Shown here one piece after another: positions 1 through 64,000 of a stretch of 64,000 nucleotides of DNA. The DNA is from Omphiscola glabra (Eukaryota > Mollusca > Gastropoda > Lymnaeidae): positions 19,888,537 to 19,952,536 of the forward strand of contig OZ024804.1 of the NCBI GenBank assembly GCA_964017045.1, read 5' to 3'. Position 1 is the first letter of the stretch. Every line of letters begins with the position of its first letter. The notes beneath the pieces are model-generated. The model saw only the letters and a list, made by a program, of their open reading frames with translations. It was not told the DNA's origin and did not search any database. The position numbers were made by a program, and so were the translations under genes.

Positions 1-290
1 CAATGGCTTACTAGGCCATTCATTGAATGTCATTCTTGGCTGCAATTCTCACAGGAGAACCTTCACGCCTGGTTAGATGTGGCCTTCCGTATTAATAGTG
101 TTGTGGCAAGGGCTTTGTTTCGCGCTTCTTCTGCTTGTCGACTCCTTCGTGCGCTGCTTTGTGCCAGCTGTACGTTGCTCACTAATGGTCTCCAATTCGA
201 TGATTTCTACTTTGGCTTCCCTAATGTTCCTCAAGTAATCATCCTTCAAGCGAAGTCGCGGCCATTCCAATAAGTCTTGCCAATTCCACT
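1..290 (-). mobile_element. 3' end fragment of an APE-type non-LTR retrotransposon
   Basis: The minus strand has a short open frame (270 to 73) whose peptide resembles the C-terminal tail of the non-LTR polyprotein at 14500-14770: an R-L-R-x-K-D stretch, then W/E-rich and basic Q-R-T/K-R residues. The sequence towards position 1 matches the 3' UTR that follows the stop at 14774 and also the block at 24950-25080. It probably inserted into the intron of gene H, since exon 1 of H ends at 542. The element runs off the left edge. Confidence 0.6.
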
Positions 291-541
291 AACTCTTCAT
301 ACAACATATATAGTTACTATATTTAAATAATGTAATTATATTTGAGAATGAAATGGAACTTTTTTATTTTGATTTAAACAAATTTTACAGTAATTTTTTA
401 AAGAATTAACACCCCTATCTTCCATTAACCCATCCCCGTCTCTCTCTCCCTCTCCTTCTTTCTCTCTCTCTTCTCACTCTCCTATATAATATATGATATC
501 AAAAATCAATAACACATAGTATCTAAAGAATCTTATCTTAC

Positions 542-690
542 CTTTGAGAATCTGTTTTATTTAACGTCATAGTAATGTTGTTATATTTCACCGTTAGAAA
601 TAAGCAACCATTACCAGGTTCTATAATAGACGCCTGCTCACATTTCACTAAAAACGTTACATAAGCCAATGCAAATATAAATGAGTGCAT
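542..690 (-). CDS. Gene H, exon 1 (partial): signal-peptide exon of the receptor cluster
   Basis: ATG at 690, 49 codons plus 2 nt, then a consensus donor (AG|GTAAGA) at 542/541, giving a phase-2 junction. The peptide starts MHSFIFALAYVTFLVKCEQ, a typical signal peptide, and ends with a T-V-K-Y-N-N-I-T-M segment that aligns with L-Q-Y-x-N-x-x-I in exon 1 of genes B, C and D and best with exon 1 of F (30130-30287). The DNA also matches F upstream of the start (see 890-1030). Exon 2 is not visible: the leftmost 290 bases are retrotransposon sequence, and in F the intron is 584 bp, so it probably lies beyond position 1. Whether the gene is intact cannot be judged. Confidence 0.6.
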
Positions 691-889
691 TTTTAAATAA
701 TTACAGAAAATTTTTCATGATTTTGATATTCTAGCTTACTTGGAACACATATAAAATTCAATAAAAGGAGCACTAATTTTTAAAAAAAAAGTATATGTAA
801 GCTATGAAAATTAAATTTGACATGATTTCTATTCATATCAGATTTATACGTTTTATTATTAAAAACACATATTATTATTATAACATAGA

Positions 890-1030
890 AATACAGTTTC
901 GATATTCTTAACTTTGTTTTTATAATATAACCAAGGAGAAGGTTAAGTGTCATTGCTTGTTGAAATAGTAATCATGAGATTTTTGGACATTGCTCCTTAA
1001 CCTTTATCATATTTCAAATAAAGAAGAGAA
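890..1030 (-). promoter_or_regulatory. Duplicated 5' flank shared by H and F
   Basis: This stretch, 200-340 bp upstream of the H start, aligns with 30496-30610 upstream of F and more weakly with about 20960-21090 beside pseudogene G. Shared words include a GTTAAGTGTCA-type core followed by a TAATCA-x-GAGATTT block (plus-strand reading). Conservation outside the coding exons fits a retained promoter region, or simply a recent shared duplication. I see no unambiguous TATA box. Confidence 0.35.
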
Positions 1031-3198
1031 AAACTAACATTTCTTTCATTGAAGACAGTTTTCAACAAATAGTTTCGATAGAGATCAAACACGGGATCAA
1101 TGCCGATACACATATTGAAATGGTAATTATTTGATTTATTTCGCTTCTTAATGTTATTATAAAGAATGCCATTTTAATTTCTTTCTTGCTCGAAGAGATA
1201 AACTTTTGTTACAAAAGAGTCTAACAACTCCGGTTTAAACCCTTTCTTTTAAGTGTAACATCATATGTTAGTTTATTTCAGCGTCACCAAAACCAAACTG
1301 AAGTCTCCCTTGAAGCTATGCCATGATGCTTGTGTAAGTTGGCATTTGTTTATGACATTATGTTTGAACTTATTGCCTGAAATTGCTTGTTCTTTTATTA
1401 TTTACGGGTTTTTACTTTAAAATTAATATTTAAAATGTTCGTCACTTTCATTCGTATCGTTAAATATAACACACACAAAAACAACTATACACAATCAATT
1501 ATTAAGACAGACACCTACACAATACTTAAGATAATATGAACATACATTGTTATATGTTACTTAATTTCAAAATATTTGTTGTTTTTTTCCGATTGGCCGG
1601 TAGTCCTGCGTTCATACACATCATCATCATTATGTCCTTTAGTCTTTGGACCGTTGGGGCGCCACAAATGACATGAAAAATATCCTTCTCCATTCCTCTG
1701 TGTCTTAAATACACAACAGAGACCCTAAAGACGGTCATCTTGACAGGAGTGACTGGAAAAGATGAGGTCTCAGTCTTCCGACGAATCTGAAGATGTATGG
1801 GGCAATTTTATCAACAACCATCAAACACGCCAACGAGATTTAGACAGCAGACATTATTGCCTGGTAGACCATCTCCCCATATGTTGTCAATGGTTGCCAA
1901 AACGTTGACAGCCATCTCCCCATATCCTGTCAATGGTTGCCAATCAGTGACAGCCATCTACCCATATCCTGTCAATGGTTGCCATATTGAACCATGACAA
2001 AGTCTCTGATTCAGAGTACCATCATTTAGCCGGTCTTCTTTGCAGCCACGCAATCTTACAAATGGGCTAGCTAGATGAACTTGACCGTTTTCGTTGATGT
2101 CAAACTCCTTATGTACTACATTTATTATAATCACACATATTTGTAATGCAACACAAGACAGAAAACAGAAGACATTTTCAGAGACAAGCATTGACCAGCG
2201 TCTATTTAAAAAAAATAAAAATAAATAAAGAAACAATAAGTTTTCAAATATTTTTTATTTCAAACAAAACGAATTTCGAGCTTAGTATTATTTCAGATCA
2301 ATTAATTGTGTATTTCGTTGATGTTTTTTTTTTATAATTATTTAGTTATTGTTCTAAATGTTCAAGAATTTTATTTATATAAATAAAACAGTTATGTCTT
2401 CGTTTGTGCTATGGGGCTGCGTATTAGCCGATGTGATGCAACCGGAAGTGATTAGCTGTCTTTTGACATAACGTAGATTTTGTTTTGTTTTTTTATTCAG
2501 AATATTCGTTAACTAAATGTATATACGTGTATATCTCATTTAGATTATATATGATTTTTTTATATAGCCGAAGTTAAGCCCGGATACAAGTATCAAAGAA
2601 ATAAAGTGCTTGTGTTTTAATTTTGTTTATATAAACATTATATTTCTTTATCGTCTTTTTTATAATGAATTGTTTAATTTCTTTGAAATACTAGATTGAA
2701 TGACTTTTTTGTATGATTTGCTTGAATCACTTCCTTCTTTTAATTGTAAAGTTATACCAAATGGCATGTGTGACATTAATGAGTGATTTGAAGGATTTGA
2801 TTGAATGAAATTCTGTAAACTCTCTTCTTCTCGACGTGTTTGTATTAAGAGTTTTCTCTAGAGTAAAGAAGATTTAAACTTATTTATGTCCATTTCCAAA
2901 CATACAAGCAAAGATGAATTGGAAAAAAAAATCTGGTGATTTTTTTCCATATTAAAATAAACATTTATGTTTTGAATATTTCGTGAGAAAAGGGATTAAA
3001 AAGTTTATAAATCAAATGAAATATCTAAACAACAACTTAAGCAACGTTTTAAAAAGCACCGGAATCTAAAAATGTCCAAATGTAATTTACTAAACTTCCA
3101 GCCAATAAGCAAAAGGAAGGCAATATATTTAAAACAATACGTTTAAAAGTGAGGCATTCAAACCATTGTTCACTATTATCGTGATAACGGATATTTGC

Positions 3199-3246
<48 letters not shown>

Positions 3247-3247
3247 T
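1031..3247. other. AT-rich intergenic DNA with one short tandem repeat
   Basis: No gene is supported. It contains the 42-bp tandem repeat at 1869-1985, a stretch at 1597-1745 that looks repetitive, and a (TA)n run at about 3206-3240 directly before the composite repeat. Confidence 0.5.
1869..1985. repeat. Tandem repeat, unit 42-43 bp, about 2.8 copies
   Basis: Successive units begin CCATCTCCCCATAT and contain GTCAATGGTTGCCAA. Three units are visible, with the second and third closest to each other. The unit length is nearly a multiple of three, so a short meaningless frame stays open across it. Confidence 0.8.
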
Positions 3248-6200
3248 ACTAGCGAATACCCGGCATGCGTTGCAATGACACTCATCGAAATAAAGTGTTT
3301 GTGTTTTAATAGTGTTTTTTGTAAGTACTTTTAATATACAAATTTCTCTTACCGTCTTGTGCGTATTCGAATTAATTAGAAGGTTTTTCCCTGTGCTGCG
3401 AAAGCGGCAGCGTCCTCGAGGAAACTTGGGGGCGTCCACATGGGGTTTTGCCTCTTCGTGGCGTGGCAGACTAGTAGGGGGGACTTGTCCACCCGAAGCT
3501 AAAAAACCCCGGCCAAACGCATGACTCCTAACGCAACGGGAGCTGCCACTAACATGATTACTAGTTGCTGTTAATGGATATGAAACTTGGGTGGTCACTT
3601 AAACCCATGTTGATGATTTTAGCTACGCGGCTGTGAGAAAGCCGCTCCTAGGCAACCGTTTCGTCCCGCCACTACCAACGTCCCGACCGAAAAACTCCCT
3701 GGGCGGTGGGGAGTGGTAACGCAACACCAACCCCCGGAGTGGAAGCAAAGCCGTCCTGACCCACAGAGAGTTAACTGCGGACGCTTTAAACGCAGCGTCC
3801 TCAGTCGACCGGGCCTCCCCTAGGTCAAGGGGGAGGTTCCCGGCGCCCTCCCGCAAGGGCTGGAGTCGGGTTAAGTCCTTCAGTGCTCTGGTTTGTGTGG
3901 GGGAGCGCCGGGGGGGGGGGGCATTAAGAGCTCGCGCTCGACGGCCCACCGACTCCATCTCTTATGCGACATTTTCAGAAGGTTTTTCCACGCGGGAGCA
4001 GACCACACGCAGCTGTCCATGTGGGAAGCATGGATTTTCCAAATGTATTCCCCAAACTTGTAGCGATTGATCCCCTCATGCAATAGCTTTGTTTGAAATT
4101 ATATTTATATGACTCATTTATTACATATAAGAAAATGTTGGGCCCCGTTCCCAAAAGGAATATTGTAAAATATGTGTACTAATTCAGAAACCTATTTATT
4201 AAGTCACATATACAAAATGAAATGTCACAGTTAATATTTAATTTATTTCCACCCACCTATGCAATAGGTCTGTTTGACATTATATTTACATAGCTCATAT
4301 AAGGAAAAAAAAAACAATTTAAGGCCCCGGCCTAAAGCGGAATATTGTAAAATGGTTGTACTTATTTAGAAACCTAATGAGGGCCTGCACACAACAATTC
4401 ACTGAAGGCTTATCGCATTCAGATGAATGGTAAAAAAACGCATACGGAGATTATATTTAAATAGCTCATATAAGAAAAAAATTAAAAACTGGTTTTTTGT
4501 TAAAATAAATGGGTTTTGATATCCATGGATATACTTTTGTAAATGTATTTACCTTTTGTTAACGTCATTGATTTTCTTAATTGGTAAAATAAGAATATAG
4601 CATCTATTTTTCACAACTATAATATCATTGTATTTATTAAAGAAATTGTCATCCAAGTAACATTTCCTAACCTCCATATATAGGTACCTAAGAAGGTTAA
4701 ATATTTGTCAAATTCATTCTGAGACGTATAGTGTGCTGCCTTGAGCAAATGAAACTATCGTATTACATCTTTCCCCTCCAGCAAACGAGAGTTTTAAAGA
4801 AATTAATAAAAATCATCCACGGCATTGTAATCCCCTTATTTATGCAAACACAATTTTTTGAATTGCAAATGTTTTGTTCTTATTTTGATGAGTGATCAGT
4901 GCATTAGTGAATTCTATTTGGATATGTAGTTTCGCTGCACTGATTGCATTAAACGGCATTTTCGTATTAAAAGTATATTTAAAGGGTACGTTTTTTGACT
5001 ACTTAATAAATTTCATAAAAGTATATTTTCTGAAAGATTAAAGGTAAAAAACGTATTAAATGTTAAAAATAAAAAGCTAAAGTTGTATTTAATTTTATAA
5101 AATTTTAGCAATTTAAAAACCAATCTATTATATTTATTAATTTTACTTTTAGGAAGGGGGAAATACATTATCAATTTTATTTCGCGCGGTTATTAAATCA
5201 GATAACTTTTTGCATTGAATAAATAGGCACTTTGCGCAATGACGTCATTTGCTTTATTATTTAGAACAAATTAGTTTTAATTTTATTACGCAATATTAAT
5301 AACGTACTAAAAAAACACTAAAATCAACAGGTGTTTTGGTTATCCCGATAAATCTGATTACAGTGTAATTCCTTGATCATAATTTTTAAATTAATTTTCA
5401 TAACTTTCAAAAACATATAAAATGCTTAAAATAGTTCCTTAGTTGTTACTCCAAATTTCTTTGCAAATAATATTATTAATAGTTTAAATTTTATTAAAAT
5501 TAAAGCGAATTTATAATATATTTTGCGCATTAACATTGATTTGATTTCATAAAATAATAGAAAATAACTATGATTGTTTTTAAAAATGGGAACCTATTTA
5601 AATAGTATCGGTTCTTTAGAGTTACGGTCAGCATAGATCATTCTTATATAATAGATATATTACTAGATCATTGCTATTCAAAATCAAAATACGTTTACAA
5701 AGCTATATCCGATTATTAAATGCGTCACAAAATTCAAGCTTATTTATAAAAACAACAAAAATACTCTCTAAACTAAACATGCAAAAACGTGTTTTCTCTG
5801 CTCTTGCTACAAATGGCTGTCTGTTGGCATTTGTTCAATGACGGTTGTGTTGATAGCTCTGTTTGAAATTATTTTGATAAAGTTTATTAAAGAAAACAAA
5901 ACAAATTTAAGGACATCGGCCAAAGCGAAATATTGTAAAAGTGTGTTCTAATATAGAAACATTTGCGGTAGCGCGCATGTTAATTCGCCAAAGTTTTATC
6001 GCAATCGGATGAATGGTATAGGGATGCATACGATAAGTATATATATAATATAAGGGTGGAAAATGAATTAAGGCCCACGGCCACAAACGGAATATTGTAG
6101 AATTGTGGTATTACTTCAGAAACCTACTTATTATATCACAAAATTCAAAAAAAACAAAAAAACAACTTACTAAAGTCGTATCGCATTCAGATGAATGGTA

Positions 6201-7400
6201 TAGGAGCGGATACGGATATTATTTGTTCAAAGCTCATACAAGGAAAAAAACGATTTTGGGGCCAGCGGCCAAAAATCGAATATTTTAAAAGTTTTGTAAT
6301 GAATCATTAAAATGCGCGAGCTTATGTACAACAGCTCAACAAAGTTTTGTCGCAATCGCATGAATGGTGTAGGAGCGCAAATGGTTTGAAATGTATATAG
6401 CTCATATAAGAAGAAACGAACATGGAATATTTTAAAACAGTTATAATAATTTAGAAACCTTAGAGGGCGTGCTTGCAACATTTCATCAAAGTTTTAGCGT
6501 ATTTGGATAAATGGTGTAGGAGCACAGACGAAAATAATTTTTTTACAAAGCTCATCTATGAAAAAAACGATTTTGGTGCCTACAGCCAAAAACGGAATAC
6601 TTTTAAAGTATTTTACTGACTGAGTAAAATGCACAACAATATGGACGACCACTCAACAAAGTTTTGTTGCAATCATATGAATGGTGTAGGAGCGCATACG
6701 GTTTGAAATTATTTTTATATACCTCATATTTGATAAAATTAACATGGGGCACTTTGTTCAAAACATAATATTTTAAAACAATTGTAATCATTCCCAAACC
6801 TTTGCGTGTGTGCTCGCAACATCTTACCATAGTTTTAGCGAAATCGGTTAAATAGTGTAGGAGCACAGACGAAAAGTATTGTTTACAAAGCTCATATAAG
6901 AAAAAAAACGATTTGGGGCCAACGACCAAAAAAAAATATTTCAAAAGTGTTGTAATGACCCAGTAAAATGCGCGATCTTTTGTACAACAACTCACCAAAG
7001 TTTTGTTAGAATCGCATGAACGGTGTAGGAGCGCATAAGGTTTGAAATTATATTGATATAGCTCCTATAAGAAAAAACGAACATGGGGCCCCTGGCTCAA
7101 AACTGAATATTTTAAAACGGTTATAATTACGGCCAAATCTTTGTGGGATGGCTCGCAACATCTCACCAAAGATTTAGCGTATTCGCAGAAATGGTGTAGG
7201 AGCACAGACGGAAATATTTTTTTACAAATCTCGTAAACGAAAAAAAAACGAATTAAGGGCCAACGGCCGAAAACGGAACATTTTATAAGTGTTGTAATGA
7301 CACAGTTAAATGCACGGTTAGGTGGCCAACAACTAATTAAAGTTTTAGCGCAATCCCATAAATGGTGTGGGAGCGCATATGAGACATACATACTGACATA
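3248..7400 (+). repeat. Composite interspersed repeat, copy 1, with internal ~170-bp monomers
   Basis: Starts ACTAGCGAATACCCGGCATG and ends with AGCGCATA, ACATAC repeats and a (TA)n tract. Copy 2 at 48753-53026 has the same start, the same single-copy central part (here about 4490-5780) and the same end. The right third (about 5950-7390) is a degenerate tandem array of about 170-bp monomers. Each carries an AATGGTGTAGGAGCGCATAC-type phrase, a CTCATATAAGAAAAAA phrase and alternately GGGGCCAACGGCC or GGGGCCCCTGGCTC. No transposase frame is visible, so it is probably non-autonomous or a satellite-bearing element. Its class is unknown to me. Confidence 0.75.
3391..3976 (+). mobile_element. 586-bp GC-rich insertion with 13-bp target duplication
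   Basis: The insertion interrupts composite repeat copy 1. Identical AGAAGGTTTTTCC sequences flank it (3378-3390 and 3977-3989), while copy 2 has a single uninterrupted site near 48886. It is strikingly GC-rich against its surroundings. A related segment lies in the opposite orientation at about 58745-58945, sharing the GACGCTTTAAACGCAGC block and the GGGCATTAAGAGCTC block. The minus strand has an open frame at 3958-3623, but I recognise no protein family. The long target duplication suggests retroposition (SINE or 5' part of a LINE). Confidence 0.6.
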
Positions 7401-7404
7401 CATT

Positions 7405-7415
7405 CATTTATATAT

Positions 7416-7471
<56 letters not shown>

Positions 7472-7500
7472 TAATAAATATATATATATATATATATAAT
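7405..7500. repeat. (TA)n microsatellite with TATG interruptions
   Basis: Almost pure TA dinucleotides with a few G substitutions. It abuts the right end of composite repeat copy 1, as a shorter TA run does at copy 2. Confidence 0.9.
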
Positions 7501-7617
7501 TGATGTCCAAGTCATGACTTTGTGCATTTCGTTTTTTAAATGCGTTGGATTTACAAACTTAAGAGTCATTGTCATGTTCTGACATCTTTGTGTCCCATAT
7601 AACACGTTTTTTTCAAT

Positions 7618-9307
7618 TTATTTAGTTTCTGGCTCTAACACAAAGTAGATGATTTTACTTTGATCTCCTTGAAATATTTTATTTTGAATTACCTCAAACT
7701 TTCCCTCTTTGAAATAAACACAGTCGATAAGAACTGAGCCAGCCTGCTGTTTTGAATGTCTGACTGACGTATTGCCTGAGCCAGCTTGCTGCTTTGAATG
7801 TCTGACTGAAGTGTTGGCATTTTCATTTTCATTAACGCAAACTGATTTCCCATCGGCAGAGTTCTCAAAAGTGTCGCTCTTTGTTTCCTTAATAGGGATG
7901 TTACAATAGAAAGATGAATCAATCTCTTCGTATTCTACATCATTTGTCATACGGTGACGAAAACCGTTTTTCTTCTTTAACCAAATGGTACCAACTATTA
8001 AAATAAGAAGCAATGTAAACACCACCGAGACAGACACTAAAGCGACATAGTTGTTTGTGGAAGATTCATGACAACTGTCCAGGCTGATGAGCTTAAAGCT
8101 TGTATCGATCAGTTTTACCGTAACCTGATGTTGCCAACTGAGCTGAAATGTTTTGCTTAAGTAAGGAGGATGAGGCGTAAAAACGTATACTATCGTGTCG
8201 CAGGACAGTTCGGTTTTTTCACATGTAATGTTAACGGATGAATAGTTAGAATCCACTGGATATCGATGGATCCAACAGTTGACTTGTATGTGAGTATTGT
8301 TTTCGTCAATTGTAGCTCGTCTCTCCCTTGCTGTCATATAAAAGTCTGATGACGTTGAAGGCTGTGTTCGCATGACGCAAGCTTCGAACCAGGTTCCAGA
8401 TAAACAGTCCAGAAATCTGTAAAGATAAAACAAATGACATAGCTACACATTTAACACGAGTTTAATTTCAATTTAAACGCTCGCGGATTATCTAGTTTTC
8501 AATTAAATTTCTTTTTATTTAATTCTTCGTTTACAAAAAAAAAAAAAGTGATAAATTGAAATACAGTTGTAGAAATTAAGAATTGATGATGATTAAAGAA
8601 ATATATTTCTTTTTCAAGTATAACACTCTTTCTGTTATTATTTTTTTTGCGGGACAAAATGAAAAAGCCAGGGATTTTTCTTTAGGATTATAATCAAATC
8701 GCATCTTTCCGCGCACCTGGAAAGCCCAAGGGAACTGTACATGGATGATAAAGCTTGGTGCCAGTAGCTTCGCAGGAGTCGTTCGAATTAAAAACAAACT
8801 AATTTATAGGACATCGTCATTATTTCTCCTGGTTTGGCTTCAGAGTTTCCTTCTCTTAGATAAGTTGCCATCCAAGGTTAACTGGTGCCATCCAAAGTTA
8901 ACTGGTGCCATCCACATGAGGTGATGGTGATGTTTTTACAGGCCTCTGGTGTGTTTTAAACTCCGGACCACAAGCTTGGGATTTAGAATACTCGACCACC
9001 AGCATACCAAAATTATATATATATAATATAAATACAGTGGAACACACGCAACGTGCTATTATATAAAATGAAATATAATGTATTATAATTACATCTTTTG
9101 TTACAGTTGTTTATTTGATATGTTAAAATTTACTTAATAACATATTTCTTACCTCATAAAAATTAATTCAGAAATGTGAATGTCTGTGTTATTGTAATGT
9201 AAATCTAAAAACTTGTTACTCTCCGAAAAATTTCTTTGTAAATTTCCAGATATAAACGGAAAAGGTAAAAAATATATGTTTACGAACATCAATGGATATA
9301 GGTCCAT
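7618..9307 (-). CDS. Gene A: single-pass receptor-like protein with YEEI and C-terminal YxxL motifs
   Basis: Two coding exons, 9307-9153 and 8416-7618, joined by a 736-bp phase-2 intron (donor AG|GTAAGA, acceptor TTTACAG|A). The product is 317 aa. Residues 1 to about 22 are a signal peptide. The ectodomain has Cys 56, 66, 99, 117, 124 and 167 and several N-x-S/T sites. The membrane span is about residues 175-198, followed by K-K-K. The tail has Y214-E-E-I, Y222-C-N-I, a perfect 14-residue tandem duplication (253-280; 42 bp in DNA at about 7735-7818) and I-I-Y309-F-V-L-E-P-E close to the end. YEEI is the classical Src-family SH2 ligand and the last motif fits the ITIM consensus; both are motif matches, not proof. 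The intron holds a retroposon fragment (8640-8960). I do not recognise the family by name. An inhibitory or dual-function immune-type receptor is an inference. Confidence 0.8.
8640..8960 (-). mobile_element. Non-LTR 3' end fragment in the intron of gene A
   Basis: Shares the GTTGCCATCCAAGGTTAA segment and its surroundings with 24590-24900 and 40690-40850, and ends in an A-run on the minus strand after TGTCCCGC. It lies wholly inside the intron between the two exons of A. It contains a small internal duplication (TTAACTGGTGCCATCCA, two copies, near 8880-8915). Confidence 0.55.
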
Positions 9308-10559
9308 GATTATTTCCTTAAAAATTAAAAGAAATTAAAAAATTCCCAGAACAGTTTAGATTAAATCGAAACTTAAGTATGAACATTTTAAAAAAAAATA
9401 TTGCCTTTGCTATGTGCGTAGCACCACAATGCACTAATTTTTTTCAAATTGATGAACACGCTTTGAACTTTGTGCAGTACGTGTCCGCAGTTCAAACTAT
9501 TGAAATTCTTGGGAACAAATAGGTTAATTCATCTTTAAGTGAAACTATTGGCAAAACAATTCACAAGCAATCTATACCGATCAAACTAAAAACATTTAGT
9601 AGTTGCTTTATCTATTCAGAATATATCGTTATCTATAAACAGAGTTCAACTAGTAAGAACATTTTTGTTGAAAATTATATTTAAAATATCATGATAAAAT
9701 CAGCCATCGTCTAAAGTTTTTAAATGATTTTTTCGCTTTAAAAAAAAATGTCGCTTTATAGAAGTAGAATAAAACAATAACAAGCAATCATCTACAGATG
9801 GAGGAAATGACAGAACTAATTGTACAGATCAGAACACACGGATAATCATTTGTACCGGAACTTGCCAAGGAAAATATCCGACTTGAGCAAAGTTTGAAAA
9901 CGACACGCACACATTACCCCCCCCCCCCCCAATCTTATCAATAAAAGATATAAAATATACGAAAAATGCTTAGGCGCGTATGCGATTAATTTACGAATAT
10001 TTTTTTTATATTTTACATTGTTGGTTTTCAAGTAAATTTGAAGACGAGATGTGCTAATGTGATTCACTTGTCTCGTAATTCAGGGTTTTACATGACAGTT
10101 TCTTAAAATGTTCATAGTTGTTTTGGTTTTCATTTACATAAATTACCGAGGAATGCATTCTAAAACCCTATGGAACTCATCGTATTTCAAGCGAGAACAT
10201 ATACCCACCATATTTTCATCTACTATGATGTGCTATGAGGGGCGGAAGGATTAGCAGATTGTCGCAATGTGTGTGAAGCCTGCAGTAGGTCCATGCAAAA
10301 AGTGCCTGCTATTATGATCTTGCCTAGCAGGTCAGTTGAAATGCATTCTGACCATGTGGCCAACCAAATGAAATTGTTCTTTGGCCTTATGCTATCTGAT
10401 TGTGATACAGCCTACTGGCATGATTTCTGTCATAGGTGAATCTATTATTTTCATGGACATGTTCTAAAAGTTGTTCATTGCATGCGTCTATCTTGCAAAC
10501 CTCGTATTTGCTAGAATTGTAACATTTTCTCTGATGAACAAAGACAGGTATATAAGATA
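9308..10559. other. Upstream region of gene A, no recognised feature
   Basis: AT-rich DNA with a C-homopolymer at about 9918-9931. The promoter of A must lie here, but the upstream block shared by B, C and D is not clearly present. A better-complexity stretch at 10230-10440 may be decayed repeat; I cannot assign it. Confidence 0.4.
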
Positions 10560-10657
10560 TATGTTAAAAACTTTTAACGATTAAATTTGTTTTAACGTTT
10601 AATCGACACATCACTTAACCATCACTTACAAATGTACCGGAAGTCTAAAAGTAAAAA

Positions 10658-12255
10658 ATGGCGGCCGAGAAATATAAACAAATCACCGGACGATTACACG
10701 AACATTTTGGTTTTAAACTATTGATTGACGGGAATGTTGAAAATGTAGATACATTTTATTGTATACATTGTGAGAAATCGTTTGCCTACCATGATTCTAA
10801 CACTTCGCTTACGTATCACCTGCAAAGCAGGCAAACATCCACTACAGTATCAGAAACTTACGCTGAGACGGTCTACATCAACCTCATCTACTTCATCTAC
10901 TTCGAAGCAGGTACTTTGAGTCACTTTTGTCGTTCACCAGATCGTCCAGTGAAGTAACATATTAAAGTAGCTCTTGCAAATTGGATTGCTAGCAGTGGCA
11001 GGCCAATATCAATAGTAGATGACGACGGCCTTCAGGAAGTATTAAGAACAGCATTGCAAAATGCCGAATATTAGCTACCTTCCCGCGGCACTATTGACAG
11101 ACTGTTGAACGACTTGTATGACAGCAAGATTCACACTGTTAAATAATCGGTTAAAAATGCAAAGGGAATTGCGATGACATCTGATTTTTTGGACATCTCT
11201 GGGCAACGAAAGCTGTTGTGGAGTCACTGGCTATTGGATTACCGACGACTGGAAATTGAAAAGTGTTGTTCTTGAGTGGTTATATAAACAGTTTGTAGCA
11301 GACTGGGATATAACAATTAGAATTCAGGCTCTAGTTACTGACAATGCGAGAAATATGGTTTCTTGTGCTAATACAACTGATTTTGCTCATATTCCGTGTT
11401 TGGCTTATAGCGTACAGCTATTTATTGAGCTATTTATCTTGCGTGGATTTAAAGCCGCCGATATTGAACCATTGTCTGGAAAATGTCGAAAAATTGTCGG
11501 TCATTTTAAACATAGTGCTGCGAACACAACTGAACTGCAAAATTGTACAGAATCCTCATTGTGTCAGCTGCGGCAAGATGTGCCAACAAGATGGAACAGT
11601 CTTCTGCAGGCCAGAGAAGCACTAACTGTTTACATGTCAGATGAAAAGAAGCAATACAAAGGACCAAAATTGACTGATTTGATTGGTAGAAGATTTCGAA
11701 ATATGTCAAAGTTTTGGACTTATTCTGTCAGGCCACGGTTCTGCTTGGTGGTCAAGATTATGTTTCATGTAGCTGCGTATTGTTGCTGCTAACATCGCTG
11801 AAAAAACACATGACTGCACGTGATGATGATCCAGGCTACATAACTAGATTCAAGGCAGCATCTATTAATGGCTTCAATGAACGTGTAACTGGTATGACAA
11901 GTACAACACTACTACAGGTTGCAACAGCATTTGATCCACGCTACAAATTCCTGAAGTGTTTGTCAGAAGATACAAAAGAACGAACCTGGTCACGTATTGA
12001 ACAACAAATAGAAGTTGATAATCACGATGAGCACATGGAGACAGAAGCAACGAATAGTGATGACATTGACAATGAAACTATATATCAACCAAATGAAAGC
12101 GTATTAAGCTAAATGAGTCTGACTCAGACACAGAAAATGACAAGAAATCTTCTGATGAATTACTGCGTTATAAAATGGAGATGAAAGTTCCTGAATCCGT
12201 TGAACCTCTACAATGGTGGAAACTTAATGAACACCGATATCCGAAATTGTCATTC
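10658..12255 (+). pseudogene. hAT transposase, N-terminal and central part, frameshifted
   Basis: The first ATG (10658, GGCGGCCGAG context) begins an M-A-A-E-K-Y-K-x-I-T-G-R-L-x-E-H-F-G-F start typical of ZBED-like hAT transposases. Open pieces are 10658-10957, 11256-11792 and 11714-12112, in different frames. Order and content follow the family: BED finger, hinge, catalytic core with the T-D-x-A-x-N and R-W-N-S signatures. The C-terminal hAT dimerisation domain follows after the nested element. In-frame stops occur at about 11072 and 11143 (plus strand). It is unlikely to encode an active enzyme. Confidence 0.85.
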
Positions 12256-12266
12256 CTTGCCAAAGA
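12256..12266. repeat. Left target-site duplication of the nested LINE
   Basis: CTTGCCAAAGA here and CTTGCCAAGA at 14914-14923 bracket the LINE. Joining the hAT frame across them restores a continuous L-A-K coding context, so the LINE inserted after the hAT. Confidence 0.7.
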
Positions 12267-12289
12267 AAGGCAAAGAAAGTAAATAGAAG

Positions 12290-13080
12290 GACGACTCAAC
12301 CACTTCGATTTGCAATATGGAATGTAAGGACGATGTTTCTTGGCTTTGAAATCGACATTCAAGAGGTTGAGCTCAAGGAAAACTGCTGTAATTGACAAGG
12401 AGCTCGTCAGACTAAACATTGATATTGCCTGCCTTCAAGAGACCCGACTAGTGGATAGTGGTACCATAAAGGAAGCCAGCTACACATTATATTGGCAGGG
12501 GAAACCCGCAGATGAACCTAGGTGATATGGTGTTGGATTTGCCGTAAAAAACACATTATTGGCCTGTATTGAACCTCCTACATCGGGATCGGAGAGGATT
12601 CTGCGACTGCGTATGTCATCATCTGCAGGCAAGGCCAGCGTACTCAGTGTGTATGCTCCAACTCTTTATTCGTCTCCAGGTGAGAAAGATCAGTTCTATG
12701 AGGCTCTGGACCAAGAATTATCATGTGTTCCCAAAAGCGAAGCATTGTACATTCTGGGCGACTTTAATGCTAGGGTAGGAGCTGATCAGGAAGCCTGGCC
12801 TTCATGTCTTGGTTATCATGTATTAAGAAGGATTAATGATACCGGACAACGTCTGTTGGATTTGAGCTGCTCCCATGGTCTCTGTGTTACCAACACCTTC
12901 TTCAAATGTAAACAAATCCAAAAAGTATAATGGCGACACCCACGTTCCCGCCACTGGCACCAGCTAGACCTCGTCATCAGTAGGCGTGTGGAGCTAGCCA
13001 GTGTACTTCACACACGCAGTTACCACAGTGCCGACTGTGACATGGACCATTCTCTTGTAGCAAGCAAGATACGACTAATG
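12290..13080 (+). pseudogene. LINE endonuclease (APE-like) domain, frameshifted
   Basis: Reads as exonuclease-endonuclease-phosphatase fold pieces in two or more frames: N-V-R-T-M at the start, I-A-C-L-Q-E-T-R with the catalytic Glu, S-V-Y-A-P-T, G-D-F-N-A-R-V-G with the catalytic Asp/Asn, and D-H-S-L-V with the catalytic His. An in-frame stop at about 12523 and a frame shift near 12390 break it. Confidence 0.75.
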
Positions 13081-13160
13081 CTAAAAAATGGCATAAGGCA
13101 AAAAATAAGTGTCGTCCACGAATTAACATCCACTGCTAAAAAAATCAGCAATTCTCAAAA

Positions 13161-14774
13161 GTGTTGCAGGATACACTTGCTAAAGGGTCACCCGATAGCA
13201 CTATTGACTCTAACTGGACTCATTTACGAGATGCTATGTATGATTCAGACATGTCCGCCTACGGTAAAATGGAGCATAAAAATAATGACTGGTACGAGGC
13301 GCATTGGAATGTGATGGAACCCGTAACCGAGATGAAGAGAAGAGCCCTACTTGCCTATAGGGATGCACCTTGTGCTCGTACACTACAGGCTCTCCGAAAT
13401 GCAAAAATAATATCCCAGCAGACTGCCCATCATTGTGCCAACACTTACTGGCTGGAAATTTGCAACTGCATCCAATCAGCTTCTGACAAAGGGGATGCAA
13501 GAAACATGTACGAGGGCATCAAGAGGGCCTTAGGTCCACATATCTCAAAAATAGCACCGCTCAAGTCCAAGACTGCTCAAATTATTCAGAACCCAAACGA
13601 ACAACTCCGGCGTTGGGTTGAGCATTATCTTGAGCTATTCGCAACAGTGAAAGTAATCCCTGAGACCGCTCTGAATAACATTCCAGCCTTGACAATAATG
13701 GAAGAACTAGATGAAGAGCCAACAATGCAGGAGCTCTAAAAAGCAATAGATTACCTTGCTGTTGGGAAGGCACCAGGGTTTGACGGCATTTCCCCGGAAG
13801 TCCTCAAAAATGGAAAAACAATACTAATTCAGACCTTACATGAGCTCCTCTGTCTGTGTTGGGAAAAAGGTCACATTCCCCAGGACATGAGAGACGCTCA
13901 CATCGTAACATTGTACAAAAATAAAGGGAACCGAAGTGATTGTAATAACTACCGAGGAATTTCTCTCCTTGGTTTAGTTGGAAAGACCTTTGCCCGTGTT
14001 GCCTTAAAACGATTGCAGAGTCTGGCTAACCGCATCTATCCAGAGTCCCAGTGTTACTTCCGGAGTGGGCTCTCAACTATAGACATGATATTCTCGTTAC
14101 GCCAAATGCAGGAGAAGTGTCGTGAACAGCATATGCCTCTTTATATCGCTTTCATAGATCTGACAAAGGCATTCGACTTGGTAAGTCGGAATGGCCTGTT
14201 CAGTATCTTACAAAGAATAGGGTGTCCCCCACGACTGCTCACAATCATACAATCGTTTCACAAAAACATGCACAGCACAGTCACATTCAATGGCGCTGTC
14301 TCTGAGGCATTCTCAGTCAGCAGCGGATTAAAACAGGGTTGTGTACTGGCACCAACTCTCTTCTCCATTTTCTTCTCGCTGCTCCTTCAATTTGCTTTCC
14401 GATGGCAGGACAAGGTGCCTAACACAGAGGTCTTGGAACGTTCCAAAATGTGTAGCATATTCTCCGCTCTTAGCAAGAAGCGCCTTCGATGGTTAGGCCA
14501 CGTAAGGAGAATGGAGGAAGGCCGTATTCCAAAGATGCTGTTGTATGGAGAGTTGGCAGAAGGGACAATACTTATTGGACGGCCTCGCCTGAGATATATG
14601 GATGTTTGCAAAAAGATCATGAAGGAAGCGAGCATTGAAGTCAACAACTGGGAGATCATTGCCGAACAACGTTCCAGCTGGCGAACGGCAGTGTACGAAG
14701 GAGTGAAAAATGCAGAAGATGTGCGGAACGAAGCCCTTGCAAGAAAAAGAACAGCACGGAAGGCCAAAAATTAA
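13161..14774 (+). pseudogene. LINE reverse transcriptase lacking the catalytic FADD block
   Basis: Linker and RT finger motifs occupy 13161-13739. The UAA at 13737-13739 breaks the frame, and the same frame resumes (A-I-D-Y-L-A-V-G-K-A-P-G) into 13887-14774. RT motif A (F-D-L, around 14165) and the G-L-K-Q-G-C block (around 14327) are present. Around 14385-14400 the protein jumps to the C-terminal region, so the second catalytic aspartates are missing and the enzyme would be inactive. Confidence 0.8.
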
Positions 14775-15232
14775 CCAGGAATCATCATTATCCTGCGTGA
14801 AATGCAGACGAGATTGTCATTCCAGGATTGGCCTAGTGAGCCACTCGTCGAAGTGTAGGACTACAATATAGCTACTCCATCGTCTCGTGAAGACGGAAGG
14901 ATGCCATACATTACTTGCCAAGACTATTTTGTGCATACCAGCTACCTCAGTTCAATGTGAACGATTGTTCAGCTCGGCTGGTTATTGTCAATAAGACACG
15001 CTCATCACTTGAACCAAATAATGTCAACAAACTTGTTTGTTTGCGTAGTTGGTTAAAAGATGACATATAAACGAGACATTCCGGTGTTATTTCGATTTTC
15101 GACAAGTATGTTTAATAAATGTTACTTATGACACTATACATTTTAATTTTTGGATTTAATCGAAATTAACAATTAAGTAATCGTTAATATTTCAAACGTT
15201 AACTATTAAATTTAAATTAATCGTTAACAGCC

Positions 15233-15235
<3 letters not shown>

Positions 15236-15309
<74 letters not shown>

Positions 15310-15312
15310 TCA
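15236..15312. repeat. (TA)n microsatellite
   Basis: Nearly perfect TA repeat of roughly 75 bp, at the right edge of the hAT element. Confidence 0.95.
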
Positions 15313-15349
15313 CTACTAACGCTTGCTACCTCTCCTGATGGTCCGTAAT

Positions 15350-17000
15350 ACAATGAAATAGCTGTTAAGATCTGATGAAAACAGTTGTCATAATCGGAGT
15401 TCTAAAGGAAAGACGTTATCGTTGGATTTGACACAGTACGAGCAAAGAAAGAAGATTAGGCTTCTTTTGAAATAGAAAAAAAGAAGAAGCCAGAAAACGT
15501 AAATTGAATGAAGTTGTAACATTATCCGATTATTCAGATGAGGATGTGAACATAGTGAAGTGGGAGTTGTGGTTAAAGTTCAATCATCATTAAAGGAAGT
15601 CTAGGAAAAAGGAAAACGTACATCATACTCAAGGGTTTCCCAGCATTTGGCTGCTGCATAAGATACTACGGACACAAGTAATCGAATGGCCGATTTTATT
15701 CTCACAGCTACAACTAGATCATCCCGGGCTCAACCAGCTAAAGTTCAAAAGTTTCAGTGTCTGTTAGTAGCATTGTGTTGAAAGGGCAGAAAAATCTATC
15801 TGAACTTTTTGAAATCGAAGAAAGAAAGAAAAAATTACTTAACCGATTGTCCATCATTTGTTCACTAAAATTCTAAGATATTAGCTACTCTCTCAGATTG
15901 AACGAAAAGGAAGAAATAGTTGATTTTTACTTTTTTTAAAATGTAAAAGCTGTTGTGAGGCTCAACGATTGTTACGGTAATAAGGTAACATCTTTTACAA
16001 CTGTATTTAACATCTTCAGCGATTGGGGACTTATAATTAAGTGTTCATTTGACACATTAGCTGGTGATTAATTGGTGCTAGTCTTTTTCGCAGACTAAAA
16101 TCAACAAGATGTAATTATGGTTTGCTATGTACGAGCCATATTTTAGAAGATCCTGATGAAGCTATATTCAAATCAATAGCAGGCTTAATATCAGGTCAAC
16201 TTTTTAAAAAAGAAAATCTGAGACTATTTTTAAAATACCTTGAAACATGAGCAGATGTTAAACTAAATAGAAATATATTGTTGCTTAAAAATCACGTAAA
16301 TGTGGTTGACTGACGTACTTTTAGAGAACAAACTTACATTTCGAGGAAAAAAAAACCTCCCGTATTAAAAAGATCGTGTGCTCACAGGGCCTAATACCAT
16401 GCCCATTGGATATCAAAACTGCTCTATGTGCTGAAAATGTAAATACTTCGAAACCAGTTTCAACTGACAAACGTGGAGAAGAAGTCTTGTTTTGCACTGG
16501 ATGACTTGTCCAGATACTTATGACGCTCCTTTCAGGGATCTCACATTTATATTATCGCTGTACAATTACAAACACACTTCAAATAATGTGTCCATATCAA
16601 GTTTGAATGCACTTGCTCGTCCTTTCTGTTGCTTGATTAATATCATTAGCCCATTACTCTCACAGAGTTGACCTCCAAATAAAACAAAACTGGCATTGTG
16701 TTTTAAGCGTAAGAACTGCTTAAAACGAAAAAGTTGATGGAGTAACACAAGATAGTCTAAATGATGATATAAACCCAAAGACATCAGGCATGTTTGTTTG
16801 TCCATCTTCTGCTCTCTTCTTAAAATTAAGAAAACATTTAAAAAATATTGATATCTCCTTCCCATTTGAACTCATTAATGCTTAGAAAAATTAAACCAAT
16901 ATGTACAAGCAAAGACAGTTTCTAGATCACTTACAGTTGTAACTGACAGTTTATGGAGAGGTGTAGCACTTGTAACTACTTGCAGCCCTTCCATAACTAT
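15350..17000 (+). other. Decayed, unclassified coding-like debris
   Basis: Base composition is less AT-skewed than the neighbourhood and plus-strand frames stay open in pieces. One 55-60 codon stretch (about 16079-16248) reads C-N-Y-G-L-L-C-T-S-H-I-L-E-D-P-D-E and then I-S-G-Q-L-F-K-K-E-N-L. Stops and frame changes are frequent. It is probably an old transposable-element protein; I cannot name the family. Confidence 0.35.
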
Positions 17001-17719
17001 AAAAAATTCCCCTTTAGTTTGTAGGAAGGAAAAAAAAATTGAGAAAACCCTAAAAAAATATTGATTTAATAAGTATCAATAAACCTTTTGTTTTCGTATC
17101 GGAAGGAATACTGTCATTGCATATATTTGTAAGAAGATTTGTTACTATACTAATGCTCGCATTTAGACTCCATTTTGAATCAATCTAACACATACATATA
17201 TATTGATATTAAATTTATATTTATATGTAGAATTTAATTTTTTGGTCAAGACCTTCAGATTCTGTGAAAACGTAGATGTCCTTTAAGTTTAACACATTTC
17301 GTCTCTATTCCCACAGAGTGTTGCTTTGAATCAAATGAGCTTGATTTTCCATTAGTACTGTTCTTCTAGAATTCTATTTTTACTAGCTTCATTAACGTAC
17401 TTTAAAAAAATTATAATGACAACTTAAAATAAATTTATCCATATTGCAGTTGTTGCTTCTTCATTGGACTTGTACATGAAATGATCCTTCGCTTTAACAA
17501 CAACTCACAATGTTTCTTCAAAGCCATCAGAAAACTACAATGACGAAGCTTGTTCAAAAAAAAAAAAAAATGAGTTCCTGTGGAACGTTACGGTAAATTA
17601 TACCGATAAGAAAATTATCGTAACAAAGACAAGTTAATTAACCATAGAGTCACGGAAGATATAAAGCAATTGTCCTGGAGGATATCACCAAATATGCAAT
17701 GATCCTGTTATTGGGACGT

Positions 17720-17754
<35 letters not shown>

Positions 17755-17810
17755 GTCGCAAATCTAGTGCGTGAACTATGGCTGACCCTCCCGTTTGGCA
17801 ACACAACAGG
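17001..17810. other. Low-complexity AT-rich region with T-homopolymer
   Basis: No gene seen. A T-run of about 30 bases lies at 17722-17752 and an A-run at about 17557-17571; these are likely retroposon tails whose bodies are no longer recognisable. Confidence 0.5.
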
Positions 17811-18332
17811 TGTAGTGTAATTATAAATGGTATCCCTTGTCCTTGACTATATGTAAACATAGTCTACAGTCAATTTCTTTAGAACCTACGAGACAGGCTG
17901 AGTCACAGATACAATGCGTAACCTATTTCTGGAAAAGTCTCTATAAATAAGCAGATGGACATAGGGAGCGGTATGAGCTAGATAGAGACAGCGAATCATA
18001 AAGAGAGTCAGAGATTACAATTACGATACCAGTCAAAAGCGCGACTAATAGACTGACATACTGTACTGATCGTAAATATTGTACATTATATTTACTGCTG
18101 TAGGTGTGTTTGCCCTTTCCAAATCTATCGGTATCAGTTTATTGCTGTACTGTAAGTGAATAGCCTTAGCCTTAGTTTATATTCCTTTTTATTTTGTATT
18201 ATAAAGTTAATTTTAATGAATTATTATTTGTAATTAGCACTAGTTTGGGTATCGTTCTTTATTACTTAATTTAATTAATGGTATCTTCCTTTGTCGTGTA
18301 ATGTTTATCAACGAGCCATATATTACAATACA
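17811..18332 (+). mobile_element. Candidate solo LTR (about 522 bp)
   Basis: Begins TGTAGTGTAATTATA and ends TATATTACAATACA, so the ends are TG...CA with an imperfect short inverted repeat. A TATA-like TCTATAAATAAGCAG sits at about 17939-17953. I see no convincing target duplication and no internal gag-pol sequence. It could equally be another repeat with similar ends. Confidence 0.3.
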
Positions 18333-18499
18333 CGTTTAAATTCTCTGCACAATTTAGCGGTACTTAACTATTCATTCTGCCAAGAATCCATGTTACGAAC
18401 TCTTCTGAAATGTTATAAACAATGCCTTGTTTGCAATAGAAGGTTAAGTATACGCTTTTCTCTTGTCCCCAATGATGCCTGACGTTTTTTCAACATTGG

Positions 18500-20290
18500 T
18501 AAGGTAAAATCATCTCGTCATACACGCCTTCCTTCTGTCGTCTACGCACGACAAAGAATTATACAGTCGACATGATCAGAAACAAAGCCAACGTGCCAAT
18601 CTCTGCCATTGCGTTGATAACCAAAAGTGTTGGAAATAGAATATTCCTGGAACCACTGTAGTTGATTACGGTATAATTGCTAGCGCATACATACACTGCT
18701 CATTTTTACCCCATTTTGAAACAGTAGAGATTGCTATCCCACGCGTTAATTTATTAAGAATTAGGGACGCTTTACAAAATAAATAACTATATAAATATAC
18801 TCATGGTTACACAGTTAGAAGGGTTAAATAGTGTAGATTTTTTTATATCTTTGCTGAGACTTTCAAGTGTTTTAATAAGTTGTTCAATGCTTGAGTTGCC
18901 ACTTTGTAATGGTTGATTGTATGATGGTGTAGGCACTGAGAGAACATTTTCGGAATTATTAAATTAATTAATTTTTCAAGGTTAAACAATTTTCAGATAC
19001 TATTTATCGAACTAAACACATCCAGAACATGTATAATAATTATATTTATAAGAATTCGATCAATAAATATCATAAGTAATATTTTCTGCAAGAATCAGAT
19101 TTTAATTACAAATATAACAACGGAAGTGGTTTATATAATTTATGTTATATATATTTTGTCTGTATCGTAAAAAAAATATGTGTTTAATCCATATTTTTAA
19201 ATAAAGTAAGCATCAAGCTACATATATATTCACATCCACTATCGTCAAATCAAATGTTCCACAATTTTATAAACAAATGATGAAATCAACCAACCGATCA
19301 GTTTACTACAGACATTATAGTTATCCCTGATCATGAAAAAAAGCCCAGAAATCTGTTCAAACAAAAACTCCAAAAGTATGTTCGAAATTTCAACACACAC
19401 TCAATATTCTAAAAATCATATGGTTAATCTCATCACCCGATTGTTCACCAGACGCATTGAAGAACCTTACAACCCAATGGTTCACCTGACGCCTTGAAGA
19501 CCCAGAAAACTAAATTATTCACCTGAAATCTTGAAGAATCTGACAACACAATGGTTCACCTGAAATCTTGAAGAATCTGACAACACAATGGTTAACCTGA
19601 AATCTTGAAGAATCTGACAACACAATGGTTAACCTGATATCTTGAAGAATCTGACAACACAATGGTTCACCTGACGTCTTGAAGAAACTGACAACAGAAT
19701 TATTCACCTGACATCTTAAAGAATCTGACAACACAATGGTTCACCTGACATCTTGAAGAATCTGACAACACAATGGTTCACCTGACATCTTGAAGAATCT
19801 GAAAACACAATTGTTCACCTGACATCTTGAAGAATCTGACAACACAATGGTTCACCTGACATCTCGCAACAAACATTTAAAAAAAAACACACATTCAGAA
19901 AAGTACTGTAAAGAATGAAAACACTCCTTGCAATGTTAGCAAAAGCAACATGTCAATTATTTGGAAAACTATATCATCTCGTGATAAATAAAAACTTAAC
20001 AATGTTCACATGAAGGCACTATGTGGGGAAGAGTATCATAGTTTAATATTATTACTAAAGTAAAATAACCGCTCTCCTTTTTATGCGCTCGCTGCTCCCA
20101 CCCTAATTTATACAAGTTTTATTAGTCATTTAAAATCATATTTGAGAAGTGCACCGTAAAAAAACATTTCTTAATGCTGATTTCCAGATTTATTTAAGAG
20201 CTTGGTCGTGTTACTATACTACGCCGTTATGCCCGAACAACGCTCACAAGGTTCTCAAGTAGACACACGACATACCATAAATCAATGCAA
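18500..20290 (-). pseudogene. Pseudogene G: degraded duplicate of gene F
   Basis: The locus aligns with F along exons, intron and flanks. The exon-2 start (C-A-G-T-G-C-C-T-A-C-A-C at about 18932-18943 read in minus) and the TM-coding stretch near 18590-18640 match F. The intron around 19200-19330 matches 29770-29910. The exon-1 remnant lies at about 20165-20265. Cysteine codons are lost, stops appear soon after the exon-2 start, the acceptor AG is missing and no start codon remains. The intron carries a 37-bp minisatellite expansion. It is a non-functional copy. Confidence 0.7.
19440..19865. repeat. 37-bp minisatellite, about 11 copies, in the intron of pseudogene G
   Basis: Units follow AATGGTTCACCTGACATCTT then GAAGAATCTGACAACAC with scattered substitutions. 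A single related unit (about 30018-30055) sits at the equivalent place in the intron of F, so the array expanded after the F/G duplication. Spacers are absent, which rules out a CRISPR-like structure. Confidence 0.9.
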
Positions 20291-20329
20291 ATATGATTTA
20301 AATCATGATAACATAATTAAATATTATTA

Positions 20330-20770
20330 GTATTAGTAGTATTTTTATATGGCGCGGTACACGAGCCTAGGGCTGGGCTCACCACGCTGTACTTACACTT
20401 TAACAAACATAAACATGAACTTCAATATTAACATACATTAATTAAATAAAACAAAACACATGTATATTCACGCTCCCCCCATGCCATAAATATTTACATA
20501 TAATGCCATGGACGGCACCAAGCAAAGTTGTTTGTCGGTCAAGGTAATCAGTCAGGATAGTATAGTTTAAAGAGATGTGTTTTGAGGCCAGTTTTGAAGG
20601 TTGTGATGGTCGGTATATTTCAAATGTTTAGTGGAAGAGAATTCCATTGTTTCGGGGCACAGTAAGAGAAAGATCTTTCACCGTATGTTTTTGTGCGAGT
20701 CTTGGGGCCAGAAAGAATACGCCCGTCTGCGGAGGAGCAACGCTATCGAAGGCGATCTTGCTGACATTGG
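20330..20770 (-). mobile_element. L2/CR1-like non-LTR 3' end
   Basis: On the minus strand, about 20690-20565 encodes S-F-S-Y-C-A-P-K-Q-W-N-S-L-P and T-F-K-T-G-L-K-T-H-L-F, the common C-terminus of CR1/L2-like reverse transcriptases. A 3' UTR follows with the TACAGCGTGGTGAGCCCAGC segment and a TATAAAAATA/(TAA)n tail near 20340. It is truncated at its 5' side. Confidence 0.65.
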
Positions 20771-22399
20771 GCAAAAACGATCTAGTATTTGGAAAAAAAA
20801 AGTCTAAATCTACTAATTAATTTCGTTTTCCTTTCTTATTATATATCAATTGACAAAATCTGGGTTTATTTTTGGAACAATTAATATGCTTCTTTTTGTT
20901 GTAAAGATCGATATATTCATGTGTTTCTTTTTTGTATAACACATCTGATAAGAATGTTGAATGTCCTTATCACATGAATAAATCAACAAGAGTTTAGAAA
21001 TTGGTATTTGAAATTAATTATTACGGTGTGAAAGAAAATCTAATCAAGACCTCTTATTTTATTTTAGACAATGTTAACAAAGGCGTCGGAAATATGTTAA
21101 AAATTATTAAAAACTTGCTAAATTGCGGATGGCTAACATTGTATGGTATTTCATTTCCTTATGAGATATGAATTGGTGTTTTTTTTTTTACTTTTATTTT
21201 AGTACTTAATTATTTATTTTTTTTGGTTCATCTTAAAAATTTAAACTTTCAACAAATTCTTCTTTAATAAACTCATGTTTTATTTTAATAGGACGTTGCT
21301 CAGTGTTCGTCCATATCAGGAATTTTCATCATGTTTTGTATTCACTTGATAATCATGCGAGAAACAAAGTTATACATGACATTTCCTTGTTTATAAATTA
21401 GGTATCTCTTTCTTCTAATTTGATGTTAAAATTGTTTATTTTATGGGAATTATTTAACAGCACACACACAGTCACACACACACTCATCATAGCCCACACA
21501 CTATACCACGAAACTACGCATGCATGCACGCAGACACAGTTACACACATTCATTAGCATAATTAACCCATAAACATGCAAATACTTATGAAGGATACATC
21601 CCAAACAATTTATTATACAATATTGAAAGTTTTTAAGACGTTTTTTTCTGCTCTCAAATCTATGCGGGTTATCTGTAACGTTTGTACATAGTTTCTCATT
21701 GCTTAAGTGATCGCGATTGCTTCTTTCAGTTAATGCAGGTATAAGTGGAGAACTTTGCTTTTTAGATTTATGCCCAGTTAAATAGTAACATTACTTTATT
21801 GTGTGTTAAAGTCGATGTGTTTTTTTACATTTTCAAACTTCAGCGAGGCGTTGTGCCATCCACCCATCTCAACTTATTCTGTTTTGACATTGATGTCGAC
21901 GATTAATTGTGTACCTATTTACCAAACTATCCCGGTCTATTGATTGGGAAAATATGTTCTAGAGAGTGCAATTTCTTGAATTTCTTTGCTAGAGGGCTCT
22001 TATGTATTCCAAATATATTTAAGCTGGCAGATTCCCTATCAGGAGATTTTTACTATTTTTTTCTAAACATTACGAGATATAATATGCTTAAAAGATTGTA
22101 CTATTTTTCTGCACGTGTAACTAATATTTGGATCCATCACGGATTGGACTAAATTATTTTAAACAGTGATAAATAGTGAATTTTAGTTTACATTTAGATT
22201 TACTCAATTAATTCATTTTTATCACATAATAAGACATTTTAATACGTTATTTTACAAATGCCAAAATTGTGTTCATTGAAATTACGATACCTACTGAGCT
22301 TCTATGCAGCTTTTTACGTTCCCCTTAGCGACCTGATAGCGTTGTAATTTTTATTAATGCAAACAAAATATTCATTTTAAAGGTAGTCAACTTTGTGAC
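20771..22399. other. Intergenic AT-rich DNA, with the decayed tail of gene B at its right end
   Basis: No intact gene. About 20960-21090 weakly matches the upstream flanks of H and F. A CA-rich block lies at 21460-21550. From 22399 down to about 22225 the minus strand still aligns with the C-terminal coding region of gene C, including a TAACGTATTA block corresponding to the Y-x-V-L-E-P codons, but it is frameshifted and partly deleted. Confidence 0.5.
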
Positions 22400-23816
22400 T
22401 CATTCTTTCCTCAACTGAATATTACAATACATATGTGAATCAATCTCTTCGTATACTACTACATCATGGGAATCAATCTCTTCGTATACTACTATATCAT
22501 GGGAATCAATGTAACTAAGTTGACAACATGACTTCTTGTTTAGCCAAATGGTAACTATTATCGAGATAAGCAGTATCGTTATTATTATTGAAGGTATGGC
22601 GAGAAGTAAATACGTATTTGTTAAATATTTATTGCATGTATCCAGGCTGATGACACCAAAGCTGTTGTTGATCAGTGTTACAGAAACAGGCTGTTGCCAG
22701 CTGATCTGCAACGTTTTGAACAATGTGTTGCTTGTGTTAGGGGCGTGAGTTGCTCTAACATGTATTATCGTATCACAACTTATTTCACCCTGGACACACG
22801 ATATATTAAAATATGAAAAATAAGGATATATGCACACTCGTTTTAAAGAACAGTTGATATTTATGAGAGTTTGATTTGCGTCGGGTTTCGCTTGCCCCAA
22901 TATCGGCAGCACATGGAATACTGTTGTGTTTGAGGGTTGTGTTGTCATTACGCATGGTTCCAAGTAAACGCCTAATAAACATTCTAGAAATCTGTGGAGA
23001 TTTATTGTTATTATTAGTAGTAGCAGTTTTATATAGCGCGGTACCCCAGCCTAGGGCTAGGCTCACCACGCTGTACATACAATTTAACAAATATTATCAT
23101 GAACTTAAAAATTAACATACATAAACAAGGGAAAAAAAGAAAGGGGAAAAAAAAAAACATTTTTAATAAATTGGTTAGTTAAATTGAAATGTATCATACT
23201 GATTATTAATAGGACAATCTTACAAATAATCAAAACGGACAAGTATTAATATTGAGTTACATTGAACAAGGTTAAAAGTAAATATGTTAACATTTACAGA
23301 TCATTTAAAAAGATGCAAATTCTTAAACCGTATGTGTTTTTTTTAATATAATGATACTATCAATATATAGTGTGAATTTTTGGTTCCACAACACCTTTAT
23401 ATTCATTTAATTTTATTATTATTATTATTTTTAATCTTTCCAACAATGTGTTCAATGCATCATTTGAATAATATCAATGCCAATTAGAATATTAATTTTT
23501 TTAAAAAAAACAGCAATTACATCTACATTAAAAGACATAAAAGATAAATTTAATTTACTCTGCTAAAATATACACTCTCCTGTCATTTTGTAATAAATGT
23601 TTATATTGTAGTTACATTTTACGTTTCAAAAACAACTATGACTTACTAACAAAATTCTTACCCCATCAAACTTAAATCGTCAACATAAATATCTAGGTTA
23701 CTGTACTGTAAAACTAACACTTCGTTTAACTCTGAGACGTGAGCCTGTGTCAATCCCGATGTAGTCAAAACAATCAAGAAATAATTTAGCACAAACTGGA
23801 CTAAATGGACATCCAT
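22400..23816 (-). CDS. Gene B: receptor-like protein with duplicated YEEI and truncated tail
   Basis: Exons 23816-23662 and 22991-22400, with a 670-bp phase-2 intron (GG|GTAAGA ... CCACAG|A); 248 aa. Signal peptide MDVHLVQFVLNYFLIVLTTS. The ectodomain has the family Cys pattern (56, 65, 99, 117, 124, 171) plus an extra Cys105. The membrane span is about 179-202. The tail has Y221-E-E-I and Y232-E-E-I, a duplicated D-S-H-D-(I/V)-V-V-Y-E-E-I unit, then Y240-C-N-I and a stop. The two YEEI motifs are seven residues apart, which fits ITAM spacing. Relative to C, one base is lost right after the Y-C-N-I segment, creating the stop; decayed tail DNA continues to about 22225. It could be a functional short form or an early pseudogene. 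A retrotransposon 3' end sits in the intron next to the acceptor. Confidence 0.7.
22996..23115 (-). mobile_element. Retrotransposon 3' end (SINE/LINE tail) in the intron of gene B
   Basis: Contains the TACAGCGTGGTGAGCC / GGCTGGGGTACCGCGCTATA block and an ATTATTATT-type tail shared with 20330, 26690, 40440 and 59320. Its tail abuts the splice acceptor of B exon 2 and forms part of the polypyrimidine environment. Confidence 0.65.
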
Positions 23817-24575
23817 ACTTATTTAATTGTCTAAATAGTAACAAAACAACACATTTGATTTATGTGAAATAATAATATTTTAAAAAAAAATGCTTTAAAA
23901 AAATACAACTTTGATATGTCAGCATTAGTAGGCCATCTAGATTAGCCCCTATGAAGTAAGTTAGTAATTGTTCAGAATGTTTCCACACATAAAAATTAAA
24001 GTGACACCTTGTTTGTATCTAAATCAAAATAGGTTAAACTTTAATAATGTTTACACAGAATACAAATGCAGACGTTTCGGCAAAAGCCTTCATCAGTTCA
24101 AAAACAACCAAAAAAAAAAAAAAAACAACAACAAAGAAACAATTTCTTTATAAGATTACATTATATTAACGTAATATATAAATTATGTATTAATCTACTT
24201 GAAAACTTTATCGCAGCTTAACACATGTCTACAAATAAAAAGTTTGATTACTAAGAAACAACTTTCATCTTTCTGTCAAGTAGATATATATCAGGATAAG
24301 AAAATATTAGTCAACAATGGTCTCAAATCAACGCCACTATTATTTATTTATTTTAAATGAGTGTCCTAATTGACACTTAAACTTGTATTCATCATAAAGA
24401 TTTTCTCAAGATCAGGAAATAAACTATGGCTCCCTAAGAGCACTTTATGGGCGTAGTAATTAAATAGTTTGATGATTGTGAAAAATTATTAATGATTTGA
24501 TTTAAATTTTGTTTCGTATAATAGATCGTTTTACGAAATGTTAACTATTTAGTTATATATTTTAAATTAAAAAAA
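23817..24575 (-). promoter_or_regulatory. Upstream region of gene B, homologous to that of C
   Basis: The segment 24200-24510 aligns with 36000-36280 upstream of C. The best conserved part is ATTAGTCAACAATGGTCTCA at 24306-24325 (C: 36090-36109). In B it lies about 490 bp from the ATG instead of about 240, because an insert carrying a hammerhead-like motif and an A-run (about 23960-24190) sits between. Promoter function is inferred from conservation only. Confidence 0.45.
24060..24100 (-). ncRNA. Hammerhead-like ribozyme motif (Penelope-type), probably degenerate
   Basis: On the minus strand, CTGATGA (24096-24090) is followed by A, a GGC-TTTT-GCC stem-loop and GAAAC (24078-24074). This is the order of the hammerhead core: CUGANGA, helix II, GAAA. 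A GTA|TTC lies 3' where the cleavage triplet and stem I would be, against GAA just before CTGATGA. The extra A before helix II and the very short helices make activity doubtful. Hammerheads are known in the terminal repeats of Penelope-like elements. Related, more degenerate copies lie at about 43200-43240, 43665-43700 and 54695-54735. Confidence 0.35.
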
Positions 24576-24579
24576 ACTT

Positions 24580-25420
24580 TTTTTTTGGCATCCGTCCGTA
24601 CAAAGGGGACGATGGTGTGGAGTTCGCAGGACGAAATCCACAAGGCCTGGGATTATTCTTCTATGATTATAAGCTGGTTCCCAACAGCAAATCGCCTCTC
24701 TCCACGCCGCTGGATGACCCCAAGAGAACATCATGTGGATGATACGGTATGGCACCAGTGGCGTCTCAGGAGTTGTCGGAATATTTCATTGTATCAATTT
24801 TATCCGCCTTTCGGGATTCCATCTCCGGGTTTGAATTCAGAGTTGCCTTCACTTAGATGAGTTGCCCTCCAAGGTTAACGAGTCCCATCCACCCGGCATA
24901 TATATATATATTTATATATATGCAGCATCAATATTTTTTTTTTGCGAGACAATGGACTAGCTATTTACACTTCATGGAATGGCTAACTAAACCACTCTCG
25001 ACAGCATTTCTAGCAGGAGAATAGAGTGACTCCTGATCAGGTTTGACCTTCCGTACAGCTTCGTTTCGCGAATCTTCTAACTTCTTGAATCCTTTATGCA
25101 CTGCGTTTGTCAGCTGGAACCTCGTTCAGCAATGCTCACCCATTTGCTGTTTTCCTTGTTAGCCTCCCTTATGCCCCTTTTACAAAGGCTATATTTCAGG
25201 CTGGGCCGTCGTATAAGTCTTGTCCCTTCTGCCAACTCTCCATACATCAGCTTCTTTGGAATACTGCCTTCCTCAAATTTCCTTACATATCTTAACCAGC
25301 GAAAGTGCCTTTTGCTAAGAGTGGATGATATTCTAAATATATTTGCACGTTCCAATACCTCTGTGTTAGGCACCTTGCCCTGCCATCGAATGAATAAAAT
25401 GAAACGCAGACAGCTTTGAT
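24580..25420 (-). mobile_element. Non-LTR retrotransposon 3' fragments, two pieces
   Basis: The segment 25410-25110 on the minus strand encodes P-N-T-E-V-L-E-R, L-R-Y-V-R-K and G-E-L-A-E-G-T-R, matching the C-terminal part of the element at 12267-14913. The 3' UTR continues to an A-run at about 24935. A second, adjoining 3' UTR piece spans about 24900-24585 and ends GGACGGATGCC followed by A-runs, the same terminus as the nested LINE. Both are 5'-truncated. Confidence 0.7.
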
Positions 25421-26689
25421 TGAAGCAGTTGAGTTTCCGCTCATGACTAGCATATGTTGTCTACAATTCAGTGTCATAAAGGGCGTATTAAGGACACATG
25501 TCTTAGAGACATTTATTTTTATTTTTTTTTCTGTTAGATTGAGATTATTCCACCCCCGCTTATTCTGATATACAATTCAAGAATTGTATGACTATATTTG
25601 TTTTTTTGTTTGTTTGTAGATGAGTTGAACCTTGAATGGCAACCAAGTTCGACATGACCATTCCTCCTGACATATAGAATACGCATGGGAATTAATGTCA
25701 TTATACTTTATCCAAACATCTGTATTTACAAAAATATTGCAAAATAAAGAAGGTAAAAATTACAAGGAAATACATTTTTTTATGGATTCCAGGGACTTAG
25801 TCAGAACTGTGCGCTTTCAAACATCATTTAAGTAAGGTTTTCGGTGTGCTTTGCCAAGTTACCACATTTTAAATAAAGCTTTATTCTAGTTCTCTAAAAA
25901 AACTAATACAATGTAATTATGCTATAATTTAGGGGCGTTCTTTTAGTGTGCATTGATATACCTAGGTGTTTACAATCATCACTCTTATGACCTGAACTTT
26001 TTACAATAAGCGTACATATTTCCTGGTCTTGATTCTTTTGTTCCAGATTGGTAATCTTTTTTTGCGGGATGCTATACGTTGATACTATGTGGTGCTTGTC
26101 TTGTTATGTGTCGAAGAGGTTCTTGGAGAATTGATGCGAGATGGGGGAAATTGTTAGCTAACTCTGCTGCCTTATGCACGCTATCTTCACCACGGTCTGA
26201 AATATGTTTCCGTACAGCCACACCAACACAATTCTTGAACTACTCCAGTACGAGGATAGTGTATTTTTTACAGTCTTTGTCTATAATCTTTGCTAGGAGC
26301 CATGTTTCCAGGAATCGTTTTTTATTTTCATGGAAATTTAACTTGAGTTTGACCATCATGATTTAGCATTTTTCACAATGTTTTAAAGTGTGCTAAGGGG
26401 ACACATTCATAAGCCTGGGATATTAATAACTTTTGCGCGATTATAGTCCCCACTCTGTTCAGCGTTCATAGAAACATATTTCTCTGCTGGCCGACAATGC
26501 AGAGCCGGCTGCAATAAGGTAGACCATCTATTTTCAGGTATTTTAAAATTGTGCGTAGTAGTTTTAAACTGTGCTAAATACTGGTGAGTGTCAATATTTG
26601 CAAATTTAATGATTAATTAGGAAATTACTATAAGACGTTGATAGGGGATCTAACCCGGCTGACATCCCACAGGATGGTGGATAGGTATT

Positions 26690-26770
26690 ATAAGTATTAT
26701 TATTATTATGTAAGTGTTTTTTTTAGCGCGATACCTCACCCTATTGTTAGGCTCACAGAGCTTCCAATAA
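26690..26770 (-). mobile_element. Short retrotransposon 3' end
   Basis: A degraded copy of the CTGTGAGCCTAACAATAGGG / GCGC block followed by a (TAA)n tail, in minus orientation; same family as 20330-20770. Confidence 0.5.
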
Positions 26771-27764
26771 AATAAGCAAAACAAAGAAAAAAAGAAATGT
26801 TAAATTAAACATATATTGTTTGATTTTTCAGGTTTTCCCTTATTTTGCAAGTTATATTTCATGTTGCTTTAACCTGAAAGAAGTACTCCCTACATTAAAC
26901 TTATACGCTTTGCTGTTAACAGGTACTCCAAACTCTTTCAAATTGTGTTTTGGCAACTCCGAATCGTATATAATATTTCATCTACTAAAAATTGCATAAC
27001 TAGTTTTATCCATGAAAACTGTGGTGGCGTGGGGGGATGGGGTATTACTCTAATGATTTTACAAACGTTGTGACTTATATGTATGTATACATATTCTAGT
27101 ATTTGTCCATACATATTATGATATGTTAAAACTTAGCTTTTTTTCCCATCCCAAATTATTTGAGTTAATTATATATACATTTGAAGAAAATTATAATTTA
27201 AGTCGTTAAAATAAAATTATGACATGGAAAATATTTTTAACACAGGTGTAAAATATTACACTGAAACAATGCAAATATCTTTCTGTAGATATGTTTACAT
27301 TTATCTACGAGCTTCTCAGCAAATAATTTTGTTGCATCACCTATATGATAAATTAAAGTACTAAGCTCAAGTACTGAAAACAAAAGATATTTCTTGTATC
27401 TGAAACATTTAATATCATATAATGCCATCGTCGCTAATGCAACGAAATAATTATTCTATATTATATTGTTGTTTTATTCGCGTTGGGAATTTAAATAGGA
27501 TTACATTTGTTTTTAGTCAAAAATTATATTAAAATAAAATTATATTTACATTTAATTTTTAAACAATATATTTTAAGAATTGAAACTTATATGTTCACAA
27601 AAATCGTAAGACAAAAAAGAAATTGTATTCTTTAAAGACAAATCCATTTTGTCCCATCATGGCAGAATGTAAATGTAATGAAAAAAAAAACCAAAGTTTA
27701 AAAAATGCACACTAGTCATTGATTTATTTATAAATGCGGCTCTATAAAAATAATGCTACGTAGT

Positions 27765-28130
27765 AATAATAATAATAATAGGTTCATTTAAAAACACGCT
27801 TCATCCCTAATTAAGCCTCGAAGCGCTATAAAAATACAAAACGCAACAATACGAAATCTACATAAAGCCAACGGACAATTAAAGCCAATATACATCGAGG
27901 AATATGAGCAAGCTCCTTTGAATCATGGTGGTAGACTTCATCACCCATGCAGGTGAGTGCGAAAAAGATGTGATTTTAACTCAGTTTTGAAAGACTGCAG
28001 TGTCTGGCTGTTTTTGAGAGTGACATGAAGGCCATTCCACATTCTTGGGCCAGATAATTGAACATAAATAACGTACATTATACAATAAACAATATTTAAA
28101 CAATTTTTTTTATAAAGACGTTTAATCATT
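27765..28130 (-). mobile_element. CR1/L2-like non-LTR 3' end with RT C-terminus
   Basis: The minus strand encodes L-S-G-P-R-M-W-N-G-L-H and T-L-Q-S-F-K-T-E-L-K-S-H-L-F (28045-27940), the widespread C-terminal signature of CR1/L2-like reverse transcriptases. A 3' UTR with CGAAGCGCTATAAAAA and a TTATTATTATTATTA-type tail follows near 27765. The rest of the element is missing. Confidence 0.65.
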
Positions 28131-28974
28131 CAAAGACGAGTAAAACGCAGTAAAAACTAAACACTAAATTACAGTATTTTAAAATACACAACGCAAAGTC
28201 ATACTTTCGAGGCGTCAAGACAGACTTTCTTTTAAAACAAAAAATTCGTTGTGAATGTAGAAGAAATTTAAATATGTTTTATTTACATTGATGTTTGAAA
28301 ATATTTGCTGCAATTTCTTTTTTTTTTAAAGACTGTAGAATGTTTTATTTATTAAACATTAAATGGTTACAAAATTAAGGGGCTCAACTCTTTCCTTAGG
28401 CATAGATCTAAAAAAAAAACAACAAACCCTTTCACCCTCTGACACCGTCGACCAATGTAGTAGACGCGATGTCGACACGGCTACATTGCAACGAGGCGGT
28501 AAACACCGTTCAGGTCACCACTTCACGAAAAAACTAATTGATTCAACTCAGAGCAAATGTAAAATATAAGCACAAACAACACTAACATTTTTACCCACAA
28601 AACCACAAGATAAAAATTCAAAAAAATAGTATAAAGAACTGTTTAAAATATTATAGCTATACACTGTTCTCAGTAGAAAGCGAAAGCGTGATTCTTTGGA
28701 CAAAAACGATAATGGCGCTAAGAGATATACTGCCCTGAAGGGACCAATCTTGCATAACCACACAGATTATAATTTATATGAAGGTGTTACACGAAAATGT
28801 ACAAACAAACGTCATAAATAAGCTATATAAATAAGAGGAATGGCATAAAAATGCAATCTTCTACTAAAAATGAGTCGATTGGGATAGAAAGCCCCCCCTC
28901 CCCTCTCACTTTTCCCCCTTTTCTTTTTTCTTGTTGAGCCAGTTGAACTATTTGATTGATATATTAAAGTAATA

Positions 28975-30287
28975 TTAAAATAAAGAATGTGTTTTTCTAA
29001 TCGTCCGCGGTGCCTGACTTGCTCTCACTCTCTGGTTGACGTAGTGAGGTACACTTATCCTGTCATAGATGTCTTCGTTCCGTCGTCTGATAGAGAAACT
29101 TATAGTTAACGTACGCAGAAACACAGCCGCCATCACAATCCCTGCCATTGCGATGATAACCAACAGTAATAACATAGGAAATATAATATCCCCGGACGCA
29201 CTGTATTTGTTCCTACTAACCCTGCAATTGAACTGATCCACCTAGTAGTACAGCTCCAGTTGCCTATAAATGCATTTCGATGAATTGGTGGTGTATTCGA
29301 TAATTGTGGAGTTTGTTTCTGCACGTTCTAATGGAGTCAGATTCAGGGACGCTTGACATAATGAAGAATAATAAGTCAAATTAGTGATGCACCCATGTTG
29401 AGTTGCAGAGCAGTTACAAGGTATAGAAACGTGTTTAACTTTGTTGATTTTGCACACGGTATCCATAAGCTGCACAGATATGTTTGATGCTGGTTTTCCA
29501 TCCTCGCAATGGGTGATTTTATGATCGTGTAGGCACTGAAAGAAACTAATATATAGGATGTATTGAAATAATTTGTGCTGTGTGCTTAAACAATTTATCA
29601 AAATATGTATCTAAGAAAACGCATTGAAACAGAAATTAAAAAATAAATTTATATAACTCGATTAAAAATATCAGAAGTGGTTTATGTATCAATAATATAA
29701 TGGAGATTATTTATATATTTTAGACTATAAAATGTGTGCGAGTATCGTAAAAACAGCTTTAAACCAAATGTGTAAACAAAGTGAGCATAATATTACATAT
29801 ATATTCACATCTGCCATGGGCAATGCAAATGTTCCACCACTTTATAAACAACTGGCGTGATCAAATCAACCAACCGGTCAGTTGACTACAGACATTAGCT
29901 TTATTGATGATGATGTTAAAACGAAGGCAATAAATAGATTCGCACAACGATTCAAAAGTCTGTTCGAAATCCAAAAGCAAAAACAAGAGCCTACTTCAGA
30001 CAGTTAATCTTAGCACAAAACTGTTCCCCTAATGTCTTGAAAAATCTAACAATGCATTCAAATTGTAATTCGTAATTGTTGATGGGTTCATTTAGAAGTT
30101 TTTAAAAAAGAAAATCAAACATCACTTACCTTTTATGTTCAGATTCATTTAAGACCATGGTCATATTGCTGTGCTGCACTGTCAAGACTGAGCAACTCTC
30201 GCCAGGTTTCAAAGTCACCAAAGGCGTTTCCTCGCATGTTACTAATAGCTTAGCACAAGTCAAAGCAATACATATAAGTAAACGCAT
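28975..30287 (-). pseudogene. Gene F: divergent receptor-family gene with an amber codon before the membrane span
   Basis: Exon 1 30287-30130 (signal peptide MRLLICIALTCAKLLVTC, donor AG|GTAAGT), a 584-bp phase-2 intron, then exon 2 from 29545 (ATTAG|T). The exon-2 start F-F-Q-C-L-H-D matches F-L-D-C-L of the other genes, and the C-x8-C and C-x6-C spacings are retained. TAG at 29244-29242 ends the frame after 153 aa. The same frame then continues without break to 28975: a hydrophobic span (I-I-F-P-M-L-L-L-L-V-I-I-A-M), a basic stop-transfer, Y-D-R-I and a basic tail. No GT-AG intron of plausible size would remove the stop. It is either a recent nonsense pseudogene, a secreted ectodomain, or an assembly error. 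The YEEI and terminal LEPE motifs are absent. Confidence 0.6.
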
Positions 30288-33200
30288 GATTAAATACGTG
30301 TACATGCCATTTCATGAATACAATCGTCTGGCTGACATTTAAGCACACACAAAAAAGTTGTATTTGAAAAAAAAATTCGAGATCTATAAAACGTCAAATT
30401 CACTTTTGTCGATGTACATTAGATGTCACGTTGATAAAACTTGGATTCCTCTGGGAATTATTAATACAGTTTACAAATTTAAGTTTCGAATCTCTCTTTA
30501 TTTTTCCCTGTATAATACCACGAAGAAGAATGTTTAAGTGTCAATAGTAGTGTCATTAATCACCAAGAGATTTCAACTTTGCACTTTGACACCAGTTATG
30601 ATGTCAACTAGAAAAATATTCAAGACCATTTAGTTAATGATTAACAAACTTATCGGAAATTGTTGAATCATTTAAAAAGAATTATATTGCTGGTATATTG
30701 TGTTATGTTTTGTTTCTTAAATTGATTATAGATCATTTATTTTTAATTTACTTTTAGTTCTTTGAGATTTTATAAATGTGTACGGTACAGTGTCTATTTC
30801 AGTTGCTATTAATTCTTTGTCAATAACAACATTCAGTTCAATCCAAAATGAATTCATCAATCAAGTATTTTCAAGATATTTTGCATTTATTTGATTATCA
30901 TGGATTTTTTTTTAAAAAAGTATGTCTACTTGAAGATCGTTGTTCATACATTAGTTACATTTTATAATTTTTTTTCTAATACTGACTTAACTAGTTGTTA
31001 TTATTCTGGTAAGCATTAAATAGCACACTGAGTCCCACAAGCATACAGGCATGCAAACACATACGCAAAAAGATAAATATACCCAGTACTAAAGAAGCAA
31101 AAGTCCCAAAAAATGTAACTACATTTAATTCGAATTTTAGGCTACATAAAAGTACTTTCTACACTTTTGTAAAGACTTACTTTGTGTAACGCATTTTAAG
31201 AAACTTTAAGAAATTTTCAACTTTTTAGTTCTTGTTAATTATTTTGTCTTGCGGTCTTACGGTCATACACATAACATACTCGATCATACACATAACATAC
31301 ACGATTATACACATAACATACACGATCATACACATAACATACACTATCATACACATATCATACACGATCATACACATAACATACACGATCATGCACATAA
31401 CATACACGATCATACACTTAACATGCACGATGATACACATAACAGGATGTGTGATAAAAAAAAAAGAACATCAGACTTCATACCACCACAAAATATTTGC
31501 TGGTCTCCGACTTTGGTGGTTGGGATGCTTTATGATTCTAATGTTCCTCCTGTTTATTCACATTAATTCTTTACTATCTGAGCTGTCGCGTTAGCTTCAC
31601 CCGGATATATTTTAATCACTGGATATAAACAAGGATACTTTTTCTTAATTCTCTTGATTGAATGACACAGTCCAAGTACTACCAACAGTTAAAAATGTCA
31701 ATGAATAAAAATTTTGTTCACAATTCATATCACGAATTGCATGGTGAGGAAATAGCAATAACAAGTGTAGCCAAAGAATCAAGACTTTGTTTCTTGATTA
31801 CATGAAAGTAAAGTTATAATAATTGCAAACGTATTGATACACTTCAAAAATTAACCAATACTAATATATGCGGACAAACTTGTTTTAGGTAAATTTAATA
31901 AACCAGTTTGTAAGACTTGTTTGTATGACTTGTTTATGAATGTTTGAATGACTTGTTTTCTGAATTGGTTAAATGACGTGTTTTAATCGTTTGTTTAAAT
32001 ATTTTATTTTTTGAACTAATGGTCTGCATGAGGTGTTTGAAAGATATGTTTGAATGAATAGTCTGAATCAGGATTGTATTTAAAAGACGTCTTTGATTGC
32101 CTTGTTTGCGAAAAATGTTCGTATGAATTTGGCGATATGAATAGTCCGTGATCATTGTTTCATCTAAGCCAAATCTAATTCAAACGTGTGTGTGTGTCCA
32201 TATCCAAAAGGAATAACGAAACTGAAATGGCAAATAACAACAGAGACACTCTTTCATCAAACGATGCATATATATATTGTAATGACATGTTTTGGATTGT
32301 GAAGTTCAACTGAAATTTTCCAAAACATAATGTATATTCTAAAAACAACTACAATTGATATTTTAACATCAATGTAATGTAATTTTCCCCAAATTAAACA
32401 ACAAGCAAGCAGTCAATTATGCATACATGTTTCAATAGCATGAATTGACGCTAATGTCTGACTTTCACACAGAGGCGTCGCTTGCATGGGTGATGCCCGG
32501 CGCTGTAAACTCGCGGTATCATCAATTCCGGACTTCACTATCCCCCCCTCCCCTCATGAACTTTCACCAGGTAATTCTTTACAAAATTGTTTGATAATCT
32601 CTTGTCGTTTTATGTGGTAAATTTAGTCCTAGAGTAAGAACATTTATTAGAAGAATGCAAAGAATGTTAGATAACATAGTGTAACAAAAATTACTCTTAT
32701 TGTAATATTACATTTTAGCTATGTAATTCCATGCCTGTAAAGATGCAAACCTGCCAATTCCTTTATCAACATAACATTATTCAACATGTCAATTTAAATA
32801 CCAACACTATCGAGTCTGCACTGTTCGAAAGAAAGAGTCCACATTGGCTTTTTGCAGTTTCAGTTTTGAAAAGTCTCCTTTGACATTAAGCAACGGACAC
32901 ACTGATCGTGAGAAATAATAGAAATCACAGTAGACTTAAAGATATGATTTATAGGCAATCTTTGAAGTACTATTCAGTTATGTATATCAAAAATTTGAAT
33001 ACTGTTGAAGTTTTAGCTTCGTCGAGATGAACATCTGTTGCTTTTAGCTGGTTTCGAGACTTTTGTATTTCAATTAAGAGTTCATTTCTAAATTTAACTC
33101 ATCATGTAAAGTGATCAGTTTAGAAATGGAAGACAATTCATCAGTCGCCAAAAATAGACTCTGAACATGAACGATCTGAAACACATTGACTACCGTACTT

Positions 33201-34327
33201 TCATGCCAGCTCTTGACCGGTTTTGGAGTTCAGAAGGACAATTACCAATACCATTCACTTTATTATCGGCCCTTTTTTGGCATAGTGAGTTCTTCGTCTC
33301 TTGATTGCTTCCAAGTCAATCTTCTTGAATCTTGTAGTCTTCTCTTTACTTAAGTTCTCAATTGGTTTGATTATAAAAGTGTTTTTTTTTCAGTTGCACG
33401 CTCCCATTGCCGTATTTACACATTTGTAGGCCGTATGAAAAATGACACAATTCTGCACGTCCCTCTCCTTAATCAGGTTGATTTAAATTTCCAATGTAAT
33501 ATGCAACAGTTAATGTTTAAACATTAGCACTAAACACAATATGTGTCTTTTTAAAAAAAAAAAAATTATACTTTTAATTCAAATCAATACTGCACTAATA
33601 AACTACTACACTACTAAGTTACTACACTACTACAATAATAAACTAATAACCATTTGTTCAGGGTGTGATGGGCCAGGTTAGTTAAAAAAACAAACTTTAT
33701 TTGAAAATACCATAAATAACTGGAGGGGATATTAGAGATTATTATTTTAAAATTATTTAAAAGTTAACTCTGCTAAAGAATGACTGAATTCGGGCGTGAT
33801 AAACTTTAACATCACCGATCTTATGGATTACTGATCAGATGGCAAAATGTTCTTGGGGCAATCAAATCTGATGGCACCTTGATATAATATTTCATTTAGA
33901 TATGTTATGAAACCGACTCAAGTGAGCTTTGTCAAAATTGCATTTTTCCATGTGGTGTTACTCCCGCCCCACCCCTCTGTGAGTGGGCCACCAAGTGCGA
34001 CCCGCATCTCCCAAACCATATACATATATACTCATGATACATGCCGCTATTTTTAAATCTATAAATATGTGTTATCGACATGTGATTTTCAGATGAATGG
34101 AAAAGCAGTCGCAGTGCGGTACCAGAAGGAAAAGATGAAATATTAAAGATAGTGAAGTAAAAGCGAGACATCAGATACATTAACAACAATGCTCATAAAG
34201 AAAAAACTGCAACATTGAATTTTTTGCATTTTAACTTAACTTTTATGGAATATGAATAACTTTTAATTATAAAGATAGTAATTTTAAAAAATAGCATTTG
34301 TCTTGAGGAGCCATCTAAGCTTCACAC
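30288..34327. other. Intergenic region between F and C
   Basis: The flank 30496-30610 is shared with H. A 21-bp tandem repeat is listed separately. About 31905-32120 is a degenerate run of TGAATGACTTGTTT-like words. 32460-32560 and 33930-34010 are less AT-rich but match nothing I know. No gene is supported. Confidence 0.45.
31258..31445. repeat. 21-bp tandem repeat, about 9 copies
   Basis: The unit is CATACACGATCATACACATA plus A, with occasional substitutions. Because 21 is a multiple of three, frames remain open on both strands across the array (periodic seven-residue peptides). These are not genes. Confidence 0.9.
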
Positions 34328-35850
34328 TTAAAGCTCCTCGTGTTCCAAGGATTCAGTTTCTGGCTCTAATACGTAATAGGTCATTTGTCGTTGATCCCCT
34401 TCGAAAATGTTTTTGTGAATAGCTTCACTGTCTTTATCTTTGAAATTAACATACACAGAAAACACAGAGCCTGCTTTCTGCGTTCTATCTCCACTTTGTG
34501 TTCCGATAGCGTCGTCATTTTCAATAACGCAAACAGATTTCCCATTGACCTGGTTGTCAACTGTGCTGGTCATTGCTTTCTCCAAACCAAAATTACAATA
34601 CAAAGATGAATCTATTTCTTCGTATACTACTACATCATAGGAATCAATATAACTAAGTCGACAACATGTCTTCTTGTTTAGCCAAAGGGTAACTGTTATC
34701 GAGATAAGAAATATTGTTATAATAATTGAAGGTATAACGTAAAGTAAAAATATATTTGTTGAATATTTATTGCACGTATCCAGGCTGATGATATCAAAGC
34801 TGTTGTTGATTAGTGCTACCGAAACAGGCTGTTGCCAGCTGATATGCAACGTTTGGAATAATGTTTTGCATATTTTGGAAGCCTTAGTTGATTTAACATT
34901 TATTATCGTATCACAAAGTACGTCACCCTGGACACACGAAATATTAACATATGAATAGTTATTTATCATGTAACTTTGATTTAAAGAACAGTTGATATTT
35001 ATGAGAGTTTGATTTTCATAGTTCTTTCTTGAAAAATTTTTTGTCACCACATGCAAGACTGTTGAGGTTGAAGGTTGTGTGGTCATTTCACATGGTTCCG
35101 AATAAACGCCAGATAAACAGTCTAGAAATCTGGGGATGTAATTTTTTTTTTTAAATAACAAAATTCATTTTTGATAAAAGGGGTTATTTTAATATTAAAC
35201 TATCATAATGCTTGTTATTAGTATAAGCTAAAAACTAACAATCGGGGAATTATTAATATCGAGTTAAATTGTAGGAGTAAATACAACTTAAATAGTTTTA
35301 GCGTATTTTTAAAAAAAAAACATCTTTAACAGTATTTCTTTACTAAAGTTAATGTTAATAGCTTTATATAGCGCACGTTTTAGGTGCTAAAAAAACTTGA
35401 ATAATATTGGTATCTTTTTCTATTCATAGATTTAAATTAAATTTACTATTTTTTTTAATCGTTTAGAAAAAAAGATGAATCCATCATTGGAAATAAATAA
35501 ATGTAAATTAGAAATAGAACTGATAATTATTTGATTTTCTTTTAAACAGATACTATTTCTACATTTAAACAATGATAAATAAATGCATATACCCGGCTAC
35601 AATATGAATTCTCTTGTTATTTTGTAATACATGTTTATAGTTTGGTTACATTTATTGTCTTAAAATACAACCATGAGCATTAACATAACTCTTACCCCAT
35701 CAACCATAAGTCATGAACGTAAATGTCGAGGTTACCGTACTGTAAAACTAACACGTTGTTAAAATCTGATTCATTTGCTTGTGTCAATCCCGATGTAGTC
35801 GGAAAAATCAAGAAATAAACCTGCACAAGCTTGACTAACAGTGCGTCCAT
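34328..35850 (-). CDS. Gene C: single-pass receptor-like protein with YEEI and C-terminal YxxL motifs
   Basis: Exons 35850-35696 and 35129-34328 with a 566-bp phase-2 intron (GG|GTAAGA ... CCCCAG|A); 318 aa. Signal peptide MDALLVKLVQVYFLIFPTTS. Ectodomain Cys 56, 65, 99, 117, 124, 171 plus Cys139, with many N-glycosylation sites and the I-S-W-Q-Q-P-V-S block before the last Cys. Membrane span about 179-202, then L-N-K-K and a juxtamembrane C-C pair that could be palmitoylated. The tail has V-V-Y221-E-E-I, Y229-C-N-F and T-Y303-Y-V-L-E-P-E, ending in an acidic E-H-E-E-L. It is the closest paralogue of B, including upstream DNA, and the most complete member, so it serves as reference for judging damage in B. 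Ligand and function are unknown; a signalling receptor is inferred from the motifs. Confidence 0.8.
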
Positions 35851-36300
35851 ACTTAATAAATTTCTGAATATTTGTTGAATTTTTTATTTTATTTTAACAA
35901 AGCCTTAAACAAACAGTACACGTTTAAAATGAACGCATTAATAAAATAACTAGCATAACCTTATGAAACAAAAAAAGCTATTGTTAAAAGCGTCTTCCAC
36001 AACGAAAACGTTTGATCACTAAGTCTCAACTTATGGGCTAAATGATTTCACTCCTCAGTCAAATAGATTCCAAAGCTACATAGTAAATTATTAGTCATCA
36101 ATGATCTCAACACAAAGCGTATAAAATGTATTTATTAAAGAGAGTGATTTAAATGGCAAACTTAAATCAGTAGTAAGCATAACAATTCTGTCAAGACTGG
36201 AAAATATACCAGGGCTTTCTAAGTGGTTTTACAAGGATGTTATTTATTTGTTTGATGACTGCGAAAAATAATGAGATATGTGTTGTTGTAATGGTTTTTC
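35851..36300 (-). promoter_or_regulatory. Upstream region of gene C with block conserved in B and D
   Basis: ATTAGTCATCAATGATCTCA at 36090-36109 lies 240 bp from the ATG; D has ATTAGTCATAATAATTAATC at 46898-46917, 248 bp from its ATG. Homology with B continues to about 36280. The similar distance in C and D supports a promoter element over chance, but no transcription start is known. Confidence 0.45.
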
Positions 36301-36849
36301 CTTTTTTTTTTTTTTTAGTTCTTTTTTAAAATTAAAAATACTTTAATTAATGTCAATTATATTTATCACTTCACTAAATGTCAATTTTATATATCACTTC
36401 ACTAAATGTCAATTATATACATATCAAGTTCCAACTGAGTGTAGAAGGTTCTAAATGTATTTACCTTATAAAAAATATTTTTTTCAGACAATTCCCCCCC
36501 CTCCAGGTGGGAGGGGGGATTTTAGATTTTTGGGGGACGATGGGGTCGGCAGTGTATAACTAAGAAGGTAATGGGGACAGATGTCCCCGGGTGCCAGACT
36601 AAGGAGTGTACCAAAATGTGCTTATTGTGGTTTTAATGGATACAAATAATATGTTTTAGAGTTGAGTGGTTTAGGGTCGTAAAAATTAATTTTGCCCCGA
36701 TGCGTCAAAACCTCTAGCTACTTCCGTCATTTGCGTAAAAAGGGGGCGAATCGATTTGATGACACCACTCAATCAGAACTATCCGAGGCATAGCAGAGAA
36801 CAATTGACTCTTACCCAGACAGTCTGATGAAAGTCTTTAAAGACAGGTC
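36301..36849. other. AT-rich DNA with short direct repeats
   Basis: Two to three copies of ATCACTTCACTAAATGTCAA at about 36365-36415 and a C/G-homopolymer patch at 36488-36535. No gene is seen. Confidence 0.5.
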
Positions 36850-37850
36850 ATGCTTTGTAACGGAAAAATGAAGTGTGTACGGTGCTCTCATCCAGTATCC
36901 TACAGAGATAGCGCCACCCGAGGAACTATCCGGACCCAGTGGGAAAAATAGAACGCGCCTTGATACAGATAACGAGGCAATACTGGTTGCGCTAAAGAAA
37001 GCCCACCAATGCCTAGGAAAATGGAGAAACTTTCAGGACGTTGTGGTCTTCACCAAATCACGCTCGGCTCTACTGTGGCGTAGTGAGGGGGGGCAAGGGG
37101 GGCATCATGTCCCGGGCGCTACTCACAAAGGGGCGCCAAATGTTATATTTTACATATAATAGTGTATGGTTTTCGCGTAGGGTGGGGGCGCTAAAAAGAT
37201 ATTGTGCCTCGGGCGCGAGTTAAGCTCGCTACGCCATTGCAGGTCTAGAGCATGTGTGGAGGGGCGCCACGGAGACCACGGTGGTGAACACCATTCTAGA
37301 GACAGTGGGAAACATCAATGCAAAAAGCGGCAAAGAAATCCTACAGTTTATCACTTCGCAAGTTGAGGTGTCGCAACACGACAGGGCGGATCTACTGGCC
37401 AAAGAAAGTGCGGCCTAGCAACAACCCGATAAACCAATGACTCAGATCGTAGTCAACACTTGGTTAAAAAAACACTTCTGAGAAAAGTGGTTGAGCTATC
37501 GGGTGTCAGGAGAAACCGGACGACAGCTCTACCGGAAAATGCCACGAACGAGAAAGAGTGACCCCTGGTGACCCCTGGGGAAAACTAAAGAGAGGTGAGC
37601 AGAGCCCCATCACCCAGATGAGTACAGGTCATTACGCGACCCGCAAGTACATCCATAGACAGAAGTAAACTGCCGGCTTTGCGTCCAGGCAGACGAACCG
37701 GCGGCACACTTGGTGATTGCCTGCCCCGGTAGAGGGAAGGAGCGGAGAGGCGGGACCTAGAGACTTGTCTTGAAGTATTGATTTACGGCGATGCCCACCA
37801 GATGAGGCAAGCCGCCACAGTAATAGCCAGGGCTATAAGAGATTGAATCT
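36850..37850 (+). mobile_element. RNase H-bearing non-LTR retrotransposon, 3' part, interrupted by a MITE
   Basis: A plus-strand frame from 36875 reads I-A-P-P-E-E-L-S-G-P-S-G-K, D-N-E-A-I-L-V-A-L and D-V-V-V-F-T, a non-LTR RNase H domain with the Asp/Glu positions partly changed. After the insertion at 37075-37237 the same protein continues (L-E-H-V-W-R-G-A, then Q-V-E-V-S-Q-H-D-R-A-D-L-L-A-K). A C-terminal zinc-knuckle-like region follows to about 37850. Stops and frame breaks are present. Jockey/CR1/I-like elements have this order. Confidence 0.65.
37075..37237. mobile_element. MITE with ~15-bp terminal inverted repeats
   Basis: Left end CTGTGGCGTAGTGAG and right end CTCGCTACGCCATTGCAG are imperfect inverted complements, and the segment splits the RNase H reading frame. 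A short TCTA flanks each side approximately. It is too small to encode a protein. Confidence 0.55.
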
Positions 37851-38780
37851 CAGCCCCCCCCAAAATTGCTATTATTAGTATATATTTTCAGAATTGTTAG
37901 TATTAACGGCATATTTATGTTCAGAATACAAGAGGTGTTTGCGAATGACTTTATATATTTATTAATGTACAATATATTTGAAGAAAATCCAATGAAGGTA
38001 AAGTATCAAGTCCCCAAAATTCTTGTCATTTAATTACCGTTTGAAATTTCAAACTACTATAACTTTCTGCAGCTAAATTATGAATGGACTTTTCTTCGAT
38101 ATACTTTAACACATTAGAAAAATACGTAATATTTATTTTGAATTTGACTATTGGAGAAAGTATAATTATTTTTTTAAAAATTAGTACAAAAACATGTTTT
38201 TAAAATGATAATAGAAATCCTGTTTCACTTAATTTTTGTTTTGGCTTTTGACTGAACTTTATTAAAAAATATAATAATAATAATAAAATTTCTGAAATTG
38301 GCGGGGCAGATTATTTAGTATTCTGATATTAAAAAGAGAAAATCAGCTTGGCTTTTGATAAATAAAAATACCGATATGTGCTAACAGGAATTAACGCTTC
38401 GGTTTATAATCACCTGCTGCAAATTTCCGCACAAAATTGTATTACGAGGAAATAGAAAAATCTACACTCAACAAAGTATTAAATAATAACACAGCACATC
38501 TCGTGGTAAAGGGAAGGAAAAATTATCCCTCGTCATTTAATCTTATCCCTTTTATACCCTGTTTCAGATGATCATTCTCGAAATGGAATACGCAGTCTTA
38601 ATGCTTCCGGCATTCTCGAGATCATTCTATCATGTTCAACAGAAACGGACGATAGGAGCTAAAATGTCAACAAAGTGATATTTTCCTAACCGCCCCCATT
38701 ACGGCTTGGACTTAAAGAGGTCATGCACGTGGAAGGCGTACCAAGCGTGCATTAAAACACGTCATCCCTCATACCAGTCT
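37851..38780. other. AT-rich intergenic DNA
   Basis: No gene recognised. There is a C-run at 37855-37861 and a short TAA repeat near 38272-38284. Confidence 0.5.
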
Positions 38781-39985
<1,205 letters not shown>

Positions 39986-40439
39986 AAATCTTAACCCATC
40001 ACTGTTTTGAAATTTAAATTTTTACTTATTCAAAATGGATGGGAATTGATATTTATGGGTATATTTATGTGAATGTACTTACGTTTTGTTATCGTCATAG
40101 ATTTTTTTTAATTTGTAAAATTAGAATATGGCATCTCTTTTTTCAACATATTGTCATCCACGTAAAAATGTAACACACCCTATTTCCTACCCCCGGAAAA
40201 TATTATTATGTACATAAGAAGGTTTATTATTTATCAATTTTAGTCTGAGGCGCTTCTTGTGCCGCCTTCAGCATATGAAAGTATCGTTATACGTTAATTT
40301 TCGCCTCAAGTGTAAACAAATACTAATAAAATCATGGCTTGAAATTTAAAAAGTTATGGAGTGTTTGAGCGAATACTCATTTGTTTTGTTTTATTTAATT
40401 AATGTATGTTAATTTTTAAGTTCATGATTATGTTTGTTA

Positions 40440-40515
40440 AATTGTATGTACAGCTTGGTGAGCTCAGCCCTAGGTTGGGTTACACCGCTTTATAAAACTT
40501 CTATAATAATAATAA
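40440..40515 (+). mobile_element. Short retrotransposon 3' end
   Basis: Plus-oriented copy of the GTACAGCTTGGTGAGCTCAG / ACCGCTTTATAAAAC block with a (TAA)n tail; same family as 20330-20770. Confidence 0.55.
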
Positions 40516-40689
40516 TATTTATAATAAATTGTTTTAAGTGACGGAGAGTTTCCCCAATTAGTTAGCCTCACTCTCTAGTCCTTGCCTTTTCGTTCTAATG
40601 GCAACATTTATTGAAGACGACTGTAAATAGACCAGGATTTAGTTGATGACCAGCAGTGTTTCGTGTGTCTCACTGGTCTTTCATGTTTT

Positions 40690-40850
40690 TCACGTCCTAG
40701 GATTGGTCTGAATTTTCATTGTGTCAATGTATGTCAATGTACAGGGATTCAGTGTACACTCCCAGATACTGCCTAGGGGAATCAATCTCCGGGTTTAATT
40801 TGAGAGTTTGCCTACTCTTGGAGAAATTGCCATCCAAGGCTACCGAGTAT
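40690..40850 (-). mobile_element. Non-LTR 3' UTR fragment
   Basis: Shares CAATCTCCGGGTTTAATTTG, TTGCCATCCAAGG and neighbouring words with 24790-24890. It is short and truncated at both ends. Confidence 0.5.
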
Positions 40851-41099
40851 TATGTATATATAAGCGAAGGAGAGAGAGAAAGAGAGAGAGAGGGAAAGAG
40901 AGAAAATGAGAGATTGAAATACTTTGCGTCGTAAACCTGGTGTTAGACTTATTGGTTTTTATTTATTTTTGGGTGATGCAAGAGGTGTGCGTAGGCAACT
41001 TAAGGGGAGTAACACCCCTGAGCCTCGTTTATTAATCTTTATTAAAAACTAAATACAATATTTTTGTGTAAGGAAATTGGTATTTGATTTTAACATTGT

Positions 41100-41465
41100 G
41101 CTTCAGACAGCCCAAATTAAGTCAAGCTATGGTTATTTGCCTCATACTGCAAAAATTACGTCACAATATGGTTAGTTGCCTCAAACTGCAAAAAGTTACG
41201 CCATAATGTGGTTAGTTGCCTCAAACAGCACACCTTTACGTCACATTTTTGTTATCTGCCTCCAAGAGCACAAATTACATCACATTACGGCTAGTTGCCT
41301 CAATCAACACACATTGCATCACACTATGGTTAGTTGCCTGAGATATCAAGATTTACATCACATCATGGTAAGTTGCCTTGGACAGCACAAATTACGCCTC
41401 ACTATTGTTAGTAGCCTGAGACAGCACAAATTACAGCTCATTATTGTTAATTGCATGAGACGATG
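41100..41465. repeat. Degenerate 38-40-bp tandem repeat, about 9 copies
   Basis: Units follow ATGGTTAGTTGCCTCAAACA then GCACAAATTACGTCACA with many substitutions. It is not coding, despite an open frame at 41176-41490. Confidence 0.85.
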
Positions 41466-42023
41466 TGTACATTTTTATGTGTATGACTAACTTTAAACCC
41501 GATTACATTATAATATTAGGAGGGAGTCTTATATCCCTATTCTTTTAAAATAAATTAATATTTATTACACCAATTTAAAAAAAAATACATTTCAATTGTG
41601 TTGACAAACTTTGGGTACAGTTACATAAGCATACACTTAACTCAAAAAGAGGGGTGCTATTTTACTTGTTTTGGACAGGGTCGCCTTTTTAAAAATGTAT
41701 GATTTATAGCACATAGAATCAAATTCCCCTGCTCTTTAGACTTGTATAAACCGTACGATTTTTATGTTCAAGACAATCTCGTGTTATTCAGGGTGTTCTT
41801 TAAAAAAGAATTAAAAAAAAAAAAAATTCTATGATTGTATCTCCAGTTTTTGACACATGTTGCGCTTCAATGAAACGTACGGCAATTTGACTATCAATTT
41901 CTGAAACACTGGAGTATATAACGTAATGTTTGCGGTGGGTAGGTGGAAATTAAAATTGAAAGTATAATCTTAAATAATTCTTATAAGGGAGAAAATGTGT
42001 ATTTTTAAAGTACAGTTCTTTCC

Positions 42024-42073
<50 letters not shown>

Positions 42074-44067
42074 GATTAGTGAAATTTATTTCACCATAAA
42101 ATCTTATCTTAATCACTTGTAGTTGTTTTTTAAACACTTTTTATCGACTAAAAATATATTTTACATAAACAATAAAGTACATATTATAAAATACAGTGCA
42201 CATTACTTTGGGGGATGTGGCTGTATACTGAAAATTTTCCAAAGACGTGCTTTCGGCGATGCACGAGCTAAAGGTCCCAACAAATTCCATTGCCCAAGAT
42301 TATTACTACTCATGTTGTTTCACACCTTTGTAAAAGAAATTCAATTTATCATTTGAATTTATTTTACCCCCTAACAAAACAATTATGAACTAACATTTAA
42401 ATTTTCTGATAACAAACTATGTTTTAAAAGCACTGAACACATTGTTAAGCCACAAGTAAAGCGGGATGAAAAGGAACCATGTAGAAGTTGAATAAAGGCA
42501 GGTCTTTATGGTACGACTACGTAGGAAGTAGCAATCTATTTGTTGGAGAGAAGAGAGAAAATTGTTTGGTTCATATCATATCCGTATTCATATAATTTGT
42601 GGTTTGGTTAAAAAAACATGGATTGGATGACTGAAACGCACATTAAGAGAACATGATTTATTCAGAGGAAAGTAATACATTTTATTTCAACAAATCTATT
42701 ATGGGGTATGTTTTAAAGAACCCTACTCAACTTAATAAAATAGAGTTTAGAAATAACCAGCATTAATTTGGGCCAATGCAAATTGGAAATAAAAAGTAAG
42801 TAAGTGGCAACAATGAGCAAGCTACCCTCTTTTACAAAACATTGGGGTACACCATGCACATATTAACATCTCTAAACATACAACCATTACGTCATAAAAT
42901 AATGTTATTTGTAAAAAAAAAACTCTCAATAAAAATGTCTAACTTTGTTTAAAGAAGCACGCACGTATTCAGTGCGTCACAACTTATTTTAAGTTTAAAT
43001 ACTGGGAAGCAATTATTTGGTTAATTGAACTCAGCTTTCAGTAAAATAGACAGCAATCGAAAAACGAACGCATTAGTCACTAATGGTATCTACTCAAAAA
43101 AAACCCACATTACTAATTAATTCGATGAATGGAACAGAACGAATTTGTGTAAGTGAAATACTATATGATAAGCTTTAATTATAATTAGACAAAATACAAA
43201 TACAAATGTTTTGGAAAAGGACTTCGTCGGTACAACAAAATTAAATATAAAAAATAACAAAATAATGATAAAAAAAGTTTAAATAATATTTTTATTTCCT
43301 TCCTGTTCCTAAAATTTTTTAAAAAATCAGATGAACCAAAGGCATTGCTTAGAAGTACAAAATAAATCCACCAAGCCAAAAAATAATAAATCGAGTTGCA
43401 TTGTCTATAAAAACAAAGTTACAATTGTATTAATCATGCAAGTTCGATAAAATAACATAATAGTTTAAAATGACAAATTAAAAAAAAACGTAAAACAAGT
43501 TGTACAACTTAACTTCACTTAGTTTAAGAAAGACAGTAATGGGAGGCAATAATCGGATGAATGAAACAGTTCCTTATATTGCTACACATTTAATTTAGAA
43601 AAAAAAAAGAAATGATTAAAACGAAGTATGGTCAAACCAGAAAAAAAGAACACAACAAAACAAGGGACGAGTGGGCAGGAAGCCTTCGTCTGCAGAACAA
43701 ACAGCAAGAAATAAAAGAACTAAATAGCACTTAGCTGAGATGTAGTATCCAAGAGGGCAACACTATAATAAATAGGTGAGATAATAAATACAGGCAAAAG
43801 GGGAACCAAAAGAGGAGAATTCAGTCCCTTGCAATTGGCCATGATTGGAGGGGCGGGGCAAAGGCTCAAACTTTGAATAAAGACATGACGTTCATTTTAT
43901 GTGGTGTTAAAGTTCTATTTTTCTGGTTAACGTTGTGTTTTAAGTTTACTCGGCTAGGTGTATTTATAATGGTTCATACTGCACTAATTATGAAATCCGC
44001 CGTGCCCTTAATGGTCGCTTCCATTGAAGTGTTTAGAGACGGGACACTTTAAATATAGCATACTATT
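41466..44067. other. AT-rich intergenic DNA with poly-T and element relics
   Basis: A T-homopolymer of about 45 bases at 42028-42072. At 43072-43095 there is an ATTAGTCACTAATGGTATCT block resembling the upstream element of B and C, with no recognisable exon downstream of it. Two degenerate hammerhead-like motifs lie at about 43200-43240 and 43665-43700 (minus). No gene is supported. Confidence 0.45.
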
Positions 44068-44334
44068 ATGGTGGTGTTCAGTAAACCTATCAGAGAGTCG
44101 GCTTCCCGTCTCCCTTATGTACGACGTCTAGCAGTGGGTGCAAACTATTGCCTAGACAACATTTCGGCAAGTATAGAGGAAACCGATCCGTTTCTGAAAA
44201 CTGCCCTTATGGAAGGGTATATGTTGAGTCTCAAAGACAGAAGGACGAGTGTTGCAACGGCTGCCTCACTATTTCTTGGACCCAAACTGGGAGGGTGCAG
44301 TGATGATGCGAATGCGCACAAGGCGTTGTCTTAG
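44068..44334 (+). CDS. Unidentified 88-codon open frame
   Basis: Starts MVVFSKPIRESASRLPYVRR and ends at a TAG. Composition is less AT-biased than the surroundings, the codons look unconstrained by repeats, and the 43990-44340 block is locally GC-richer. There is no signal peptide, membrane span or motif I recognise. It may be a fragment of an old mobile-element protein or an exon; I lean to the former. Confidence 0.25.
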   Translation: MVVFSKPIRESASRLPYVRRLAVGANYCLDNISASIEETDPFLKTALMEGYMLSLKDRRTSVATAASLFLGPKLGGCSDDANAHKALS

Positions 44335-45256
44335 ATTTTTATTACGGTTGAAAATAATGAGAGGCGAGTAAGAGAAAATGTCACGTGTGTCATTGTCGGC
44401 GAGGAGTATGGCACTGTTTTTAAGTAAAACCAATTTGGCTATTAGATTGTGAGGACGATAAGTGAGAATAAGTTGTTCCTGTCTACATTGTCGTTCGGAC
44501 GTGACCTGAAATTATGAGAACGTGTAATACATATCTAGCAATCTGATTAGCAAATGCGTTAATATTATTATTATTTTTTAAATACAATGTCTTAACACAC
44601 AGAGATGAATACACTAAATTATATTTATAATTACATCTAATTTTTTTTTAAAATATGGTTGCCGGCATTGAAGGTAGAACATAACTTAATTTGATACAGT
44701 GTGAAGAAGAAATGGGATAAATTAACATATTAGGGTTAATACAATGTGAGGACGGGATAATTAGAGATTGGCAGAGTCGGAATGTAGATATTGAGGAGAG
44801 ATGCGATGCAAGGATGTGCAACATGGTAGTAATGTGTAACCCTGTCAAGGTCACAATAGGAGGTAAAGATTTTTAAAATCTGAAAATAGAAAACTTGCTC
44901 TTTCTTGAAATCATCGAAATCAAATTCATTGTCGTTCAAAGACGTGCATTTCCCTTTCAGGTCTAACTTACTTACAACTGTATATTTAAACATTATTATG
45001 AATACAAACTTAGATCAAAAATATTTAGAACATTTTAATACAAATTTATGCTTTATCGGACAACCAATGTGTTATAAAGCTATTTATTTTAATTAAATAA
45101 AAAAATAAAACATTTAAAATTCAAAAGTGACATAAATATTTTAATCCTTCTAATTTTTTTCATAAAACTTTATGTAGCTTAAGTTTAAAAAAATACTCAA
45201 ATGTTTCATTGTCATCATGACAGACTTTTAACACTCGATAAACCATTAATAGAGAA
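44335..45256. other. Intergenic AT-rich DNA, downstream of gene D
   Basis: No gene seen. On the minus strand an AATAAA lies about 170 bp past the D stop (plus-strand TTTATT near 45083), a possible polyadenylation signal among several in this AT-rich DNA. Confidence 0.4.
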
Positions 45257-46077
45257 TTACGCATTGTTATTAAAATAGTCTGGTTCTGGCTCTAACTCGA
45301 AGTATTGTAGATTATTACTTGGTTTGACTTCCTTCATCTCCTTAGGAATAGTATCGCACATTCGAAATTTCTTCGATCTTTTTGGCAAGGTAGATATTGG
45401 AGGTACCGTCGGCATGCCATGATTCTGAGATTTTTTATGAGTATAAGAGTTTGTACGTAAGGAGGTCGTTGGATTGTGTGTACGATCTTCAACTCTTCGG
45501 TTAAGTGTTGATACAAATGGACGACTGTGGTAGTGGGTTAAATTTATTTCTTCGTTTATTTCCGGTCCTGACAACTTCGCCATTCGGTGTAGATTATAAT
45601 TCCTTGTCCACCAAACAATAAATATAACGACTGCTGAAACACTTAGTACAGAAATAAACACAGAAATGGGAATAAAAAACACAAATTTATTTATCGGTAA
45701 CCTTGTGCAAATCTCTACCGTGATATCCGCTAAAGTCTTGTTGATGAATGAGACGGGCTCCTTCCACCTAATCTCATACGTTTCATAACGAGTCCTGATT
45801 TTATTTTCGTAACCAATTTTTAAAACACATAAAGCCTGAGACTTCTCACATGATACGTGCAACGTTTTACCACTGGGTGATGGTAACTGATTAACTGTAC
45901 AAAGAACCCGTGTAACGTCTGTTCTATTTTCCCACAAAGTATTTGGATTATTATTTTCCACCCAAAAATCAGATGTGTTAGATACATGCGTTTTTGCATT
46001 GCAGTGTGCTGTGTCCGTGCCAGCTAGACAGTCCAGAAAACTGGAAATAAAAGTAATAAACGTTTTCGAAACATGAC

Positions 46078-46139
<62 letters not shown>

Positions 46140-46650
46140 GTGTGTTTTTAAATAGTAATTTTAATTTATTACACATTTGGTTATTAGAACATTGGACGAG
46201 AACAAAGCATATCTATTTTTGTGTTTAAAGCCATATATTCTAGCTTATCAATGTCTAAGCTATGTATTAATCCCAATGTTCCCAGCAGGCAGTAGTGATA
46301 TAAGAGTGGTTTGACTGTTTAAACGTATTACAAATAAACCATTGCTATTCAACATTTAAAATGGTCATTAGTTTCAAGTCATCATTACCTTTTTAAAACT
46401 TTCCTTAAAACATCTTTTTGTAACATGAATTTTTTAGTTACGTTGTGTTATTTTTTGAATTGCATAAATATAAAATTATTTCTTACCTTATCAGGGCGTC
46501 CTTGTTAAAGTGTATGTTCATGTGTTCGTATTGTAAAGTAAAGACATTTTCTTCAGCATCATCTACCTTTCCTGAAATAACGCTAGTAGACAACAGATGT
46601 GCACTTGTAAATAAGTAAATATATTTTATCAACTTATGATATAAAACCAT
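45257..46650 (-). CDS. Gene D: divergent receptor-like paralogue lacking YEEI, retaining the terminal YxxL
   Basis: Exons 46650-46487 and 46040-45257, with a 446-bp phase-2 intron (AG|GTAAGA ... TTTCCAG|T); 315 aa. An N-terminal hydrophobic stretch (MVLYHKLIKYIYLFTSAHLL) acts as signal peptide. The six family cysteines are at 59, 68, 102, 119, 126 and 166, and I-R-W-K-E-P-V-S matches I-S-W-Q-Q-P-V-S of B and C. Membrane span about 175-198. Where A and C have V-E-Y-E-E-I or V-V-Y-E-E-I, D reads E-I-N-E-E-I: the tyrosine is replaced by asparagine. The tail is rich in Thr/Ser and basic residues with P-P-x-S-T-L-P, and ends L-Q-Y301-F-E-L-E-P-E-P-D-Y-F, a match to the ITIM consensus. An (AT)n tract lies in the intron near the acceptor. 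It is the parent type of the two pseudogenes to its right. Confidence 0.78.
46082..46135. repeat. (TA)n microsatellite in the intron of gene D
   Basis: Perfect TA repeat of about 53 bp, about 40 bp upstream of the exon-2 acceptor in transcription sense. Length variation could affect branch-point spacing. Confidence 0.95.
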
Positions 46651-48752
46651 TGTCTTAAGTGGAAAAACATATAAGTTTTTTTCATGAAAGTGTTTTGAAA
46701 ATGTATAGGTTATTAAATATTTTATTAATCAAACCATATAGTTACTGTTTAAAAAATATTAATTATTATTTCACGTGTTAAAGAACTTCCAATAACTAAG
46801 CTCTCAACTCGTCTATACGTTTGATAAAATAATGTTCTCAGTAATTTCCCTTAAGTGCTCACTTCCCATTAAAACCGGCCGAACAAATAACAACGCATTA
46901 GTCATAATAATTAATCAAAATTAATGTCCATGACTCCTTACACGAAATTCTGATGAAAGGTTTTGACAGCGATTACGCTTTTATGGCCTATAAATGAGAC
47001 ACCAAGTATATGTGTAGATAAATAGTAAATTTTTTTTATTACAATTAGACAGAATAAAGATAAAAAAAAAATTAAAAAAATAATTCGGGAAATTTCACTT
47101 CATTCCAGATAAACTATGTGTTTAATAGCTTTTTATGTCTACGTCATTGCAGCTTTAAGGCTACAATTTAAATGAATTTGTCTGGTTAAGCTGAAGGAAA
47201 GAGAAAACAAAGTCTGTTAGTGACATTTTATTTACGAAGCACGAACAAAGTCAATTCATAATTATATATTTACGTCTAACATTAAAATAAACATTAACAT
47301 TTGTTATTGTATGTGATATATCATTTATTAAGAAGCGATTATATAAAAGAGTAAAAATCTGAATAAAAAAAACGTTTCAAATGTCTTTATATATTTCAAA
47401 ATATTTTTTTTTCTGCATGCCCAAAAAGTTCACAAATACAAACACAGCTATATAATTGATATCCACTCCAAAACACACAACCGTTGAGCTAATCATATGT
47501 CATTTATAGTCCCATGAAAAACAGGAAAAAAAGATGTTTGGTAGTTTTGGGTAGACAGTGAGGATGAAACATTTCAAGAAATGTCTTGTCTTTGACAACA
47601 CGCCTAAGTGTCAAGTTTCATTCCGATAGGATGACGCAAAGGGGGTCAATTAGATGTCCTCAATTTTTCATTTAACACATTTAAATACGTTTTTTTTTAA
47701 TTGTTACAAAATATGACTTAAAAATCAAATTAAAAAATAAAAATCTGGACTGACCATAACGCCAAAGAGACGACGCGATTTAAACACGTTCGAATCCTTA
47801 CACACAATGATAAATATTTTCTATTATTTTACGGAGATCGAATACATTTAAATTGGCCAAAAAAAATTATATTCGCTTTTATTTTAGTAAATATTTAGGT
47901 ATTATTGTTAAAATTAACGAATACATTTATAATAACAATACATAGTACTTTTATGTTAATTAAAAAGTTACGATATTTTTATTTAAATAAAAAAAAAATA
48001 ATCTAAAAATTACATTATAAACAAATTTAACAGGAAAAACGCAAACATTTGTTCTTTTTAGTTCGTTTTCTGTGCGTTGTTAAAATTGCAAAAAAAATAG
48101 TAAAACTTAATTTTGATCTGTATAAGCATGCAAACGACGCCATGGCGCGAATTGCTTTTTTAGCCGAAGCTTTAAGTATCTTTGATTTAATAACAGCGCG
48201 TGACAAAACTGATAATTTATTTCCCCTGTTAATACAGCACAAAAAGTTAGCTTTGTATTTTGAACAATTAAGAATGTTGTACATTTGTTCATTCCAAAAA
48301 TATACTTTGATTAAGTTCATAACTTAAGAAATACGTGAACTTTCAATATACTTTCAAAAGCAAATGTGTTTAATTAAGCCAGTACAGTGAAAAATAGCAG
48401 GAAAATAGCATTCAATAATGCACTTGTCACAAATAAAAACAACACCCACAAACATAACAAGTTCAAAAATGAGTGTATGTGTATGTAAGAGGGCTACAAT
48501 CCATGTGGATTATTGTTATTAGTTTTATTCAAAATTTCGATAGTTTTATTTTGCCACAGGCAGCACAAGATTCGAAACAGAATAGAATAATGAATTTTAT
48601 AAATAATTAACCTTCTTAGGTACTTACACATCGGTGTAGGGTATGTGTACATTTTGACGTGGCTGACAATATCTTTCAATCCAATTACATTACGTTTGTA
48701 AAAAAAGTGATGTTGCATTCTCTCTTTATCAATAATCATATTTTTATCATCT
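46651..48752. other. Upstream region of gene D and AT-rich intergenic DNA
   Basis: Contains the conserved block at 46898-46917 (see the C upstream entry). 47035-47065 resembles the tail of the hammerhead-bearing insert near B (ACAATTAGACAGAATAAAGA). The two overlapping opposite-strand frames at about 48027-48327 are probably chance; the sequence has no recognisable family. Confidence 0.4.
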
Positions 48753-51700
48753 ACTAGCGAGTACCCGGCATGCGTTGCAATGCCACTCATCGAAATAAAG
48801 TGTCTGTGTTTTAATAATTTTGTTGTAAGTTCTTCTAATAACCACCTTTTTTTAACCGTCTTGTGCGTATTCGAATTAATTAGAAGGTTTTAAGAAGTGT
48901 CAGCAGACCACACGCAGCTGCCCGTGTGGGAAGCATGGATTTTCGAAATTTAGTCCCAAAACTTATAGCGATTGATACCCCCATGAAATAGCTATGTTTG
49001 AAATTATATTTATATGATTCATTTATTACATATAAACAAATTTAGGGCCCCCGGCCCCAAAAGTAATATTGTGAAATATTTGTACAAAATCAGAAACCTA
49101 TTTATTAAGTCACATATACAAAATGAAATGTCACAGTTTATATTTAATGTAATTCCACCCACTTATGTAATAGCTCTGTTTGACGTTATATTTACATAGC
49201 TCATATAAGAAAAAAAAAGAATTTAAGGCCCCCGGCCCAAAGCGGAATATTGTAAAATATTTGCACTTCTTTAGAAACCTAATGCGGGCCTGCACACAAC
49301 AACTCACTGAAAGTTTATCGCATTCAGATGAATAGTATAGGAACTCATACGGACATTATATTTAAATAGCTCATATTAGAAAGAAAAACTACTATAGGGC
49401 CCCGGTCCAAAACTGGTAATTCTTTGTAAAATGAATGGGTTTTGATATTCATGGATATACTTTTGTAAATGTACTTACATTGTGTTAACGTCATTGATTT
49501 TCTTAATTCGTAAAATGAGAATATAGCATTTATTTTTCACAACAGTAATATCATTGGATTTAAAGATATAAAATTGTACACACCCTATTTCCTAACCCCC
49601 ATATATATGTACCTAAGAAGGCAAATTATTTGTCAAATTCATTTTGTCAACTTCCCCCTCCCCCAAACAGAGTTTTTAAAAAATTAATAAAATCATCCAC
49701 GGGATTGTAATCCAATTACTTACGCAAAAACAATTTTTTTGCATTTCAAATGCTTTGTTCTTATTTAAATGAGTGATAAGTGCATTAGTGGATGCTATTT
49801 GGATATGTAGTTTCGCTGCACTGATTGCATTAAACGGCATTTTCGTATTAAAAGTATATTTAAAGGTTAGGGTTTTTTTAATTTTTTTTTATTAATTTAT
49901 AAATTTCATAAATGTATATTTTTGGAAAGAATAAAAGTAAACATTTATTAATCGTTAAAAATAAAAAGCTAAAATTGTATTTCATTTTTTAAATTGTAGC
50001 AATTTAAAAAGCAATCTATTATATTTATTAATTTTACTTTTAGGAAGGGGGAAATACATTATCAATTTTATTAGGCGCGGTTATTAAATCAGATAAATTT
50101 TTGCATTGAATAAATAGACAATTTGAGTTCTGAGGTCATTTGCGTTATTATTTAGAACAAATTAATTTTACTTTTATTACGCAATATTTGGAACGTACTT
50201 AAAAAATGCACTTCAATCAACAGATGTTTTGGTTTCCCCGATAAATGTGATTACAGTGTAATTCTTTGATTATAATTTGTTTTATTAATTTTCATAACTT
50301 TCAACCACATATAAAATGTTTAAAATAGTTCCTTAGTTGTTACTCCAGATTTATTTGTAATTAATATTATTAATACTTAAAATTGTATTAAAATTAAAGC
50401 GAATATACAATATATTTTTCGCATTACCATTGATTCGAGTTCCTTAAAATAATAGAAGAAAACTATGATTGTTTTAAAAAATGGGAACGTATTTAAATCG
50501 TATCGGTTCTTTGTGAGTTACGGTCAGCATAGATCATTCTTATATAATAGATGTATTACTACATCATTGCTATTCAAAATCACAACACATTTACAAAGCT
50601 ATATCCGATTCTAAAATACGTCACAAAATTCAAGCTTATTAATAAAAACAACAAAAACACTCTCTACACTAAACATGCAAAAACGTGTTTTCTCTGCTCT
50701 TGCTACAAATTGATGTCTGTTGGCATTTGTTCAAGGGCGGTTGAGTTGATAGCTCCGTTTGAAATTATTTTGATAAAGTTTGTTAAAGAAAAAAAAACGA
50801 ATTTAAGGACATCGGCCCATGCGAAATATTGTAAAATGTTGTTCTAATTTAGAAACATTTGCGGGAGCGCGCATATCAATTCACCAAAGTTTTTATCGCA
50901 ATCGGATGAATGGTATAGGAATGCATACGATAATTATATAGATAATAAATGGTGGAAAACGAATTAAGGCCCCCGGCCACAAACGGAATATTGTAGAATT
51001 GTTGTATTACTTCAGAAACCTACTTATTATATCACAAAATTAAAAAAAGAGAAACATATTACTGAAGTTGTATCGCATTCAGATAAATGGTATAGGAGTG
51101 CATACGGATATTATTTTTTACAAAGCTCATATAAGAAAAATAACGATTTTGGGGCCAACGGCCAAAAACGGATTATTTTAAAAGTGTTGTAACTAATTCA
51201 GAAACCTAATTACTATGTGACACACACAATTTAATGTCGCTATTTGTATTTTATTAAAAATCTATCCATCCACACATTAGCTCTGTTTGAAATTGTATTT
51301 GTATAGCTCATATAGGAAAAATAGAACATAGGGCCCCTGGCTCAAAAAAGAATATTTTAAACGGTTGTAATAATTTGAAAAGCTTTGCGGACTTGGGTAA
51401 AACATTTTACTAAAGTTTTATCGCATTCAGATAAATGATATAGGAGCGCATACAGAAATTATTTTGTACAAAGCTCGTATAAGAAAAAAAAAGAATTTGG
51501 GAACAACGGCTGAAAACGGAATATTTTAAAAGTATTGTAATTACTCATTAACATGGGCGACCTTACGGACAACCTTTCAACAAAGTTTTGTTGCAATCGC
51601 ATGAATGGTGTAGGAGCGCATACGGTTTGAAATTATATTTATATAGCTCATATTGGAAAAATAGAACATGGGGTCCCTGGCTCAAAACAGAATATTTTAA

Positions 51701-53026
51701 ACGGTTGTAATAATTGGAAAAGCTTTGCGGGCGTGGGAAAAACATCTAACTAAAGTTTTATCGCATTCAGAAGAATGGTATAGGAGCGCATACCGAAATT
51801 ATTTTGTACAAAGCTCATATAAGAAAAAAAAGAATTTGGGGCCAACAGCTGAAAACGGAATCTTTTAAAAGTATTGTAATTACTCATTAACATGCGCGAC
51901 TTTATGGACAACCTTTCAAAAAATTTTTGTTGCAATCACATGAATGGTGTAGGAGCGCATACGGTTTGAAATTATATTTATATAGCTCCTATAAGAAAAA
52001 ATGAACATGGGGCCCCTGGCTCAAAACGGAATATTTTAAAATGGTTGTAATAATTTAGAAACCTTTGTGGGCATGATCGCAACATCTCGTCAAAGTTTTA
52101 GCGTATTCGAATAAATGGTGTAGGAGCGCAGACGAAACTTATAGTTTACAAAGCTCATATAAGAAAAAAAACGATTTTGGGGCCAACGGCCAAAACAAAA
52201 TATTTTAAAAGTTTTATAATGACTCAGTAAAATGCGCGAACTTATGGAATACAACTCTCCAATGTTTTGTCGCAATCGCATGAATGGTGTAGGAGCGCAT
52301 TCGGTTTGATACTATATTTATATAGCTCATATAAGAAAAAACGAACATGGGGCCCCTGGCTCAAAACGGAATATTTTAAAACGGTTGTAATAATTTAGTA
52401 ACCTTTGTGGGCATGCTCGCAACATCTCGTCAAAGTTTTAGCGTATTCGAATAAATGGTGTAGGAGCGCAGACGAAATCTATTGTTTACAAAGCTCATAT
52501 AAGAAAAAAAAACGATTTTGGGGCCAACGGCCAAAACGAAATATTTTAAAAGTGTTATTATGACCCAGTAAAATGCGCAAGCTTGTAGAATACAACTCTC
52601 TAATGTTTTGTCGCAATCGCATGAATGGTGTAGGAGCGCATACGGTTTGAAACTATATTTATATAGCTCATATTAGAAAAAACGAACACGGGGCCCCTGG
52701 CTCAAAACGGAATATTTTAAAACGTTTATAATTATTTCCAAACCTTTGTGGGCGTGCTTGTAACATTTTACCCAAGATTTAGCGCATTCAGACGAATGGC
52801 GTAGGAGCGCAGACGGAAATATTTTTTACAAAGCTCGTATAAGAAAAAAAACGAATTAAGGGCCAACGGCCGAAAACGAAATAATTGAAAAGTTTTTTAA
52901 TGTCGCAGTTAAATGCCCAGGTAGGTGGCCAACAACTCACCAAAGTTTTGTTGCAATCGCATGAATGGTGTTGGAGCGCATACGAGACAAACATACATAC
53001 ATACATACATTCATTTATATATATAT
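48753..53026 (+). repeat. Composite interspersed repeat, copy 2
   Basis: Starts ACTAGCGAGTACCCGGCATG. A single-copy central part lies at about 49430-50700, followed by an array of about 170-bp monomers (about 50880-52990). It ends AGCGCATACGAGACAAACAT, an ACATAC run and a TATA run. It has more monomers than copy 1, with cleaner alternation of the GGGGCCAACGGCC and GGGGCCCCTGGCTC types (about a 340-bp dimer period). It lacks the GC-rich insertion of copy 1. Confidence 0.78.
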
Positions 53027-54959
53027 AGATAGAAGAAAATCAGCGGCGTTAACAAAGCGTTGGTACATTTACATAAGTGTACCCATGAATACCAAAACCA
53101 AATCATTTGAGAAAAGTGAAAATTTAATGTTTAAATTCACAATATATTTTTTATATTTAGTTTGCGAAAAGTAAAGGTGGTGTACATCATGAGTGTTATG
53201 AGATTAAAACAAAGATACTCAAGGCTATCACAGACGTGGGCCATTGCAAAAATTGGTGCCATGGCGTTATTTCGTTGTTTTTTTTTTTGGTGTAAAGCTT
53301 GTGTCTTGGATTCACTCCAAGTTATTATAATATTTTAATCTTGCCGCCATATTTTAAAATGGCTATCTATGTTATTGTATTGATTTGCTGAAAACTTTTG
53401 GATATTACTTTTAGTGGAACCTGAATTAAAGGGTGTAAAAGAGTATTCTATGAAACTGTAATTTGGGTTTTCATTATTTACTTTTTTTACAAATTTGTAA
53501 CATTTTTCTTCTTTATCTTTATAATTTTCTTGCAAAATGAACTGCCTAGTGCGTGTATTTTACTAGAGTCTTTATTGCAAGTTTTAGTTATTGGGTTAGA
53601 TTTAGGGATAAACGTAGGGTTCAGGTTAGGTTTAGTTATAATTTAGGTTTCAGGTTAGGTTAGTGGTAATTTCAGGGTTCAGGTTATGTTTAGAGATATT
53701 TTAAGAGTCCTTGTTAGTTTAAGGTATAGTTTTGGGGTTTAAACTGTAACGTTTTATCTAATTTTAGCAGATGTTGGTTATTTTATTTTTACACTGCCGC
53801 CATCATGGTTGCCACGACCTGTGAGTCCTTAAAATTTCACTGATCTTGTCAACCACGATGGCGGCCGTGTGATACGTCATTGCACCTATCAATTTGTCTC
53901 TATTTACCCATACTTGAAAAAGGATTAAGATATACTTCTTTAAATAAAATAATACTTTGTTTTACGCTTTATCAAAAATACTGTATAATAAAACTAGGCA
54001 AAACCTTGGTTAATTTTTTTGCAAGCACTATTGCAATATCCTTCACAATAAATTATATTTCAAAGTGTATATAAAATTATAAATGTGGTAAATTTAAGCT
54101 TAAGTTTTTTTAAATTTTTTAGATTAAAAATATTAATTTAGTGGCACGAAAAGAGATATGGTAGGCTGAACATTTAACAATTTAAAAATACAAGACATCT
54201 GAAATATTTCTTTAGCTTAGAAATCAGCCATCACTGATTTAATTAATGATGATTTAGTTTTTGTAATTTAAAGTCATATTTAGAGAAAAAGGGTTTATTT
54301 TAGAATATGGGTAGCGTAAGCGTATGACACACAGCATTAAAATACTTCTTAAAACTTTTAATGATGTTAGAAACGTAAACATCATTACATAGATACTTCT
54401 TTTCAAAATTCGGAATTGAGATGATGTTTCGCAATAGCAGGTAGAAATTATCGCAAAGTGCCTATAATAATTATCTCGCTAACATTGTATGATATTTTCT
54501 AATATGTATTAATACATTTTAAAGAGTTGTCAAATTGAGGAAATAGTCCAAAAGGAATTGTATTCTTAGTTTTTTTGTTTTTTTTTAATATTATTTTGTC
54601 TTTAAAATGGCTGGTTTCACTGAAATCAGAAAAGCTAGAAGGAAAAAATGGAAAAAAGTTATGATAAAACCTGATACAAAGAGCTCAACAAAACAACGAA
54701 CGTTTTGTCGAAAAGCCTTCTCGGCCGAAATAACAAGATGTGGGTAGTTGTTTTAAAGCGTTTTTCGGCCAAATTTTCACATATTCTATTTCACTTGTTT
54801 ATTTCTTTGAAAGTTAAAAATAGAAGGGTTAAACCGACGTGAAACGAGAGTGGCAACGCTTTCTTGATAGTTTCACTTATTATTATTTGCCATGTTAGAT
54901 CTTATTTTTTAATGGAAAAGAATATGAACGATCCGGTTTTTATTTAATTTAAAGGAAGT
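53027..54959. other. Intergenic DNA with degenerate repeats
   Basis: About 53575-53745 is a run of GGTTAGGTTTAG/GGGTTCAGGTTAGG-like words. About 53788-53868 has an imperfect inverted repeat (GCCGCCATCATGGTTG / CAACCACGATGGCGGC). A degenerate hammerhead-like motif lies at about 54695-54735 (minus). No gene is seen. Confidence 0.5.
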
Positions 54960-55391
54960 ATGAAAACACTTTTTTACTTTCTCTCAAATAATAAACATAA
55001 CAACGGCAAACCCACCTACAGCAGTTGAAATCACATCAATTACAAAGAGAAGAAACGAATAATTTTCTGTAGCAACTATCTAACCTTATATCAGCCAACC
55101 TTCTTTGTACTAACTCTTTCAACCTAATCTCATACGTTTCATATCGAGTACTGATTTTTGTCATAATCAATTTTAAATCACATAAACCTTCATATTTTTT
55201 ACACGATGAGTGCAACGTTTTGCCACAGATGAGTTAAAACTAAATAACTGCACAAAGCACATGCGTAACGCCTGTTCTGTTATTTCCATTTGTATTTTTT
55301 ATGCTTTTCCACCCAAAAGTATGATATATTTGATCTCTGCGTGTTTGTATTGCATGGTTTTGTGTCCGTATCTGCAAGAAAGTCCAGACAA
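54960..55391 (-). pseudogene. Pseudogene of gene D type, exon 2 remnant
   Basis: The TTTCCAG acceptor is retained (55392-55398) and the exon opens C-L-D-F-L-A-D-T-D-T-K-P-C-N against F-L-D-C-L-A-G-T-D-T-A-H-C-N of D, so the first cysteine is lost. The frame stays aligned to F-W-V-E-K and then meets a stop. Further on, DNA matching the C-x6-C, I-R-W and membrane-span regions of D persists to about 54960, out of frame. No exon 1 or tail is recognisable. It is a dead partial copy. Confidence 0.75.
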
Positions 55392-56059
55392 CTGGAAATA
55401 AGAAACACAATGACATTGTTTCAACGTAAATTAAAAGCCATGAAATAGGTTTTTTTTAAACGACATATGTTATATTTTAGTGAAGGCTAGAATACATATT
55501 ACTAAGTATGTACACAATAGTCTGTAATGGTGTGACAATAGTTAGATTTAGATCAATAATATGTGACGCTTATAATGATAAAGCGTTTGAAATCGCACTA
55601 TACTATATAGTAAAACAAAATAATGCGTTCAAAAAGAAATTTGACGCACAATTTTAACGTCTGCACTGAAAAAAAGATTTGACCAAATTTCCGTTCGATC
55701 AAATTACCGTCGATCAATTTTCCGTCGACGAAATTTCTTTCGATCAAATTTCCAGATACGCATACATTCATGTCCCGACGTGGCACTTTACCAGGAAAGC
55801 ATGATTAAGTGGACGTTGTTTCACATTACCGGCCACTCCCTTTACAGCTGCAAATCAGGGCAGGGTGGAGGTCTGACCACAGCAGACTAAAACAAACAGC
55901 CCATGGAAGTCCTTTTACAAAACAGACTCACTGACTTTAAACGTTTTTACAAATATTTATGGTTTTGTAATTACATATATCTACAACAAACTGAATAATA
56001 AAAAAACATAACTACAGGGGACATTATTTGGTCTTTCCGAAGACCATAATTGCCAGTGA
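55392..56059. other. Intergenic DNA, no recognised gene
   Basis: A short patch of GATCAAATTTCC / CGATCAATTTTCCGTCGA-like repeats lies at about 55675-55755. Around 55800-55910 the sequence is less AT-rich but unassigned. Confidence 0.45.
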
Positions 56060-58320
56060 TTTCAATAACATATCAACTTAATGGGGAAGTAGTCAACAAA
56101 ACTCATCAGTATGTTACATGGAGGATGCTTGTCTCTATACAAACTTCATCCAACCGAAAGCGTGGACAATGGTTGTCCCAGTTCCCAAAGACGACAAAGC
56201 CGGTGGGCTACCACTGAGCTATCGGCCTATTTTTCTCACTTCCTATCTGTGAATATTAACGGAAAGAATAGTAAACGCAAGTTTATATTGGATCTTGAAA
56301 ATAAATAAAAGCGCATTCTGAAATATCACGTCGGCTTCCAAAAGCGGAGGCAGACAGTTGACCAGGTAATACGTTTTTGCCAAACACCACCAATGAACTA
56401 CAGAATAAAAATTTTACAGTGGCGGTATTTTGGATCTCCGTCAAGCGTACAACAAGATTTGGAGGATAGTTTTAAAATAAAAATTACAGCAGCTGTGTGT
56501 CGCTGCCAAGATTCAAAAGTGTTCAGATACATTTTTATCATACTGCGCGATATTCACAAGATTCTTGAACAAAGTATCTGACATGTGTGCAATCGAGGGT
56601 GATCTCCCCAAGGGATCTGTTTTAATCTGTACCCTGTTCATAACACATGCACACGATATAAAGTCAAAATATGTAACTGGAAATTTGGAAAACACATTCA
56701 GCAACTGCAGAACTGGCTGCAGGTGGAAATCACGCGAAGGAAATCTATATTCAAAAGTGGCAAATTGTGGCAAATGCGGATAAAAATGTGTACTATTTAT
56801 TTACCTTTGGGAGGAATGCCCGAAAAGAAGAAATAGCTCCTAAAATTTTGGGAAAATATAACAAATGGGATAAGACACCAACTTTTTTTGGAGTGAAATG
56901 GAACACAAAGTTAAACTTTATAACCATGTTGGTGAAATCCAGTCTCGTTAAATACTTGCGAGAACAACCTGTTGATAAGATAGAGGCTACCTAAGAAAGT
57001 TATATCTTGGGAGTGTAAGGGGGAATATTGACTAGAGCCTACCTGTCAATGCCTTCTCGAGCAGCACTGCTCTAGATGGTCTTGACCACATACATAAACT
57101 AATTCTCAGATTTCACATTATGCACAACACCCATGGCTAGTGTGTAAATAATGTCTGACTCGTAATATTAATCCACTCATCATTAGAAAATACATATCTT
57201 TCCTGAAAACTGTGAAAAGATACCGTCAAATGGAAAAGATGGAACCCTGTTTTAGTTAAAAGACTGGTGGGAAAAGACAAGGCTAAAAATGCTTCCTTTA
57301 CGTATGCTGTGAAAAAACTTAAGAGAAGGGATCGTTAGCGGAAAAAAATATAAAGAATTGCGTTTGATCCAAAAGTGATGACAACACGAAAACATTGAGT
57401 CTTCAGATGTATGCAGTAGGGAATTGTGCCATGTCGAGTTATCTTGATGTTCCAAATGAGATCACTTTAAGGACGTTTGAAGCATATTAAAAACTGTGGT
57501 AAAAGTATACACTGGCAGCTCTTGCTTCACTAATGCAAAAAAAGGCTGGAAACATCCAACTTTTCCAGTATCTAAGAGGGTACTATCTGCAGAGGATATT
57601 TAGGGGCCGGTTGGGAAGTACAGATAACATTTCGATGCAAAAATCGAAGCTATAATTTGGGCCCTGAAATAATTGTGTCGTCGATTAGCAAACAGAAAAT
57701 ATTTTCTTCCTTCTTAGTGTTTACTGACTAACAGCTAGCTCTTAAAACTGTAAATGGAGGGTCCTCAATATCCAAGATAATTGCCAATGTCATAGTAGGC
57801 GTAGTGCAAGATATAAAGTCCCATAGAGAGAAAATGATCTTTCAGTGGATCCCTGGACACGCAGGATTTTTTTGTAGCGAGGTAAAAATCTACATAGCTA
57901 CAACAAAACCGACCGATGAAAAAGCTGAAAAAGGAGGTTTGGGTCAAATTGCGATTAAACCCACACATTTTTCGGGAGCAATAGCTTAAAAACTGTAAAA
58001 CGTATACATTCTCAGAAACGTTAACAGAAGATGCTCCCAAAAGAAAAAAACATAAATGAGAGAAGGGGTGGAAACTAAATCGCGAATTACAGTGCCTCAT
58101 CACCTAATTTAGATAAGAAACACTTTGCTTGACGAAGCTCCATTAATAGGTTGCAACCTCATCGTGTCCCATGCAGACATAGTAGTGAACTCGCTAGCCA
58201 AGTGCACGATAATATTGAGTGGCGTTGTTGGGAACTCCCCAGATGTACATGTTGAATGTGTGATCTGCGGCGACGACCAAAATTATTGCCGGGGACTTAC
58301 TAGAGTTGGCTCGTGTTAGC
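56060..58320 (+). mobile_element. Decayed RNase H-bearing non-LTR retrotransposon (Jockey/CR1/I-like)
   Basis: Plus-strand pieces in changing frames: P-K-A-W-T-M-V-V-P-V-P-K and L-S-Y-R-P-I (RT, about 56150-56235), E-R-I-V-N-A, Q-T-V-D-Q-V-I-R-F-C (about 56350), and F-F-G-V-K-W-N-T-K-L-N-F (about 56890). RNase H follows with F-D-A-K-I-E-A-I-I-W-A-L (about 57632), F-T-D-(stop)-Q-L-A-L-K and F-Q-W-I-P-G-H-A-G-F (about 57840). Many stops and indels are present. It is an old, inactive copy, related in domain order to 36850-37850. Confidence 0.7.
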
Positions 58321-58744
58321 TCGGCGCCAGTTGACTATAAAGACAAAAGCAATACCTTTAAAAAAAACAATTTTAATACGTTCACCCTTAATTAGTATTC
58401 GGCAAAATACACATTCAAACTTTCGGACACGTATTAAACGAGATGATTTTATAACACTGTCATTCAGTTCAATTTGAATTTAAATTTTCAATGTTATGTC
58501 ATTACGACGTACATGCTCAGCTTTAAATAACTTAATCGAACCGTGCTAAAAGAAAAAAAACAACAACTAAATATTCATTTTTTTTACGTATCATTTATAC
58601 CAAACACGACCAAAAGAAACAAAATACAATTTAAAAAAATGTAAATAATTACAACATATACAACATAATCGTTTTAAAAGAATTTCAAGGTATTTACAAG
58701 ATACAATTTTTAAGCTTGTTTTTATATGTTACATTGGGAAATAA

Positions 58745-58945
58745 CGTCGACGGGCCACCGAGCGTGAGCTCTTAATGCCCTCTCCGACGCAGCCAGGACG
58801 CCGGGTCTCCCTGACGCCGGACCTGGAACACCCCCACCCGCAACCACTCGATCGTATTTGCGAATTGATACTTTCCAGGCTCGGGGACGTCAGGTCGATC
58901 GAAAAGGCTGCGTTTAAAGCGTTCGCAGCCTACTCTCCAAGGGAC
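58745..58945 (-). mobile_element. Second copy of the GC-rich element (fragment)
   Basis: Reverse complement matches 3770-3955 in the blocks GACGCTTTAAACGCAGC (here GAACGCTTTAAACGCAGC) and GGGCATTAAGAGCTC, in the same order. The GC-rich island stands out sharply in AT-rich DNA. The middle differs, so the two are diverged members. Confidence 0.55.
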
Positions 58946-59899
58946 AACCGATAAAAAAAAAATTTTGTTGAATTAAAAAAATATATATATATTAGAGAAA
59001 TCGGTATTAGTATATTTTTGAGTTTTGTTTGCTAGGATGATTGTCTTTAAATAAAAAAATAATTAACTACGTGCAACGTTAGAGTCACCTATTTCTTGAC
59101 CGAGTGTTGAACCATACAATGTAAAGCGACTATTACTCTTTTATTGACTTAACGAAAAAACTCGCATTTTTTTACAAAATATTTTAAATTCTTAATAAAC
59201 ACAACAAGAATATAGGAAGATTCATTTTAAAAATGACAAAACTTTTAACAAATGATATAATGAGTATGCCATAGAAATGATGATGTATACGTGTGGAAAA
59301 CCCGTACAAATATTTAAATTATTATTATAATAATACGTTTTTATAGCGAAGTACACCAACTTAGGGCTGGGCTCAGCACGCTGGGCAAACAATTCAACAA
59401 ACATAATCATGAACTTAAAAATTAACATAAATTAATTAAATACAACAAAACAAATGTGTATTCGCCCAACCATTCCATAACTGTTTAAATACCCAATTCA
59501 ATCAGAAATCATCTTTTCGTACCTTATTATGTGATAATGAATGAATGATTTTTATTGAAGATCTGCCATTAAATTTCCTTTTACAAATAGTCCTTTTGTT
59601 GGGATTATAATTTCTTATCTCAGAAAAGCATTTCAATTATTGAATATTATGAAATGATCTTAAACATATTCAATATATTGATATATATTATTCTGTACAG
59701 AACTAAACAAAAATTATTGATATATTTGTTTACTACATGTTCTTATTTTAAGATGTACAAAATAAAACAATAACAATTTTGAACTTAAGTAAAAAAGAAA
59801 GGATAATTCGCTTATTTTTATTCTCTGTTTTAAGGATGGTTTATTTGGTGTATTTTAATGATTCGTCTTCAATGGGATAGAATGTTTAAAACCATTTAT
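58946..59899. other. AT-rich DNA with a retrotransposon 3' end
   Basis: About 59320-59450 (minus) carries the GCTGAGCCCAGCCCTAAGTT block and a TTATTATAATAA tail, same family as 20330-20770. Otherwise nothing is recognised. Confidence 0.5.
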
Positions 59900-60870
59900 T
59901 TTTCCTTCCACCGCATAATAACAATGACAACTGTGCTTACAAACATAATGCATTTAACAGCCCAACGTTTACAAGAAAAGACGAATATGTATATTTTTTT
60001 TTCAAAATGTGTGCAGTTGTGGTCATGTCTTTGATTAATAAGGTAGGTCTCTCACATTTTATTAAATATGTATCACATATAGATAACTAGTTTAATTTTC
60101 ATAAACTTATTTTAATCACATACTCTCCACACGACGTTTGCAATGTTTAACCATCGACGGTTGGCCATAGATTAGTCTCAAACAGGACGAGATTAACATT
60201 AGACTTTCCATTCATCTGCATTTTTTACTTAAATTTTTCCAACATAAATTCTTTTTTTTTGTGGGGGAGGGCGGGGGGTAGCAAATATTCTTAGTGTTTA
60301 TTGCAAGGAATTGTATCCATGCCAGCTAAGATGTTCAGATCACTTGATATAAATATAAAACAAGGTAAAATTGCCAGATAAATATAGGGAATGAGAAATG
60401 GTTGAAAACATTATCCTTCAGGTAGGTCAATTCAAACATTTATAGTAATTTACGACATTACGGTTTAAACCCAATAAAATTAACGAACTCTTGTGAAATA
60501 TTTTTTTGTAACATGCATATAAGCGATCTAACACAACGGCTCTCAACCTATGAGTCGCAACTCATTTGGGGGTCGAACGACCCTTTCCCGCTGGTCACCG
60601 AAGACCATCGGAAAAAATTAATAGTTTTCAAGTAGCAACGAAAATAGTTTTGTGGCTGGGTGTCGCCACAACATGAGGAAATGTATTAAAGAGTCGCGGC
60701 ATTAGAAATTTTGAGAACCACTGATCTAACATATAAAAGTCGTTCTTACTGATTCCTTGTTAAGTAAACTTTCTTGATGTTGCATTTTAAACTGAAGACA
60801 CTTTGTTCAGCATTTGATACCTTTAGTAATGCGCGAATAGTAGACAACAAATGCTCACTGATGAAGAATT
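59900..60870 (-). pseudogene. Pseudogene of gene D type with both exons decayed and SPIN-like MITE in the intron
   Basis: The exon-1 remnant (about 60865-60760) still reads H-L-L-S-T, then A-E-Q-S-V-F-S-L against A-E-E-N-V-F-T-L in D, and keeps a GTAAG donor. The exon-2 remnant (about 60345-59900) has a GATCACTTG... start, GCCAGCT as in D, the ACGTTTGCAATGTT block and a membrane-span-like stretch near 59910-59950. The frame is destroyed by indels, including a G-rich patch at 60260-60282. The intron harbours the MITE at 60534-60723. Confidence 0.65.
60534..60723 (+). mobile_element. SPIN-like hAT MITE with perfect 8-bp target duplication
   Basis: A 190-bp element with ends CAACGGCTCTCAACC and GAGAACCACTG, the first diverged from a CAGTGGTTCTCAA terminus. 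It is flanked by ATCTAACA on both sides (60526-60533 and 60724-60731), the 8-bp duplication typical of hAT. The interior keeps GGGGGTCGAACGACCCTTT, GACCATCGGAAAA, AAGTAGCAACGAAAAT and CACAACATGAGGAA, which I recognise as SPIN-family sequence. It is non-autonomous, with no coding capacity. Confidence 0.8.
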
Positions 60871-61845
60871 AAGCATGGAATATCACGTGTACCCATAGAT
60901 TCATTGCATTGTGCCAGAAACCAAAACATATGGTGTTTTTTTTTCTTTTAGTCTTTGGCCTGGGGTAGGCAGACCTTAGATACAAATGAGGCTAAGTAAT
61001 ATTTCTAATTCACTGGGCGAATTGCCAATACAAATTCTATACAATACCCTTTTTCAGTATTCTGTTTAAATTGTTTTGGTCTTCTGAGTGCCTTCAAAAT
61101 CGATGTACATGCTATATCAGCGACAAGTGCCATACTATGACGACCACTTGTCTAGGCCTTTGCCAGTTTGTTGTTACAGTGTCTTGTAAACATCACTAGG
61201 TTTTTTGTCTTTTTATTTAGTTTTTATTTGCCCTTGAATTGTGTGTTCACATCTCATAGTGTTGTCTCCCATTTAAATAGAATTCTACTCAAGGTTAGAT
61301 GACTCACTAGTCAATTTAGATCTCTCAAGAGCTTTAAAATCCTGCCGGTTAAACTCCTGCCGGTTAAACCTTATAAATGGCTTCACGCCTTACTGTTTTT
61401 GAAGTTACCGATAATATCTCCCTATTTGTTAAATCCATTGAAGAAACAAAATAATAAAAGTTGATTGCGTAGTTAACTAATTTGGCAGCTGATCTGAAAT
61501 ACCCCGTTAGAACAATCATAATTCAGATACGATGCCTTCAAGTGTACACTTCATTTTAACGAGTGGTCTCCCTTTAAATGCAAAGTGTTAATGATGCTAG
61601 AGTTTCACATTACAGGGATATACCATCGTTTTGTTACAATATAAATAATTACTGCTTGGTGCAATTTTACGATGGTTTCAATATGCTTATCGTTTAAAGA
61701 TGAATGATATTGTTGTCATACACACAACTTAAAACATTTTTCTTTTAAACGTCGAAATAAAATTTATACCATACCATATTAAAATTTGCATTTTAAAAAA
61801 AAATGTGTTATATAACATTTTTTAAAAAACATTTCTAAGATCTTG
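60871..61845. other. Intergenic DNA between gene E and the D-type pseudogene
   Basis: Nothing recognised. A 14-bp direct duplication (TCCTGCCGGTTAAA, near 61342 and 61357) is the only visible structure. Confidence 0.45.
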
Positions 61846-63878
61846 TTAAAATTTTGTGTGAATTGTGCAGTCACATGAAAGGTCATCCGTTTGTGGCTCC
61901 AGTTCGTAGTAAATGATCTCCGGCTCGTTTCCTATAGTATTAGTTATACTACCATTGAATGGTGACGCCAGACAGGTATTCGGTTCAGAATACACGATCG
62001 TATCACGATGTGGTCGGGCGGTGAGATTAGACGACGTGTTGCCCACTAACGGTTGGATATCTGATATATGACCATCTGTTGAACCAGGTAATAAGTCGAG
62101 CCGTAAGTTCTCTGCTTCTGTGTTTGTTCCTCTGATTCTCGCTTCACTAACGTAAACCCGTGTGTTTCTTGTGTGTTCGTGGCAACCTCGTTTAACGATG
62201 AGATCTATGTTACCATCAGACGCACTTAGAACGTTGTCATTATCTTGCACCCCGTGCGACACCCACCAGGTGGGTTTGGTTTGAGAGTGGGCAGAGAATA
62301 CAATTCTACAGCGTAAATCATGGTCTGTTAGGATAGAGTCGCTGGATCCGTGCCTAGAGTATGCACTTCTAAACATTATGTCGTACTTCTGCTTACGTCT
62401 CTGGCGTAAAGCATAGATACACAAGACGCTTGATGTTATTAAGAATAGACTGATATAAGGAAGTATTATTATTATTAGCAGTATCGTTGTACTTAATGGT
62501 TCATTCGTTGAACAACTTTTAAATACGCAGAGACAAACTGTTGTTGAAGAATTGTTTGGTGAAGCAATGTTACATGTCCTACATACACAGAGAAAAACTG
62601 TTCTTTTAGAAGAATTGTTTGGTGAAGTAATGTTACACATCACTCGAAGGTCACTGAAAAACGTCGTTACGGATGAAACGTTGTGTGACGTATTGTTACA
62701 AATGAAACATAAGTCTTTCCAAATTGGTGTTACAAAAGAAGAGTTTGTTGTCGCATTGTTATTTATTAAACATACGTTACTGAAATGTGGTTCCAAAGAA
62801 GAATCATTTAGGCTAATGCACGCATTGTAACATTCAGAATGAAGACACGATTGGAGAGATGCAGGACACTGACTTTCTGTTGCAACCAGGGTTCCGTTGT
62901 CACAGGTTTGTTTTGTCATCACATTTAGGCTTGTAGAGTTTTCACAATACTTACGTAAATACAACTTAACTTCATCTTCATTGCAAACGTTTGGCTCATA
63001 ATCCGAAATCCTATATAATAATTTAAAATGCAAATATTAATATAATGTTAGTTTAAAACAAAACACAAAACAAACAGAAACCAAATTAACGAATAAAGTT
63101 AACGTTCAATAAAATGTTGGATTTCTTAAAAAGTTGATCAACGAAAAATAAGAGCAACCCTTAGCTAATACGTTTACGTAAATGCTGTTCAACACGTCGC
63201 CCAAGATGTACACAACGAAAAGATTTACATTGGTCGTGCTCGGTAAAAAAAAAAAAAAAACAGCAGCTCATGTTAACTTCTATTCCAGTATACTGTCTCA
63301 CGTGTATTCTAGGGTTTAATAACTGTGTCTTTCATTTATTTTTATTTTTTTCATTTTGCTTTTTAAAAAAAAAAAATTGAATCCTTATTGCCACTAATGG
63401 AACATCTCATTTTTTTTTTTTTTACATATTTGTATTCATCCTTTAATAATATTTTAAAATCGTATTATGTTTTCTTTAAAGTATTGTTTTGCTCAAACTT
63501 AATTCGTTCCTAAACATCATACGATAGATAATTGTATGTTACACTTTCGAGGTAACTAAGTTCTTAAATCCATTTGCTTGTTCTCCTAGAATCAAAATAG
63601 CATACATCAAAATTAAAATCCTTCTTATGTTTTAATTAAAAATGCCCCCCCCCCCACACCCAAAACTCCCCCCCCCCCTAAAAAAAAACAAAAAAAAACC
63701 CTTATTCTAAAATGAATTTTTAAAAGGTATACTTAATTTCCTGACAAAATGGATTGCACAAGTTGAATGTTCGTCTGTTACATACTCACTGAGAACATGT
63801 CGTGTCATTATCTGTAGTGTAAACTATTGCTAAGAATCCCATCAGAAGCAATAAACATCGATCTACTGTCGCAATCAT
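61846..63878 (-). CDS. Gene E: larger receptor-like protein, different ectodomain, same C-terminal motif
   Basis: Exons 63878-63790 (29 codons plus 2 nt, donor CA|GTGAGT) and 63010-61846 (acceptor TATATAG|G), with a 779-bp phase-2 intron; 417 aa. Signal peptide MIATVDRCLLLLMGFLAIVY. The ectodomain is Cys- and Asn-rich and has four imperfect tandem units of 20-24 residues (about residues 110-198; DNA about 62506-62775), each opening with a Cys and holding N-x-S/T sites. Membrane span about 205-230, then R-Q-R-R-K. The tail is longer than in A-D, lacks YEEI, carries I-V-Y-S-E, and ends I-I-Y397-Y-E-L-E-P-Q followed by a C-x-C segment. The shared exon phase, orientation and terminal motif link it to the cluster. 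The ectodomain is not alignable to the others, which suggests replacement or very fast divergence. Confidence 0.75.
62506..62775 (-). repeat. Intragenic 60-72-bp tandem repeats in gene E
   Basis: Four degenerate coding units (starting at the Cys codons near 62772, 62700, 62637 and 62574) encode V/M/T-C-N-I/N-x-S/T segments. The two central-to-last units share I-(T/A)-S-P-N-N-S-S. The antisense frame at 62552-62830 is a by-product. Confidence 0.7.
63235..63700. other. Homopolymer-rich part of the gene E intron
   Basis: Contains A-runs, T-runs and two C-runs (63646-63654, 63668-63676) within the intron of gene E. No element is recognised. Confidence 0.6.
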
Positions 63879-64000
63879 ATCTGATTGAAAAGAAAGAAAC
63901 ACACAAAATCTTCCTTTTCTCTAAGTTATGTCAACAAATACATTTTGAATTGAAATATCTACCAACGCCACCGTCTATCAAAAGTGCTTTCTTAACCAGC

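Follow-up and report, generated by a model that had tools for sequence, protein, structure and literature searches.

The GRC and PTC gene clusters of snails are linked to resistance against blood flukes. In the snail Biomphalaria glabrata, the Guadeloupe Resistance Complex (GRC/PTC1) groups seven single-pass genes whose membrane span lies over 50 residues away from both termini, and four of these grctm genes have fibronectin III domains, according to the available part of its description (PMC4361660). In PTC2 of the same species, 8 of 11 genes are single-pass, with 166-530 codons and no known domains, and some members are spanless; the accessible text also describes PTC2 as not homologous to GRC (PMC7494358), so layout alone does not imply homology. 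Tyrosine motifs in the tails are not mentioned in the accessible portions of three reports on GRC/PTC (PMC4361660, PMC7494358, PMC11426442). Botryllus FcoR and Hydractinia Alr are type I proteins of one locus, whose tails are described in the available text as carrying ITIM, hemITAM, and core YxxI/L/V motifs (PMC12065747). In the accessible part of another report, the oyster CgIgIT2 is a mollusc single-pass receptor with an ITAM and five extracellular Ig domains (PMC11999971). No gastropod cluster of ITIM/ITAM receptors was seen in the snail, mollusc, and invertebrate literature among the matches listed. The paired activating and inhibitory receptors of vertebrates are clustered as well, and have similar ectodomains with different signalling tails.

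The window, which is the whole stretch of DNA analysed here, consists of 64,000 nt of Omphiscola glabra contig OZ024804.1, positions 19,888,537-19,952,536 of the forward strand (assembly GCA_964017045.1). The original prediction of ten co-oriented loci holds for the count and for the strand, and all ten loci of the window lie on the minus strand. They are A, B, C, and D (near 9.3, 23.8, 35.9, and 46.7 kb, respectively), E (61.8-63.9 kb), F (29-30.3 kb), H (the left-edge exon at 542-690), and three relics. A-D have the predicted layout, as confirmed by alignments and splice models: a signal-peptide exon, a phase-2 intron, and an exon 2 that encodes six invariant cysteines, a single membrane span, and a tail. 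The six cysteines are unchanged across A-D and the Lymnaea stagnalis protein P0001. The features of these four genes are as follows.

9153-9307, minus strand: A exon 1, signal peptide predicted from hydropathy, phase-2 end, identity of 39-43% to the first exons of B, C, and P0001
7618-8416, minus strand: A exon 2, encoding ectodomain, membrane span, and tail; the model is open at 317 aa
7636-7653, minus strand: A C-terminal ITIM-like motif IIYFVL
23662-23816, minus strand: B exon 1
22400-22991, minus strand: B exon 2, encoding ectodomain, membrane span, and a shortened tail
22445-22510, minus strand: B tandem 33-bp duplication giving YEEI-x7-YEEI with ITAM-like spacing, units differing at 1 of 33 bases
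35696-35850, minus strand: C exon 1, exon join in agreement with Lymnaea P0001
34328-35129, minus strand: C exon 2, counterpart of Lymnaea stagnalis P0001
34367-34384, minus strand: C C-terminal motif MTYYVL, with M at -2 and hence short of the ITIM consensus
46487-46650, minus strand: D exon 1, exon join in agreement with Lymnaea P0002
45257-46040, minus strand: D exon 2
45293-45310, minus strand: D C-terminal ITIM-like motif LQYFEL

Exon 1 of A-D is predicted to encode a signal peptide together with a short segment resembling a strand, and exon 2 a disulphide-rich ectodomain with N-glycosylation sites. C matches A at E=4e-59, B at E=2e-76, and D at E=1e-12. The gene models are supported by two Lymnaea stagnalis proteins annotated by others: P0001 matches C at 63% with 100% cover across the exon join, and P0002 matches D at 60-62%, running across both exons. 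P0001 and P0002 probably lie on the same Lymnaea stagnalis contig. The similarity of C to its counterpart is nearly equal in the ectodomain (78/125) and in the tail (79/118). B and C are 64% identical, with dN/dS of 0.62 overall and 0.78 in the ectodomain. The tail of B is truncated by a frameshift, with 50 residues remaining. Before this frame break 448 of 554 bases are identical to C, with one in-frame insertion, whereas after it 127 of 241 are identical, with four indels; the shortened B frame thus seems to be kept by selection. Of the 16 dN/dS estimates among A-D, 15 are below 1, the sole exception being exon 1 of A/C at 1.12, and no clear sign of diversifying selection was found either in these or in the comparison of C with its Lymnaea counterpart by region.

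The remaining loci of the window are E, F, H, and the three relics, of which E and F are tied to A-D less firmly.

63790-63878, minus strand: E exon 1, signal peptide predicted from hydropathy, phase-2 end
61846-63010, minus strand: E exon 2, encoding an ectodomain rich in Cys and Asn, a membrane span, and a long tail
61900-61917, minus strand: E C-terminal ITIM-like motif IIYYEL
30130-30287, minus strand: F exon 1
28975-29545, minus strand: F exon 2, interrupted ahead of the membrane span by an in-frame TAG (29242-29244), acceptor needed at 29546
542-690, minus strand: H exon 1, with a broken exon 2 outside the window
18499-18983, minus strand: F-like relic with stops and frame changes
55066-55396, minus strand: D-like relic with stops and frame changes
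60027-60904, minus strand: D-like relic, remnants of exon 1 and exon 2, with stops and frame changes

Two groups emerge, one of A-D with two relics and the other of F, H, and one relic. The predicted exon-1 pattern common to F and H is real (E=4.5e-7). F also matches P0001 at E=1e-6 in a comparison of only six sequences, and the exon-2 profile links the groups at E=0.38. The filtered all-against-all comparison of 22 proteins gave no match between the F and A-D groups at E<=0.01; any link between A-D and F/H suggested by these sequences is weak. E has no match to other array members at E<=0.01 in the same all-against-all comparison, and the same applies to the flanking proteins N5, N9, and N11, each set against the other 21. 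A whole-genome search with E matched nothing beyond its own two exons. The common ground of E with A-D is limited to the layout and the C-terminal motif, whose score was reached in 0 of 1000 shuffles; the 12-residue C-terminal matrix that selects E did not select N15 (212/1000 shuffles) or N10 (117/1000). The proposal of one single-pass, receptor-like family is supported for A-D, which group with two relics, but is not confirmed for all ten loci. Signal-peptide exons were claimed to be clean in A-E and H, and exon 1 is present in all of them, but H is broken, its exon 2 at -49 to -620 having a stop and a frame change. The stop foreseen in F is the TAG before the span, and the three expected pseudogenes are the relics at 18.5-19.0, 55.1-55.4, and 60.0-60.9 kb. 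As had been stated, no intact unrelated gene was seen by eye among the 38 frames of at least 100 aa in the window; the remaining frames look like RT/transposase fragments and simple repeats.

The array extends past 542-63878 at both ends. Exactly one membrane span occurs in 16 of the 36 flanking open frames of at least 160 aa, and all 16 are on the minus strand, whereas the other 20 are divided into 12 on the minus and 8 on the plus strand. The flanking genes have the same architecture, with a phase-2 donor in four of the five scanned (the fifth, N4, had no resolved donor), and in the window the phase-2 donor is GTAAG or GTGAG in all seven loci having exon 1. An Rfam scan at gathering thresholds returned no match. 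The locus is a tandem array with birth and death of copies. Half of its ten window loci are broken (F, H, and the three relics) and B is truncated in addition, as a decaying gene graveyard with little function would look; however, the open frames of 248 to 417 aa retained by A-E, the 60-63% identical Lymnaea partners of C and D, and dN/dS below 1 in nearly all estimates make such a graveyard highly improbable.

The ITIM-like consensus is [ILVS]xYxx[ILV] and the ITAM-like one is Yxx[LI]-x6-12-Yxx[LI]. Motifs were counted in the tails and ectodomains of 22 proteins and compared with 1000 shuffles; the tail set includes the F tail beyond its stop and the short or partial N4, N6, and N8. The tyrosine motifs of the tails are non-random. 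Yxx[ILVM] occurs 81 times against 37.6+-5.3 in shuffles, ITIM-like sites 27 times against 9.9, and strict ITAM-like sites 8 times against 0.74, each reached in 0 of 1000 shuffles, with counts that are non-independent since the tails come partly from related genes. Ectodomains of the same 22 proteins are not enriched (32 vs 32.9, 14 vs 9.9, and 1 vs 0.8, respectively). The motif Y[YF]x[LVI]E has 10 copies in 8 of the 22 tails, with 0.16 expected, and none in the ectodomains. YxN (Grb2-type) motifs are not enriched over 23 tails (20 vs 16.6). ITIM-like sites are C-terminal in A, D, and E and mid-tail in A, B, and C, and number 8 against 1.5 over A-E alone. ITAM-like sites are found in 7 of 22 tails, namely B in the window and N3, N5, N7, N12, N15, and N16 outside it; over A-E alone the count of 1 was reached by 101 of 1000 shuffles and is not beyond chance. 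In the close pairs B/C, N7/N8, and N13/N14 the ectodomain is kept and the tail differs.

Protein searches with C, the A-D profile, and E covered 5.8 billion proteins, with matches requiring shared 5-residue words. C gave 1 match from 446 candidates (E<=1), the A-D profile 2 from 2747 (E<=10), and E none from 2277 (E<=10). All matches were Lymnaea stagnalis proteins, and no Biomphalaria protein was matched within the limited sensitivity of 5-residue words. Pfam was run on six proteins of the window and on half of the 16 single-span flanking frames, and its matches were all below curated cut-offs and mostly at the membrane span; PDB sequence searches with ectodomain profiles gave weak matches only. 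When the profiles of the two extended groups were compared with each other, they showed no relation. Neither an Ig domain, of which a cryptic fold might escape, nor a C-type lectin domain was found by Pfam in these 14 proteins or by PDB searches with the ectodomain profiles. Sodium channel beta-2, the best of the PDB matches (E=0.00026, obtained with the N12-N16 group), was rejected as a relative as the match falls on the membrane span. AlphaFold2 on P0001 with ten rows gave a pLDDT of 36 and no usable model.

The predicted likeness in layout to GRC and PTC, judged here by published descriptions, agrees with the accessible parts of those descriptions (PMC4361660, PMC7494358, PMC11426442). As in GRC, single-pass genes are clustered, and in A, C, D, and E over 50 residues separate the span from each end; the exceptions are B, with its tail of 50 residues, and F, whose span lies beyond the stop. 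In contrast to GRC, Pfam detected no fibronectin III domain among the 14 proteins submitted, 6 from the window and 8 from its flanks. Similar to PTC2, the array is a single-pass cluster with no known domains, and both include spanless members (F here; PTC2 genes 3 and 11), whereas PTC2 paralogues are described in the available text as less than 50% identical, below the level of B and C. The shared layout, including a span set away from the N terminus, would also fit true lymnaeid orthologues of GRC/PTC2 that have diverged past detection. This orthology is rather unlikely, given that no Biomphalaria protein was matched in the searches by 5-residue words and that PTC2 and GRC are themselves non-homologous in the accessible text (PMC7494358). 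The array resembles FcoR/Alr in that a single locus encodes type I membrane proteins whose tails carry tyrosine motifs, and CgIgIT2 in that the latter is a mollusc single-pass receptor with an ITAM. Those systems have Ig domains, and FcoR also sushi domains, none of which was detected here, and the role of FcoR/Alr as described in the available text is allorecognition. Vertebrate paired receptors show the same pattern of kept ectodomain and changed tail, e.g., B vs C, and differ in that no Ig or C-type lectin domain was detected in the array.

We consider it reasonably likely that the locus is a tandem array of lymnaeid type I single-pass receptors that signal by phosphotyrosine and probably serve recognition on the surface of haemocytes. 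On ligand binding, Src-type kinases would phosphorylate the tail tyrosines, and SH2 proteins would be recruited. Where the tail ends in [ILVM]xYxxL (A, C, D, and E), these would be SHP-type phosphatases, with a dampening effect on the cell; where YxxL/I is paired (B and several members beyond the window), Syk-type kinases would bind and the cell would be activated. A haemocyte as the cell, and a foreign or altered-self ligand, are suggested with less weight than the signalling steps. The same receptor chemistry could serve another tissue, in membrane proteins of the nervous system or in fast-evolving ones of reproduction, either seminal or for gamete recognition, which would equally be tandem and single-pass, with N-glycosylation sites, no recognised domain, and relatives only in Lymnaea. 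This assignment is unlikely, though less so than orthology, as the tails are enriched in ITIM/ITAM-type motifs, which are more typical of blood-cell signalling.

Within the receptor interpretation, a tentative and somewhat speculative possibility is that the array represents an independently evolved gastropod counterpart of vertebrate natural-killer receptor complexes, in which close relatives share ectodomains and have opposite tails, with neither Ig nor lectin domains recognisable. The ITIM-type ends of A, D, and E (and nearly C) would then be inhibitory and the ITAM-type doublets of B, N3, N5, N7, N12, N15, and N16 activating. B might represent a switch in the act, with the 33-bp duplication producing the ITAM spacing and the frameshift removing the ITIM-type end. 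A candidate recognition-receptor array on a single strand is now described in a second freshwater snail family, outside Biomphalaria, and its tail tyrosine motifs offer a possible signalling route. Should the tails signal in the predicted way, the blood cells of molluscs would balance activating against inhibitory receptors, like natural-killer cells.

On the minus strand of the window, the ten receptor-type loci originally claimed are all present. Four of them, the genes A, B, C and D near 9.3, 23.8, 35.9 and 46.7 kb, are borne out as a single family when their second exons are compared by tblastn, with B, A and D showing 64%, 41% and 24% identity to C, respectively.

C12:19,888,537-19,952,536, the window, in a genome of 744.8 Mb in 37 contigs

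The first exons of A-D comprise 155-164 bases, end in phase 2 and are followed by a GTAAGA donor. The introns span 446-736 bases, and the second exon encodes the ectodomain, one membrane span and the tail. The six ectodomain cysteines attributed to A-D are invariant in all four and in the Lymnaea protein, as is one ectodomain tryptophan. Signal peptides of the window loci were called from hydropathy only. No recognised domain was found in proteins of the array by Pfam searches of six window and eight flanking proteins or by PDB profile searches.

Among 5.8 billion proteins, the sole match to C is P0001 of Lymnaea stagnalis, which is 63% identical along the entire C and unbroken over the predicted exon join. 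A profile search with A-D brought in P0002, a partial protein of the same species with 60-62% identity to D exon 2 and exon 1. Each is listed on a contig of 2,426,623 bases, and the two therefore probably lie on one contig. These matches make the source of the window most likely a lymnaeid different from L. stagnalis. C and P0001 share 62% of their ectodomain residues and 67% of their tail residues. The dN/dS of B/C is 0.62 (ectodomain 0.78), and only exon 1 of A/C, at 1.12, exceeds 1 among 16 estimates. Neither these estimates nor the ectodomain-tail comparison of C and P0001 shows hypervariability.

The prediction that all ten loci form one family holds for A-D and is less secure for F and E, as the link of F is weak and the ectodomain and exon 1 of E are unlike those of A-D. 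The exons of F (29-30.3 kb) are in register only via an acceptor at 29546, giving S-FFQCL where A-D have FLDCL. F matched P0001 at E=1e-6 in a comparison holding six sequences, reached 0.38 with the exon-2 profile, and had no match to A-D at 0.01 in a filtered all-against-all comparison. Either a relic or a secreted product, F has its expected stop as an in-frame TAG ahead of the membrane span. H, the exon at 542-690 regarded as a clean gene start, is instead a broken copy because its second exon (-49 to -620) has a stop and a frame change. The reading frame of B stops early. E (61.8-63.9 kb) had no match in the search of 5.8 billion proteins. It has the layout and the C-terminal IIYYELEPQTD in common with A, C and D, and this segment outscores 1000 of 1000 shuffles of the E tail when scored with a matrix built on A, C, D and P0001. 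Whole-genome searches (E<=0.01) with C exon 2 and with E matched only A-D and E's own two exons, respectively; such counts are lower bounds, as the C query missed N1 and an N12 query recovered N16 and not N13-N15.

Other elements occur in the window:

3963-7400 and 48868-53030, a pair of segments separated by about 44.9 kb, with stretches of 83-93% identity; both contain a tandem satellite of about 340 bases and may represent a satellite-bearing mobile element
10655-12112, plus strand, broken frames, presumably BED/hAT-transposase-like
12526-14774, plus strand, broken frames that we take to be endonuclease/reverse-transcriptase-like (LINE-like)
38679-40017, a long TCTA-type simple repeat with three frames open, mainly Tyr/Leu/Ser/Ile runs; rejected as a gene

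The flanks, examined over 100 kb on each side, contain 36 open frames of at least 160 aa (28 minus, 8 plus). Sixteen single-span frames, N1-N16, were first chosen by eye, and a later hydropathy scan (one span, mean hydropathy >=2.2) picked exactly these. All 16 are on the minus strand and, in window coordinates, extend between -47.7 kb and +160.3 kb. The other 20 frames comprise 12 minus and 8 plus; 18 have no span, one has two and one has three. N4 and N6 are short frames, and N9 and N11 are nearly without ectodomain. Of five flanking genes scanned (N1-N4 and N6), the exon-1 module together with a phase-2 donor was placed in N1, N2, N3 and N6. With an exon-2 profile (A-D, P0001, P0002, N1), E values run from 6e-9 to 1e-3 for N6, N8 and N2 (best reversed decoy 0.66); N7 is weak by this profile (0.25), yet 73% identical to N8. 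For the exon-1 profile the range is 3e-4 to 1e-3 over the first exons of N3, N6, N4 and N2, against a best decoy of 0.01. N2 and N3 match at 5e-17, and N1 and N10 at 1e-4. N12-N16 constitute a second group with an ectodomain of another type, while N5, N9 and N11 matched no other member of the set at 0.01.

Further frames lie outside the window:

100430-101857, plus strand, a 476-aa frame (L022) that we take to be a rhodopsin-like receptor; inspection of the flanks by eye picked out no other seemingly intact gene unrelated to the array
105817-106890 (L023) and 116387-117832 (L024), minus strand, nearly without ectodomain, tails very Tyr-rich, with 19 and 21 Tyr; these frames could be the terminal exons of receptors split over several exons
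-21513 to -22113, minus strand, an N3-like fragment excluded from N1-N16
147139-147516, minus strand, a small single-span frame, likewise excluded

Tyrosine motifs were counted with ITIM and ITAM consensus patterns in 22 tails (A, B, C, D, E, F and N1-N16, the F tail sitting beyond its stop) and compared with 1000 shuffles. Yxx[ILVM] occurs 81 times vs 37.6+-5.3, ITIM-like motifs 27 vs 9.9, and strict ITAM-like motifs 8 vs 0.74, each reached by 0/1000 shuffles; the ectodomains of the same proteins show no motif excess over shuffles. In A-E alone, ITIM-like motifs (8 vs 1.5, 0/1000) and Yxx[ILVM] (12 vs 5.7, 3/1000) are enriched. The ITAM case depends on the flanking genes, because A-E alone give 1 vs 0.11 (101/1000). 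Y[YF]x[LVI]E occurs ten times in eight of the 22 tails (A, C, D, E, N2, N3, N10, N15) vs 0.16 expected. A 12-residue matrix supports E (0/1000 shuffles), N3 (9/1000) and N2 (34/1000), and does not support N10 (117/1000), N15 (212/1000) or B (766/1000).

In three close pairs, B/C, N7/N8 and N13/N14, the ectodomain is kept and the tail changed. Up to the frame break of B, 448/554 bases are identical to C with one in-frame 33-base insertion; past it, 127/241 are identical with four indels. The insertion is a tandem copy differing by 1 base and puts two YEEI seven residues apart. The identity of N8 to N7 covers 248 residues; the N8 tail is shortened, and N7-tail remnants persist downstream of it. 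N13 and N14 are 74% identical along 138 ectodomain residues, with mostly dissimilar tails. Simple truncation could be the source of such tail differences, and the B duplication is recent. The close-pair pattern looks like that of paired activating/inhibitory receptors.

By mechanism, the nearest parallels are Botryllus FcoR and Hydractinia Alr, described as having ITIM/ITAM-type tails on Ig ectodomains (PMC12065747), and oyster CgIgIT2 (PMC11999971). The Ig feature of these receptors was not detected at sequence level in the array (Pfam, 14 proteins; PDB, ectodomain profiles). In layout, the array is like the Biomphalaria GRC and PTC2 clusters of single-pass genes tied to parasite resistance, and the likeness originally proposed fits their published descriptions (PMC4361660, PMC7494358 and PMC11426442).
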